From the NCBI GenBank assembly GCA_024734495.1, contig JALMQS010000615.1:1333173-1397172 (forward strand): 64,000 bases of DNA, written 5' to 3'. This document shows positions 1-64,000 of the stretch, piece after piece; the first letter of the stretch is position 1; each line of letters opens with the position of its first letter. Under the pieces are notes generated by a model that saw only the letters and a program-made list of their open reading frames with translations, had not been told where the DNA came from and ran no database searches. This stretch comes from Forficula auricularia. Lineage: Eukaryota > Arthropoda > Insecta > Dermaptera > Forficulidae. The translations under genes and the position numbers were made by a program.

Positions 1-616
1 CACACATACATATATATTAGCAACAATTTATAAAAACGTTTATCACTGAACTAGAAACTATTTTGAATTAATGATTATATTAAATATTATTTTTCAATTT
101 TATTTTTTCCTAATTATCTCGTTGTATAGTCAATTATTATACAATTAAAAAAGCCATTATAAATAATCCATTCTAGAAACACATTATAAGTTGATTCATT
201 CTTTATTTTTTATTTTTTATTAATGAAATATCAAAATATACATCTCCCTATTACATTTTTCTTATAAAATCAATACCTGTTTAATCAACATACTAAATCA
301 AATCAATACTCTCACAACAATGACACAATGAGACTGTAGCATTCTGATATGTTTTCCGAATCCATTTTGAAATTTACACATTCATCGATATCTTTCAATA
401 TATAAAGAGATTCTTTTATTTTCCTCTTGGTCCAATTCTTCTCATAATCTAGAATCTTTACACCTTCAAAATCGAAACTATGTTCGTTGTCAATAGCATG
501 AATGGAAAAAAATAAAATTGAAAATAATATTTAATATAATCATTAATTCAAAATAGTTTCTAGTTCAGTGATAAACGTTTTTATAAATTGTTGCTATATA
601 TATATGTATGTGTGTG
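1..616. repeat. foldback element, ~110-bp arms
   Basis: Positions 1-112 are almost perfectly the reverse complement of about 505-616 (for example CAACAATTTATAAAAACG on the left and CGTTTTTATAAATTGTTG on the right). The ~390-bp centre is AT-rich with no coding potential. The outer tips are CA/TG and TA microsatellite. High arm identity suggests a young or gene-converted copy. The element may extend left of the window. Confidence 0.85.
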
Positions 617-1560
617 ATTGTAATGAATTGTGTGATGTATCTATATTGAAGATTTAAGAATGAATGTTTCATGTGAAATGACAAATTCCGGTTCTTGAAC
701 GAGATGTATGTATGATTTCAAACTATTGTAAAAAATGTTTGTGTTATATAATTCTCTATAAAAAGAAAAAATGTAAATAAAATGTTTCATTTCAATTTTA
801 GAACTACTGAGGATGGTCGACCAGTGGTGACCGAAACTGTATAGTTATCAATTAAATAATTCAAATAGTTATTGAAATTACTGTTTTATTATATTTGTGA
901 CAAAACCAACCCTTCAATTTAACGAAAAATTTAAATCAAGTCACTTAAGTTCTGGAAGAATTTTAAAAAATAATTAATATCTCTTAAAATATAAATTTTT
1001 CGATTTCCTTATACAAGGTTATTGTATTCCAAAATGTCTTGAATTCGCTCAATATTTTTCTTTTTTTTTATCTAAATAGTTTTAGAAATTTTGAGATATT
1101 TCAAAAAATACGAAGCAAAAAAAAAAAAATACTTCGCTAGATTTTGCTATACCTAAAGTTAATATTTTTTAAGTTATCAATATTTTTAATGAATTACCCT
1201 GTAGAAACCTTCAATGAAAGATTTTTACAATGTATGATATGTATAAGAGTTTTACTAGTAGTAGTTTTACTTTTACTTTATTTCTGTAGTTAATTTGTCT
1301 TGATGTTTTGTTGACCTAGCCACCGAGGACTTGTGCCTCTAAGCAGGTCAAGTAATAAAGATTTATTTATTTATTTACTACCATCCGCACTTAATGAAAA
1401 CTTTATTGAAAAATAGTTCTCAAAATTTAGTAACTTTTTGGCCAATATTTTCGGAGGTGAATTGGAGCTTTGCATTTTTTATGCAGCTTGTTTTCATCAT
1501 TGCAGTTCGATTTTATACAGTCAGGTATTTTAATTTTTTAATTTCGTAATGAGATTTTTA
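617..1560. other. intron sequence without a gene, containing repeat debris
   Basis: AT-rich intron of amphiphysin. Positions 960-1130 resemble the 3' module (ATCTC..AAAATATAAATTTTTCGAT, then a stretch ending GAGATATTTC) also seen at 6180-6330 and 18940-19390. Positions 1300-1375 (CCGAGGACTTGTGCCTCTAA then TTTATTTATT) look like the 3' tail of a non-LTR element. No exon was recognised. Confidence 0.4.
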
Positions 1561-1907
1561 GGGTCAAAGACAAGGTTAAAATAGTCATTTGAAAAAAAAG
1601 TTTGCTTGCCGAGATACCAAAATTTTTGATTTTTTACAAAAAATCAATGAGGTGTCTTTGTTGTATCTAAGTTTGTTTATATGTCAGAAGGGCAGCTTCG
1701 CTGCTTGCCTATACCGCGAAATTATAGCCACGACCCTGTTCCTAAAGAATAATAATTTTTAGTCTCAAAGAGTGCAATTTTGCAGTACAGGCGAGCAGCC
1801 CTTCTGACATATAAACAAACTTAGAGAAAACATCAACAATTTGGGTATCTCGGCAAGAAAATTATTTTTTCAAATGACTATTTTTACCTTTTCTTTGACA
1901 ACTCTAT
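1561..1907. repeat. foldback of the GTCAGAAGGG family
   Basis: Arms 1561-1700 and 1800-1907 are reverse complements (TTTGTTTATATGTCAGAAGG on the left, CCTTCTGACATATAAACAAA on the right), closing on a GC-richer centre. The same TATGTCAGAAGGG / CCTTCTGACATA pair occurs in the foldbacks at 4822-5083, 46635-46790 and 52400-52700, so this is one dispersed MITE-like family. No coding capacity. Confidence 0.8.
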
Positions 1908-1945
1908 AATTGAGGTATATTTTTTAAAAATGGTATTGTTCTTAC

Positions 1946-2076
1946 TTGCTATTGGCAGTAATTATTCCTTTAGGAGATTGGTTTCCACTGATTCCAGCAC
2001 CTTTCTTCAGAGTATAAGATCCACGTTGACAATCTGTCGCTAATTTATCTACAATCGCTTCTAATTCCGAAAAAAC
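1946..2076 (-). CDS. Amph: amphiphysin, BAR-domain exon (fourth visible coding exon)
   Basis: Minus-strand exon of amphiphysin, a protein that binds and bends membranes through its N-BAR domain in endocytosis and, in flies, T-tubule organisation. It reads VFSELEAIVDKLATDCQRGS and onward to about 'ITANS', covering the last BAR helix and the start of the linker. The acceptor is a T-rich tract ending AAG at 2078-2077. The donor is GTAAGA at 1945-1940. The exon starts in phase 0, directly matching the phase-0 end of the exon at 6635-6907; the junction residue run TAK|VFSEL aligns without gaps to the family. It ends after two bases of a codon, so a further exon lies below position 1, or is unrecognised in 1-1945. 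The terminal residues after the helix are poorly conserved in the family. Confidence 0.92.
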
Positions 2077-3052
2077 CTTAAAAAACAAGAACAATACAAT
2101 CATTAGATGAATAACAAAATTAACTTATATATATTTATCTAACTTGTATTAGTTAAATATGAAATTGAATGCTAAAATTAAAACTTTTTCAAGTCTTAAG
2201 CTTAAAGCAAATTTTAATGTCAAAGAATGGTTTGAACTATGTAGAAAGTTGAAACTTAATACAGAAGTGAAATTTATTCAAACAAACATGTGTGCCAAAT
2301 TTCAGTTCATTAATTAAAACTGTTATGGCTTCCCATATTTCAATTCGATTTTTTTCGGATTTTGTTGATTTGTGAACCCGAAGTTGTGAAGATAGAAAAC
2401 CAAAAATCTAATACTTTGTTTTGAAAATATAAACATTTCAGAACAAGAACAAACTTTCTATGACTTCCCATTCTTGAGTTATAATAGGAACCGGAATCCA
2501 GAAAAATAGACAAACGGATAGAAAATAAACCGGTCAAGGCCGAGTGGGGACTCCCATATCGAGGGTTATTCAGTACCTATATACTTAAGACATATATACC
2601 GGATGAGTTTTTTATCTTGAGACAGTCTTATAACTCAAAAACAGTGCATTAAATGAAAAACGGTTTCAAATAAAAGTTAATTTATATCAGGGGGAAGCTA
2701 AACTACTATATTGTTTGTCGACCTAGAACAAGCTTTCAAGGGTATTTCGAGGTCAAGTTGTGTTTTTTAAATGGAAACATATATGTTCTGTATATATTCA
2801 TAATCTATAAAAACAACTGAACAACTTTCATTAGAACTATTTTTTATAAGACATCAAATAAAAAAAAATATTAAATCAATTAGATCTCAAAAACCCTAAT
2901 AATTATTTTTAACAATTATTATTCAACTTAATTATCAAATAATAATGATCAATTTTACTTAGAGAAAGTGGTGTAGGTTTTAGGTGAAACATGATATTAA
3001 TTAATAAAGTAAAGGGTGTGTAGTTTCACAGTGAATGAAATAAAACTCAAAG

Positions 3053-3110
3053 AGGTTTATACAAACTCAATATATTTCGGATTATTAGTCCATCATCAGG
3101 AGTTTACAGG
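3053..3110 (-). ncRNA. hammerhead ribozyme-like motif (left arm)
   Basis: Minus strand: AAACTC (stem I), CTGATGA (3099-3093), extra T, stem II GGA..TCC, GAAA (3078-3075), stem III run ATATAT, cleavage base T, then GAGTTT. GAGTTT pairs with AAACTC over six bases. Core bases are intact in this arm. It has the sense orientation for amphiphysin pre-mRNA. Activity is inferred from layout only. Confidence 0.6.
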
Positions 3111-3136
3111 TTAAAAATTGTGTTAAAATTTTTTTA

Positions 3137-3192
3137 ACCTGTAAACTTCTGATGATGGACTAATAATCGGAAATATATTGAGTTTGTATAAA
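3137..3192 (+). ncRNA. hammerhead ribozyme-like motif (right arm, stem II damaged)
   Basis: Mirror copy with CTGATGA at 3149-3155 and GAAA at 3170-3173. The closing pair of stem II is lost (TCG instead of TCC before GAAA) and stem I has one change (AAACTT). It is probably weaker than the left-arm copy. Confidence 0.5.
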
Positions 3193-3712
3193 CCTCTTTG
3201 AGTTTTATTTCATTCACTGTGAAACTACACACCCTTTACTTTATTAATTAATAATGATCAAATAATTAATTATTAAATAAATAATTATTAATTCGAAAAG
3301 TCACAAAAGATTATTAAATTATTAATTATTATTAAATTATTTATTTAATAATTAAATATTTGATCATTATTATTTGATAATTAAGTTGAATTATTGTTAA
3401 GAATAATTATTTTTTGAGATCTAATTGATTTAATATTTTGTATATTTGATGCCGTATAAAAAAATAGTTCTAATTAGAGTTGTTCAGTTTTTTTTTATAG
3501 ATTAAGAATATTTACAGAAACATATAGGTTAAAATATAATTAAAAAACACAACTTGACCTCGAACTACCCTTGCAAGCTTGTTCTAGGTCGGAAAACAAT
3601 AGCGTAGTTTAGCTTCCCCCCTGATATAAATAAACTTTTATTTGAAACTTTTTTTCATATAATGCATTTTTGTTTTGAGTTATAAGATTGTCTCAAGATA
3701 AAAAAAACTTAC

Positions 3713-4640
3713 CAAGTACTTATATTCTTAATCCATTTATTACAATCTATTTTATCACTCAACAAAAATTTTCATTAGTAAAACTAACTTTGCGTCGCTC
3801 TGTGAATTCAATAGTTTAGCCTGCCCAGAGGCCGCAGACAGCAGAAATAGGATTATATTTTCCAAAATACATGAATAAAACTTAGGGAACGTGGTGTGGG
3901 TTTATAGGTTGGAGTTGGTGGTGTTTCAGAATGAGGGTGTGATGTGAGATTTTTAAGTTTTTTTTGTCTTTTATTGGCCAAATAGTCTTAGATGGAAGAT
4001 TTTTTCACAAATTTCCCCGTAAATAGTATCAAATTATAAGGGATTGTGAAATACCAATTCCATACGCCGACATGTACAAAAATGACCTAAAAAACGCCAC
4101 ACCGTCATTTTAAAGCGATTTTTTTTTTCAATTCAATCTTTCCAAAATAAGCATTCGATTAAAATTTTAATACGATTTTTGATTTCAGGGAAAATGAATA
4201 CTTACACATTTTATTAGTAAATTTCAAGTTTGTACATTAATTAGTTTACGAGCTACATTCTAACAGACGGACGGAAAGACAGTTTTGTAACGACAATAGT
4301 TAGATCCCGTTTTACTTTTTAAAAGGAACACTAAAAAATACGATATTTTCTGCATTTTTGAATCGTAAGTTCTAAAGGCAAGGAACCGCAAAATATAACT
4401 AGTAAGTACTCCGCAATAGAAACATTTTGATACCAGAAATAAATTTCTATGATGTTTTATTCTTGAGTTAAAATGGGTATCGGAATCCAGAGACAAATAG
4501 AAAAAAATGATGGGTGAAAATGTTTTATCGAGCAATAAATAATTGATATGAAGAATCGAATGGGTTCCTGTAAAATTTAAATAGATGACTTGATTAGAAA
4601 TGTGACTGTAAAAGCTTTTATTTTTGTGATTGAATTTATT
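3713..4640. other. intron sequence, repeat-like, no gene
   Basis: No exon seen. The stretch 4200-4520 resembles 2270-2540 (both contain a CATTTTGA/AACATTTC block, then TTGAGTT, then AACCGGAATCC or CGGAATCC, then ACAGACGG-like text) and the module near 63470-63920, so it is a dispersed repeat. The small minus-strand open frame at 4260-4535 is part of that repeat and not a gene. Confidence 0.4.
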
Positions 4641-4821
4641 GAAGGTAAAATTTTGTTTTATTTAAATCACACATAATTAATTATAGCTATTTATTTAACA
4701 CAACAAAATAATATATAGTATATAAAATACAAATGCCGATAATCAATAAGTAAAATTTCAATGTAGGTCTAACAAAATTTATTTACACTCTAAAAATTAC
4801 AAATGCCGATATTAGTAGCTT

Positions 4822-5083
4822 TAAAATTATTATAGAAAATCAAGAGAGTTGGCCAACTACTAGATCTGAGATGTTATGGATTATTTTTATTATGTCAGAA
4901 GGGTTGTTTCCCTCCTTTGGGGATTGAACCCGAATGCCACAAAAATGCAATCGCGACACTTGGCTTGGCATTCGGGTTCAATTATCCCAGAGGACAAACA
5001 TCCCTTCTGACATAATAAAAATAATCCATAACATCTTATCTCTAGTAGTTGACCATCTCTCTCTTGATTTTCTCTAAAAATTC
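4822..5083. repeat. foldback of the GTCAGAAGGG family
   Basis: Arms about 4826-4912 and 4999-5083 are near-perfect reverse complements (TGGATTATTTTTATTATGTC on the left; GACATAATAAAAATAATCCA on the right). The centre also pairs: GGATTGAACCCGAATGCC faces GGCATTCGGGTTCAAT. A long hairpin RNA is predicted if transcribed. Confidence 0.85.
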
Positions 5084-5117
5084 AATATAATATTCTCTTA
5101 ATACCTTAGATATAATT

Positions 5118-5545
5118 CAGAGGCGGGCTATCCGACTGATAGGAGATCCATCATTGACTGATACTCTCGACTCCCTGGCCCATCGTAGGTCTGTCTCCGC
5201 CCTTTCTCTTTTTTATAGATACTACCATAGCTTTTGTTCTGAAGAGATAAAATCAATAATTCCTCCAAAGGCTTCATTTTGCGGGAAATATACGATTTTC
5301 TAGGACTCAACCCCCTACGCGCTTAAATTGGGCATTCGCCAACTCGTTTATCCCTATAACATCTAGAGACTGGAACTCTCTTCTCCCGACCGTCTTCCCA
5401 GCAACATATAACCTTCAATCACGCATTCACGAACACCTTCAACTCCGATCCAATCCCTAAAACTCTTCTTATTTCCAAGATATAAGGGTCCACCGCGGAC
5501 TTTAGAGATTGAACCTTTTCGGTGCAACTTATTCTTGTATCAGTA
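5118..5545 (+). pseudogene. non-LTR retrotransposon fragment, reverse transcriptase C-terminus and 3' end
   Basis: The plus frame from 5118 reads QRRAIRLIGDPSLTDTLDSL, then AHRRSVSALSLFYRYYHSF, then IIPPKASF, and meets a stop near 5300. Further pieces (ALKLGIRQ, RLELSSP) follow in frame with more damage. This is the typical C-terminal tail after the reverse transcriptase domain in Jockey/CR1-type LINEs. The 3' end AACTTATTCTTGTATCAGTA resembles 3' ends at 20345 and 59735. It is 5'-truncated and dead. Confidence 0.8.
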
Positions 5546-5558
5546 TAAAAAAAAATAA

Positions 5559-6390
5559 GCTGACGTGTTCTGATGTGGCCATCCACTTGACTTTACCATA
5601 CAACCTGGCCCTTCACATATTTTATATTTAATAAAATTATTTATAATCATGTAGGGGAGGGGGGTTAGTATTTCCATTTTTAGACACCAGGGGACCCACT
5701 GATTATGTATACAAAATTTGATTGAGTTTGGTACAAGAGACTATATTTTCATTTTTTGACCATACACCCCCTCCATTTTGGGCGGTTAGTTTTGCATTTT
5801 TAGACTTCTGGGGTCCTACTGATTATGTATAGAAAATTTGGTTGAGTTTGGTAAATGGCCAAGATTTTCTTTTTTTGACCCCCCCTCTCTCTCCATTTTG
5901 GGGTTAGTTTTTGCATTTTTAGACTTCTGGGGTCCCATTGATTATGTATACAAAATTTGGTTTTGTTTGCTCAAATAGCCTAGATTTTTCATTTTTATTC
6001 CCCCTCCACCCCCCTTAATTTTGGGTCGATATGCACCAAAATCTAATCCGCTCTTAATCACAATGGGCCAAAACTACGTGTGAAATTTGGTTTCGATATT
6101 CACACTAGTTTTTGAGCTAGCTCGTCCACAAATATTTGGTAACGCACAGACTAACAGAATAACAGACTAACTCTTAGACATTTTGACAAAACAATTATTA
6201 TCTCGAAAAATATAATTTTTTCGATGTTCACTCATTAGAGCTTTTTTGTAAAGCAAATTGCCATGGTTTCGCTCAATTATTTTAATTAAAATAGTTGCAG
6301 CCGTTTTTGAGATATTTAAAAAAAAAAAAAATGAAAAAACCACTTTTTTCATGAACGATTACAATACTTGACCATACCCTGTCGATAAGC
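5559..6390 (+). repeat. dispersed repeat with internal ~120-bp tandem units (copy 1)
   Basis: Starts AAGCTGACGTGTTCTGATGT, as does the copy at 18412-19145; the two remain alignable to the shared end TTACAATACTTGACCATAC. Inside are about three units of roughly 120 bp, each containing GGTTAGTTTTTGCATTTTTA, then TCTGGGGTCCCACTGATTAT, then AAATTTGGTTGAGTTTGGT. The same unit is found in the MITE at 7415-7991. No coding sequence. Confidence 0.75.
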
Positions 6391-6634
6391 TTTTTCTGCG
6401 ATCGTTCTTATAAGCACCCGATCCCTAAATCCAAATCTAAAGTCGGATGGGGTATTCATTCTTCAGAAAAATCCCTGGATAAGGCGATCGAAACATTGTA
6501 GTTATTTATAGTGTATTATTTGTTGTTGCTTTCACTAAATAATTATAATTAATTATGTGTGATTTAAATAAAATTTTAACCTTAAAAATAGATTACTTGT
6601 TTGATCAGGTTTGATTAAAATAATAATGTGACAC

Positions 6635-6907
6635 CTTAGCTGTTTCTGCGTGAAAGACTTGTTCAGCTGCGAAGAGAGTTTGAAGATTGGTAACCAGAAA
6701 GAGTACTCGGGAATCATACAATGCTGGCAATTCGTCATGCAATTCGCTATTGAGCGACTCATAAGTGCGTCTTGCATCCTCTAATGCCTCTCGTGCTTTT
6801 GATACTTTCACTTCGTCCCGTTTTTTCGGATTTGCTTGAAGAGATTGGACTGTGTGTCGTTGACTGTCGTAGTCAACCAATTTTCGGCCTCGTTTATCAA
6901 TTTTTTT
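6635..6907 (-). CDS. Amph: amphiphysin, BAR-domain exon (third visible coding exon)
   Basis: This 273-base exon encodes 91 residues from KKIDKRGRKLVDYDSQRH through ELHDELPALYDSRV to FHAETAK. This is the central part of the BAR dimer; the basic run KKIDKRGRK belongs to the positively charged lipid-binding surface, and LVDYDSQRH and ELPALYDSR are hallmark amphiphysin motifs. The acceptor is TTTTTTCAG at 6910-6908. The best donor, AAG|GTGTCA after 6635, departs from the GTAAGT consensus, but both the reading phase (0) and the gap-free alignment with the next exon require it. Open reading continues past the donor for a few codons (VSHYYFNQT) and is then stopped, so skipping this donor would truncate the protein. 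Confidence 0.96.
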
Positions 6908-7414
6908 CTGAAAAAATAAATTAATTAATAAGAATATATATAATAAATACTTAGATATACATATCATATTCGTTAACAGTTATTAAAGAATAATTAAAAA
7001 AAAAAATTATGAAGAAAAAACAACAGGATTTTATCAGCAGACAAAACTGCGAGTCCGAGGGTGCCGTAGGTTATATCTCTCAAAATACTTGAGATATCAA
7101 ATTCCTTTTTATATATCGTTGATATGGAGAGAATGTTCGGATTTTTGAGAGTTTTTCATAATCTTTTCCCGAGTTATTTCTAAAAAATACACCTAAAATG
7201 TCTATTTTGGGGCTCACTATACCATCATTTTAAAATGAAATATATTGAGCAGTACCTGTATAAAAACCTCATTAAGAAGAATTAAGATAAATTTAATCAA
7301 AATCAATTTACTTTCAAATGAGGGTGTAGAAAATCGTCAAAATGCCCGATTTTTGTACCTAACAAGATTTACAAGCCACTGGACGTAAAATTATGAAAAA
7401 AATATATATACATA

Positions 7415-7991
7415 CAGGATGGGACATAAAGATCTACCACATTTTGAATAGGTATAAAAAATGAAAAAATTTAATAGAAAAAACTGAATATATTTTTGAA
7501 AAGCAACATAAAAGATATATATATATATATATTAATGTGTTTTAAACATTATCAGACAAAAAAGGGGTGGGGGAGGGTCAAAAATGAAAATTCTAACCCT
7601 TTTGACCAAACGCAACCAAATGTTTTCTGTGGACCCCAGAAGGCTAGAAATGCAAAAACTAACCAAATTTTGTCTAGATAGTTTGGTCGAAAAGTCTAGA
7701 ATTTTCATTTTTGATCTCCCCCCCCCAATTTTGGGTGGTTAGTTTTTGCATTTCTAGCCTTCTGGGGTTCTACAGAATATGTATACAAAATTTGGATGAG
7801 TTTGGTCGAAAGGGCTAGAATTTGCATCCCCCCCACCCCACCCCTTTTTTGCCTGATATAATGTTTAAAACACATTTTAAAAAAATTATTTTATGTTCTT
7901 TTAAAAACTATATTTAGTTTTTTTCTAGTTAAATTTTTTCATTTTTGTTATACCTCTCTCAAAATGTGGTAGATCTTTATGGCCCACCCCG
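7415..7991. mobile_element. MITE-like foldback with mariner-type ends
   Basis: Ends CAGGATGGGACATAAAGATC and GATCTTTATGGCCCACCCCG are inverted repeats next to TA dinucleotides (7413-7414 and 7992-7993), as in Tc1/mariner insertions. The ends also resemble those of the mariner at 25405 (AGGTGGGCCATC). The interior is largely palindromic and carries the GGTTAGTTTTTGCATTTCTA unit in both orientations. It encodes nothing. Confidence 0.75.
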
Positions 7992-9642
7992 TATGTATAA
8001 ATCTCGTCACTTTTTTTGCTTATGAACGTCCAATAAAAAGGATTTTTATTTTTCAAGTATTTTGAGAATAATGATCATTATTTTTATCTTTACAAAACAA
8101 TTTAGGGGCTAGGCTCTTTATCAATATTTCGTAACAAGGGTTCGAAGCATAAATTTGGTGAGATTAATATATTTAGATCCATCGTTAAGAATCCATTTTT
8201 TCAGATTATAATATTTACAAAATATAATAAATTATATATTTAAAATATCTAAATGTTTTTTGTTTTTGTTTTTTTATTATTATTTCTTTAATAATTATTA
8301 TAATATTAAATCGGTTTTGCCGAAAGTAGCAGTTTTTGAAAAATACTTCACAATAATTGATGTTGAAGCATCTTAAATAAGATTTAAATAAGATTTCTCC
8401 TAATAAATTTATTTGATAGATAGGGAACCTCCGTATGTCAATCAAAATTGTCATTTGGCCGCTTTAATATGTCCATCATGCAAGTGAAGAAATTTTTTCG
8501 AGGACTAAAGAAAAATTTATTTTCTACTCTTTAGTTGATTTTGAATTGAAATCACGATTTTTAAGATATTTTATATTTTCTACGTTTCATAAGACAAGAC
8601 TTCAAAGTGTAAAGGTAATACTCTTTAAATTAAATTTTTCTCTATTAATTACTGGAATTAATAAAATATTGTATTGTCATAACAAATACGTACGTATGTC
8701 TGCAAAATTTCAAGAAAGTCGACTTTGTAGAAGTGGGCCAAAATTCGATTACATTATTCTATTTACCTAACGAAATTCGTATTTGACTTTGTGTGAAAGA
8801 CATTTATAATATCTTGTTTAGTCGTGAAATTTCTTTGTAATATTTACATTATATTTTTTAAAGTTTGGTTTAAATTTTTCTCTATTAATTCCTGAAATTG
8901 ATGAAATATTGTATTGTCATAAGAAATGTATATGTGAGTGAAATTTAAAAAAATTGTTCACAAAATTCTACCAAGACAAACAGACAATCAAGTTAAATGA
9001 GAACATTTGTAATAATAAAAACGATTTGATCATTTTTGATTCTCGCCTGCAGGGTAGGCAGCCGAAAGCGCAGCTCAGTAGGTACGCAAAACCCTTCGTC
9101 ATTCAGATAGCTAAATTTAAATAGCCCCAACAAAAATATCGATGTACTCTATAGTTTTTTCAAGCCACTTTTCTATTTTGAAAATGTATTTATTTTAAAA
9201 TTAAAAAAAAAAAAAATAATAATAATAGATTTGAGTAAAATAATAAAATAAAATGGAGATTTAAAGTATAATGAAAAAAAAACCAATTAGATTTTAAATA
9301 ATGTCATTTTCTTTTCTTTAAAAAGGGACGTTTCACATTCTTTTTTCCTTCTTCTTCGGGGTTTAAAAGGGTCAATGAAGGAAGATTGTAATTCCTTTCA
9401 TTTTGTTTCTTTTAACAGTCCTATTTGGCGTTATAGTTTATCAATAATATCAAAAGTTTTATTTCTTTTAAACCTCCTAGAAAGATGGAAGATAATCCAA
9501 AAACGTCAGTTTTTAAAATATTGAAAATGACGTTTCAATAAATCATCTTTGAAATTTGTTCTTTTCATTATCTTTGGGCTGCCTTTCCAATAAATTTAGA
9601 TGAATCTACCCATCCCTCTCTCCAAGAATATACTTCTAATGT
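7992..9642. other. intron sequence, no gene; degenerate duplication
   Basis: AAATTTTTCTCTATTAATT plus ATTGTATTGTCATAA occurs at about 8630-8690 and again at 8872-8925, a diverged tandem duplication of roughly 245 bp. A GC-richer fragment at 9045-9110 (CTGCAGGGTAGGCAGCCGAA) is unplaced. Positions 9180-9300 are A-rich. No exon recognised. Confidence 0.4.
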
Positions 9643-10443
9643 ATAATAGTCAACTCAAATTGTGCTCAAATGGGCCCCTATGGGGAAAGTTTTGGGGTAT
9701 ATATGATTTTTTGCATATATATGCCCTTTGGGGCGCCGAATCCAAATCTAAGGTCTTCCACCAAAATTTCGTGACGCAACATTGTAGAATATGCAAAAAA
9801 AGGTGAAAATTTCCATTTTTTGGCGGTTTTATAACTTGGAAACTATCAACTTTTCGTAAATAACCTTCTTATTCAAAATGAAAGTACATTAAATTTCCTA
9901 CATATTTCATTATTTAGGTTTCTTTCTCCGACCAACCGTTCGGGCTCAAGAGCAAAATCCAAGTTTTCGACCTAGGCAGCCCCCCGGATCCCACAAAAAC
10001 TCGCACTTTTTTGATATTTGCGAATTTAATCTAGTTCAAAATGTATAGAATGGTCTTTGACGAAAGCGTGCTCCTTCGTGGTCAAAATGGGAAAAATCGA
10101 AAAAAGTGCGAGTTTTTGGGGCCGAGGTCGAAAACTTGGATTTGGCACTTGAGCCTGAACGGTTGGACGGAGAAAAAAACCTAAATTTTGAAATTTGTAT
10201 GAAATTTTATGAAATTTCATTTTGAATGGGAAGGCTATTTACGAAAAGTTGATACTTTTCGAGTTATAAGCGAAAAACCGCCAAAAATGGAAATTTTCAC
10301 CTTTTTTTGCATTCTCCACAATGTTGCGTCACGAAATTTTGGTGGGAGAATTCAGGTTTGGATTCAGGGCCCCAAAAAACATATATATGCAAAAAATCAG
10401 AACTACCCCAAAACCTTCCTGATAAAAACACAATTTGACTGGA
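9643..10443. repeat. 800-bp palindrome
   Basis: Arms of about 390 bp meet near 10045. Examples: TTGTGCTCAAATGGG (left end) faces the right end ..AACACAATTTGACT; GACGCAACATTGTAGAA faces TTCTCCACAATGTTGCGTC; AAACTCGCACTTTTTTGAT faces AATCGAAAAAAGTGCGAGTTT. Open frames on both strands here are by-products of the palindrome. Each arm differs by about 10-15%, so this is older than the ribozyme foldbacks. Confidence 0.85.
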
Positions 10444-10562
10444 CTAAAAAGAAAATATTTTAATCTAGAAAAACTCAAAACAAGCCAAAGAAAAAAATCA
10501 ATTTCGTATAATAAAAATAAATGAATAAAAAATTGTGAAAATTTATATATATATATTATTTT

Positions 10563-10622
10563 TCTTAAATCGTAGAATATTTCGAAAGGCCGCCTTCATC
10601 TTCAGTCTAATATAAATATTTC
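10563..10622 (-). ncRNA. hammerhead ribozyme-like motif
   Basis: Minus strand: TAGA, CTGAAGA (10605-10599), extra T, stem II GAAGG/CCTTTC around a CGGC loop, GAAA, then ATATTCTACG. Stem II is well formed. TCTA can pair with TAGA, but then the cleavage triplet is non-canonical, so activity is doubtful. Sense orientation in the amphiphysin intron. Confidence 0.5.
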
Positions 10623-10649
10623 ACATGAGAATGAAGTTTTTATCAGAAA

Positions 10650-10720
10650 TGAAATTGTTATTTAACTGAAGATTAGGCAACCCATTCGAAACTATGTATA
10701 GTCTCATATAAACACAGCAG
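10650..10720 (+). ncRNA. hammerhead ribozyme-like motif, ACTATxxTATAGTC subtype
   Basis: Plus strand: CTGAAGA at 10666-10672, GAAA at 10688-10691, stem III ACTA-TGTA-TAGT, cleavage C at 10703, then TCATATAAACA, whose distal part can pair with TGTTAT upstream of the core. Stem II (TAGG..CCATT) is imperfect. Shares GAAACTAT..AGTCTC with the ribozyme at 14978-15045. Confidence 0.5.
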
Positions 10721-11303
10721 ACCACAACAAAAATTCATGTTTATAGCACGCATGAGACTGTGTGGTAATTTGCTGAGAACCGCTGGTATATATACACATA
10801 AATATTTAAAAAGAAAAATCTATAAAATATTATTAACAATTATCGTTGTTGACTTAATTATTGGGAAAAAGAACACTTTGATAAAACGCTTATTTAGTGT
10901 TAAAAGCAACGTTTCATTCATTAATTCTTGGACATTCTCTGGCTAACAATTACAAAGAATTTTTTCAGATGCAGATTCAAACTTAAGAAGTTGCTTAACA
11001 AGAATATAATACATATATAATAGATGCTTTGAGCATATATTAAAATATATATTACAATATTATTCTAGCCAGTAAAAATTATTGTTAAAAATCTTGATTT
11101 TTATCCTTCACTCATATGGTATGTATGGTAGGCACATATCCATAGTGAAGAAGATTTTTTGTCGTCGAGCCTAAAGAAAAATAAGAATTAAAGGAAAAAA
11201 CGTTGCTAATATAGGCGTTTTATTAAGTGACATTTTCCTTAATAATTCACATTTCTAGATATAATATAAATTGAGAAAGTGATCGAAAAGAGAAAAGTTT
11301 TAC

Positions 11304-11494
11304 CCGCATTTCTGGGAATTGGCTCTGATAGGTGTTTAGCGGTATAAGGACTTGGTCGCCAAGTTTATGTGTCAGATCTTGCCAGAGCATTTCTATATTC
11401 TGCCCTTGAACGTAGAGTAAATCATGACCAACCCAGTTGCTCTCGTAGACCTCGTTCAACGAGTCCATTAACGTTTTACTCGCCGTCTGAACCG
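11304..11494 (-). CDS. Amph: amphiphysin, BAR-domain exon (second visible coding exon)
   Basis: 191-base exon giving VQTASKTLMDSLNEVYESNW, then a segment rich in polar residues, then HKLGDQVLIPLNTYQSQFPEMR. It forms the second half of the first long BAR helix and the turn into the second. HKLGDQVLIPLNTY is strongly diagnostic of invertebrate amphiphysin. The acceptor GTTTCCGCAG ends at 11495; the first two bases CG complete a GCG codon with the final G of the exon at 19729-19864. The donor is CGG|GTAAAA after 11304, phase 0. The introns on either side are about 8.2 kb and 4.4 kb and are filled with transposons. Confidence 0.96.
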
Positions 11495-11944
11495 CTGCGG
11501 AAACAGAAAAACATAAACGATTATTTCTTGTAATTAGTGTATTTAAGAAAAAAATGGGTCAGAATCGAACCAGGGACCTTTATTTATTCTCCTAGCTATC
11601 CTCGGCCTGCACAAAAATATGATAATATACAAGACAAGGCATTTCCAAATAGAATTTTTATTTAGATATGAAAAACAATCATATCTCATAATATACTTAA
11701 TCTATCATTATTTTTTGTCGTTAATAAGAAGAAAATGAATAAAATTATATCATTTGTTTATTAATATTTAAGTTAAGGCATTTCTGAACGCTGACACATA
11801 CAAAAATCATCTAAAAAAGTCATTTTGAAGTCAATTTAGCCTTATTCTACTTTCTTTACAGCAAAATCTCAAATCCATGACTAAAAAAAACACCAATTAA
11901 AATTTTAATACGATTTTTAATTTCGAAAAAGAATAGAAGTCTCC

Positions 11945-12168
11945 GCATATACCTGTGATGAATGTTTAACTGTTTTAGACAGGTATACGGGACCTACTTT
12001 TTAACGCCGGTTCCGAACGACTAGTTTGGAGAGGTTGACTAGGCAATTATACTCTTGGTAGTTTGCCATTGCTTTTCAAGAGGAGGCGACTGCAAATATC
12101 AGTCTCGAACCAGCATACTTCAGGACAGCGGCCCGACACTCAGACCACAGTCGCCTCTACTATGACAG
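11945..12168 (-). mobile_element. tRNA-headed SINE (family C, copy 1)
   Basis: On the minus strand the head begins GAGGCGACTGTGGTCTGAGT and closes with TTGCAGTCGCCTC. The 10 bases GAGGCGACTG and CAGTCGCCTC pair perfectly like an extended acceptor stem. GGTTCGAGACT is a B-box. The body includes AACCGGCGTTAAAAAGTAGG, shared with the copy at 14105-14376. RNA polymerase III transcription is inferred from the A/B-box layout. Confidence 0.75.
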
Positions 12169-12239
12169 TACCGACACTAATTGGAATAAATAATACAATC
12201 TTATTTAGATACAACTGGAAATAAAATTGGACAAATGCC

Positions 12240-12485
12240 TGAGCACTTCATTCTCCAATACGTTTGCCCCCATGACTTCAAGGAACTGGAAGAAACTCTC
12301 TCCCGGGATCCGTATTTCCAGGCACTTGAACCTTCAAACCTTCAAAATCCGGGTGCACAAACGCCTCTACCATTTCGCTAGATCAATTTCCCCTTTTCTT
12401 TACTAATGTGAGGGTCTTTCGAGATCCAAAGGGGCTGTATCTTTTTGATACGCCCATTCTTGCATTCCATCTCAATAAAAAAAGT
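12240..12485 (+). pseudogene. non-LTR retrotransposon 3' fragment
   Basis: A plus frame gives a tail like PPMTSRNWKKLSPGIRIS and LNLQTFKIRVHK, the usual C-terminal pattern of LINE polyproteins (MTSRxWNxLP, FKxRVHxxL). The 3' end CTCAATAAAAAAAGTGGG carries an AATAAA-like signal. Only the last ~80 codons are present, with stops. Confidence 0.65.
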
Positions 12486-12751
12486 GGGCCCCTTGTTTAA
12501 AGACTTGGTTCTTTTCCTTTTACTCAATAAGATTTCGTTTGCGGTTTAAAGTATAGAAAAAAATCACATTGAACAAGAAGGATTGATTAATGCAATTATT
12601 ACTTGATTGCATAGTTCATATTTCTTAATAGTCAGGCAACTGTAAAAGAAAATTTTAAAACACAAAAATATACTTAATGATTTTTTTTTAAACTTTCACA
12701 TTAAATTCAATGTGGTTGATTTAAAAAGTTTTTTCGGGTTAAATAACATTT

Positions 12752-12976
12752 ATGGGTTATATTCAGGTTGGCCGAGTAGTTGTAGAGCATGCCTTCTAAT
12801 CAAGCTAGCGCGGGTTCAAGCACGACTCGCTGCAAAAGTTTGATCGGCTATAATCTGATCCCTTTAAGGAAACCACCCCTGTGAAAAATTTACCCAGGAA
12901 AATCACGGTGGAGAGAATACTCTCCACAGTAATCGCCGATGTTCGGAATCGAGTATGGTACTTGAAGAAGAAGAAG
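12752..12976 (+). mobile_element. tRNA-headed SINE (family B) with target duplication
   Basis: The head GTTGGCCGAGTAGTTGTAGA resembles a tRNA A-box; GGGTTCAAGCACGACTC is B-box-like. The body CGGCTATAATCTGATCCC is shared with families at 28825 and 34084. It ends in a (GAA)n tail. ATAACATTT at 12743-12751 recurs at 12977-12985, a clean 9-bp target duplication. Confidence 0.8.
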
Positions 12977-14095
12977 ATAACATTTGGAAATTAGGTATTA
13001 TATAATATATATACTAAAGAAGACTTTTAGGCCTTAAGGCCTTGTTATTAAAGATTTTTTTCAAGTGTTTTTAGAAGTTTGGAAAAAAATAATAAGTACG
13101 CGAATGAACTAGGTAGGTAAATAAAAATAATCTATTCCATCTAGGAACTAATAGATGACAACATATTAAAACATTTTGGACCCTTGAATGAACTGTGCTT
13201 TTTGCATAGTTGGCCAATGGCCAATAGACCTTACCATACTAAAATGATTGTGTTTAAAATAGGAGCAGGAGCAGAGTTGGAGTTCGACTTGCACTTGACC
13301 GGCTTATTTAAATCAGTGGACTTATCAAGTACTAAATGTTTAATGCGATTATATCTCGTTTGGAATAAAGAGAGGGGAAATGATTTTAGGTGTGTCGCAT
13401 TTTTTCAAAATCTGCCTGCTTATGGAGAATTAATGAAATGTATCCCTGTTGAAATTAAGAGAAGAGAGCTGATAGGCCTATCGAAACCAGAATCGTCTTT
13501 TAGACCTCAATTCTATCGGAATGCAGACCACAGATCTCTAAATGGATCGGCTGATTAAAATCTCCCTTCTATCAAACCTATATTTGTAATTTTTTTATCC
13601 CTATTCTTTCTTATTTCAATTCCACCTGTTATTTATTACTCGGTACGCCCAGCAGGCCTAGTATTGAATTCACGCAAAAATTTTCTAATTTTTTTGTGCT
13701 TATTTTTGCTCATTGTCTTGTAAAATGTCTGGAACGTAGAGAAAAATCTACCATGATTTTTTTCTCTCTGTGCGGCTGAATTCCGATATTCACAATAATT
13801 TAAGAACGAAAAGTCTTAGAAAGTTCGTTCTAATGCTAAAATGTATGTATTTCCAATATGAAGAACTCTTTAGACTTTGTGCTTTCCAGTTTTAGAATTC
13901 CTAGTTCAAAAATGCAGAAAATATCATTTTTAGAATTGTTTTATTGAAATTTTAAGAGAATGTTATATGTATTATAGTCATAAATGAACGTGATATTTTA
14001 TATTTAAGTTTATTATTAATTACTTATAAGGACTTCTCTGGCGTGAATGAGTTTTGCTTTTTTTTTATCTTATCTTATATTATTAAATGAGCAAT
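12977..14095. other. intron region; contains one unassigned 124-codon open frame
   Basis: Plus-strand open frame 13184-13558 (MNELCFLHSWPMANRPYHTK at its start) is the longest in the window. Its composition is closer to coding DNA than its surroundings (fewer A/T runs). I do not recognise it. No splice sites or start context stand out, and it lies antisense inside an amphiphysin intron. It could be a transposon remnant. The remainder is AT-rich with no visible feature. Confidence 0.25.
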
Positions 14096-14104
14096 TCTTG
14101 TATA

Positions 14105-14376
14105 CATTCTTCTTCTTTTAAGTGCCATATCAGGTCTCCCTGACGTTTTGGCTCCTCTCCACATATACCTGTGCTGAGTGTGTTTAGTTGTTTTACACAT
14201 TTATATGGGACCTACTTTTTAACGCCGGTTCCGAACGGCTAGTTTGGAGAGGTTACTAGGCAATTATACTCTTGGTAGGTTGCCATTGCTTTCCAAGAGG
14301 AGGCGGTTGCAAATATCTGATCTACCGATACTCAGTCTGCGACCCGACACTCTAGCCACTGACCCACAGTCGCCTC
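14105..14376 (-). mobile_element. tRNA-headed SINE (family C, copy 2) with target duplication
   Basis: Minus strand: head GAGGCGACTGTGGGTCAGTG, acceptor-like partner TTGCAACCGCCTC, body AACCGGCGTTAAAAAGTAGG, and a tail ending CACTTAAAAGAAGAAGAA. TCTTGTATA at 14096-14104 is repeated at 14377-14385 (9-bp target duplication). The target is itself a repeat: its flanks join into sequence resembling 44925-44970. Confidence 0.85.
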
Positions 14377-14385
14377 TCTTGTATA

Positions 14386-14874
14386 TATATTCAATCGGGT
14401 TCTCGAAAACGTCTTTAACGATTTGGCTAAAATTTGGTGAACTTATCAAGTAACATGAGTTAATAGTTGTCAAATTATTAATCCCATTGAAATAAAGGAA
14501 GGGGGTGTAAATTAGTCATGTCGCAAAATAAATATTTTAATCGTTCATATCTCGTCTTCGGTAAGTCGCAGAGCCTTGAAATTTGAAACTTAAGCTATTT
14601 AGAGGCAGAAATGACGGTGGGGGGTAGATGTGGGAGTGTGGCGGGGGGTCCGGGGGTGAGGTGGGAGGTTTCGGGGAATAATATATAGCTTTTAACTGAA
14701 GCAAAAAGTTACTGAGCATCGCTCGGTGGCCAGGTACTTATTTAATAAATGTGCAAGTTTCTTTCATTAGAATCTGATCGAGGAAAATGACTAAAAAGTG
14801 GGCGGATATATTGATCTCTCTTTCTTTAGAGGTAAGTTATTGCAAATACAAGTACAAACCAGTGTCAGACTATT
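14386..14874. other. repeat fragment with G-rich tract and GAGCATCGCTCGG hairpin
   Basis: 14590-14670 is strongly G-rich (GGTGGGGGGTAGATGTGGGA). Around 14715-14745 lies GAGCATCGCTCGGTGGCCAG, then GTACTTATTTAATAAAT. The same pair of features recurs at 44740-44910, and the hairpin end alone at 20605, 20790 and 45290. Probably the end of a dispersed element. No gene. Confidence 0.45.
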
Positions 14875-14886
14875 AGAAATTAATTT

Positions 14887-15106
14887 AAATTGAAAGTTTT
14901 TGCCGAGAGTAGCAGAATTTTTATATATTGAAGGAGACAATAAAAGAGTGCGTCTTCTGCTGGAATTATAAATTTTATTTATTTATAACGAGACTATAGT
15001 TTCGAGGGCTTTGCCCTCTTCATCAGTCTATTACAATGTATTCACAGGAATTAATTTATGAATTTATAATTCCAGCAGAAGACACACTCTTTTATTGTCT
15101 CCTTCA
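14887..15106 (-). mobile_element. non-autonomous ribozyme-bearing retroelement with 12-bp target duplication
   Basis: AGAAATTAATTT occurs at 14875-14886 and again at 15107-15118, an exact 12-bp duplication bracketing 220 bp. Read on the minus strand, the element starts TGAAGGAGACAATAAAAGAG, has a complete hammerhead in the middle, then an inverted copy of its first ~75 bases, and ends CTCGGCAAAAACTTTCAATTT. This architecture, inverted repeats around a hammerhead plus target duplication, fits a non-autonomous Penelope-like insertion. Related fragments: 36841-36945, 48545-48650, 61490-62175, 15765-15800. Confidence 0.75.
14978..15045 (-). ncRNA. hammerhead ribozyme, best-formed copy
   Basis: Minus strand: stem I 5' strand TTGTAA-TA-GA, core CTGATGA (15026-15020), extra A, stem II GAGGGC-AAA-GCCCTC (6 perfect pairs), GAAA (15003-15000), stem III AC-TATA-GT, C as cleavage base (14992), then TC-G-TTATAA. 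TC pairs with GA and TTATAA with TTGTAA (one G-U pair) across an internal loop, the usual site of the loop-loop contact in fast natural hammerheads. Predicted cut is between 14992 and 14991. Orientation is sense with respect to amphiphysin transcription. Confidence 0.8.
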
Positions 15107-15118
15107 AGAAATTAATTT

Positions 15119-15982
15119 CTTAATTTCTATTATTCTAGGATCGTTCTTTTGACTTCTAGGTAAGAAAATATTAAATCGTAATGAATTTCTGATTTAGATA
15201 TTTATCATTTAAAATTATTATTAATTTCATCGAAACTGCAAACAGTCTACCTAAAACAGTAAGTGGGAAGAAGAGAGTGATAGAAAGAGAGCGAGCTAAA
15301 GTGGGTTTGGTTTGATCGGTGTTGTTGTTGTTGTTGTTGTTGTATTGGGATGGTGGCTGCTGCTGCTGGCTGCCCCCCTAAGGGCATTCTGCATTCCATC
15401 GCTCTCTTCGATATCATGACATACACATACATACACACGGCGTCAATGATATTATCAGGAAAAATAGGAAAATATTGTTAGTTCCTTTAATTCCTTAAAA
15501 CTTGTAGAAATACCCAAATACCTTCGATCCTCAACACTTGAATATTTGTTAAATGTTTATGCCACCCTTATGATGCGAGGGTCTCTTTAGATATTTAGAT
15601 ATTGGGCATTTTTATATCAGTAACATTAAATAAGCCGGCAATGTGCCAGTCGAACAGAATACCGAGGGTCAACCTTATAACTTTCACTAATTAAAATAAT
15701 TTTGTTTTGCCTAGCGTAGTAGTAGAGTTGTTGATTCTTAAAGAAAAATCAATGAGGTTGTCCTCTGCTTGATGCATATAATCACACATATCGTCGCTGA
15801 TCTTACAAAACCGCGTTAGTCCGATTTTTGGTCAATCTGTCTATTGAAAAATTATTAGTCTATTCCAATTTAATTTCGCGCTTCGAACAAATTCTTAAAC
15901 CGCATGTCTAAGTATAATTTAAAAAGCTCGTAAGTCTGACTTATTTATTAAGAGGAAACAAAATAATAAAAATGTGTATACC
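15119..15982. other. intron region with a (GTT)n tract and unique-looking GC-richer segment
   Basis: 15240-15440 is richer in G and C than most of the window and includes GTTGTTGTTG repeats (polyglutamine codons CAA on the minus strand) and CTGCTGCTGCTGGCTG. A 63-codon minus open frame there is low complexity. It could be an alternative 5' exon or promoter of amphiphysin, but I see no convincing splice pair. 15765-15800 (CCTCTGCTTGATGCATATAA) is a scrap of the ribozyme element family. Confidence 0.3.
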
Positions 15983-16609
15983 ATGGACTTACAGTCAGTT
16001 TTACTTTGACCTTCACTTAAAGCGTCTACTTTGTACTACAAAACAAAATTGATAGTACATAATTTTACAGTTTTCGATCGAGGATGGTTTCTACTATTTA
16101 TGGAATGAAACGGAAGGTGGTCCCACCGCTACGAATTTGCTATGATTTTCTGAGATTTTATTCAATCTCGTGGTCCATTTGAACCAAACGAAGAGAATCT
16201 TATATAGCGATGGGTGTACATACCAGAATCGCAATACTACATTGAGCAATGCGTTTCTAAATCTTGCTACACAACATAATATTATAATAACTCAAAAGAT
16301 TTTGGAGAAAGGTCACACTCAAATGGAGTGTGACTCCATGCACTGCTACTATTGAGCGCAGACTCCGAAATCAAGACATTTATACACCAGCTGGATACAT
16401 TGATGCATGCAAACATGCTAGAATCAACCCACATCCCTATGAAGTTAAATATTTAAGACATACTTTATTTAAAGATTTCATTAAAATATCATTTTACAAA
16501 TCCATACGACCTGGAAGGAAAGCAGGAGATCCCTACTGTTAATATAAGATGTCTTCAGTACTGCCCAGATTTAACCATTAAGTATAAATTAAACTATACG
16601 GGTGAGTAG
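15983..16609 (+). pseudogene. transposase-like pseudogene (YSDGCTYQNRN family), several frameshifts
   Basis: Pieces read in order on the plus strand: MDLQSVLL, stop, PSLKASTLYYKTKL, VHNFTV, YYLWNETEGG, ILYSDGCTYQNRNTTLSNAF, ILEKGHTQMECDSMH, then after a 1-base shift ATIERRL and YKSIRPGRKAGDP, then after another shift IRCLQYCPDLTIKYKLNYTG and a stop at 16607. The SDGC..QNRN and GHTQME.D motifs resemble RNase H-fold transposases, so the Asp and Glu/Asp there are plausible catalytic residues. I do not know the superfamily name. At least one stop and two or more indels show it is dead. Confidence 0.65.
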
Positions 16610-17059
16610 CAAATTTTACCCCAGCGAAAAAACAATAATATTAAATGTCAAAATATAGATAACATACAGCCCTTGTATAAAGAACAACTAAAAATGAAAA
16701 AAATAAAAGTGGCAATATTTAAAACAGCTAAAAGAAGTTTACCACCTTTTTTATGATCTTCTACCCTTGTATAATGTATTTTTTTATGTTAAATTTTATA
16801 TTATTATTTGCAAAGTGTAAAATAAGTTTAATAAATATCTAAAATTAATAAACACTTATATTATTTCTATATTGGTGTACTATAATTTAAGTATTACAAC
16901 CAGATATTTCTGAACTAAAAGTTATAATTAAGACTCAAAACCTCGAAAGTCTCAAAATATACTTTTATTATGAATTCTAAATAAAATAAAGCATTAAAAT
17001 CGTTTAATATAGCAACAATATTATGCTATAATAAAACAAATAATTAAAGTCGAATCGTA
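16610..17059. other. AT-rich sequence, no feature seen
   Basis: No coding potential and no clear inverted repeat. It probably includes the 3' part of the transposon that carried the preceding pseudogene. Confidence 0.3.
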
Positions 17060-17096
17060 GGGAGTTGGATCAAGTAAATTAAATTAAATACAAGTT

Positions 17097-17158
17097 TTTG
17101 ATTAAATATGCCACACGTTTCGTTGCTGTTTTGCAGCTTCTTCAGTGGCTCATTTATT
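17097..17158 (-). ncRNA. hammerhead ribozyme-like motif (left arm)
   Basis: Minus strand: GAGCCA, CTGAAGA (17145-17139), extra A, stem II GCTGC..GCAAC (one mismatch against the other arm's GTTGC), GAAA (17121-17118), ACGTG, TGGC. TGGC pairs with GCCA, and ATTTA farther out with TAAAT. The cleavage base is G here, which should block cutting; the other arm has A at this place. Confidence 0.5.
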
Positions 17159-17261
17159 AAACTTATTTGTCAGGATTTTTACTACGAGAAAAAACATTTC
17201 AAACAGTATTCTGTTATTATTCTATGTTTTTTCTCGTAGTAAAAATCCTGACAAATAAGTT

Positions 17262-17322
17262 TAATAAATGAGCCACTGAAGAAGTTGCAAAACAGCAAGC
17301 AAACGTATGGCATATTTAATCA
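17262..17322 (+). ncRNA. hammerhead ribozyme-like motif (right arm, core damaged)
   Basis: CTGAAGA at 17276-17282, stem II GTTGC..GCAA, ACGTA as a good cleavage triplet and TGGC/GCCA stem I. However, CGAAAC has become GCAAAC, losing core G12. Each arm therefore keeps what the other lost, and the ancestral copy can be read from the pair. Confidence 0.5.
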
Positions 17323-17365
17323 AAACTTGTATTTAATTTAATTTAAAAGTCTTGTCCAACTCCCT

Positions 17366-18411
17366 AACTTATTTATTAGAAACTATAGTTTCGAAGGTTT
17401 ACACTCATCATCCATTTTGATACTTGTCAGTATTCAGTGACTTAACTTAAAATTATGAAAAAATTGCCTAAATTCCTCGTCATGTCTTTTATAATGTTAC
17501 AAATAAGAATGAATATGATATCCCAAATATTTTGGAATTTATAAGGTACGCAACCCTCCGACTGGCCAGTATATGAAAAAAATAATTTATAGTACCTATA
17601 TGTTAGAAGGGTTGTTTCCACCTCCTCGGAAATCGAAAATGAGTGCCAAAAATGAGCAATTCGGGCCAATTGGCTAGACTGTGAGGTGAATCTCTATGAC
17701 ATATGTATCACAGTAAATATTTCACTCAAAGATTTAAATCTCTTGGTCTAATGATTCTAAAATTAAACAAATAGCCATGCCCATATAGTTTAAAAATGTG
17801 GTCGAAAGCTTGTGGAATGACTTTTCCAAATTGAATAAAAGAGTTCGATTGCCCCACCATTTAGTTACTTGGTCCGGATTGCTAATTTGTCACGGTAGTT
17901 TGATTCAGGAAGAGGTAAAAACAAACCCTTAAATTTAATGCCTATTTCTATCGGCAATTTAATTCTTATGTTCAATTAGGAATAGGGCCTAGAACTTATA
18001 ATTAACTTTTTGCCCCTCCCCTCCTATTTCGGACTCAGGAAGAAAAATATTGATATCTCTTTTTAAATATCAACATTATTGGTTTCTTGTTTTGAAAATT
18101 TTAATCTATTTTTGATCTTCGCATTTTGGGTCTCAATCACATTCACTTAAATAGTTATTTCCTTAAGGACTTACCATAAAGAGTAAATTGCTTAATTTGT
18201 CACAGATCGATCAAAGTGATCTAAGACTAGAGATCATTTTAAATATTTTTTTTTAATGTCCATCCCTATTACATATTTATATTTCTTTTAAAATATAAGA
18301 GCCTTTTTATAGTCAATTTCAATTTTCTTGGCTTCTTGGAGTTAAATTTTTATAAATTTAAATTTTTGAGAATCTACCAAATATAATTCTGATTTCAAAC
18401 AAATTTTAATA
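17366..18411. other. intron region with a ribozyme remnant and a GTCAGAAGGG fragment
   Basis: 17366-17415, minus strand, reads GATGATGA, then CCTTCGAAACTATAGTTTCT, then AATAAATAAG: a decayed relative of the ribozyme at 14978-15045. 17595-17705 (TTAGAAGGGTTGTTTCCACC .. GACATA) is a degraded GTCAGAAGGG foldback. The rest is AT-rich with no feature. Confidence 0.4.
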
Positions 18412-19660
18412 AGCTGACGTGTTCTGATGTGGCCATCCACTTGACTTTACCATACAACTTGGCCCCTCACTTATATTTAATATTTAATAAAATTATTTAT
18501 AATCATGTAGGGGAGGGGGTTAGTTTTTGCATTTTAGTCTTATGGGGGCCCACTGATTATGTATACAAAATTTGGTTGAGTTTGGTACAAGGGCCTATAT
18601 TTTCATTTTTTGACCCTACACCGCCCCCCACTCATTTTGGGAGGTTAGTTTTTGCATTTTTAGACTTCTGGGGTCCCACTGATTATATATACAACATTTG
18701 GTTGAGTTTGCTCAAATGGCCTAGATTTTTAATTTTTAACCCCCTCCTCCGCCCCCCTTAATTTTGGGTCGATATGCACCAAAATCTAATCAGCTCTTAA
18801 ACTCAATGCACCAAAACTACCTGTAAAATTTGGTTTCGATATTCACACTAGTTTTTGAGCTAGCTCGTCCACAAAAATTTGGTAACGCACAGACTAACGG
18901 ACAGACAACCAGACAACCAGACTAACTAACAGACATTTTGACAAAACAATTATTATCTCGAAAAATATAATTTTTTCGATGTTCACTTATTAGGGCTTTT
19001 TTGTAGAGCGAAATGCCATGGTTTCGCTTAATTTTTTTAATCAAAATAGTTTCAGCTGTTGAGATATTTCGAAAAAAAGAAGGAAAAAAAACCACTTTTT
19101 TCATGCACGATTACAATACTTGACCATACTCTGTATGGTAAAGTAAAAAAATTAAATGTTAAATTTCGTTTTTTTACTATTTTTTGTTTTTGAGCTAGAG
19201 AGTAGGTGCATAAATTTTGGCAACTAATTCAAATACTAACCTACTAAATCAAGACATTTTAACAAAATAATTAATACCTCCTATATATCTTCCAAAATAT
19301 ATTTTTTCGATGTTCACTTTCAAGGCTTTCTTGTAGACCAAAATGCCTATGATCTGTTCAATATTTTTGAATAAAATAAATTTAGCCATTTTTGTTTGGC
19401 TATAAGTACGAAAAACTCGACAAATAAATTAATAAAAAGCATTTTTCAATTGTGTGATTGTAAGTAATACTTCACCATAGATTTTCTTGTAGACCGAAAC
19501 GTCGTGATGTCCATAATATTTTTTATTAGACATTTGTTTTATATATATCTTTCGAAAAACTCGACAAATAAATAAGTATATAAATAAATAAATAAATAAA
19601 TAAATAACACTTTTCATTTGCACGATTCTAATACTTCACTAATTCTGTATGGTAAAGTAA
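18412..19660 (+). repeat. dispersed repeat with internal tandem units (copy 2) plus repeated 3' modules
   Basis: 18412-19145 parallels 5559-6390: AGCTGACGTGTTCTGATGTG start, two GGTTAGTTTTTGCATTTTTA units, and GATTACAATACTTGACCATA end. It then continues with two diverged reiterations of its 3' module (19240-19470 and 19475-19660), each with a TCTTGTAGACC-like segment and ending near TGTATGGTAAAGTAA. An AAAT microsatellite sits at 19577-19608. Confidence 0.65.
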
Positions 19661-19728
19661 ATGCACTTGCAATTAACAGATAAATACTAATTAATTTCTA
19701 AATAAAACAACAACACAAATTGGCTTAC

Positions 19729-19864
19729 CTCGTATACATCGTATATAATTATTAAATTCTTTTTGTAATCGATTGGCTGCATTCTGTTGACGAGTGAAAT
19801 TTTGTAAATGTTCATCAAATATATCATCGGCAGTGCGATCTACTTTGCCAAGATTTTGTAAGAT
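19729..19864 (-). CDS. Amph: amphiphysin, BAR-domain exon (first visible coding exon)
   Basis: 136-base exon encoding ILQNLGKVDRTADDIFDEHL, then QNFTRQQNAANRLQKEFNNY and IRCIR: the start of the first BAR helix just after the N-terminal amphipathic helix. In relatives, the preceding exon encodes the short N-terminal helix ending in a lysine-rich stretch and joins in phase 0, as this exon does (acceptor TTTCAG at 19867-19865). The donor is CGAG|GTAAGC after 19729, leaving one base of a split codon. I could not find the N-terminal exon upstream (higher coordinates). Either intron 1 runs beyond position 64000 or the short exon escaped reading by eye. Confidence 0.96.
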
Positions 19865-20184
19865 CTGAAACAAAAGGAAATGAAAAATAAATAAATATTC
19901 TGTAGATGTTAATGGCAAACGCTAAGACTATAGAGTCAACTAGGACGCTTAAGCGAGACTTCTTCGTTGGTCCTTTTAAGCCCTAAAGAAGGAAGGAAAA
20001 TCCACAGAAACTAATTATTTAATAGGATGGAAATGACTTACTAATAAATTATTTTTCAGAATTTATGGTTTTCATTATCCTTGGGCTACCTTTCCATCAA
20101 TTCACCATTGAATTCTAACAGTCTGTCTCCAATAGAAAATACTTTTAATATATAAATGAATGAATGAATAGATCATTAATTATA

Positions 20185-20345
20185 TGATCATATATATCAA
20201 TCTTTCAAGACCTGCATCCACAGATACCTTCGACTCCTACCCAATCCATAAGTCGCCTCTTATTTTCACTATACAAAGGTCAACCGAGAACTACAGAGGT
20301 TGTACCTTCTTGGTGAAACTTCTTCTTGTATCAATATCATTATAA
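20185..20345 (+). pseudogene. non-LTR retrotransposon 3' end
   Basis: CACAGATACCTTCGACTCCT followed by ACCCAATCC and ending CTTCTTCTTGTATCAATATC matches the 3' ends at 59585-59730 and, more distantly, 5425-5545. It encodes only a short C-terminal piece (HRYLRLLPNP-like). 5'-truncated. Confidence 0.65.
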
Positions 20346-21499
20346 AAAAATATGATGGGAAATATATCTAATATTGAAAATTATTTATATTAACATACAC
20401 TGTCTGTACAGTACACGACTTTCTCTTAGGCCCTCCCCATTTTGAAATCATCTTTCCAATTGTGTAAACCTTGGTAAAAATATAAATTAAGCTTTATTAT
20501 TTCAATTTTATTTTATTTTGGCTGCGATTAAAAATCGACCTTTGTACCTGAATTTAAAATTAAAAATAATATTAATATATCCCTTTTAACTGAATCAAAA
20601 AATTATCGAGCATCGCTCAGTGTTCCAACTATATTTTATATAAGCAGGTCTCACTTTTGTGAAAAATAACATATTTTGATAGGTTTTATAATTAAACTAA
20701 TTATTAACAAGTGGTTGAAAAAATGAATCATTAAGTTGAATCAAAACAATAAAATTGGTTGTTCAAATAAATAATAACTAAAGTCCGAGCGATGCTCAGT
20801 CTTCCAGGTACTAATTATTATGTTAGCAAAAATTAGGGGCCGCGAAAAATGCTAAATTATTTATTGGGGCCCGTAAGAACCAAAGGTGTTGTATTCACTA
20901 TACGTTAACTTCAGAACTATCATTAAAATAAAACTATAATTTAATCTTATGAAATAATAAGATAGAATCTTTTCCAGTTAATTAATTAATTGTCACGGGT
21001 GAGTAATGGGTTCCCGCTCTCACTCTTTTTTTTAATTTTGTTAATAATCTGTTTTATGTTTTGATGAGTTTTTCCCATTACAATTTTCTCAACTGACTCT
21101 CCTTCAAACTATTACATCTAAGTGTATTTATTTATGTATTTATATATTTACCTCAACAAGGCCATTTCGATCAAGTTATATAAGCGCTTGCTTGTCAACA
21201 TTAGATACACGTTGAAAAAGGTATATTAAGGATCTTTGAAATCAAAGTAGTAATAGAAATAAAATCAATAACTATTATAAATACATATACTATATGATAC
21301 TCGTCTATATTTTGTAAATTTTAAATAAGATAAATATTAGGCATGAACTTAAAGAAAAGTCAAAGTAACAACTAATTTGAAAGCAACCTTTCGTCTCTCT
21401 ATAAAGAATTTCTTAAGCTCTTAAATTTTTCTTTCACGTTAGAATTAATAAATACATTTTCTGCTTAATCTAACTAGCCCTAAATAAGATTGATCTGAT
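20346..21499. other. no gene; repeat ends
   Basis: Two GAGCATCGCTCAG-type hairpin ends occur at 20600-20625 (plus) and 20783-20805 (minus orientation, GAGCGATGCTCAGTCTTCC), so 20585-20815 may be a small element with inverted ends. The rest is AT-rich without features. Confidence 0.4.
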
Positions 21500-21816
21500 C
21501 CAAAACATTCTGTGAAAAAACAGAACAAGTTCGAAAAAGTTGTGAAATCTACTGTACAGCCAAGTTGAATTCGCCAAGAATAATTAAGTTGATTAATTAC
21601 TCTAACGGCATAATTCGTGACCAGCCAAGTTTCATGAAAATAATTTAAATTAAAAATTTAGAATCCATAAATATAGATTGTTATTCAATGGAAAGAATTC
21701 ATTTTAAATGAATGTACTATTTTCTCAACTTAATTATTCTTGGCGAATTTAACTTGGCTGCTCAATAGATTTCACTACTTTTTCGAACTTGGCCTGTTTT
21801 TTTACAAAATATTTTG
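21500..21816. repeat. foldback, ~85-bp arms
   Basis: GAACAAGTTCGAAAAAGTTG (left) faces a right arm reading ..TACTTTTTCGAACTTGGCC; AACTTAATTATTCTTGGCGA (right) mirrors TCGCCAAGAATAATTAAGTT (left). Arms are about 21504-21590 and 21728-21816. Noncoding. Confidence 0.8.
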
Positions 21817-22720
21817 TTTTCTCTTCTTTTTGTAAGGTAATATGTAGCTTTTATTTTTATTTATTATTATTATTTTATTTTATTTTCGAGGGGCGTTAAT
21901 TTACCCTACAGATTTCACCCCTTAATTTTAGATGTTAAGGGTAGTAAAGTTTTCGTGATTAATTTTCCCCTATATTAATTCCATAAAGCCTACAAAATTG
22001 CCAAATTTTAGCAATCTAGTGTCATTCCATATTTAAAAATGAAAATTTACTCCAGTCCTACATTTTAGGGGTTGAAAGAGAGAAAGTCTCAGTTTTCGAT
22101 TTTTCCTTTATTAGTATCCCAAATTCTACCATTATGCCAAATTTTAGGATCCTAGAATCATTTCATATATATTAGATGCAAATTTATCCTACAACCTTCA
22201 TTTTGGGGGTTGAAAGATAGAAAATTTGGATTTTTGGAATCTTTTCTTTGTTTGTGTGCCAAACTCTATAATCATAGCGAAATTTCATGATGCTGGAATG
22301 ATTGGAAGTACCCTATAGGTTTTGATGACCTGTCAGTGAGTGCCAAAATTAACTATTTTCTCAGGTCCATATCTCAAAATCTGTTTAAGATATATTATTG
22401 AAATTTTGTAGTCTCTTCAAGATGGATTAAATCATTTTTGTAATGTATAATTTCAGCTCTGTGTCTCAAATGGGTTCCGAGCTGCAGGGAGTCTAAATTG
22501 GCTCGAAATGGTTCGTGTAAATAGCGTACAGCATGTACGCCCAAGCCAATGCTCGAACTTCAGTGAAATGGCCTCTCCTTTAAAAGAACTTAAAATTAAT
22601 TGAGAAAGTTTTAATAAAGTGAAGAAATGTTGCTATCAGATTGTGCTGTTTTGGATTTCGCCTTAAGTGTATGAAAAGCCCTAAGAATAATTACACAACA
22701 CTACAAAAAAAAATTTCCTT
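21817..22720. other. no gene; diverged repeated modules
   Basis: Three loose repeats of TTTAGGGGTTGAAAGAGAGA-like text followed by CCAAATTTTAG and AATCATTTCATAT occur between 21890 and 22320, each about 140-150 bp apart, so a decayed tandem array is likely. 22380-22560 is unplaced. Confidence 0.35.
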
Positions 22721-22799
22721 GTCCTAAGATTTATTTCATGATTTTTCTATTCATTGTGCATCAAAATAAAGGAAAAATACCCATATTCCATATAAAGTT

Positions 22800-23330
22800 T
22801 GCTTTTGTAGAGAACTATAATAATAATAAAACGACGAAAGAGGCCATTATGATCTATTTTCGAGGTCCCATTACACAGCAGAATTTGAAATCACAATATT
22901 TTGTTGTAATAAAAAACAGTTTCATCTTTGATTTTCAAATTACCACTTGTTTGTAGCTCAATTAGAACTCGAGTTATAACTAAAAAACTAAGACCATATG
23001 TTTTTATCTATGTTTATTATCCTTTATAATCACGTAATTTTAGTTTTTTAGTTATAACTCGAGTTCTAATTGAGCTAAAAACAAGTGGTAATTTGAAAAT
23101 CAAAAGGAAGCTGTTTTCTATTACGTCAACAAAATATTTTGATTTCAAATATTGCTGTTTAATATCTAATGGGACTCGAAAATAGGTCAAAATGGCCTTT
23201 TTTTGTCGTTTTGACCGATAATATCTCGAAACTCTGACCAGTTGTAAAAAATCGAGAAATCGCTTGAAAATCAGCGTATAAAACTCTACTGGAATCCATT
23301 GTTAGTTTTACGGGTACAAATTTTTGTCGA
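22800..23330. repeat. foldback related to 28445-29265
   Basis: CCACTTGTTTGTAGCTCAAT then TAGAACTCGAGTTATAACTA (22945-22990) is mirrored by TAGTTATAACTCGAGTTCTA (23050-23070) and onward. Outer arms also pair, to about 22840 and 23180. The family member at 28445-29265 shares the same text (CTCAATTAGAACT) and the outer block TAGGTCAAAATGCC. Confidence 0.75.
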
Positions 23331-23915
23331 CCAGTGTTATATATATACATATATTAGGGTGACCCAGTTTGACCGACTTTCTTTTTTGAGTCTCGCACGA
23401 AAATTTATTTAAATTTCATGTTTTAAGAAACCACTCAAATTTAAGCTCAATAAAAAAAAATTACATTTTTATGCACATCCCCTAGTGAGGATCCTCTTTT
23501 AATGAGCACATATTTGCATATGTATATAAAAATAAATAAAATAAAAAAACGTTGATGTTTTGTTTGTTGAATGACCTCCATGGGTTTGTAGAGTGGGTAG
23601 GTTCCAGCAACATTTTTCGTTTTTCCTTTTCTTAATGGGTCGAGATTGCGTGGGCCCTTTTCACTCACTCGCTCACTCGCTGGCTTTATCATTCAATTCA
23701 CCAACACACACGTAATTGAGGAGTGGATTTCCAGTGAAGAGGCCATACAAGGAGTTTGAAAAGACAGGCCCTCGACACCCATCCACCCATATCGCTCCTC
23801 TCCCTTGCTTGCGGATTTTTTCTCTATTATTCAATCTATCAATAATAATTAGTACCTGGGTTGCTCGGTAATTTTTTGTTGTAGTTAAAACCGATATATT
23901 AATATTATTTTTAAT
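23331..23915. other. no identified gene; GC-richer patch
   Basis: 23575-23810 is less AT-rich (CACTCACTCGCTCACTCGCT, GACACCCATCCACCCATATC) and has two overlapping minus-strand open frames of about 80 codons that I do not recognise. It might be unique regulatory or untranslated sequence. No splice sites were convincing. Confidence 0.25.
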
Positions 23916-24346
23916 TATATCCAAACGTCTCCCACTCGATCGCGATATTTTGTCTATAATATAAAAATCTTTTCTTCGTTCCCTAATTTAATTTAATTTA
24001 TAATTGTCTTTCGACGCGGCCTCATTGCTGGTTGCGCCCTGAAATGAAGAATAAAATTATTTTCTACGTTTGGGTTCGCGATCGAGTGGGTGGCGTTTGG
24101 ATATATTTTAATTAGTCAAGCCAACTACAGAGCTGCAAAAATGAACGAGGAAGAGATTAAAAAATTAAATAAAAATGAAATTCCAAATTCATATAGACAT
24201 TAAGTATCAGCTTTGGTGGCCGGGAGGATAAGAGCTAAGGCTTTTATAAAGGCATCGCAGAGCACATGCGAAGATCCCGGGTTCGAATCCCGGCTGATCC
24301 TTTTGTCTATAATATAAAAATCTTTTCTTCGTTCCCTAATTTAATT
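23916..24346 (+). repeat. tRNA-like sequence flanked by a 46-bp direct repeat and an inverted repeat
   Basis: TTTTGTCTATAATATAAAAA plus the following 26 bases occurs at 23950-23995 and again at 24301-24346. TATATCCAAACG..CCACTCGATCGCGA at 23916-23945 is mirrored at 24077-24107. Between them, 24207-24300 resembles a class II tRNA: GTATCAG near 24206-24212 pairs with CTGATCC at the 3' end (one mismatch), the A-box-like TGGCCGGGAGG and the B-box GGGTTCGAATCCC are present, and TTTT follows directly. The D/anticodon region does not fold cleanly, so it is a tRNA pseudogene or SINE head. Confidence 0.5.
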
Positions 24347-24444
24347 ATTTTTAATTTTTAATTCAAATAAAAATATTGATTTTTATTTGTAGTCTTAATT
24401 AAATAAAATTGAAATTTATTTTAGGAATTCTTTATAGCTGTAGT

Positions 24445-24795
24445 TGTATTAATTTATGAAGGGGTTAAAATAAGAGACGTGCAGCTTTTATTTATTTATT
24501 TTTATTTATGAAGTCCCGCTAACATCTTCAGAGCTAAACAATGAGTTTTATCTGATGACTGCTGTATCCAAAAAAAAATTGTTTTATATAAATATTGACA
24601 AATTCCCGGTGAGTAACAAAAACAAAATAATTGATTGATGTACTAGGACATTTAATTTTGCTAACATTGTTTGTCATTGTTTAGCTCTGAAGATGGCTAC
24701 AACCAATAGCCGAAACGTTAGCGGGAGTTCATAAATAAAAAAGAAATAAATAAAAGCTGCACGTCTCTTATTTTAACCCCTTCATAAATTAAAAT
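24445..24795. mobile_element. foldback with one intact and one deleted hammerhead motif
   Basis: Outer arms: AATTTATGAAGGGGTTAAAA faces TTTTAACCCCTTCATAAATT exactly; GAGACGTGCAGCTTTTATTT faces the right counterpart. The right arm carries a full hammerhead motif. The left arm has the flanking CTGAAGATG and TTAGCGGG but lacks the 22 bases between them (stem II, GAAA). Confidence 0.85.
24668..24742 (+). ncRNA. hammerhead ribozyme-like motif, intact core
   Basis: GTTTAGCT, CTGAAGA (24687-24693), extra T, stem II GGCTA-CAACCAA-TAGCC (five perfect pairs), GAAA (24712-24715), ACGTT, then AGCGGGAGTTC. AGC pairs with GCT. Stem III ACGT is self-complementary with no loop, so cutting would be expected mainly in a dimer, as proposed for short-stem-III hammerheads. 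Predicted cut after 24719. Confidence 0.65.
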
Positions 24796-25404
24796 TGAAA
24801 TTATTTTTTGCCAAAGTTGTGAACCATTAAGGACATCATTAAGGCATCACTGTGCAAAAAGAAAGAGAGTTTTAAATTTGATTGCAATTAAAAATAATAA
24901 TATATACACGGAGGTTCCTTCGTTGACACTTTTAAATCATCAAGAAAGAGAGACGCTCCTCCGAATCGATGTTTTTTTTAGAAAATAAAAATATATGCAT
25001 TGCAAATGTGGATATTCGGAATTTGTGGTTTTAATACAATAATTATCCTTGGGCTGTCTAGAGCAATGAGTTTTACTACTCCATCTTCAAAAGAAAATAC
25101 CTCTAATCAATTTATTGAACCATTAATCTAATTAGTTAAATTTCCTTATATTAATATATAATAATATTTATTATGAATTATTCGTGGGTTTTAAAATTAA
25201 AAAACCAGTTAAATAATAAAAGGAAATTGAAAAAAGAATTAATTATACATATTAATTTATTAACACGCCTATCTGTGAATAATTACTTTAATAGAATTAG
25301 GTAAACATATAGGTTTAGAATTATGAGTAAGTGGAAGATTATATTACCACAAGTATATAAGAAGTTAAGAGAGAGTATGCTAGGGTGGCTAGAAGCGAAG
25401 TATA

Positions 25405-26375
25405 GGGTGGGGCATCTAACTTTTGGAATTTGAATCGACTATCAAAAAAAAACTAATGAATATTTTTTAAAATTATGAGTTTATTAGAAAGATTGGACAT
25501 TTTCGTTTAAGAATGAAACACAACATAATTCAAATGACTGCCAGGGCTGGCTTGACAGTACCCCATCCGATCAACCTAATTTTTCAGTACATTGTTTGGG
25601 CTCCAATTGCATGAATGGCAACTTCGATTTCATGTTTCAAGGCATCAATCGACTCTGGGTGGTTAGCGTTAAACTTATCCTTAAGGGTTCCCACAAAAAA
25701 AATTCAACGGGGTTAAATCATAGCTCCGAGACATCAGCATTTCGGCTGATTATTCGATTTCCAAAAACAGTGCGCAAAAGATCGATGATTACTTTAGCTG
25801 TGTGGCAAGTGGGCCCGTCCTGTTGATACCAAATGTCACCCATGTCATACTCTTCAATTTTTGGAAATAAAAATTCCTTTAACATGGCACGGTAATGTTC
25901 GCTATTGACGGTAACGGTGGCTCATTTTCGAAGAGCCCAATGATGGCCCCCGGACCAAAAACTACACCAAACAGTTACTAGTTTTGGATGCATATGCTTC
26001 TTAATAGTCACGTGTGGATTCTCTGATCCCCAAATGCGATAATTTTGCTTATTGACTTAGGGCCAGTTGTATGTCGGTTTGTAAACTCTTTAAACGTTGA
26101 CAAAGGGTAAATCCTTAGAATTCACCTTGTGCCTGACGGGATGACCAATCAGATGAAAGTGCCTGTCATTAAAATGCTCATCTTCGGCTAAAGGATCTTT
26201 AGACCATTGGGCGAACTGAAAATGCATCGGATGGTCAGTCATGAGGCTTCATGAGGTTGTTTCATTCTTAAATGAAAATGTCCAATCTTTCTAATAAACT
26301 CATAATTTTGAAAAAAATATTAATTAGTTTTTTTTATAGCCGATTTAAATTTCAAAAATTAGATGGCCCACCTGT
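25405..26375 (-). mobile_element. mariner-type transposon, internally deleted, ~120-bp inverted ends
   Basis: Inverted ends 25405-25525 and 26255-26375 match over about 120 bases (ATTATGAGTTTATTAGAAAG, GATTGGACATTTTC shared). TA dinucleotides flank both ends. Only the C-terminal part of a transposase remains between them. A Harbinger-like fragment (about 26058-26170, TTAGGGCCAGTTGTATGTCG .. TGACCAATCAGATGAAAGTG) interrupts the middle. Confidence 0.85.
25590..26060 (-). pseudogene. mariner transposase C-terminal remnant
   Basis: Minus-strand reading: NYRIWGSENPHVTIKKHMHP, KLVTVWCSFWSGG, stop, ATVTVNSEHYRAMLKEF, then FPKIEEYDMGDIWYQQDGPT, CHTAKVIIDLLRTVF, NRIISRNADVSE, NPVEFFLWE. IWYQQDG holds the second catalytic Asp of the DDD triad. 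The third, normally in a (D)LTPxDxFLW context, is changed (NPVEFFLW). With an in-frame stop after FWSGGHHWALRK and no N-terminus, it is inactive. Confidence 0.8.
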
Positions 26376-26379
26376 TATA

Positions 26380-26990
26380 TGTTTGGTCTGAAACGAGAAG
26401 AAAACTAACTTTATTTCTCAAAAGAGCTGCGACATCGACACTAATAGGGAGGGACACGATTAACTTTTAAATAGAACCCTAAAAATTGACAAATCATTAA
26501 AATTCGCAGGAAAAAGTTTCTTTTTCCCCTTCAATTTCATTGTTAGATTACATGTGCATTGGTCTAAGTATAAAAAATGTCAATGAATCTGGCCGTCTTT
26601 CAATAAGCAGATGCCAATTTAGAAGAGATTTCAATGTGTGGGTAGTCGAGGCTCGAACGCGTGTGAAGTGGTTAAGTGCGGAGCTTGAGCTCTCAGGTTG
26701 GATTGGATCTCTGTCGGGGATTCCGAGGAAAGTTTTTCCATCAAGGCCACCAGCGGCCTTGTACTGCGTTCGGGACAACCGTAACCCGCAATCACTGACA
26801 CCACCATAGATAGTTATCGAGTGCGGGGGAACGAGAAGAGGCCCTTCTTCCTTCTTGGTCTTGCTCTTGTTAAGGGGCAGGGACGTGGCGGGCCATTGAC
26901 CGCCACCTGCAACACCCATTCATGGACATTTCACAATCCCGGCTTAAAGACACACTACTTAGGAATGGAGCAAATAATATAATTCCTCGT
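26380..26990. other. GC-rich patch without an assignable gene
   Basis: 26590-26925 has near-balanced base composition and open frames on both strands (minus 123 codons, plus 89 codons), neither recognised. CGAACGCGTGTGAAGTGG and GGGACAACCGTAACCCGCAA stand out against the AT-rich background. It could be a CpG island, a LINE 5' region or a transferred fragment. Confidence 0.3.
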
Positions 26991-27625
26991 ATGTTTCCTA
27001 TATTTGATTCAATCGCGAATCAAATGCAGGTGATTTTTGTCAAATATTAAGTGAAAATAATATCGGAACTTATATATTTCTAACTTGAAATAATGAAGTT
27101 AAATAAATTTATAATTTTCTCATTAATATATCAAAGAATAATTAACATATTAACGAGAATTGTTTTGATCACGCTTTTTGAACAAGATATATATTGCGAG
27201 ACTACTTGCGGTTGAAGCTATTGGAGTTTGCTGAGTCTTAAGTATGGACCAAGAGAGAAAAAGATATGATCCATTTAGCTATAATCCAACGTCATTTTGC
27301 GTTTAGCCCGCATGACATTTGGATGGATCACCAAATGAATTTCAAATCTAAGATGTTATATATTCAATCTCCCAGTCCAGAGCGCCTGATCTGTTAGCAC
27401 GTATGTTAGGTGCCTGCCATTAATTAATCGTATGTTTCCTATATTTGATTCAATCGCGAATCAAATGCAGGTGATTTTTGTCAACTATTAAGTGAAAATA
27501 ATATCTGAACCAAGTGTCATGCGGCCTAAACTCAAAATGACGTTGGATTATAAGCTAAATCATCATCATATCTTTTATAGTTTTTAAGGAATTTGGTGTT
27601 GGTACTTGGTGAAACATTTTTAAAA

Positions 27626-28240
27626 TTATTGGATAAAATACTTGGTAGGTTTCACATTAAGATATAAAAAAATATTTGCAAATTTGTTTGTGTGTAAATT
27701 CTCACTTCTCAGAAGACCATTCAAAATTAAACACAATAGACTTCTCCCTCCACGAATTTTAAATATTTACTCTTTTGTTATCTTCAAAATTAATCTTACC
27801 ATTGAGTTGTATTCAAATTCGAAATCCTCTTTTCTCAAAAGGCCATTCAAAATTAATCCAAACTAGACTTCCTACCTTTTCTCCCTCAGTAATTTTAAAT
27901 ATTTACCCCTTTGTTATCTTAAAAATAAATTTTACCATAGAGTTGTATTCAAATTTGAAATCCTCTTTTCTCAAAAGGCCATTCAAAATTAATCCAAAGT
28001 AGACCTCCTACCTTTTCTCCCTCCACTAATTTTAAATATTTACTCTTTTGTTATCTTAAAAAAATAAATTTTACCATTGACTTGTATTCAATTTCGACTT
28101 ATTCAGATCAGTTACTTCCTGTATCTCCTGAAGATGGGTTAGTCACCCGAAATATATATATCGAGATTAAAGATTCTCTAAAAATAAATTCGTTTTATTT
28201 TTTTATATCTTAATGTGAAACCTACCAAGTATTTTTATCC
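27626..28240 (+). mobile_element. foldback-ended element with ~125-bp tandem repeats and a hammerhead
   Basis: Ends ACTTGGTAGGTTTCACATTA and TAATGTGAAACCTACCAAGT are exact inverted repeats (about 40 bp in total). Inside are about three tandem units of 125 bp (TTTCTCAAAAGGCCATTCAA, then TTTTAAATATTTAC), and just before the right end a hammerhead motif. The open frames reported across it are products of the tandem units. Confidence 0.75.
28118..28170 (+). ncRNA. hammerhead ribozyme-like motif with full stem III
   Basis: ATCTC (stem I), CTGAAGA (28128-28134), extra T, stem II GGGT-TAGTC-ACCC, GAAA (28149-28152), stem III ATA-TATA-TAT, cleavage C at 28162, then GAGAT. GAGAT pairs with ATCTC over five bases. 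Unlike most copies here, stem III can close on its own, so a single unit could cut. All core positions are intact. Confidence 0.7.
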
Positions 28241-28444
28241 AATAATCATATCTTTTTCTCTCTTGGTCCAGACTTAAGACACAGCAGACTCCAATAGCTT
28301 CAAACGCAGTAGTCTCGCGATATATATCTTGTTCAAAAGCGTGATCAAAACAATTCTCGTTAATATGTTAATTATTCTTTGATATATTAATGAGAAAATT
28401 ATAAATTTATTTAATAAAATTTCCTTTATAAAAGAAAAAGTCCT

Positions 28445-29265
28445 AATAACACTGTTCAACAAAAATTGTTATCCGTAAACCTAATAATGGATCCTAGTAG
28501 AGTTTTATACGATGTTTCTCATAGTGTTTTTGGATTTTATATAACAGGTCAGAGTTTTGAGATATTTTTGATCTAAAGTCGGAAAAAGATCATTTTGTCC
28601 TTGAAGCACCATAGATATGAGAAATATTTGAAAGTAAATTGTTTTCTTAATAAAAAAAGGCTTCCTCTTTGATTTTCAGTTAATTACTTATTTTTATCTC
28701 AATTAGAACTAAGTTTATAACTAAAAAACTAAAACCATACGTTTTTATCATCGTTTATTTATCCTTGAAAATATTATACATAGTTTAAGTGTTTGGCTTT
28801 AAATTGAGTTCTAATTTATAATTGGGGTCGGGTTAGGCTATGAGTTAGCGTACCAGCCTGTTAACCAAGTGGACCCGGGTTCGAATCCGACTCGAGGCAT
28901 CCGGCTAAAATCTGATCCCTGGGTAGAGATAAATTTTTAAAAAATAATAATAATTATCGTAAATTGGCTTATGGCTAGAAAGGCCGAAAAACAAACAAAA
29001 AATATTGTAATTGAGCCAAAAACAAGGAGTAAACTGAAAATCAAAGAGGAAGCTTTTTTCTATTAAGAAAACGAAATATTTTGATATCACATCTATAGCG
29101 GCTAAAAAATAGGTCAAAATGCCAGTTTTCGGCGTTATTAGAAAACTCTGAAGTCTTGTAAAAAATAGGAAAATGACAAAGAATCAGTGTAAAAAAAACT
29201 CTACTAGAATCCATTATTAGGTTTACGGATAAAAATTTTTGTTTAATTTTTGTCGAGCAGTATGA
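28445..29265. repeat. foldback split by a SINE
   Basis: AACAAAAATTGTTATCCGTA (left) faces the right arm ..TACGGATAAAAATTTTTG; CCTAATAATGGATCCTAGTA faces TACTAGAATCCATTATTAGG (one mismatch). Arms reach to about 28815 and 29014, where SINE 28825-29007 has landed. Confidence 0.8.
28825..29007 (+). mobile_element. tRNA-headed SINE (family A, copy 1) with TAATTG duplication
   Basis: Head GGGTCGGGTTAGGCTATGAG, B-box GGGTTCGAATCCGACTC, body CATCCGGCTAAAATCTGATC, 3' part AATTGGCTTATGGCTAGAAA. TAATTG at 28819-28824 and 29008-29013 is the target duplication. Other copies: 40607-40996 and 53060-53211. Confidence 0.85.
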
Positions 29266-30752
29266 TCGTTTAGTATTATGAAAAATAAAATAAAATAAAA
29301 TAAAATGGCTTCGCAACTCATTTGAAGGTAACCTACTTATTTCTAAAATCTAGGTTATTATTTGTATTTAGTTTAAGTTTAAATGCTCAATTTCACCAAT
29401 TGAACTTTAACTAAGGTGGGACTTTGACCAGATTTGCTATAATGGCGTTAATGTTTTTTAATTAAATATAGAAATTTATTCAAAAAGTTGTAAAAAAAAA
29501 AAAAAAAATTCTAAGATTTGATAAAATTTTGATGTTTGTCTTGAGGGCGGGTAGTAAATGGAATAAAAAATAATTATAAAAAAGTTTGGATTATTTGTTA
29601 AAAATATATAAGTTTAAGCTTTTAGTATAACAAAGTTCAATGGAGTAAATTAAGTTTTGAATGAGAAATTTAATGGAAAGTTGATTTAGATTGAGAAATA
29701 ATATAAAAAGCAAATTGAATAATCTGAACAAATTTAAATCAAGTTTTGTATAAGAGTGTTTATTTTTATTCAGAAAAAAATACTTGGTTTTACTCTAAGC
29801 GTTGTAAAAAGGTAAAGTATAATTATTAGTAATGGAGCTGTTGAAGCTTTTATTTTTAATTAAAATTTGAATTTTTAGTGAAATCAAACATAATTAATTA
29901 TTTGTTCGTGTTCAATAAATAATTATAATTAATTATGTGTGATTTCACTAAAAATTCAAATTATAAAGATAAAGTATAAAATGTCAACAAATTATGGTCA
30001 AGTATGGCATTAACGATTATTGGTGAAATAAAATACTTAATTTAATTCAAAACGGTGCAAAAAAAGCAAATTCTAAAGTTTGAGGAAATTTAAATGAAGT
30101 GTGCCAAGAAGGCATTAACAAATTTATAAAGAAATTTTTTTTTGCTTGATTCGAAATGTAAAAATGTAAATTGTAAAAATCAAAGGAGTTTGTTGAAGTA
30201 TGCTAAAAGGAGGAAGAATTATTAATGAAAAAGTTACTTAATTTAATTCGAAACGTTGTAAAAAAGTGAATTATAAAATTTAAAGAAATTCTGATGAAGT
30301 TTGCCAAAAGGGCGGGAACGAATTATAATTCAAGGGATGAATGAAAAAGAGCAGAAGAATCGATAGGGGTTGATTTCTAGTTAATTTAGGGTGAAATTCA
30401 CCAAATAGTCATTATATTCTAAATCTATCTCTTGATGTTTACACTTGGACGGTCAGAGAACAACTGACTCTATTGGCCTGGGCTCTTGCCTTATATCAAA
30501 CCAAAGGAGAGGGAATATGGTGCGAGAATCACTCTTCGGATTTTAAAAATTTCTCAAAAATCTTGATAACTAATTCAATTTTTTTTATTAAATAATCAAC
30601 TTTGATTTCATCAACCCCTTAAACAAGGGTATGTTTGAGTGAGAAGGAATCTGTTTTTTTTTCATAAATATTTGGTTAATTTTTGTTAGTAAAAGTTTTT
30701 GGTTAGAAAGATGAAAGGTTTTATAAAGGTTCAGCTTATTAAATAGTAGTAT
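29266..30752. other. no gene; decayed tandem repeats and a hairpin
   Basis: Loose repeats of the form GTTGTAAAAAAGTGAATT, then TTTGATGAA, then TTTGCCAAAAGGGCGGG occur at about 29480, 30055 and 30250. 29865-29965 is a tight hairpin (TGAATTTTTAGTGAAATCAA facing TGATTTCACTAAAAATTCA) using the same block that bounds 4645-6592. Confidence 0.4.
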
Positions 30753-31444
30753 ATTTTATATAGAGTTAAAAAAGTATATTTTCGTTTGAATATCTCTAAA
30801 AATATTACTTTTTTAACCCTCTCTTAAAATGGAGACTGATAGAAAGGGGGGGACCCTTATCAACTTCTTTGAGAATTTATAGCGGAAAAAAAATATTAAT
30901 TTTCAAAAAAATAAACGCATTTTAATTAGTATATTTTATATAGAGTTAAAAGAGTATATTTTCGTTTGAATATCTCGAAAAATATTACTTTTTTAATCCT
31001 CTCTAAGAATGGTAATTGATACAAAGGGGGGACCCTTATCAACTTCTTTGTGAATTTATAAGGGGGAAAAATATTAATTTTCAAAAAAGAAACGGATTTT
31101 AAATAGTATATTTTACACAAAGTTAAAAGAGTATATTTTCGTTTGAATATCTCGAAAATTATTACTAAGAAGGCTAGTTGATGATAAGGGGGGACCTTTA
31201 CCAACTTCTTTGAGAATTTATAGGGAAAAAAATATTAATTTTCAAAAAAATAAACGCATTTTAAATAGTATATTTTACACAGAGTTAAAAGAGTATATTT
31301 TCGTTTGAATATCTCGAAAAATATTACTTTTTTAACCCTCTCTAAGAAGGCTAGTTGATACAAAGGGGGGACCCTTATCAACTTCTTGAAGAATTTATAG
31401 GGGAAAAAAAATATTAATTTTCAAAAAAATAAACGCATTTTAAT
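30753..31444 (+). repeat. tandem repeat, about four units of ~176 bp
   Basis: Units start near 30753, 30929, 31105 and 31267. Each contains AGAGTATATTTTCGTTTGAA, TATCTCGAAAAATATTACTT, a run of G before ACCCTTATCAACTTCTT, and AAATATTAATTTTCAAAAAA. The third unit has a deletion of about 14 bp. Pairwise identity looks near 90%. The 92-codon minus open frame here is a by-product. Confidence 0.85.
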
Positions 31445-32308
31445 ATAAAATTTTGTGCCAAATTCTAGTTCATTAAATACGATCGTTCGAGAGTATTCAT
31501 GTAATGATTTGATTTTTATTTTTTGCATTTTTCATCCGGAAATTCTGCAGCTAACAAGACCAAAATATAATCATTTCTTTGTTTCGGAGAAAAAAAAATC
31601 GGGAGGAAAATAATTTTTCTCATCAAATTATTAAATATAAATAATTCTAAAATCAAAAAAAATTAGTAAAAATATTATTTCATTTTTTTCTCCAATCATT
31701 TAGAAAAGTTTGAACAATTTCGAAATGATGTCTTCATTTTAAGTATAATATAATTTTTTTCACATAAAAATTTAATGAAATTTTAGTCAAAATCGAATTC
31801 AATATTAAAGTGAAGATAAAAACAAACCATTTGAAACTAGATATTCTCAAATAAATGACACAACATCCATATCTGTACCATTATAGTGGTTGGGAACAGC
31901 TGATGCTGCATGGTACTAACAATATTCATATTAATCAGAAGCAACACTCTAATTTATTCCATATAAATTTGCAACTGTTTAATAGATTTAGAGTATTTAA
32001 TGTTATATACTACTACATTAACTACTATGATTAAACTGATTCTAGTTATTGAATGAACCTTGACGATCTCTAACAACACTCTGACATTTATAAACCGTTC
32101 AAGGCTTAAAAAAAAATCAGAAAAATGTATACATCTAGGTAATTTAAAATCCATAACTCTACAATGCAAAAAATATGCCGTTATATTTTTGTTATTATTT
32201 TAAAAAAATATTATATATTATGAAGAATTTAAATGCCGAGAATCAAAGATATTATTAGATGTTTTATTTCACATCAGAAGAGATAGCCCCCTTAAATTTC
32301 ATAAACAC
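31445..32308. other. AT-rich sequence, no feature seen
   Basis: No exon, long inverted repeat or transposon end recognised. The 71-codon minus frame at 31954-32169 has no supporting features. Confidence 0.3.
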
Positions 32309-32311
32309 TAA

Positions 32312-32463
32312 GGGCCGGTTGTATGTCGCAAAGTAAATGCTTTTTACCACTAACACAGGGTAGATGGTAAATGGAGGGACTGTCAGTGCCTGTCATCTGA
32401 TTGGCCATCCCAGTCCCTGGGATAGTGGTAAAAAGCATTTACTTTGCAACATACAACCGGCCC
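32312..32463. mobile_element. Harbinger-like MITE, 152 bp
   Basis: Inverted ends GGGCCGGTTGTATGTCGCAA and TTGCAACATACAACCGGCCC, paired for about 45 bp (AGTAAATGCTTTTTACCACT inside). TAA flanks both sides (32309-32311 and 32464-32466), the three-base target duplication typical of PIF/Harbinger. Too short to encode a transposase. Confidence 0.85.
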
Positions 32464-32470
32464 TAATTAA

Positions 32471-33420
32471 GGTAAACGCTCCAATGATGGGCAGGTTAAG
32501 AGAAAAATTGAAGTAAAACTGAGTTTCCATTGCTACATATTTAGCAAACTGGTCCAAATTTTTACCTGTCATTCTATTATCTCTCCTACACCTGTAACCG
32601 CAATTTTATCACACTGGTTGCATTTACAAAAATAAAATAAAATATATACCATAACTAACCTGATGCAGTGATAATGGGCCAGTATTTTATCCGACGTACC
32701 AGTAATGGGCCATCTATTAAATCTATTGTGGAACAATAATCAAGTCTATAACATCATAGAATTACAAAGAGGTGTAACTAAAAACGAAATGTATCTGTTT
32801 TATTCATATTTTTCTAAAACTCTAAAGAAAATACCGATGGTCCAGTAATGGGCCGGCTCGCTCCAGTAATGGGGCAGCCCGCCCATTATTGGAACCATTC
32901 ATAGTACAATGACCGTTCCTGTACTGATCAGTTAGGTTTCGATCGAGGTTCTCAACAGTAAGCTTAATTCAGAATGATACCATGTTCTTATGTTGGTCCG
33001 GGCTGGCCCATTACTGGGACAGTTGAACAATTCGTGATCCCATGATGGGCCACCCTATTTTGGCAATGAAATCTTAAGTTTTTCATCATTTATGCACTGT
33101 ACAATTTGAATTATACATATTATCGTACTAAATATTCCTTAAAGTCACTAAACAGGCATTATAGTAAATAAATATTATTTGTTGAAAAAAATCACTTTCC
33201 TTAACAGATTTCTTAATCAGAAGTTAAAACAATCACAATATTCGTCTCTTTAGCAGAACACTTGACACAAAGTAAATGATTGAACTGAATTTCAGTGCTA
33301 AGGTATCCTAGCAGGAACGTATCCCTTCCACTGCCCTAGGTAACAAACGACCCTTCATTTCTCAACATTTTAAAGGGGTGGCCCATTATAGGAGCGTGGC
33401 CCATTACTGGAGCGTTTACC
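32471..33420. mobile_element. TTAA-flanked element with repeated CCAGTAATGGGCC motifs
   Basis: Inverted ends GGTAAACGCTCCAATGATGG and CCATTACTGGAGCGTTTACC lie directly inside TTAA on both sides, the target duplication of piggyBac- and Kolobok-type elements. CCAGTAATGGGCC, or a close variant, recurs in both orientations (about 32699, 32841, 32861, 33006, 33040, 33381, 33399), suggesting repeated binding sites. No transposase frame. A partial copy lies at 40731-40958. Confidence 0.75.
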
Positions 33421-34083
33421 TTAATTAAACTCATTATTTTTTATTTATTTTTATTTATTTATTTTTATTTATTTATTTTTTTTTGGGGGGGGGGGGGGTT
33501 TTGATTCTAAAATTCAAATTAAATTTGTACATATAGTTCACTCCGGAGTCACTCACCTGATGATTCCTTTTCATTTTTTTTTTCTAAGTTAATTTTGTCT
33601 TCAAGTATGAATCATTTTTGCTCACCTGTTAAAGCAATTGGAGGCAAAACGAATAGCGGAGGTTCAGTTGAATAATCCCCTCGATTACTCAGCTGGTCAC
33701 TGACAGATCATTGTCAAGGTCTTAGAATTAATAATAATTTTTAGTAGCCCGAGTGTATGTATAGGTTGATGAGGTGAGAGGGGGGGGGTCAATAAACTAC
33801 GGCCTCAGAAATTTCTAACAAGGAAGAGAAATCTATCTCTGAAGCTAACCAATTGGCAAGACTTTGAATTGCACATGTAGTGAGTTCTTCAATCAATAAA
33901 ATAAAATTATTATTCTCTAGTCTATTGTGTTTATAATGTGTATTTTCTCAAGGAAAAATAAATTTTTCTTTAAATAAATGATTTGACTATACTTGAGATG
34001 AGAATTTTGAAAAATTATATAAGGAAAAAGAAAGAATTTTGAAAAAGAAGATGGACTGATTTTAGTCCGAAACATATTATATT
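33421..34083. other. simple repeats and a weak candidate exon pair
   Basis: 33439-33480 is (TTTA)n followed by a run of about 13 G. 33785-33795 is another G run. The candidate minus-strand exons at 33626-33699 and 33557-33583 are described separately. Confidence 0.4.
33626..33699 (-). CDS. candidate exon of an unknown gene (weak)
   Basis: Between an acceptor-like CTGTCAG and the donor ACAG|GTGAGC, the minus strand reads DQLSNRGDYSTEPPLFVLPP and IALT, with codon use unlike the surroundings. A second possible exon (33557-33583, donor CAG|GTGAGT) would continue EKKNEKESS in phase after a 42-base intron. Its phase-1 end cannot join the phase-0 start of the amphiphysin exon at 19864, so it would belong to another transcript or be chance. 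The protein is not recognised. Confidence 0.25.
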
Positions 34084-34215
34084 AAGGTGGTCAGGTGGTT
34101 TGAGGGGTAGAGTCTCTGCCCACTGATCAGTAGGCCCGGGCTTAACTGCGCTCACTGCAAAATTTGACCGGCTATATAAACTGACCCTTACGCTAATTTG
34201 CATGCACTCACAAAA
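34084..34215 (+). mobile_element. tRNA-headed SINE fragment (family B-like)
   Basis: The head GGTGGTCAGGTGGTTTGAGG is followed by a B-box-like GGCCCGGGCTTAACTGC. The body GCAAAATTTGACCGGCTATA is shared with 12752-12976. No clear target duplication was found. Confidence 0.6.
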
Positions 34216-34623
34216 ACACACACCCATAAACACATACTTAATAAACAAATAAAAATAAATAATAATATAGCTTTTAGGATCTGACTTTGTCTAAGCTTTG
34301 TCCCGAGATAATAAAAAATATACCTACATATTTTAACCTTCACTATTAATTATTTATTATAAATAATTAGAAATTAAATTGAAATTATGAAAAATTAATA
34401 ATTAAAAAATATGACTAGTTTATTGTTTTTAAATTTATTACTCTTTAGGGCTCTCAAGCTAAGTGCGATAACCTCTATAATATTAAAAATTTGAGAAGAG
34501 CGTTACGAGTCTTGGAAACGTTTTCATTTCAATTATCAAACCAATTTATTTTGTAGAAAAAGACAAATGATTATTTTATTTAATAACATTTCAATCTGAT
34601 TTATTATTATTTTTAAGAAAAAA

Positions 34624-35698
34624 AACCGACTTCAAAAAAATTAAATGGAACAAATAAAATAATAAGAACTCAAAATTCAAAACAAAATGCACTAAAAGGT
34701 ATGAAATAATTATCCAATTTAGTTACAACTAAACGACGAAATTGTTACATGAAATTACTTTTTGAAGTCGGTGCCAAAAATATACATTTTATGAATCGCA
34801 CTCGACGGATCGTACTTAGTACGTTTGACTGGTAATGAAGACAGCATCGCGTAAGCTAGCTTATATACATAATTTGTTTAGCACCGACTTCAAAAAGTGA
34901 TTTCATTTAACAATTTCATCGTTTAGTTGTAACTAAATTAGATAATTATTTCATACCTTTTAGTGCATTTTATTTGAATTTTTAGTTCTTATTATTTTAT
35001 TTGTTGCATTTGATTTTTTTGAAGTCGGTTTTTTTTCTTAAAAATAATTTTTATTTTTCTCTTTTTTTATGTTAACAATAGTGACTTAAATACCTTACAT
35101 GCATCTCGTAAGTAAGCGTAGGGCGAATGAATCAGAAAATGATAATAAAATTCAATTCATAAATATGGAAATTCTCTCGAAACATTTGCGGGTTTTAAAT
35201 GAACATGTTTTTTTATAAAAGATTTTATATATTAGATATAATTTCGATTATTTGGTCATAAGAATTGGAGATTTCCGTTATTTTGTCATTGATCATATCA
35301 TCAGAACTTGACCAAATTAATATGGGGCTCTTAAGGTACTACCTTTCCGATAAAAAAAGAATCATCGAAATCGGTCCACGTGGGACAAAGTTCTTGCTAA
35401 ACATACATAAAAATGAATAAATAAATACATAGTTATGTATCTTAATTACCTTGGAGCTATACTGATCCAAACGCAGAAAGAATCATTAAAATCGGTTCAT
35501 AAACAAAGAAGTTATGCCTGAACAAACATAACAAAAAAGGTCCAATACCAATGAAATTTAGTTTTTTTTACCAATCGGAAACTATACTGAAACAATGCAA
35601 AAAAATCATCAATATCGGTTCACAATTGGAGAAGAAATCGAGTAACATAGACACAAAAAAATCAGTCGAATTGAGAACCTCCTTTTTTGAAGTCGGTT
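34624..35698 (+). mobile_element. ACCGACTTC-family element, copy 1
   Basis: Starts AACCGACTTCAAAAAAATTA and ends TTTTTTGAAGTCGGTT. The first ~420 bp form a subterminal foldback (AGTTACAACTAAACGACGAA facing TTCATCGTTTAGTTGTAACT; TTTTTGAAGTCGGTGCCAAA facing TTAGCACCGACTTCAAAAAG). The remaining 650 bp are single-copy within the element and carry AAAATCGGTTCATAAACAAA. No long frame, so it is non-autonomous. Other copies: 36387-38085, 42633-43583, 49991-51014, 57001-57683. Confidence 0.85.
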
Positions 35699-36386
35699 AA
35701 TAAAAGAAAAGGTAAGTGAAAATATGTTGTCTACAGGTCTACACTATAGCTTTTCAATTTCACATTGAAACTAATCATTAATCATTTCAAAATGTGATTA
35801 ATCGAATTACCAATAGTCCCAATGAAATATTATAATATTATTTTGAAATTGATTGATTACTTAATCTCAATTTGAAGTTAAAAAGTGATAAAATTCATTA
35901 AAAGACATTTTGGCAACTTGTTTCTACCTATACTGGCAATGCCCTTTCCACTTGATAAGTATAACCTTTGCGTTTCTTCTAGAGATAGAGAGCCATTAAA
36001 AGAAAGACTTGCAATTTAGTTAGATAGATAGATAGAGTGTCAAGAGACGAGGGATTATTACTTGACCCATTCAGCCAGACCATGCACCGGATGTGGATCA
36101 TCAATTAGGATTGTTTAATAAGAGTCTCTTTCAAAGATGCTCAATGCTTTCAATTTACCCTTATTAGCATGTCATCATAATAAAATTGGAGGGGAACTTG
36201 AGAGATCTGAGACTGCATTTGATGCTTTTATCCCTCTTTTACTTTACCATTCATAGTATGGTCAAGTAGTATATCGTAATAATGCACAGAAAAGTTTTTT
36301 TACTTCCTTTTTTTTCTTCAAAATTTCTCGAAAACGGCTAAAAGTATTTGAATAATAAAATAATAATAATTTTTATAGAAAAAAAA
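35699..36386. other. no gene; AT-rich and weak hairpins
   Basis: 35755-35880 contains a short inverted repeat (AATTTCACATTGAAACTAAT against ATTACTTAATCTCAATTTGAAG, imperfect). 36240-36300 resembles the end of the repeat at 18412-19145 (TTTACCATTCATAGTATGGT). No coding sequence. Confidence 0.35.
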
Positions 36387-36840
36387 AATCGACTCTAAAA
36401 AAACTAAATGCAACAAATAAAATAATAAGAACTCAAAAATCAAATAAAATGCACTAAAAGATATAAAATAATTATCCAATTTAGTTACAACTAAACGACG
36501 AAATATTAAGATGAAATCACTTTTTGAAGTCGGTGCCAAAAATATACATTTTATGAATCGCACTCGACGGATCTTACTTAGTACGTTTGGCGGGTACGCT
36601 CGCTTATATAGTTTGTTTAGCACCGACTTCAAAAAGTGATTTCATGTTAATATTTCGTCGTTTAGTTGTAACTAAATTAGATAATTATTTTATATCTTTT
36701 AGTATATTTTATTTGATTTTTGAGTTCTTATTAATTTATTTGTTGCCTTTAGTTTTTTGAAGTCGGTTTTATTTTTTTTTTATAAAATTTTTTATTATTT
36801 TTCTCTTTTTAGTGATGTTATTAATAGTGACTTAATATAA

Positions 36841-36945
36841 TAAATTGAAAGTTTTTGTGCCGAGAGTAGCAGAATTTTTATATATTGAAGGAGACAATAA
36901 AAGAGTGTGTCTTCTGCTGGAATTATTTTTATTTATTTATAACGA
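36841..36945 (-). mobile_element. ribozyme-element fragment ending exactly at the predicted cleavage site
   Basis: Matches 14886-14991 (TAAATTGAAAGTTTTTG .. TTTATTTATAACGA) and stops at the base corresponding to 14991. In the intact element the next plus-strand base is the G complementary to the cleavage C. Read on the minus strand, the fragment is therefore the RNA lying 3' of the hammerhead cut, from its 5' end TCGTTATAAATAAATAAA to its 3' end CTTTCAATTTA. Confidence 0.75.
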
Positions 36946-37517
36946 CCACATTTCACCCCAAATACATATACAACATGTTCACTTTCAGATCATCCATCCA
37001 TAATCGGGTATTATGAGCTGACGGCAGACTAATCCATATTCCAAATCATCGTACTGAGTTCGCCACCAGATCCTTTGTCGTCAGCTCGGCTCGGTTGTGG
37101 AATACATTGCCATTAAATATCCGAACATCGCTTTCAACATCATCTTTTCATCGCTCACTCAGGGTGCATCTTCTCGGGGGGGGGGGGGGGCTGGATTGGA
37201 GTAATGTGTCACTGGTCTATTCGCCTGCTTGTGCTGACTCTGGGTTGGGAGAGTCTTGCTCATTTAAATCTTACTATATACCTGTATTCTTTCTGTTTAT
37301 CATTTAAATCTTACTATATACCTGTATTCTTTCTGTTTACCATCTAAATGTTACTATATATCTGTATTCTTTCTGTTTCTCATTTAAATGTTACTTTATG
37401 TATGTATTCTTTCTGTTTGCTCATTTAAATGTTACTATTTGTATATATCCTTTCTGTTTCTGCTCTACGAGGTAGCCACCTCAGAGCATTGTTTTAAATA
37501 AATAAATTAATAAATAT
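36946..37517 (+). pseudogene. non-LTR retrotransposon 3' fragment with tandem 3' units
   Basis: The plus frame from 37095 reads MWNTLPLNIRTSLSTSSFHR and SLRVHLL, the classical LINE C-terminal motif (WNxLPxxIR..SSFxRxLxxHL). A run of 14 G follows. Then come about five units of 38-40 bp (TTTAAATCTTACTATATACC, TGTATTCTTTCTGTTT), then GAGGTAGCCACCTCAGAGCA and an (AAAT)n tail. 5'-truncated at CCACATTTCACC, where it joins the ribozyme fragment. Target duplication AATATAA (36834-36840) recurs at about 37513. Confidence 0.8.
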
Positions 37518-38085
37518 AATATCTTGCATGCATCTAGTAAGAGAAAGCGCCAGGCGAATGAATCAGAAAATGATAATAAAAGTCAATTCATAAATAGAGA
37601 AATTATCTCGAAACGTTAGCGGGTTTTAAATGAATGTTTTTTAAGATTTTTTATAAAAGATTTTATTTATTATAATTTCGATTATTTGCTCATAAGAATT
37701 GGAGATTTAGGTTATTTTATCATTGATCATATCATCAGAACTCGACCAAATTAATATGGGACCATCCCTATGGTACCCCCTTTACAATAAAAAAAGAATC
37801 ATCGAAATCGGCCCACGTGGTAAAAAGTTCTCGTTGAACATACATAAAATAAATAAATAAATAAATAGTTAGGTATCTTGACTATCTTGTACCTATACTG
37901 AACCAAACGCAGAAAGAATCATTAAAATCGGATGATAAACAAAGAAGTTATGCCTGAACAAACATAACAAAATAGGTCCAATACCAATGAAATTTATATT
38001 TTTACCAATCGGAAACTATACTGAATTGAACCCAATGCAAAAAAATCAGTCGATTTGAGAACCTCCTCCTTTTTTGAAGTAGGTT

Positions 38086-40594
38086 AAAAATAAGCGCAAT
38101 CACCACTCTAAGGTCTTCAAATAAGCCTTATAAAGTGAATATTGAGAAAATAATGTTTTAAGAGATATTACTTATTTAGTCATATCTATTATTGAGTTCT
38201 TATATTCGTGTATTACCAATATTGTGTAGGCTCTAGCTCAAAAAAATAAAATAAAATAAAATAAATAAATAAATAATAATAAGATTGACACAACGAAATT
38301 ACTCATTTAGTTGTTTTATGTTGATATTAAGATGAGATTAGATTTTGGTCGAAATCAGAACACGCTCACTTGACTTTTACCTACTCTTGATTAATTTTTT
38401 ATTTATTTTTACTTTACTTAATTCTATTTGGTTTCATTTTGTGATATTATCACCTTACAAGGCTTTTTCGTAAGCACCATAATCCTGCTCATTTTTTTAT
38501 CCAAATATTTTAATTTGTTTATTTTAAAGAGAGTAAACGTCTTTTATCCAGTTTTACTTTTTTCTTTTTCTTTAATTGACAAAATGTTTTATTACAAAAA
38601 CGAATACTGGCCGAAGGCCAAACCGGAAATAAAAAAATATTTAAATCCAAAATCCTGAATAAAAAAAAACTAAAAAAAATTGCCATTTTAATCATAAAGT
38701 AGTTATTGATTTATTTTGATTAGATAATGTAAAATTTTTATATAATATTAATTTGATATAGAGTTATTTAAATAATTCTCAACTTTAAAAACTAAATTTT
38801 ATACACATTTTGATTTTCAATATTTAATATATTCAAGAAAATAATGGAGTTATACAATTATTTTAATAATAGCCAGTATTTATGGAGAGTGATTTTTTAA
38901 GGGGGATAAAATTTTTGGCCGTACTTTATAAACTCTAATATTTTTAAAATAACGTAAGGAACTTCGTTCCTGACGGGGCTCCCCCGACCGCACACGTTTG
39001 AATTTTTTCATTCTCCCTTCTTAAATAAAAAAAAAAATCAATAAAAATAAGTTATTTTTTATTAGATTCTAACATACGAGGGATGGTAAAATAATGAGTC
39101 GATGGCCATATCACCTTATATAGTGTTTAGAATATATTTTTCTCTACGAAATCTTGGAATTGAAATTGCAATGTATGCGATATTTCAAGAAAATCGGCTC
39201 GCTAAAAGTGAGTCGAAATCGTATTACAAAATTTGACTCAGGTTTAGAGACAAACACTTAAGGTAGTTCTTTCGCGACAATCCACACAAAAATTTTTACC
39301 CTCGTAACCACTCTATAAATATGGACGGTGTTAAAATTTTAGGTTATGTTTTTGTAAGGTGACTGTACATTTTACGCTACTATATTCTATTTATGAATGG
39401 ATCGTGTTCAAGCCATTGATATTTTATCCCCTCCACTAAAAATAATCGCCCAAATATGTTTTTTTTTATTTTTTATCAAAACTACGTGGTAAATAATTTC
39501 AATTTTTTTTTAAGTTACTCCGAATATATTATTCTAACAAATATTAGTTTTTCATCAAGATGGTGAAAGTCCTTCAATGAAAAAAATAAAATAATGATCA
39601 TTTTCCCACCCTTTCCCTATCTACCATATGTAAAAAATTTCATTTTTAATCGCAATTATTTCATGTTTGGTGTGGTAAATCGTCTTCAAATTTTAACAGT
39701 ATGTGTATTATACTTTTAATGACTACTATTCCAAGTTTCGAAGACTTCTTGAATTTTTGCATTTGTGAAAGAACTACATTAAAGTTAGAAAAAGCATGTA
39801 ATAAAGATGGAGAACTAAGTAGAGGATTGCATTTGTTGCTTTCATCCCCCGTTTTCGTGACAGAGTGAATCCTATAAGAAAGGTGGCTGGTCGAGAGTAT
39901 TTTTATCTAGGATGGCGCAGGTCCAGCTCCCAGTCCCCCTCACCCAGACAGCAGACTGTCCAATTGCATAAGCCTTGGGCCTTTTCTAGTCAGCTATTTC
40001 CAGAGAGAACAATCACCCCCTATGTACGGAACTGACCTCTTCATTAGCTCTTATATCCGAGTAATACAGCCAGTACTTTCCTTAGTAAATTAAGATAACC
40101 TTGTCAACACCCCCCTACTTTAATACTCCCCCTCACACCCACTCTTGAGCAATTTTCATTTAACTTAAGAAAAATGCAAATTATCTGAGAGACTTTCTAC
40201 CAATTGAGGAATTTATATATATATACAGAAACCTGAGAGAGTAATGACATTGACATGACTCAAGACCGGAAAAGTATTCAAAGTGAAAGACAGAGCTAAA
40301 TATATAAATGAACATGAAAACATAATTTTATCCTTGAAGCCTAATCAAAAGTGAAACATTTTTTTATTTTTCGCACTTTTGATCTTTTTGTCTACCTATA
40401 ATTGGCGAAAATCACGATAAGCGTGAAATCTTTTCAAGATATATAGAATTAATAAAATTAGACCTAAAGTCAAGCGAATTCACCCTTTCTGACATCTATG
40501 GACAGTTGGGGAAACAAAATCTATTCTTCCATAAGAATAATACATTTACTTTCCAGTTAAGTAGCGACTCTGATTTTTCGCTAATTGATCCACA
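38086..40594. other. no gene recognised in 2.5 kb
   Basis: AT-rich. Notable scraps: AAAATAAAATAAAATAAAAT at about 38243-38262; a GC-rich piece TTCGTTCCTGACGGGGCTCC at 38963-38982; and 39890-40150, pyrimidine-rich with CCCAGTCCCCCTCACCCAGA, unplaced. No splice-bounded frame was found. Confidence 0.35.
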
Positions 40595-40606
40595 ACTTCT
40601 ATCGGT

Positions 40607-40996
40607 GGGGGTCGGGTAGGCTAGGGGTTAGCGTGTCAGCCTGCTAAACAAGTGGGCCCGAGTTCGAATCTCGAGGCATCCGGCTAAAACCTGACCCAGG
40701 GGTAGAGACAAATTTTTAAAAAATAATTAAGGTAAACGCTCCAGTAGTGGGCCTGTACCTGTACTGGGCCAGATGCAAGAAAAGTGCAAAAATTAGCTTA
40801 TCCAACTTTGAAAAATAGTGCTATATATAGCCCATGGCATGAGCTACATACCTACATATCGGGGAATTTTTCAAAGTTGGATAAGCTAGTTTTTTACACT
40901 GTGCGTTTCATCTGTCCCACTATGTACACGGCCCACTACAGACGTCTATCGATAGTATTGTAAATTGGCTTATGGCCGAAAAGCCCCAAAAAAAAA
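40607..40996 (+). mobile_element. tRNA-headed SINE (family A, copy 2), interrupted
   Basis: Head GGGGTCGGGTAGGCTAGGGG, B-box GAGTTCGAATCTCGAGG, body CATCCGGCTAAAACCTGACC. The 3' part AAATTGGCTTATGGCCGAAA follows only after a 230-bp insertion. ACTTCTATCGGT (40595-40606) and ACTTATATCGGT (40997-41008) form a 12-bp target duplication with one change. Confidence 0.85.
40731..40958. mobile_element. partial TTAA-type element nested in a SINE
   Basis: TTAA at 40727-40730 is followed by GGTAAACGCTCCAGTAGTGG, the same end as 32471. The interior is a hairpin (AGCTTATCCAACTTTGAAAA facing TTTTCAAAGTTGGATAAGCT). The right end (GGCCCACTACAGACG) is degraded and lacks TTAA. Confidence 0.65.
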
Positions 40997-41008
40997 ACTT
41001 ATATCGGT

Positions 41009-41840
41009 ATCGGCAATGCCTTTTACATAGCCCTGGAATTTCTAGTGAAAAAATTGACCTCTTTACGCCCTATCCATCAATTCCTGTAGGATTCATGTAA
41101 ACTAAGGAGCTTCGACTCCTACTCCGATAGATAGGAACTTCCGATTGATTTTACACTTCCAACTCCGACTTCGGCTCCGATAATTTTGAAACGGAAGTTA
41201 TAACGAAGGTCGAAAGATTCGACCGCGTCCAGTCAGAGCGCATACATGCAAGTTTTAGCTTGTCGACCGGGGAATCCCCCTCGCCAGTATATTTTTCTAT
41301 TGTTGCATGTTACTTACGTATATCTTTTATTATTTATATATGACTAAGAGATTGATTACTGAATTATATTTCTATTATTTAATTAGTCTTGCCCCTAACA
41401 GTTAAGTAAATACATCATCTCCCTTCTACTTCGACTCCGACTCGGATAAATCAAATTTAAAATATCCGGTTCCAGTAAACCCACCTCGGTAATATCTCTA
41501 AAGCAAACAATCAGAAATAAACAAGCTACACTTTTTTTGATTAACTACATTTCAAAATTTAGGTTTGAAAAAAAAATTCAAAATTCCCCTAAAATGGTCA
41601 GATCTGTCTATTATTTTAAGAAATATAATATTATTCTTCGTACTTAAAGAACTCTTTACACTTATATCAGAGATTTTTTTTTAATCTTTCCCACAATAAA
41701 GAATAATGATTAAATCATGAGGGGCATAACATAAGGTTACCTGCGCCCCCGCCGAAATCTTGGGTGCGCCCATTTCTCCAAACCTCTATATTTCGAAATA
41801 TAAAACTTGAATTGAAATAAGTATTTTATAAAAGATACAA
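41009..41840. other. no gene; TCCGACTCC-like repeats
   Basis: 41110-41200 and 41425-41460 contain degenerate repeats of CTTCGACTCCTACTCCGAT and CCAACTCCGACTTCGGCTCC, of a kind that is common as dispersed repeats in invertebrates. 41225-41300 (GTTTTAGCTTGTCGACCGGG) is unplaced. Confidence 0.35.
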
Positions 41841-41892
41841 ATCTAATTAGGCTGGATATTGGGATCTTGGACTTGAGAAAATAATTAAAAGC

Positions 41893-41960
41893 TAAATTTC
41901 CAAAATTGCAACACGTTTCGTCGTATATTTTTCGACTTCTTCAGACAATTTTTAGGATCA
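41893..41960 (-). ncRNA. hammerhead ribozyme-like motif (left arm)
   Basis: Minus strand: AAAATTGT, CTGAAGA (41944-41938), extra A, stem II GTCG-AAAAATATA-CGAC, GAAA (41919-41916), ACGTGTT, GCAATTTT. GCAATTTT pairs with AAAATTGT over eight positions (first pair G-T). Stem III is too short to close alone. The core is intact. Confidence 0.65.
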
Positions 41961-42214
41961 GCTTTCTCGTTTATAGATATATACAGACCATTAGACAAGA
42001 TTTTGCAATGACAATGATAATTGACAAGGCAACAAACATAATAAAAAGAAATTGAACAAAATAAATAAAAATCTCAAAAAAATATTTTAAATTTGGGTTT
42101 TTTTTTGAGATTTTTTTTATTTTGTTCAATTTCTTTTTATTAAGTTTGTTTAAGCTTTGTCAATTATGTCATTGCAAAATCTAGTCTAATGGTCTGTATA
42201 TCTATCAACGGAAA

Positions 42215-42290
42215 GCTGGTCATCAAAATTGCCTGAAGAAGTCGAAAAATATAGGACGAAAAGTGTTGCTACTTTTGGAAATTTAGCTTT
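42215..42290 (+). ncRNA. hammerhead ribozyme-like motif (right arm, partly decayed)
   Basis: AAAATTGC, CTGAAGA (42233-42239), extra A, GTCG..GGAC (one stem II pair lost), GAAA (42258-42261), AAGTGTT, GCTACTTTT. ACGT has become AAGT, weakening stem III. Confidence 0.5.
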
Positions 42291-42632
42291 TAGTTATTTT
42301 CTCAAGTTCAAGATCTCAATATCCAGCCTAATTACTTTTCAAAGATGGACGATAACAACCCAAAAATACAAATCTAATTTTCATGAAAAAATATTTCTTT
42401 TTGCACCCTTTACCAAGAGAGAACATTTTACCAAGTCCCCTTACTAAGTAGTAGTGTAAATTCTTCGTAATTTCAAGTTAATATTTTAACGTAGCTTCTA
42501 ATAGTAATAGATAGAATTTTGGGACAAGACTATCTTTTTAAAAATTTAGACTTGTAAGAGCATTATATAAAATTTAAAAACTTAAATAATTAAAAAACAA
42601 AATTTGAATCACATTAATATTAGACATTAAAA

Positions 42633-43583
42633 AACCGACTTCAAAAAAATTAGATGCAACAAATAAAATAATAATAACTTAAAATAAAATAAAATACACT
42701 AAAAGGTATAAAATAATTATCTAATTTAGTTACAACTAAACGACGAAATATTAACATGAAATTACTTTTTGAAGTCGGTGCCAAACAAACTATACCTATA
42801 AGCGAGCGTACCCGCCAAACGTACTAAGTAAGATCCGTCGAGTTCGATTCATGAAATGTATATGTTTGGCACCTGCTTCAAAAAGTAATTTCATGTTAAT
42901 ATTTCGTCGTTTAGTTGTAACTAAATAGGATAATTATTTTATACCTTTTAGTGTATTTGATTTGATTTTTAAGTTATTATTATTTTATTTGTTGCATTTA
43001 ATTTTTTTGAAGTCGGTTTTATTATTTTTATAAAAAAAATTTTATTTTTCTCTTTTTAGTGTTGTTATTAATAGTGACTTAATATAATACCTTGCATGGA
43101 TCTAGTAAGAGAAAGCGTCGGGCGAATGAATCAGAAAATGATAATAAAATTCAATTCATAAATATAGAAATTCATTCGAAACGTTTGCGGGTTTTAAATG
43201 AATGTTTTGAGATTTTTTTATAAAATATTTTATTTATTATAATTTCGATTATTTGGTCATAAGAGTTGGAGATTTACGTTATTTCGTCATTGGTCATATC
43301 TTCAGAACTTGACCAAATTAATATGGGACCGCCCCTAAGGTACCCTCTTTCCAATAAAAAAAGAATCATTAAAATCGGTTGATAAACAAAGAAGTTGTGC
43401 CTGAACAAACATATCAAAAAAGGTCCAATACCAATGAAAAAAAAACGGGCCAATCGGAAACTAGACTGAACCCAATGCAAAAAAATCATCAAAATCGGTT
43501 CACAATTGACAGAGATATGAAGTAACATAGACACAAAAAAAATTCAGTCGAATTGAGAACCTTCTCCTTTTTTGAAGTCGGTT
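42633..43583 (+). mobile_element. ACCGACTTC-family element, copy 3
   Basis: Begins AACCGACTTCAAAAAAATTA and ends TTTTTGAAGTCGGTTA. It keeps the subterminal foldback and an uninterrupted GACTTAATATAATACCTTGC segment, so it serves as the reference for the insertion in copy 2. It lacks about 120 bp of copy 1's 3' half. Noncoding. Confidence 0.85.
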
Positions 43584-44104
43584 AAAAATACCAATTGTGT
43601 ATCATAGGTTTGTTTTCCAAAAATGTTATTTTTTATTTTTGTTAGGCTGAAGAATCTAAATACAATTAATTTCAAATGCTGCAACCGGTGTTACAATTTA
43701 TATTTAATATCTTGTATTTAAATTACGAATTTCTAACTGATTACTGCCCATCCATGGAAATGGTTGTAATAAGACCAAAACCCACTCAAGATGTTCATCG
43801 ACTCCGCGCCACATACGATATGTTACTTAACTTTCGAGATTTATGGGATTGTATGCTTTTAACATGCCAAGACTGTTGGCCCTTCTACAATATTTAATTC
43901 ATATGTATCCAACATTCAATGGACATTTTTTACTTTTTTTTATATAATAAAAGGATTGCGGGATTTCTTAAAAAAGATTATTTGTGAAATTTAATAGGAG
44001 ATTTTAATTTATTAATCAGGTAATTAAATAAATTTTAGACTTTAACTAGTAATCCATTTAATACTCTAATCTTTATTATCAACTCTTATTAAACGATCAA
44101 AAAT

Positions 44105-44105
<1 letters not shown>
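43584..44105 (+). other. unassigned 73-codon open frame and AT-rich flanks
   Basis: 43676-43897 reads MLQPVLQFIFNILYLNYEFL, then DYCPSMEMVVIRPKPTQDVH, then RLRATYDMLLNFRDLWDCML. It looks protein-like (varied residues, three Trp/Cys-rich turns), but I recognise no domain. A TAA precedes the ATG in frame. Possible transposon or retrogene remnant. Confidence 0.25.

Positions 44106-44109
<4 letters not shown>

Positions 44110-44176
<67 letters not shown>
44110..44176. repeat. (TA)n microsatellite
   Basis: About 33 uninterrupted TA units. The minus-strand frame encoding alternating Tyr-Ile here is an artefact. Confidence 0.97.
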
Positions 44177-44180
<4 letters not shown>

Positions 44181-46256
44181 ATTTTAGTTCTACATATTTT
44201 GAAAACGGCTCTACCGATTTTGATGAAACAAATTCTATTAACAAGTTTTGAGGATGAGAAAACTATCTGGCTAAGTCTGGACCTCGACAAATTTCATCTT
44301 AATTGATCTTTTCTTAAATAAAGTAATTATTGATAGATGAATATCTTAATAAATAAGTTTGGTTACATTTTTTTCAATTATCTTTTATTTTTAATTGGCT
44401 TTTTAATTTTAAAACCCACTAATACTTTATACCAAATGTTGTTATATATGAGAATTTGCGAATTTAATTGATTAAAATTCCTCTTATTAAAAAACACGGA
44501 CTAAAAATATTTTCGCAAGCTAGAAGATCAAGTACAGTCGATGGTGGGGAAGTAATCTCCGAAATCGAAGCATATTTCATGTAAAAAATTGCTTCAATAA
44601 AATTATGATTTATTTAATAGATTAAAACATTCGATAAATTGTTATTTAATTAAAAAAAAATAATTATACGGAATTTATTTATTAACCTATATACATATAA
44701 TCTGTGGACCACTAGAAAGCTAGAAATGCAAAAACTGGGTGCGGGGCGGGGATGGATGTGGGGGTAAAGGAGGTGGGGTGCAGTTGTGGGGGATTCGGGG
44801 GTGGGGCGAGGTGCGTGGTTTCGGGGGGTCTAGGGGGCGTTTACTATATATTTGTATTTTTTTAATTTGGTTACCGTGCATCGCTCGGTGGCTCCAGGTA
44901 CTTATACTATTAAATGAGAAATTCTTGTTTATATATATATATACCATCGGTTTCTCGAAAACGGCTCTTACAATTTCTACTGGATTGGTGGGGGTGGGGT
45001 TTGGGTTGACAAATCGATCTGTCAGAATATCATCATCTGCTAACTTTAATTAGATTGTTTTTTCTTAATTAAATTAATTATTCAAGGAACCTCCATCTAT
45101 ATTAATTTTATTGTTAATTGGAATCAAGTTCAAACCTTTGTACAAAGCGATACCTTAATGAAGATGTTGATAATAAATTTTATTTCAATTTTATTTAATA
45201 CTGACTGCAAATATAAATCGATATTTTTACCCTGAATTTAAAATTAAAAAAAATATTTATAACTCGCTTTTAACTAAAGGAAAAAATTGCCGAGCAACGC
45301 TAGGTCTGCTAGGTGCTTAATTAAATAAATGAGGCTCCACAAGCTTAGTGACTTTAGCTCTCGAGCTCCTAGCCATCGAGGATCCCGCTCCGGTCCGCAA
45401 ATTTTTATCGCAAATCAAATTAATTCATATCTTATTTAGGGGAAGGCAGCAGGAAACCACCTCCTAGTGAAATATTTCCCTCAATAAAAGAATAACTATG
45501 CTCCATACCTTCATAAAATTACTTTTTTTTCACTATAACTCTCGACATGCGATTCAATAGTGTGGATAGGTAAATTTTTGAATGATTTTGAAAAAGCCTC
45601 ACGTACCGCCCGGACATAGTTGAGTTCATTCAATATTTCGGTCCGCCTGGCAGCCAGTTGAAGCATCATTTGAATTTTTCCTGGTTGAACTGTACCTATA
45701 CTTTTTTATGGATCCATATGAAAGTCAAATATCAATAAATAAAATACTATATTTATTTTGTAATAAAATGTTTTTAATAAAATATCCCCATATATCGTAT
45801 TTTCTCTGAATGTCAATGTCCTTAAACTTTTAGGTGTCGGGCATCTTGTAAATTCATGATAAAACGTCGAGCGAGTGATTTATAATTGGATAAGAAATCC
45901 CCTTGGAGAGACTCTCCTCGCAAATCGATAGATATTAATAAATTGTACTTGATTTTGGTTGTTAATGATATTAAAAAGACAACTTGGCAAGTATACTTAA
46001 TACTCTTCAGATTTTAAACAAAACGCTTAACAGGTACTAGTTTTTAATTTACCATACGTGCTCATTAGATCCTCCAAATATACGTAATTTCAATTATTCG
46101 AATATCTAATAGTAAATTCTAGAATATTCGAATATATTCGTAAAGTTTTGAACGAAAGAAAAATATTTTGACCGATGATTTAAATTAGATACAATGTCCA
46201 TTTATTCAAAAATAATTGTGAAAATGTATTTTCTAAGAAAATCACATGTGGGTGTG
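44177..46256. other. no gene; repeat ends with G-rich tract
   Basis: 44740-44840 is G-rich (GGGATGGATGTGGGGGTAAA) and is followed by GTGCATCGCTCGGTGGCTCC and AGGTACTTATACTATTAAAT, as at 14590-14745. 45275-45335 holds a diverged end (GAGCAACGCTAGGTCTGCTA). 44165-44260 and 44925-45060 share TCGAAAACGGCTCT-type text, probably one dispersed repeat. No exon. Confidence 0.4.
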
Positions 46257-46264
46257 ATCAATTA

Positions 46265-46606
46265 CAGTGTTCCGTAAAGTAAGTACCGCGGCACATTGGC
46301 GTACCGTGGTCATTAGATGGTGTGCCGCGGAAAAATGTCACGTTTTGTGAAGATAATGTACCTACACTTAGCTGAGAGTTATGCGAGCAGCAAGAGATAA
46401 GAGCAGCCTTATCAACGATTGCTCCAAATTTTGATCGCCTGTGCTCAATTAAGCAGGCTCACATTTCTCATTAAACATCTTTTCATATTATATTGATTTT
46501 AATAATAAATAAATATTAAATAAACATTGGTTTTTTCTTTGGTGTACCTCTAAAATTTCTTGATTTTGTAGGTGTACCTTGAACACAAACAGTTTGCGGA
46601 ACACTG
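46265..46606. mobile_element. hAT-like MITE, 342 bp
   Basis: Ends CAGTGTTCCGTAAAGTAAGT and CAGTTTGCGGAACACTG are inverted repeats. Flanking ATCAATTA (46257-46264) and ATCTATTA (46607-46614) are an 8-bp target duplication with one change. GCGGCAC..GTGCCGC sits just inside the left end. Noncoding. Confidence 0.8.
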
Positions 46607-46619
46607 ATCTATTAGATCC

Positions 46620-46860
46620 CTTAGAATGGATTATTTTTAATTATATGTCAGAAACTTAGAAGGGTTATTTTTTAACGCTTCGGGAATCGCCCTCACAGGT
46701 AGCCAAATGGCCCGGATTGCTGTTCCTGGATTCGATTTCCGAGGGTGTAAAAAACAAACCTTCTGACATACTAAAAATAATCTATTCCATCGGATTTCAT
46801 ATATGACATCCTCTTGTGATTTTCTTAGAAAATTTAAATCTATTTCTATCGGCAACTTGA
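46620..46860. repeat. foldback of the GTCAGAAGGG family
   Basis: ATTATATGTCAGAAACTTAG..GGGTT faces AACCTTCTGACATACTAAAA. The left copy has a 6-base duplication inside the motif. The right flank AAATTTAAATCTATTTCTAT..CGGCAAC matches that of other members. Noncoding. Confidence 0.7.
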
Positions 46861-47870
46861 ACTCTCTGAAATAAAATTTTATTTTATTTTAAAACAATAG
46901 ATTAGAACATCGACCCCCTTGTTATATTTGCTGTATAGTAAAAGTGTTGAAGATGATATATATAATATTTTTTAAATCGTTATGAAATTTTAAAAGCTTT
47001 TTATTTATTTTTTTTATTCCTAATTTCTTTATTTCGGGGGCATTTTGGCTCAACGCCTCTCTCTCTTCCCATATTGAACCTTGCCAATATTTAATCTAAA
47101 CTTACTGTTCTCTTTTGAATATATTTTCGAAACCGAATTATGCGCAAGATCGTTTGATGGTTTCCTACTTCATTTCTTCTCGTTTTATCTCGATAAACGA
47201 TTCAATTAAGATATTTTGAGAGTGAATTTCTCGTTCCGTGTCCAAATAGTAAATGTAAATGTATTTTTATCCGTCGCCGGCCAAGTAATGTCCCCGGGAT
47301 GTCCGATCGCTTGAAATAGGCCTCCTCTCCTCTCCCTTTTCAGCCTTACTTCTTCGCTCTCTTGTGGACCATCATCTCAGCTTGCAGACATTTGCGAAAC
47401 GTTACGGAACCAGTCCGAAATCGGTCTTACTCCCTCCTTTTCTAAACACGAAACATTTCACTCCTAAACATTCCCTTCTACTACTTGCTAGCTCGATTAT
47501 GTTTAAAAACAACAAAAATCTGCAGTTTCTATTTTAGTTACTTATTTATTTTCTCATGAAACCGATGCAAAAGAGGCAGCATCTAAAAGTCGAAGTTGTC
47601 TGTATACACTCTTGAGAGCTTTAAAGGACCGAAGATTATAAGACAATTGGAGGTCCAAGGCTTAAGCCCTATTAGTGCATTTGTAAATTCGCCCCTATGT
47701 AATACTACTCGTAAAACAAGCTTCTGGGGGAATTATTGATTTTGTTCTATCGGATCACATGCTGTCATAAAATAGGGAAAGTACTAAACTAAAACGTGGT
47801 TCTTCGATAGGCTCTCAGATGTCGAGGAAGGCAATAAGGAAAAGGTCGTCTATTTCTAATGTCTGATTAC
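46861..47870. other. no identified gene; less AT-rich stretch at 47240-47480
   Basis: 47250-47470 (CGTCGCCGGCCAAGTAATGT, CTCTCTTGTGGACCATCATC) is more balanced in composition and not obviously repeated. Short minus-strand frames read IGHPGDITWPATDKN-like text without a recognised domain. It could be an unplaced exon or regulatory DNA. Confidence 0.25.
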
Positions 47871-47871
47871 A

Positions 47872-48365
47872 CCAACCAAACTTAAACTAAGGTAGCACTT
47901 AAATTAACTTTAAAAAATGTTTTAAGGTAAATTGTATTTCACCAATGATACTTAGGAGAAAAGTATCGCTTAGCTTTAATTAAATACTAGCTGCAAGGCC
48001 CGCCTTGGGCGGCCCTCTAGCTGGCCAGGGGGCTCGCCCCCTGGACCCCCACCCCTCGAACCCACTCCACCCCAAAATCCACCCACACCACCACCCCAAT
48101 GTACAGACAAAACCTTAATTTTATATATATAGATAATTTCATTTAAATTGGTAACCATGACGACTGTTTTTGTTGGGGAACGGACATAGATTCATAGATA
48201 CATAGGTACATAGGTACAGAGGCAGGAACAAATGCACTTTAGTAGTATAGGATAAGTAAGGCTAACCGATGATTTTCCTTTAGTACCTATCATTGGTGAA
48301 ACACAATTTACTTTAAAAGTTGGTTTGAAGTTAATTTAAATGATACCTTAGCTTAATCGGATGTT
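47872..48365. repeat. foldback with a GC-rich insert
   Basis: AAATTGTATTTCACCAATGA (left) faces TCATTGGTGAAACACAATTT (right); arms about 105 bp (47872-47975 and 48258-48365). The centre includes TACTAGCTGCAAGGCCCGCC, TTGGGCGG and GGGGGCTCGCCCCCTGG, an unusual GC-rich hairpin cluster. Confidence 0.75.
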
Positions 48366-49284
48366 AGAGCTCGTTTGTGAATTACATCCAGAATAGCAAG
48401 AGGATGCTTGGAGGGTCCCCTTCACATAAACTAACTATATTCGAGACAGGGAAGAACATTTGTTCCTAGAGGAGCGTGAAAAGTACAGTGTTTAAAAATG
48501 CCTTTAGTACTTAATATAAAGCCTATGTTAACCTTTCAAATATATAAACAATTAATAAGGAGAAATCAATGAGTTTATTCTCTGCTTGATGCAAATTAAA
48601 CCTATATAATATATATAATTTATTTGTTAGAAACTATAGTTTTAAAAGTTTGATTTTTATAATAAATTAATTAATGAATTGAAATAATTTGTAATGAAAA
48701 AAGGCCGAATGCGGTTTAAAGTCGCTGGTTCAAGAGCCCCTGTGGCTAGCAATAGACCCGCTTTAGGCTGGCCTCGCAGCTAGTATTTTTACTAGTATAG
48801 TAGTAGTAGGTATATGATATTTTGTCCCCCTCCCAAACCAGTAAGTCACTTGGTCACAGTGCCACTGTTTAGCTGGTATTAAATAACATACCAAATGATG
48901 ATAGCAATATAGGTAGATAGAGGTAGCGATTTTCTTTTTTCATATATTTAATGATCACAGGTTTATGTAATGGATGATAAATATTTCCGACAGAAATGAA
49001 AATTAATGAAAGCCCATTGGTAAACGTATCATAAATCAAAATTCCAATTCCTTATTGAAAGTGATCTCTATTATTATTAATCCTAAATCTGTCCATTTAT
49101 AGAAACATTCCAAGTAGCAGCAACACTCCATATTTAGTGAAGCGCTGATCTCTCTGATATTGAATTCATATGAATATACATTTGGATTTTTTTTTCTCAA
49201 TTTATTATTAACATACTCTTTTAAAGATGAAATAATATTATAACTATGTAGATTAAAAATTCAGTCTATTGGACAAAGCCTTTT
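48366..49284. other. no gene; ribozyme-element scrap
   Basis: 48545-48655, minus strand, reads AAAACTATAGTTTCTAACAA, ATAAATTATATATA, then TTTGCATCAAGCAGAGAATA: a degraded relative of the element at 14887-15106 retaining only the 3' half of its hammerhead. 48690-48790 has TCGCAGCTAGTATTTTTAC, similar to the tip near 47990. The rest is featureless. Confidence 0.4.
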
Positions 49285-49525
49285 TATTGAAGTTCTTCTT
49301 CAATTTTTGTACAACGTTTCGTCTCTCTCGAGACTTTTTCAAGTACTCAATTGGTTAGAACAACATTGGTTGAAATAAAGATAAAAATAACTGAGACATA
49401 GTAGAATTTTTTTCTTTATTTCAACCAATGTTGTTCTAACCAATTGAGTACTTGAAAAAGTCTCGAGAGAGACGAAACGTTGTACAAAATTGAAGAAGAA
49501 CTTCAATAAAAAAACTTTGTCCAAT
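49285..49525. mobile_element. foldback with decayed hammerhead motifs in both arms
   Basis: GTACTCAATTGGTTAGAACA and its partner TGTTCTAACCAATTGAGTAC lie in arms of ~105 bp, nearly identical out to AAAGCC/TTTGTCC. Both arms have TTGAAAAAGTCTC..GAGACGAAACGTTGTAC, so the core changes predate the duplication or were homogenised. Confidence 0.85.
49440..49495 (+). ncRNA. decayed hammerhead-like motif (right arm; mirrored at 49298-49352)
   Basis: GTAC, TTGAAAA (for CTGAAGA), A, stem II GTCTC-GA-GAGAC, GAAA, ACGTT, GTAC. Stem I GTAC/GTAC and the outer CAATT/AATTG pair, and stem II has five pairs. The catalytic C3 and G8 are replaced by T and A, so cleavage is not expected. Confidence 0.45.
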
Positions 49526-49789
49526 AAACTGAATTTTTAATCTACTAATTATAATGGACATTAATCAACATAAATTATAACTATGTTTTTTTACTTTAGA
49601 GTATTTTCAATTTTAGGTGAGTGTATGCGATGTAAAGTATACTAGAAGATAATATAGGTAAATGTATATTTATTGTATATTCCTTTTAAGAAAATTTATT
49701 GCCCTCATATCAAAAAGTTTTTTTATATGTGTTTATTTAACTTGAAAGTTTATAATAGGAAAATAAGCACAAGTTTTTATGTGTGACTC

Positions 49790-49850
49790 CTTTATTTATC
49801 AGCCAACGTTTCGTCGACTTTGCCGACTTCTTCAGGGCTTCAAATAGTCA
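49790..49850 (-). ncRNA. hammerhead ribozyme-like motif (left arm), intact core
   Basis: Minus strand: TATTTGAAGCC, CTGAAGA (49835-49829), extra A, stem II GTCG-GCAAAGT-CGAC, GAAA, ACGTT, GGC, TGA, TAAATA. GGC/GCC and TATTT/AAATA form a two-part stem I around an internal loop. Confidence 0.65.
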
Positions 49851-49892
49851 TGACACACATTCATAACAAGAAAATTTAGACGAATGTGTGTC

Positions 49893-49957
49893 ATGACTAT
49901 TTGAGCCCTGAAGAAGTCGGCAAGGCAAAGTCGACGAAACGTTGGCTGATAAATAAA
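49893..49957 (+). ncRNA. hammerhead ribozyme-like motif (right arm), intact core
   Basis: Same design as the left arm: CTGAAGA 49908-49914, A, GTCG 916-919 with CGAC 932-935, GAAA 49936-49939, ACGTT, predicted cut after 49943. The stem II loop is four bases longer (GCAAGGCAAAGT), showing that loop length varies while the stem is kept. Confidence 0.65.
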
Positions 49958-49990
49958 AAAGTCACACATAAAAACTTGTCTTTATTTTTA

Positions 49991-51014
49991 ATAGACTTCA
50001 AAAAAGGAGGAGGTTCTCAATTCGACTGAATTTTTTTGTCTATGTTACCTGATATCTTCGCCAATTGTGAACCGATTTTGATGATTTTTTTGCAATAGGT
50101 TCAGTATAGTTTCCGATTGGTAAAAATATACCTTTTTTGTTGTTTGTTCAGGCATAACTTCTTTGTTTATGAACCGATTTTAATCATTCTTAATGCGTTT
50201 GGATCAGTATAACTCCAAGATAGTCAAGATACCTAACTATTTATTTATTTTTTGTATGTTCAGCGAGAACTTTTTGCCACGTGGAGCGATTTCGATGATT
50301 CTTTTTTTATTGGAAAGAGGGTACCTTAGGGGTGGTCCCATATTAATTTGGTCAAGTTCTGATGATATGATCAATGACGAAATAACCTAAATCTCCAATT
50401 TTTATGAGCAAATAATCGAAATTATAATAAATAAAATCTTTTATAAAAAAAAATCTTAAAACATTCATTAAAAACACGCAAACGTTTCGAGAAAATTTCT
50501 ATATTTATTAATTGAATTTTATTATCATTTTCTGATTCATTCTCCCGACGCTTTCTCTTACGAGATTCATGCAAGGTATTATATTAAGTCACTATTGATA
50601 ACATCACTAAAAAGAGAAAAATAAAAATAATTTTTATAAAATAAAAATAAAACCGACTTCAAAAAAATTAAATGCAACAAATAAAATAATAAGAACTCAA
50701 AAATAAAATAAAATGCAGTAAAAGATATAAAATAATTATCTATTTAGTTACAACTAAACGACGAAATATTAACATGAAATCACTTTTTGAAGTCGGTGCC
50801 AAACAAACTATATAAACGAGCGTACTCGCCAAACGTACAAAGAAAGATCCGTCGAGTTCGGTTCATTAAATGTATATTTTTGGCACCGACTTCAAAAAGT
50901 GATTTCATGTAAATATTTCGTCGTTTAGTTCTAACTAAATTAGATAATTATTTTATACTTTTTAGTGCATTTTATTTGATTTTTGAGTTCTTATTATTTT
51001 TTTGAATTCAGTTT
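49991..51014 (-). mobile_element. ACCGACTTC-family element, copy 4
   Basis: Minus-oriented copy from ATAGACTTCAAAAAAGGAGG (its 3' end) through AAAACCGACTTCAAAAAAAT to TTTTTTGAATTCAGTTTT. The subterminal foldback lies at about 50652-51014. The terminal ACCGAC is mutated at both extremes. Confidence 0.8.
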
Positions 51015-51419
51015 TATTTTATTTTTTTATAAAAATTATTTTTCCTATTATAAACCTTCAAATTAAAACAAATTATGGAAATAATAATAATAATGTTTCT
51101 TTAACTTTGAGGTCTGCTGTCTGTATGGGTAAAATCTTATATTCGAATTTCGACCTACTTTTCTACCAGCCTATTTTCTCGAAATTTGGCACACATATGA
51201 ATTATGACGACATCACCTCCAGGAATAAATAGAAAAAAAAATATTTTTAACCTTAAAAATTGCAATAAAAAAAATGTATATATTAACGAGAAGTCTCACG
51301 ACTTGAGCGATATTATATAAGTCAAATAAAGAGTATTCTATATATCTATGATCTTTAATTTGATGTTCCCACCTCAATGTTAAAGGAAAATTTCAAAGAC
51401 GTATAAAATAAATAAAAAA
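51015..51419. other. no feature seen
   Basis: AT-rich. 51100-51220 resembles a decayed repeat module containing TCGAAATTTGGCACACATAT. Not coding. Confidence 0.3.
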
Positions 51420-51685
51420 AAAACTTTTTTAACAGGCTTTTATTTCTAAATGTCCTAAAAAGTAGAAAACAATTCTATAAGCCTCGAGGAATTTCCACTC
51501 CATACTCACATGAGCAAAAATAAAGGTGAGGCTCCTTATTTTAATAAAATTTCTAGTTGAAGCTTTTATTCATGTGAGTATGAAATGGAAATTTTTCGAA
51601 TCCTGTGGAAAAAATAATTTTTTACTTTTTCGGTCATTTAATAATAAAAACATGTTTTTAAAAAGTTTTTTTTTTTAATTAATAA
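51420..51685. repeat. imperfect foldback
   Basis: AACAGGCTTTTATTTC..CCTAAAAAGTAGAAAA pairs loosely with the right arm, and CTCACATGAGCAAAAATAAA faces CTTTTATTCATGTGAG. Arms have many mismatches, so this is an old element. Confidence 0.5.
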
Positions 51686-52399
51686 AAAAATGTATTTATA
51701 TAATTATATATTAATTGTATTTATAAAAAATAAGCTGACGCCAAATATTGATCTGTGTCTAAAGACATATATGATGTTTGGGCCTTCCAAGGATGTCTCC
51801 AACTTTCTCGAGTATAGGATGTATATTCTTTTGTTGTACAAAACTAACGATAATTTCCCATGAATTACGAATTAGCAATAAACTTATTTATTGATGCCAA
51901 GGACAAACTTATTAATATGTATTAGTGAGAAAAAAAAATGAAGATGTTTAAGGCTAAAATTACCTCTAATCGCTCTATTGTACTTTTAAATCATTTAATG
52001 CTATTAGAATTTTTATTCTCTCTCTTAAGCAGATTATATAATAAATAGATAGAGGAGGAATGCGATTTAAAATCGTCCTTGTCTATTTGTTATACTTTTA
52101 CTTTTGGAATCTTTCCAGTAACAATTGGTTGAAATGTCCGATCTGAATCTCTGTTGTCGACAGCCTTTCATAATTGTATGATAGTATTAGGACAGATCTT
52201 AAATATTTCTTAAAAAAAATCAAACTTTACTGTGAATAGCAACGCTTTTTACTTATTCATACTATAAGGTCAATAATTTTGATCGTGTAAGTAAACAAAA
52301 GATGTTTTTGCTTATTTTTTTGAAATATTTCAAAAACTGTTAAGACTATTAACTATTTTAATAGAAAATCGGAAGGGATGGTGGTCATCTACTAATTTC
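51686..52399. other. no feature seen
   Basis: Mostly AT-rich. AAGCTGACGCC at 51731 recalls the start of the repeat at 18412 but does not continue. No exon. Confidence 0.3.
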
Positions 52400-52700
52400 G
52401 AGGTATTTTTTATTTTGTCAGAAGGGTGTATTCACCATTTCTGTAATTGAATCCGAATACCAAAAATACAGCCCAGGCACTTGGCCTGCCCTCCAATCTG
52501 ACATATTATAGAATGCTTAAAACTTTCCTCCCAACGATTTAATCTTCATGATTAAAATGTTTTGAATCTTTGTGTGAAAAGTTTTACTCTTCCTATATGT
52601 CATATTAGAGAGCAAGCCAGTGCCCGGGCTGTATTTTTGGTATTCGGATTTATTCCTAAAATCCTTCTGACTTAATAATAAAAATTACCCATAATACTTC
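52400..52700. repeat. foldback of the GTCAGAAGGG family
   Basis: TTTTGTCAGAAGGG..AATCCGAATACCAAAAATAC (left) faces GTATTTTTGGTATTCGGATT..CCTTCTGACTTA (right). Arms are about 52412-52490 and 52612-52690. The centre is AT-rich. Confidence 0.75.
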
Positions 52701-53059
52701 GGATTTACGACCTGTCTACCTTTCTTGATTTTCTATAAAAATCTTAACTCCGTATTCTTTTCGTTTTGTGTCTAGAAATGAGATAATTAGTACTTTAGAT
52801 AGGTATTAAATTTTTTACTAACCTTTGCATTTAATTATTTTTTCTCTATTTAATCGCTATTATGCATTATGTCCTCAAAATTTAAGGAAATTGCCAGTAC
52901 TTATATTCAGAATCCAATCATATTATAAACTAATATTTTTATGTAACACTAATTTTATACATCTATACAATCTATATAATTAAAAAAACTTGTTTTATTC
53001 ATAAAAAAAAATATTTTATTTATTTTATTTCATTAAAATAAATAAAGTTCTTTTTTTTT

Positions 53060-53211
53060 GGCTTTTCGGCCTTTCTAGCCATAAGCCATTTACGATTCTA
53101 TTTATTATTTTTAAATTTGTCCCTACCCCGGGGGTCAGATTTTAACCGGATGCCTCGAGTCGGATTCGAATCTGGACCCCACTTGGTTAGCAGGAAGACA
53201 CGCTACCGCCT
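53060..53211 (-). mobile_element. tRNA-headed SINE (family A, copy 3)
   Basis: On the minus strand: GGCGGTAGCGTGTCTTCCTG, B-box GATTCGAATCCGACTC, CATCCGGTTAAAATCTGACC, and GGCTTATGGCTAGAAAGGCC. The head lacks its first ~15 bases. No clear target duplication. Confidence 0.8.
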
Positions 53212-54104
53212 AGAAATCAACAAATACCTGTTTGTTTGCTTATGCTTTTATCATGACAACGTGTCCATTTTTGAGCCTGAAATCTTGAAAGTAGCGAGTC
53301 GAAATCTAATCACAAATATTTTGGCACGAAAATGAGCTTGCTAGGACATTCCGATCTTGAGTTATCATGGTCTCAGAATCTATGTTTCAGACATTTTAAA
53401 CACAAACAGCAAAAATATATATTTATTGACATAATTGAATGCTACTATGACTGTCGAGATACCACCACATAAAACAACAACATCATGAGAATTTCAAGCC
53501 CGTAACTCCAAAACCAAAATTTCCAGAAAGGCCAAAATTATGTAGATATATTTATTTATTTATTATCTTTGTTTTCTAACAAACATATCAGAAATACTAA
53601 CTATAATATCTTATGTATTTTGAATACTCTAATCACAAGTTTTCAATATGATACCCCTCATTCGATGTATTTCAATAATTTCGGACCAGCTTAAAATGTG
53701 AGGAAAATAAATATATCAGTTTAAACCAGAAATATTAACATAGAAAAACAGAAGGAAGAAAATATGTAAATAAGAAAGGAAAAAAGCTAATTGACATCAT
53801 CAATATTCTTAAGAAACAAGTCCATCAATAGAAATAAAAGAAATAGGGAAAAAATAAAAATTAGTCACCATTTCTCCATTTAGATATATTTATATGTATT
53901 ATCAAAGGATGAATCAGTTTTAGTCCGAAAGAATGAATTAAGTGTAAATATAAATTTTTGTAATTAAAGCTTGGTAGTTGAAAAGTTTGAAAAAAAAAAT
54001 GTATTTAATGTTTAATGTACTTAAATAAATATTTTAAAGAACTTAATTTTATTTATTTTCTTAGAAAGACGGAGTGGTAAGCGAAATAAATAGGTTATAA
54101 TGAA
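53212..54104. other. no gene
   Basis: 53250-53560 contains dispersed-repeat text (TTCCGATCTTGAGTTATCAT) similar to 63640-63670. The rest is AT-rich. Confidence 0.3.
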
Positions 54105-54127
54105 AGGCAGTCCATAAATTATTCACA

Positions 54128-54186
54128 TTTTATTCAATTTCCGACGTTTCGGAGACCTTTTCTCCTTCTTCAGAGTATTGAATAGT
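54128..54186 (-). ncRNA. hammerhead ribozyme-like motif (left arm)
   Basis: Minus strand: TATTCAATACT, CTGAAGA (54173-54167), extra A, stem II GGAG-AAAAGG-TCTCC, GAAA (54150-54147), ACGTC, GGAAATTGAATA. GC-type cleavage triplet GTC. Stem I: GG with CT, then an internal loop, then GAATA/TATTC. Confidence 0.6.
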
Positions 54187-54382
54187 TATTGATGGGTGAG
54201 TATAACTCGGTTCCCATTTGTCTCTCCTTTCAGTGATAGCAACAATATTACAATATTTTCCAACATTATAATCATAAGTGAGGTAACCAAGTACACTTAT
54301 GATAATGTTGGAAAATATTGTAATATTGTTGCTATCACTGAAAGGAGAGACAAATAGGGAACCGCATTATACTCACCCATCA

Positions 54383-54446
54383 ATAACCATTCAATACTCT
54401 GAAGAAGGAGAAAAAAGTCTCCGAAACGTCGGAAATCGAATAAAAT
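54383..54446 (+). ncRNA. hammerhead ribozyme-like motif (right arm)
   Basis: CTGAAGA 54399-54405, A, GGAG, loop AAAAAAGT, CTCC, GAAA 54423-54426, ACGTC, predicted cut after 54430, then GGAAATCGAATA. GAATA pairs with an upstream TATTC in the left-arm version; here that strand is CATTC, so one pair is lost. Confidence 0.6.
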
Positions 54447-54484
54447 TCAAATAATTTATGGACCGCCTTTCATTATAACCTACT

Positions 54485-54632
54485 TATTTTAAAGAACAAT
54501 CTAGAAATGTTTATTAAAATTTCAGATGTTTTAGGAGAAATTTTCCCTTTTTCATTAATAAATGAAGAATTTCTCCTGATGGTATTTTTAATAAACGTTT
54601 CAAGATTGTTCTTTAAAATAGAAAGATTTTTC
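54485..54632. repeat. small foldback
   Basis: TTTTAAAGAACAATCTAGAA faces the right arm ..TCAAGATTGTTCTTTAAAA; AGGAGAAATT and AATTTCTCCT pair near the centre. Noncoding; the 69-codon plus frame is an artefact. Confidence 0.75.
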
Positions 54633-55234
54633 CTTCAAAAATTGCGTTTTCTAGATATAATTCCATTTTATAAATTTCATCCATTTAAAGTTCTTAATGG
54701 TAAAGTAAAAAAATAAATAAAAAAATACTTTAAAAAAATTTAAATATTTGTTCTAATATTATAGGTATATATATATATATATATATCAGTGGCGTGCGGT
54801 TCCTGGATGCTGTGGATGCGGAGCATCCCTAAAATTCCAAACATTATGAGTATCTTCATAAGAATATAAGGTCTCGACTTCAAATTTCCGGAAGATCTTT
54901 AAATTTTCAAATTATTATCTGTTATTTCAAATATTTCTATATAAAAAACATTTTTTGTTTTATATAGAAATATTTGAAATAACAGCGAAAATTTGATCTT
55001 CGGAAATTTAGTCGGAACCTTATTCTTATGAAGATACTCATAATGTTTGGAATTTAGAGTGCTCCACATCTAGCGTGACCGCACGTATTTGTCTATATAT
55101 ATATATATATACCTATAATATTAGAACAAATATTTAAATTTTTTTTAAGTATTTTTTATTTATTTTTTTACTTTACCATTAGAGAACTTTTAAATGGATG
55201 AAAGTTATAACATGGAACTATATCTAGAAAACAT
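54633..55234. repeat. palindrome interrupted by the assembly gap; inner hAT-like end
   Basis: Centre near 54953 (TATATAGAAATATTTGAAATA to the right mirrors the left). Arms run outwards through CATTATGAGTATCTTCATAA and TATATA tracts to TTTAAAGTTCTTAATGG (left) and TAGAGAACTTTTAAATGG (right), then the gap. CAGTGGCGTGCGG at 54787 resembles a hAT terminus, its partner ACCGCACG near 55078 being degraded. Confidence 0.75.
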
Positions 55235-55334
55235 NNNNNNNNNNNNNNNNNNNNNNNNNNNNNNNNNNNNNNNNNNNNNNNNNNNNNNNNNNNNNNNNNN
55301 NNNNNNNNNNNNNNNNNNNNNNNNNNNNNNNNNN
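55235..55334. other. assembly gap (100 N)
   Basis: A run of exactly 100 N, a conventional placeholder for a gap of unknown size. It falls in the right arm of the palindrome centred on 54953, consistent with assembly failure at an inverted repeat. Confidence 0.99.
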
Positions 55335-56429
55335 TTACAATTATCTTTCTTATTTTGTTTACGAAAGATAGAGAGATAGCGACACTAATAAAGTCCCGTT
55401 TACTATTGAATAAGACCTTAGACATCGACAATATATTTTATTAATAAAATCATCGAAATCACTCACATGGTAAAAAGAAATCGAGGTACATCCTAGATAA
55501 AAAAACAAAACAATATTCCGTTCAATTGATAACCTAAAAATGACTAGAATTGGCTAAAATTATTCAGCAGACACCGTTCCTAGCCTCTTAACACTAAATA
55601 TTGCTTAATCTTTGAGATATATTGAATCGGGTATTTTCAACATTGCAAATTGAACCGTACCATCGAACCGCGACAGTCCCGGTCAATCCACGATGTGGTA
55701 AGCCTATTTATATAAGACCACTTGTAAGATGACTATATTATTTCAACAAATCTGAATTGTCCTACCTTCTACCCTGGACCAATTATTTATATTTTAAATT
55801 ATATCACAAACATATTCTTTTATACGGGGATAATTGTTCATCGATGGCGTGCTCCCCAAGCAGTTGCTGATTTTCGCCATTAGAAAACAAACAAAGTACA
55901 ATAATACACAGTTAAAAAAATAGCGAAGTTGGATGATTTTGCTTCATCGTCCAATGAAAAATCGAATTCATATTGGATATCTGAGACAAAAGAAAAAAAT
56001 CAATTAGTAAATTAAAAAATAAACAAAAGAATACAATTTCAGTGTATACTATGTTAACAGATTAGTCATTCTCTCCTTATTTTTTTTTTTTTTTTTAAGG
56101 AAAAATGATACTTTTTTAATCATCCCTAGATGCAAGAAAACTATAATACTTCTTTTCTATCTCATTCCCTTTATTTAGTTTTTTATTTCTCCCTATTTTT
56201 TGATGCGTGACTATTTGCACTATTCAACTAATAGACCATGGTGATGGGGGTGAAAGTGAAAAATGAAGGATATCAAATTTTCTTTTTCCAATTTTACATT
56301 CGGTTTTAAGTTACCGTATGTAAGCCAACTTCCATCATATTAAAAACATTATATTGTTGTTTATATATCTATCTATTGAGTTGGGATGTAGAGAGAGATA
56401 GTGCTGGATCTTTTAAATTACAAAGGACA
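55335..56429. other. no gene recognised
   Basis: AT-rich. 55670-55700 (TCGAACCGCGACAGTCCCGG) is GC-richer but too short to place. No transposon ends or exons. Confidence 0.3.
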
Positions 56430-58045
56430 TAGGGGTATAAGCATACTGAATCGGCTCCCGAAAAATAATTTAATGATACTTAAGGGATATATAGATACTA
56501 ATAAAATAATAAGATCCTGAAAGTCTTAGATCCCTAACTCAATTGGTTTTTGAGAAAAAGCAAAATATATAAAAACAGACAAAAAAATTCTCAGGATTGA
56601 TCGAACCGATTGATCTAAATTTTTAATATGTTTTGGGGAATGATAATAGCTTCTAGGAAAAAATTATGAGCTTTATAGGTTAATTAGATCCTTGAAAAAA
56701 AATTGTTTTTCTTTTAATTTCAATTTTTAACCATGATACAATTTTGGCACAATTATGAAACTATTTTTATTTTTCAAACCTTATCTATTTCCCTATAATA
56801 CTAGTACCTTTTCAAATTTTGAAAAAAGCTACCCCATAGTAGAAAAAAATAAAAACCAATTTATTTTCTTAAATAATCAAATGAAAGCTTAATAAAACAT
56901 ATAAAAAAAATGGGTTTTAATTTTTTCTATTATGGCGTACCTTTTTTCAAAATTTGAAAATGTACTAGTATTATAGGAAAAATTTTTAAGAAAAAAATAA
57001 AACCGACTTCAAAAAATTAAATGCAACAAATAAGATACACTGGAGGGTATAAAATAATTATTATCTTATTTAGTTACAACTAAACGAGGAAATATTAACA
57101 TGAAATTACTTTTTGAAGTCGGTGCCAAACAAACTATACCTATAAGCGAGCGTACCCGCCAAACGTACTAAGTAAGATCCGTCAAGTGCGATTCATAAAA
57201 GGTATATGTTTGGCACCGACTTAAAAAAGTAATTTCATGTTAATATTTCGTCGTTTAGTTGTAACTAAATAAGATAATAATTATTTTATACCTTTTAGTG
57301 TATTTTATTTGTTGCATTTAATCTTTTTGAAGTCGGTTTTATTTTTTCTTAAAAATTTTTATTTTCTCTTTTTTAGTGATGTTATTAATAGTGATCCTAT
57401 CATCAGAACTTGACCAAATTAATATGGCACCATCCGTAAGATACCCCCTTTCCAATAAAAAAAGCATCAAATCGGTTCATAAACAAGAAGTTAGGTCCTG
57501 AACAAACCTAACACCTAAAAAGGTCTAATACCTACGAAAAAAATGGGACCAATCGGAAGCGTGAGCTGGAGCCAATGCAAAAAAGTTTTCAAAATCGGTT
57601 CACAATTGGCGGAGATATGAGGTAACATAGGCACAAAAAAAATCAGTCGAATAGAGAACCTCCTCCTTTTTTTGAAGTCGGTTAAAAATAGATAAGATTT
57701 GAAAAAAAAGTTTCATAATTGTGCCAAAATTGTAACATGGTTAAAAATTGAAATTAAAAGAAAAAACGTTTTTTTTTTCAAGGATCTAATTAACCTATAA
57801 AGCTCATAATTTTTTTCCTAGAAGCTATTATCAGTCCCCAAAACATATTAAAAATTTAGATCAATCTGTTCTGGTCAATCCTGAGAATTTTTTTTCTGTT
57901 TTTTACATATTTTGCTTTTTCTCAAAAAACCAATTGAGTTAGGGATCTGAAACTTTCAGGATCTTATTATTTTATTAGTACCTACATATCCCCTAAGTAT
58001 CATTAAATTATCTTTCGGGGGCCGATTCAGTATAGTTATATCCCT
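56430..58045. repeat. 1.6-kb palindrome with nested insertions
   Basis: ACTGAATCGGCTCCCGAAAA (56447) faces the right arm ..TTTCGGGGGCCGATTCAGTAT (58037). Arms of about 330 bp are near identical (CCTGAAAGTCTTAGATCCCT against AGGGATCTGAAACTTTCAGG). The loop holds a second foldback (56790-57000: TACTAGTACCTTTTCAAATT facing AATTTGAAAATGTACTAGTA) and ACCGACTTC copy 5. Confidence 0.85.
57001..57683 (+). mobile_element. ACCGACTTC-family element, copy 5 (shortened)
   Basis: From AACCGACTTCAAAAAATTAA to TTTTTTGAAGTCGGTT, lacking about 390 bp of the copy 1 interior (the TTGCATG..GGGTTTTAAATG segment). The subterminal foldback is retained. Noncoding. Confidence 0.85.
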
Positions 58046-59454
58046 AAAGGTTTTCAAGCAAAATGAAAAATGAGACTTGGTACGCTTTCTGCATTGGTGA
58101 TCTGGCAATTTTCTTCGAGCGAATGACACCATACTGAATTTTGAAAGTTTTTTCACTTTTTCCTCTAATATTTCTTTTAAAATTTATTACTAATTTTTTC
58201 ACTAGTTTTTCATGTAAGCTAATTGATTGAAATCTATTGTTATCTCTCTCTATTCATCGGGTGTGTGGAAAGAGAGAGAGCTCTGTACCAATTAAATTAC
58301 AAATTAAAAGTAAATATTAAAAGAAAGTAGAGGGTATAAAACGGAATTAGATAACAGTTGTTTTTTTGTTCAGAACAAAAGATACTATAGGAAATGTCAT
58401 AGAATGATAACAAATGAACAAATTAATTTTCTGATGGAGTTAAAACATTATTGGAAAGAGATAAAGTGTCAATCATAATACAGATTTTTAATTTATAAAA
58501 AGCTTAATCGAAATACAATATAATAATTTTCTCTATTCTATCAAATATAATCCATAATAACAACAAAATTTATTTAAATTGTTCAATGAATTTTCTTCTA
58601 ATTAATAATAATTGGTGAAAAGATTATCCTGCTTTCAAATTTAGTGATTTGGTAGCTAGAATGCTAAAAAAATTGCACAAATGTGCAACTTATCAATTCA
58701 AAACTATGAGTTAAATTTCGATTACTAACTACCATTTTTAAGAGCTCTCTATAAAACATATTTTTTGCATATTCATCCTAAATTTCTGAAGCTATAAAGT
58801 CTAATGTTTAATCCATTCAGGAAAAAATGGCACCAGAACGAGCTTTTTACGATATAATTTTTTTAAGTCATTGAGAGTACGGAAATCCATCCAGAAAAAA
58901 ATACGACTTGAAAATTTTTTTTGAAAATTTTTCAAAACAAAGTCTATGTCGTTTCATTTGGTAATGTTTATTCAAAAGTCTTAATTGGCAGAGATGTAGT
59001 GAACGGTGTCTTCAATAAATATCCCTATTCATTATATTGTAAAAAGAACCATAACGCTTCAGTAATGGACAAAACAATTCAGAATAAACTGATCCATATC
59101 TGCTTCTTTTCCTTGGCTTGACAAAGACCTCCCTTAATTTATTAAATGGTTTTAGTCATAGACAAAGGTTGGTTATAGAAAAGGAGAGGTTAACTGATAT
59201 ATATAAATGGAATATAGGTAGGATTTACCATGAAACATGATCCCCAATTTGAATGGGGGAAACAAGAGCCCACATGGCCATGGTCGCTAAATCCCTGAAG
59301 TAGGACTATTGGTCCATCCTCTGGGATCATAAAGGAGAACCTACCCGTTACTCGTTTTAGCTAATCACTTAGCTGAAATTCATTTTATATAATTTGGTAT
59401 TATTCTTTTAATAATATACTTAAATACAAAAAGATGCAATAATCAATAATGGTT
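58046..59454. other. no gene recognised
   Basis: AT-rich with small unsupported frames (for example 58921-59121, plus, 66 codons). 59230-59345 (GGGGGAAACAAGAGCCCACA .. CTACCCGTTACTCG) is GC-richer and unplaced. Not obviously repetitive. Confidence 0.3.
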
Positions 59455-59735
59455 TTGCTCTGACGAGATAAAATCAATAATCCCTCCAAAGGACTCATTT
59501 GGGCGAAATACGCGAATTTATAAGATTCATCACTCCTACGCGCTTAAATTGGATACTAATCGAACAAACGCATTCGCCAATTCAAAGACCCACATCCACA
59601 GATACCTTCGACTCCTACCCAATCCCTGAATCTCTTCTTATCTTCACGATACAGGAGTCCACCGCGGACTACAGAGGTTGTATCTTTTTGGTGCACCTTC
59701 TTCTTGTATCATTATCATTATAAAAAAATCATGAG
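59455..59735 (+). pseudogene. non-LTR retrotransposon 3' fragment
   Basis: ATAAAATCAATAATCCCTCC followed by AAAGGACTCATTTGGGCG matches 5245-5290; CCACATCCACAGATACCTTC and ACCGCGGACTACAGAGGTTG match the 20.2-kb copy. The 3' end is CTTCTTGTATCATTATCATT. Stops and an internal deletion of the MTSRxWN region show it is dead. Confidence 0.7.
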
Positions 59736-60049
59736 TCGAGAATGACTCTTTTTGCATCCTAGAAAGAGTTACAGAAGAATTTTCAAAGGTATGATCTAAA
59801 ATGAAAATATTCGGAAATCCGGGATGAGGCAGTAAGAAAAATTGTATTTTCATTAAGGCTTCGCTAGACAGCTAGGCAAGAAGCCTGCTAATATAAAAAA
59901 ATACTGTCGAAAATCAGAAATCGCTTGAGGCGTTTGCCATCAGTGATCAACAGCTTTTTAACATAATATTTTTTCTTGATTTAAATAAATTAATTGAGTA
60001 GGAAAGGATTTCAGAGGAATCGGATCAAAAATAAATACAAATAGCACAT

Positions 60050-60100
60050 TGTAAATTGCGACGTTTCCTTATATTCAATCTTCTTCAGACTTTTATTATA
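60050..60100 (-). ncRNA. decayed hammerhead-like motif, solo
   Basis: Minus strand: CTGAAGA (60088-60082), A, GATTG.., then GGAAACGTCGCAATTT. Core halves are recognisable, but stem II no longer pairs and no mirrored arm is visible. Confidence 0.35.
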
Positions 60101-60129
60101 GCATTTTGTTATATGATATATTTTTTTAC

Positions 60130-60380
60130 TTTATTTTTATAATGATATTGATTCAAGAAGAAGTTGCGCCAAAACAGTGTAATCCGAAATGGACTCTTGT
60201 ATCGTGAAAAGAAGACATTTTTCAGATCGGAGTTGTATCTGTAGACGTGGATCTTGAAAGACTAAAGGATATATATGTATACAGAAAGACCATCGGGGAA
60301 AGTGAGTCCCAGGCTTGAGATGTCATAGGGATATTCGAATTGGTGAATGCGTTTATTCAGTTATTATCTAATTTAATCGC
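60130..60380 (-). pseudogene. non-LTR retrotransposon 3' fragment
   Basis: Minus strand: GCATTCACCAATTCGAATAT (as in AFxNSxxP of relatives), TATGACATCTCAAGCCTGGG, CACGTCTACAGATACAACTC, and end GCAACTTCTTCTTGAATCAA. Same family as 5118-5545 and 59455-59735, opposite orientation; several stops. Confidence 0.65.
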
Positions 60381-61727
60381 TAATGAGTGTTGAATGTTTG
60401 AAAATCCTGTTGCCTTGACATTTATTTATCCTCATTGATCTAGCGGAAACTAACAAAAGATTGAACAAAAAACATTTCTTGCATTCAGAATAAATGTTTG
60501 TTATTCATCCAATCGGGGGCCAATAAATGTTAGGGGGATAGAATATGCGCAACATTATTAATTCTACATATTTTAAATTTATGTCACTCCTATCGTGATT
60601 TTCGCCAGTATCATTTAATACAGTGATTCTCAACCTGGGTTCCGCGGAATCACAGGAATCCACAAAAGGAGGTATGAGGTTCCCTGCGCATAGAGGTCAA
60701 CCCCTCAAAAAATTTGTCATGTAAAGAAAAAAATACTAAATTTATATTACCTTATAGTCAAATAAAACCATTGATACTTAAGATTGCGATGAAGATTACT
60801 ATTTTTGTTCAATGATACCATTTTTGTTGCTCTAAAGTTCCTTAACTTACTTATAATACAACGATTACGTTACATTAATTTAACTAATGTACTAATTAGT
60901 AACACAAATGAAAACACCATTTAAATTATTTTATTATTAATTATTATGTTATTAATAACGTTTGAAATAATATTGTTTTTCAAATAGATGAGAATATTAT
61001 TTATGAATACCTATAGTTACATTGAATATGTAAAAAAAACCTGTCCGATCCGAAAGGGGCATATCGTCGCACTTAGAGTGTAAACCTGCTAACTCACAAC
61101 AAGGAAATTTTACAGGGCAGAGAAAAAACAAACAAAATTTAATATTGTTGTTAATGGAAAGAAACTATTTTTCACTTTTTTTTCTACAACTTAATAATTA
61201 ATCGTAATTTTAAGTAGCAATTTTACTTGGACGATGCTGCATCTCTTTTTCTTTCGAACGGTATTAATATGTCATATATGATAAAAAATGGAGTTAGCTA
61301 GAGTTTGCACTCTAAGCCGACGTATATGGGTATCCCAATGACATTACCAAAAAAATTTAATACACAATAATACTCACTTGAAAATAAAAATGTTTAAGGA
61401 GTGCTTAATTTAAAAATGCACGTTTTTTGTGTGCTCCAATTACTTCCCAAAATAATCTAGAACAAATTTTTAAAATCACACGACAACACACCAGCTCAAC
61501 GGACGGCGGTATTTTTTATATTTGGAAGGTATATAAAAAAATTACACGATGTTGAGTAATTTGACGAAAAATTTAATATGTCATATTTTAGTGCTAGGGG
61601 TTCCTCAGAAATAATAAATGTAATTGCTCCCTTAGGGTTACTAAAGAGAAACAAAGAAGGTCCTCTGCTTGATGCAAATAAGCATATACACATATATATC
61701 AAGACGATATATCTGTATATATATTAT

Positions 61728-61785
61728 TTTATTTGCATTTGAGGACTATCAAATTTCGAGGACTTGGTCAGCCTTCTTCACTATA
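61728..61785 (-). ncRNA. decayed hammerhead-like motif (left arm)
   Basis: Minus strand: GTGAAGA (for CTGAAGA), A, GG..GTCC, TCGAAA, TTTGATAGTC, CTCAAATGCAAATAAAATA. The cleavage triplet GTC is kept; C3 of the core is lost. Confidence 0.45.
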
Positions 61786-61984
61786 TAATCTATTTTCTTC
61801 ATCGAGCTATCACATGGATACAGAACTTGCTAGTCTATTAGGCTGGTCAGCTGGAATGCCAGTTAAACAGATATAACAAACTGCTCCAGGATACTGGGCC
61901 TAGTTTCTAGCATTCCAGTGAGCGAAGGAACACCAAGCTTTCAATATCCATAAGATATTGACTCCATGAGAACATTTATAATTG

Positions 61985-62040
61985 AAGAAAGACTGATGAT
62001 TGAAGATCAAGCCTCAGGCTATAGTCTCAAACAAATAAAT
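61985..62040 (+). ncRNA. decayed hammerhead-like motif (right arm)
   Basis: CTGATGA at 61993-61999, then stem II-like GAAG..CCTC, CAGGC in place of GAAAC, TATAGTC, TCAAACAAATAAATAA. The 3' half matches the ribozyme at 14978-15045, but GAA is destroyed. Confidence 0.45.
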
Positions 62041-62224
62041 AATATATATACAGATATAGCATCTTCATATATGTGTGTATGTTTATTTGCATCCAGCGAG
62101 AGGTCAACCTCTTTGTTTCTCTTCGTGAAATCAGCCTACTCTGCTACTCTCGGCAAAACAAAAACTTTTCAATTAGCTCTAGGGTTCCTCGCTCTTCAAA
62201 AGGTTGAGACACACTGATTTAATA

Positions 62225-63945
62225 TATCGTTTTACATAATCATACTTTTATTAATATTCCATTTTATTAAGGAAAAGTTATGTTATTATTTGATTAATTC
62301 GCCACCATTTTGAAAACAATTATTCGGAGAATTTCTATTCATTGCTTGGCGGTAGTGGTTGCGTATACATTTATCTAAGGAGAGAGAATAGCTTTGCATT
62401 CATAAGCGAAACCCAAAAGTCAAGTGGCTCCTTCATCCGAAAAGCAGTTAAGAACCTCCTTGGGATGCACGTGTCATCACATAGGCAGCTGCCCCTAAAA
62501 ATCGACCAAGACGGACCATAGAGCGCCGGCAGATGTCGCCTCCCTCGATATTACTAATACACCCCCTTGGAAACCACCCAAAACCACCCACCAGAAACAC
62601 CGGATCGATCATTCTCTTTTAAAAAATACTGTATTTTGTCCGGTTTTTGTTTTTGCGGAAAACGAGTGACAATCGACAACGCGAACTCATCCAAAAGAGA
62701 AAGAAGCTGCAAAGTTATTTCCTCCTCTCCGCCCACACATACACACACAAAGACACATAGGGAAACGGCTATCGGGACAAAATAACTTTCTCTGGTGTGG
62801 CCGACTGCTGCTGTCTCAATATTATTATTTTTTGTCTCATGTCGGTCTAGTCTCACTTTCCTGTCATATTGTGATATCCTTGTGTTTCTTTATCAATAAT
62901 ATATATATATAAAAAATGAAGAAAAATACAGAAAACGTTAATAGAACTGATGAACAAAATACATTTTTTTATTTATTTTTCATCTGTCAATACAGTTGAG
63001 ACTTTGTCATCTGACGGAAAGAATTTGTCCTTTTGCTGTATTTTTTTTCTGCTTTAGATTTAATCAAAAGAATACTTTTTATTTTTTTGTTTTTTGACTC
63101 TTTTTAATCAATAAATTTATAGAAAAACTTATCCATAGGCATGTCGAAATAATTGTTTGCTGCTTCAAAATAGAAAAATAAAAAAATAAAAGGAAAGCTA
63201 TTTTTCAAATTAAAAAACAAAGAATTTAGCTATTGATTTATTTGCTAAAAAGAGTATGATCTGAGAGTAGCCGTCACACACACAAAAATAAAACTTTAAT
63301 TTAACTTAGCTTAGATAAGATAATTGCATATAAAATTTTCAGGAAAAAATTGAATAAAAAAAGTGAAAACTGTTTCCAGCTCAATTCGCTCTCCACAAAG
63401 TTTTTGTCTGCTGAAACCCTTTAAGAGCTAGAAAGTTGTCAACTAGATGGAGTTTATTAATAACACATGTATGCCAAATTTCAGCTCATTAACTAATAGC
63501 TGCAACATATGATTGATTAGCATTTGGCAGATAGATTTTTTTTCATTTTCAACCGAAAGTTTGGAAGCAAGAAAGTTCAAAATAAAATCGGTATTTTCTT
63601 TAAGAATAAACATATTTTACCATCAAAATGTAGTTTTTGCAATATTCCGTTCTTGAATTATCATGGGCTTAACAATCAAATATAACACACATAACAAACA
63701 TTCATCTCATTGCTTGAAAATAATTTTTATCTATGTATATGTTTCAATTTTTTATTTTCGCTTATCTGTCTCTCTAAAATACAGTTTTTAATGTAGATTA
63801 TGCACATGTTCTGAATTTCAGCTCATTACTTAAAACAGTCAATTACTCATCTCAGGATTTAATTTGTTTTTTCTGATTTTCTACATTTTTGAATCCGAAG
63901 TTTTGAAGCTAGAAATCTTTTATTCAAATTAAATATTTATTTAGG
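62225..63945. other. less repetitive region; possible regulatory or untranslated DNA
   Basis: 62330-62880 is the least AT-rich long stretch of the right half (GAGCGCCGGCAGATGTCGCC, CGGATCGATCATTCTCTTTT) and I find no other copy of it in the window. Frames on both strands up to 100 codons contain (CA)n and are not recognised. It could be a promoter or 5' untranslated exon, perhaps of amphiphysin, but no splice or start evidence was seen. 63470-63920 is dispersed-repeat text related to 2270-2540. Confidence 0.3.
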
Positions 63946-63949
63946 GGAA

Positions 63950-64000
63950 AGGATGGTTCAGCGTATAGCGCGGATGCTTCATCATCGTTTTCACAAATGA
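63950..64000 (+). repeat. possible tRNA-like SINE head, cut by the window end
   Basis: AAGGATGGTTCAGCGTATAG then CGCGGATGCTTC resembles a tRNA D-arm with A-box (TGGTTCAGCGT). The rest lies outside the window. Confidence 0.3.

Follow-up and report, generated by a model that had tools for sequence, protein, structure and literature searches.

The hammerhead loci scattered through the window, a stretch of 64,000 nucleotides of Forficula auricularia DNA, are very probably many independent and mostly old insertions of several Penelope-like element (PLE) families that carry minimal type I hammerheads. The motif, its covariation, the outward layout, the target-site duplications (TSDs) and the one-sided tail were observed directly. 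Compared with published elements, the find appears mostly ordinary, its arrangement having been described for PLEs already.

The core order CTGAWGA-N(4-30)-GAAA was matched 22 times, against a mean of 2.86 and a maximum of 10 in shuffled sequences (about 2.9 expected). When a stem II of at least 4 bp was demanded, ten matches remained, against a mean of 0.48 and a maximum of 3 in 300 shuffles. The preserved core order noticed at many loci is hence real. Pattern matches foreign to the hammerhead set occur at 1982 and, as part of another repeat, at 35272, 43282 and 50359. The CUGANGA ... GAAA core of a minimal type I hammerhead is present, and 49.3 deviates from it at positions 3 and 8 together. 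Minimal PLE hammerheads with a like core and short stems were reportedly found in 2014 (Cervera and de la Pena) and 2017 (Lunse et al.), and no difference from these was established, save for the C3U/G8A core in both arms of 49.3. Such hammerheads are described in excerpts of PMC7761336 as type I lacking the part of helix III that is not conserved, present in thousands per animal genome and possibly active as dimers.

Stems I and II pair within a locus and not across loci; with cross-locus pairs given equal freedom among 13 families, none of 100,000 permutations matched the observed pairing for either stem. A second covariation analysis of ten families (10.6L, 17.1 and 60 omitted) also showed compensatory pairing in both stems, its stem I figure being biased upward because the cuts were picked with stem I in view. 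That stem II differs among loci yet stays paired, as the sequence-only reading had it, is thus borne out between families. In most families segment III consists of a self-complementary sequence (ACGU, AUAUAU, ACUAUAGU), in which full pairing is possible only between two RNAs. The self-complementarity covers the entire segment in 10 of 13 families, or in nine if 10.6L with its 2 nt is dropped, the exceptions being 0.8, 10.6R and 17.1L. A UH precedes the cut, and a stem III can form, at minimum as a pairing of two molecules. The UH was imposed by the scan: U was demanded before H17, which forced the outermost segment III pair, so that UH is no independent test. From this minimal stem III we predict that the hammerhead would depend for its activity mostly on RNA dimerization or on assistance from a protein.

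The absence of covariance-model hits had been named beforehand as grounds for rejecting the hammerheads, and for Rfam this is what was seen, as its hammerhead models gave no match to the sequence at any threshold used. A search of the animal's own genome with RF00163 at E 0.001 also returned no match, with 73 of 118820 candidates scored and the controls equally silent. We do not regard the silence of Rfam as decisive, because the variants here have no canonical stem III and carry one extra nucleotide after the core, and the models may miss such a variant. The strong microRNA-family matches in the Rfam scan were long hairpins under the gathering score and give no evidence of microRNAs. Predicted folding, used as a hammerhead test, had a mixed outcome: among seven single hammerheads, both native stems were in the minimum in two (49.8 and 42), partly formed in three (15.0, 54.2 and 3.1) and absent in 28.1 and 24.7 (z-scores +1.0 and +0.65). 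The whole palindrome 49742-50001 is predicted to fold into a single long hairpin, with the hammerhead buried inside it.

Insertion scars were surveyed in 271 kb of the contig. As this region is rich in palindromes generally (97, most of them without hammerheads), an inverted repeat alone is not a signal. A TSD of 11-14 bp was found in 14 of the 20 hammerhead palindromes, and every one of these has a G-poor tail confined to a single arm. By the same criterion (TSD of at least 11 bp, one-sided tail of at least 15 nt, the search itself requiring one short side), 6 of 77 other palindromes and 19 of 1500 random placements scored, 17 of the latter with such a tail. These counts depend on a list of hammerhead labels to which 49.3 (two), 17.1 and 62 were added by hand and from which three weak or decayed motifs of 35 were left off (-193734, -169895 and 10575), one of these sitting in a TSD-bearing palindrome tallied among the six others. 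Three of the six belong to hammerhead families. In the remaining six hammerhead palindromes the survey found no 11-bp TSD; with narrower arms 3.1 has one of 13 bp, and the hammerhead palindrome at -9.5 kb has one of 10 bp, below the criterion. The tails are G-poor and about 30-50 nt long, with 4-13% G and 56-72% A+C in the 18 examined, and the tailless arm ends 30-50 nt short of the tail. Each of the three 28.1-family palindromes has one arm that ends about 84-87 nt past the cut and another that continues into the tail.

Outward-facing motif pairs, one per arm, were found at 3.1, 17.1, 41.9/42.2, 49.3, 49.8 and 54.1/54.4 kb. For the twelve loci originally listed, the repeated outward motif stands, except that 15.0, 24.7 and 28.1 hold a single hammerhead and that 10.6, 60.1 and 61.8/62.0 are decayed or weak. 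Both arms thus carry a copy in about half of the twelve, and 'most copies once per arm' is correct once decayed arms are included. The 3.1 palindromic insertion (2953..3248) has hammerheads at 3075..3099 (minus strand) and 3149..3173 (plus strand), a left-arm tail and the TSD TAATAATGATCAA at 2940-2952 and 3249-3261, which is the second-ranked repeat there, the first-ranked lying inside both arms. The 42 palindromic insertion (41849..42365; TSD ATACAAATCTAATT; right-arm tail) carries hammerheads at 41916..41944 (minus) and, with a single stem II mismatch, at 42233..42261 (plus). In the 49.3 palindromic insertion (49250..49573; TSD ATTATAACTATGT; tail at the right), both the left-arm (49317..49342, minus) and the right-arm hammerhead (49452..49477, plus) are the variant TTGAAAA (C3U + G8A). 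The 49.8 palindromic insertion (49742..50001; hammerheads 49809..49835, minus, and 49908..49939, plus) adjoins a sequence common to many copies, which we take to be RTE-like; no convincing TSD was seen here, the direct repeats around the palindrome being too short to call. The 54.2 palindromic insertion (54043..54484; TSD TATTTTAAAGAAC; left-arm tail) has hammerheads at 54147..54173 (minus) and 54399..54426 (plus). In the 17.1 palindrome (17039-17377), for which the TSD search was negative, the left-arm hammerhead (17118..17145, minus) faces away from a decayed partner core at about 17276 (plus) in the right arm.

Three insertions hold one hammerhead each. That at 15.0 (14887..15106; TSD AGAAATTAATTT; left-arm tail carrying CTGCTACTCTCGGCAAAA) has the best preserved one, at 15000..15026 on the minus strand, with the predicted cut between 14992 and 14991. 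The 24.7 insertion (24417..24789; TSD TAAAATTGAAATT; left-arm tail) has its hammerhead at 24687..24715 (plus; ATG opens stem II; predicted cut after 24719), and from its left arm 22 nt are missing, which in the hammerhead cover stem II and GAAACG. The 28.1 insertion (27577..28244; TSD ATCATATCTTTT; left-arm tail; internal 136-bp tandem repeat) has its hammerhead at 28128..28152 (plus; predicted cut after 28162). A further core at 807..836 (the 0.8 kb element; plus; predicted cut after 841) has its outward partner 1 kb off, beyond the window. More decayed are the diverging, unlike motifs of 10.6, at 10580..10605 (minus; no convincing cut) and 10666..10691 (plus; stem II decayed, a one-molecule stem III possible by eye). 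At 60.1 (60064..60088, minus) stem II of the weak motif is unpaired, and the surrounding inverted repeat matches a different repeat family. The old palindromic insertion at 62 (61644..62178) has the tail CTGCTACTCTCGGCAAAA on the right and, read by eye, a decayed hammerhead in each arm; a TSD of 11 bp was searched for and not found.

These inserts show the features by which PLEs are recognized: pLTRs that are direct and/or inverted head-to-head, a tail on one inverted pLTR, and a TSD in 14 of 20. The sequence-only reading of non-autonomous Penelope-like elements with self-cleaving RNAs is supported in part, namely as minimal Penelope-type hammerheads, supported by covariation, within insertions of PLE type; the inserts may equally be autonomous PLEs truncated at the 5' end rather than a family of their own. 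PLEs encode a telomerase-like reverse transcriptase, often joined by a GIY-YIG endonuclease; neither domain turned up in the 10 ORFs scanned among the 30 of at least 85 aa. In contrast to the sequence-only reading, the foldback is not the unusual part, since inverted pLTRs, a tail on one of them, TSDs and palindromic junctions appear in excerpts of PMC3846280 as the published PLE layout. The Pen families of Adineta vaga described there likewise have head-to-head inverted pLTRs, palindromic junctions, TSDs, AT-rich targets and an optional 31-bp tail on one inverted pLTR. Their TSDs measure 8-10 bp as against 11-14 bp here, the inserts here are, unlike Pen elements, short and without a recognized coding region, and the excerpted account leaves hammerheads unmentioned.

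Twin priming, cleavage of the RNA and an enzyme encoded elsewhere in the genome are the parts of the mechanism that we infer. Each insertion is taken to be pLTR sequence with a minimal type I hammerhead; most contain two such copies, both 5'-truncated and arranged head-to-head, with the reverse-transcription start sites (template 3' ends) outermost and the hammerheads facing outward. The element protein would make a staggered cut in AT-rich DNA, and both target 3' ends would serve as primers on the element RNA. One would start from the far end of the tail and the second closer in, perhaps aided by microhomology of a few bases. Joining of the two cDNAs at their truncated 5' ends would follow, and the hammerhead is probably a conserved RNA passenger. 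In excerpts of PMC11167929 the PLE protein of Anolis is reported to cleave both strands of DNA and to extend them, with a preference for AT-rich targets; reverse transcription begins within the RNA, at two neighbouring sites in an AC-rich stem-loop. By our subtraction from the positions given there, these sites lie 85-92 nt 3' of the hammerhead cut, and the spacing here is comparable. Shared traits are also the tail at an AC-rich start region and, in some families, the ATG that opens stem II. Unlike in the Anolis PLE, the two start positions appear here as the tailed and tailless arms of one insert. Independent choice of start sites should also yield some two-tailed or tailless inserts, and the strict one-sidedness is thus unexplained by simple twin priming.

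The palindromes could alternatively have arisen by snap-back, in which one cDNA folds at its 3' end and self-primes the second strand. Self-priming of this general kind has been proposed for rotifer PLEs, argued from the palindromes at the inverted junction (PMC3846280, in excerpt), and the short inter-arm loops (13-26 nt in six window palindromes, a 4-nt centre at 68.7 kb) speak for it. Copying back along the cDNA should, however, give both arms a tail, whereas one arm ends 30-50 nt before it, and in 15.0, 24.7 and 28.1 the centre is long or the arms are unequal; we consider snap-back possible, if on balance doubtful. The wealth of mostly hammerhead-free palindromes in the region might rather suggest a foldback or MITE-type DNA transposon with hammerhead-like inverted repeats that moves as a palindrome. 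Such an origin is very unlikely, as the families are alike only in short arm stretches and yet constant in anatomy, the tails are one-sided, and centres vary within a family (arm starts relative to the cut in the 28.1 family are -14/-47, +1/+1, and +33 on one arm).

Besides PLE hammerheads, animal genomes contain retrozymes (PMC7229834, in excerpt), which are small circular-RNA elements, non-autonomous and equipped with type I hammerheads. They are head-to-tail tandem repeats of 150-450 bp, whereas no such array was seen in the 271 kb and, among the listed copies inspected by eye, only -88.7 kb has a direct pair (one core mutated), beside an inverted copy, which makes retrozymes extremely improbable. 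That the motifs arose by chance in AT-rich palindromes would agree with the silence of Rfam and is practically out of the question, being already refuted by the ten stem-bearing matches against 0.48 in shuffles and by stems specific to each locus. We retain PLE insertion, with twin priming as its most likely route.

If hammerheads cut PLE RNA in the cell, copies may end at the predicted cut. A hand count gave about 28 copy ends within 60 nt of it on either side, excluding 15 rows of query 49944+, which is flanking repeat, and including a few ends set by the query rather than the copy. Three ends at two loci lie within 1 nt of the cut, where an even spread of ends predicts about 0.7. The 15.0-family fragment at 36842..36945 (minus), which reaches through the tail, has as its 5' end the first base past the cut (offset 0), and the 68791/68796 pair, a single insertion, lies at +1, or at +3 against the -114425 reference. 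Others lie near, at -3 (24.7 left arm) and -6 (-88624), five arms of the 3.1 family end together near -50, and the remainder are scattered. The cut as a general 5' end of copies is unsupported as a rule, and the ends at the cut are suggestive only. In the Anolis PLE study, as excerpted, no reads were detected at the hammerhead cut (PMC11167929). At the tailless junction the mean microhomology was 2.39 nt, compared with 0.68 nt across loci, and none of 100,000 permutations reached it. The figure is inflated by chance extension of TSD and arms (about 1.1 nt estimated by chance), and for that reason we treat it as no more than a lead. It is a rather unlikely proposal, in our view, that PLE reverse transcription in vivo uses hammerhead-cleaved RNA with ordered, asymmetric priming, the event at the tail needing no homology and that at the nearer site using microhomology.

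From the window come several further PLE families whose insertion scars are unusually clear: a TSD, a single tailed arm and a tailless end at a nearly constant position. With these, the PLE integration mode and the cutting of hammerheads inside the cell become testable by counting. The in vivo activity and role of PLE hammerheads have been called a mystery (PMC7761336). Should genome-wide copies show no accumulation at the predicted cut, the loci would be a catalogue of known elements; if they pile up there, hammerhead action would be readable from DNA alone. Were cleaved RNA indeed used, some genomic copies would end exactly at the cut, and the genome would archive self-cleavage events.

Both strands of the window together hold 22 matches to the hammerhead core pattern CTGAWGA-N(4-30)-GAAA versus 2.86 in dinucleotide shuffles, and 10 of core plus stem II (at least 4 bp, adjoining the core) versus a mean of 0.48 and a maximum of 3 in 300 shuffles. 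With a looser script we listed 35 motifs, a few of them weak, in 271 kb comprising the window and adjoining contig DNA; the pattern hence goes on in the flanks on both sides. Stem II pairs within its own locus (GAGGGC/GCCCTC, GGCTA/TAGCC, GTCG/CGAC, GGAG/CTCC, GGGT/ACCC), and stem I forms between the stretch 5' of the core and the bases directly 3' of the UH dinucleotide that precedes the predicted cut. The segment from GAAA to UH is usually self-complementary (ACGU, ACGUGU, AUAUAU, AUAUAUAUAU or ACUAUAGU). This holds over its whole length in 10 of 13 families, one of which has 2 nt only, and the outermost pair was forced by the scan. When halves were permuted among the 13 families, the real pairing was never equalled (0/100,000 for stem I, 0/100,000 for stem II). 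A ten-family alignment with loops removed, and without the families at 17.1 and 60 kb and the left motif at 10.6 kb (no convincing cut), had 86.7% of cells paired versus 49.5% in shuffles and both-side changes in 36 cells versus 12.5; sliding the frames by 1-3 columns lowered pairing to 30-43%. Because stem I guided the choice of cuts for the alignment, this stem is judged more fairly by the permutation test. At 49.3 kb, both arms (49317-49342, minus strand; 49452-49477, plus strand) show a double substitution in the core, TTGAAAA, with C3U accompanied by G8A; it looks compensatory for the C3-G8 pair and probably already stood in the source RNA.

The covariance-model check proposed in the sequence-only reading came out negative: no Rfam hammerhead family matched in the window or on isolated 91-101-base pieces, with models lacking a positive control for this variant, and the motifs thus fall outside Rfam membership. 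The likely cause is the missing stem III together with an extra base after the core. A search of the species' own genome (1.06 Gb) with RF00163 also gave no match, but with just 73 of 118820 candidates scored and silent controls this result is uninformative.

In six window palindromes (3.1, 17.1, 42, 49.3, 49.8 and 54.2 kb) each arm carries a recognisable, outward-pointing motif. Those at 15.0, 24.7 and 28.1 kb have a single hammerhead each, the second arm at 24.7 kb being the same sequence without 22 nt of the hammerhead. At 62 kb both copies are decayed (by eye), at 10.6 kb two diverging copies differ from each other, and the partner of the 0.8 kb motif lies 1 kb off, beyond the window. One arm ends about 84-87 nt past the cut in all three palindromes of the 28.1 family; in the third, the match goes on to +95 via bases shared with its target-site duplication (TSD).

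Direct repeats of 12-14 bp were found at 7 of 10 window palindromes by a search that allowed an optional one-sided extension between arm and repeat, and 12 bp was reached by 5 of 600 random placements; at 3.1 kb the TSD is the second-ranked repeat, the first-ranked one sitting inside both arms. Over the 271 kb, 14 of 20 hammerhead palindromes had a TSD of at least 11 bp. Among the 77 remaining palindromes six had one, as did 19 of 1500 random placements; three of the six (at -88.7, 65.4 and 68.7 kb) are themselves hammerhead-family copies. In all 14, one arm lies at most 8 nt from the duplication, which was a search requirement, and the other extends 18-48 nt further. Since 17 of the 19 random placements with a TSD also looked one-sided, the informative point is that tail-free cases are absent among the true TSDs. 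Counted from the boundary of the arm, tail length is 31-53 nt on 18 inserts (these 14 plus 3.1, -88.7, 65.4 and 68.7). G makes up 4-13% of the tails, and some blocks, among them TGTTTCACC...ACC.ACACC and CTGCTACTCTCGGCAAAA, recur from one family to another. Microhomology at the tailless junction averages 2.39 nt versus 0.68 between loci, a mean partly inflated by chance extension. Two more CTGCTACTCTCGGCAAAA-like tail motifs, at 8315-8332 and 15705-15722 (minus strand), have no hammerhead recognisable upstream by eye and are probably old ends of Penelope-like elements (PLEs).

Other features lie among these insertions. A BAR-domain exon (6605-6979, minus strand, Pfam E 2.6e-16) and an amphiphysin/bridging-integrator-like exon (11247-11558, minus strand, assigned by eye, no BAR match found) would make part of the insertions intronic in an amphiphysin/bridging-integrator-type gene. 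ARAGORN places a tRNA-Ile (TAT) at 24209-24302 (plus strand), which may be a pseudogene, as its Rfam score of 25.8 is under the cut-off of 29. The palindrome at 54646-55232 adjoins a run of exactly 100 N (55235-55334), probably an assembly gap. Another palindromic family, with copies about 320-450 bp long (36357-36801, 42631-43020, 50683-51000 and 56978-57360), is possibly a MITE; in its four window copies no hammerhead was recognised and no TSD of 11 bp was found.

The hammerhead insertions are real and well supported, and largely known. Minimal hammerheads reside in PLE pseudo-LTRs (pLTRs), thousands per animal genome (review PMC7761336, in excerpt). Excerpts of PMC3846280 describe A. vaga Penelope copies in which an inverted pLTR sits next to direct ones and one of the inverted pLTRs bears a 31-bp tail; their TSDs span 8-10 bp, and they have junction palindromes, most often head-to-head. 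The Forficula inserts share the inverted pLTR arms, one-sided tail, TSD and palindromic junction with these. As such traits are already published for PLEs, the sequence-only reading assigned the family correctly, and the foldback that it singled out as unusual is standard. Between -88.96 and -88.50 kb, counted from the window, three copies of the 3.1 family, two direct and one inverted with a 13-bp TSD, match the A. vaga pLTR layout.

According to excerpts of PMC11167929, the Anolis PLE protein prefers AT-rich targets, cuts and extends both strands, and has two adjacent internal reverse-transcription start sites, the main one within an AC-rich stem-loop at 111-118 bp of the ORF. As the most likely mechanism we propose that both ends of a staggered cut would serve as primers on element RNA, one starting at the tail's far end and the other at a nearer start site, and that the two truncated cDNAs would then be joined head-to-head. 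This proposal combines both-strand extension in vitro with the layout in genomes; a literature search covering few primary PLE papers gave no statement linking the two and no match for twin priming in Penelope-like elements. Under the main rival, snap-back of one cDNA, a palindrome would form as well, but both arms should then be tailed, and the near-fixed tailless end speaks against this. Two independent primings would not account for strict one-sidedness either, hence an ordered process is likely. The short microhomology where the tailless arm meets the target, part of it chance extension, is consistent with such an order.

Some copy ends lie at or near the predicted cut. A 15.0-family fragment starts at 36945, exactly the first base past it; both copies of the 68.7 kb palindrome (28.1 family) start one base beyond the first post-cut base, 4 nt apart; and the left arm at 24.7 kb restarts 3 nt ahead of the cut. 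Some 23 further ends fall elsewhere between -60 and +60 of the cut (about 28 in total, hand count). Three ends, at two loci, lie within 1 nt of the cut versus about 0.7 expected, which we regard as a lead, read from sequence, that the ribozyme may act. The 36945 end could have another cause, because the fragment adjoins an apparent truncated LINE (by eye), the ORF of which had no Pfam match. By the excerpts of PMC11167929, the Anolis hammerhead cuts at 26 bp of the ORF and requires the protein to do so; insertion in vitro goes ahead without cleavage, and reads with an end at the cut were not detected. The anatomy of these insertions is clean enough to serve questions on PLE integration.
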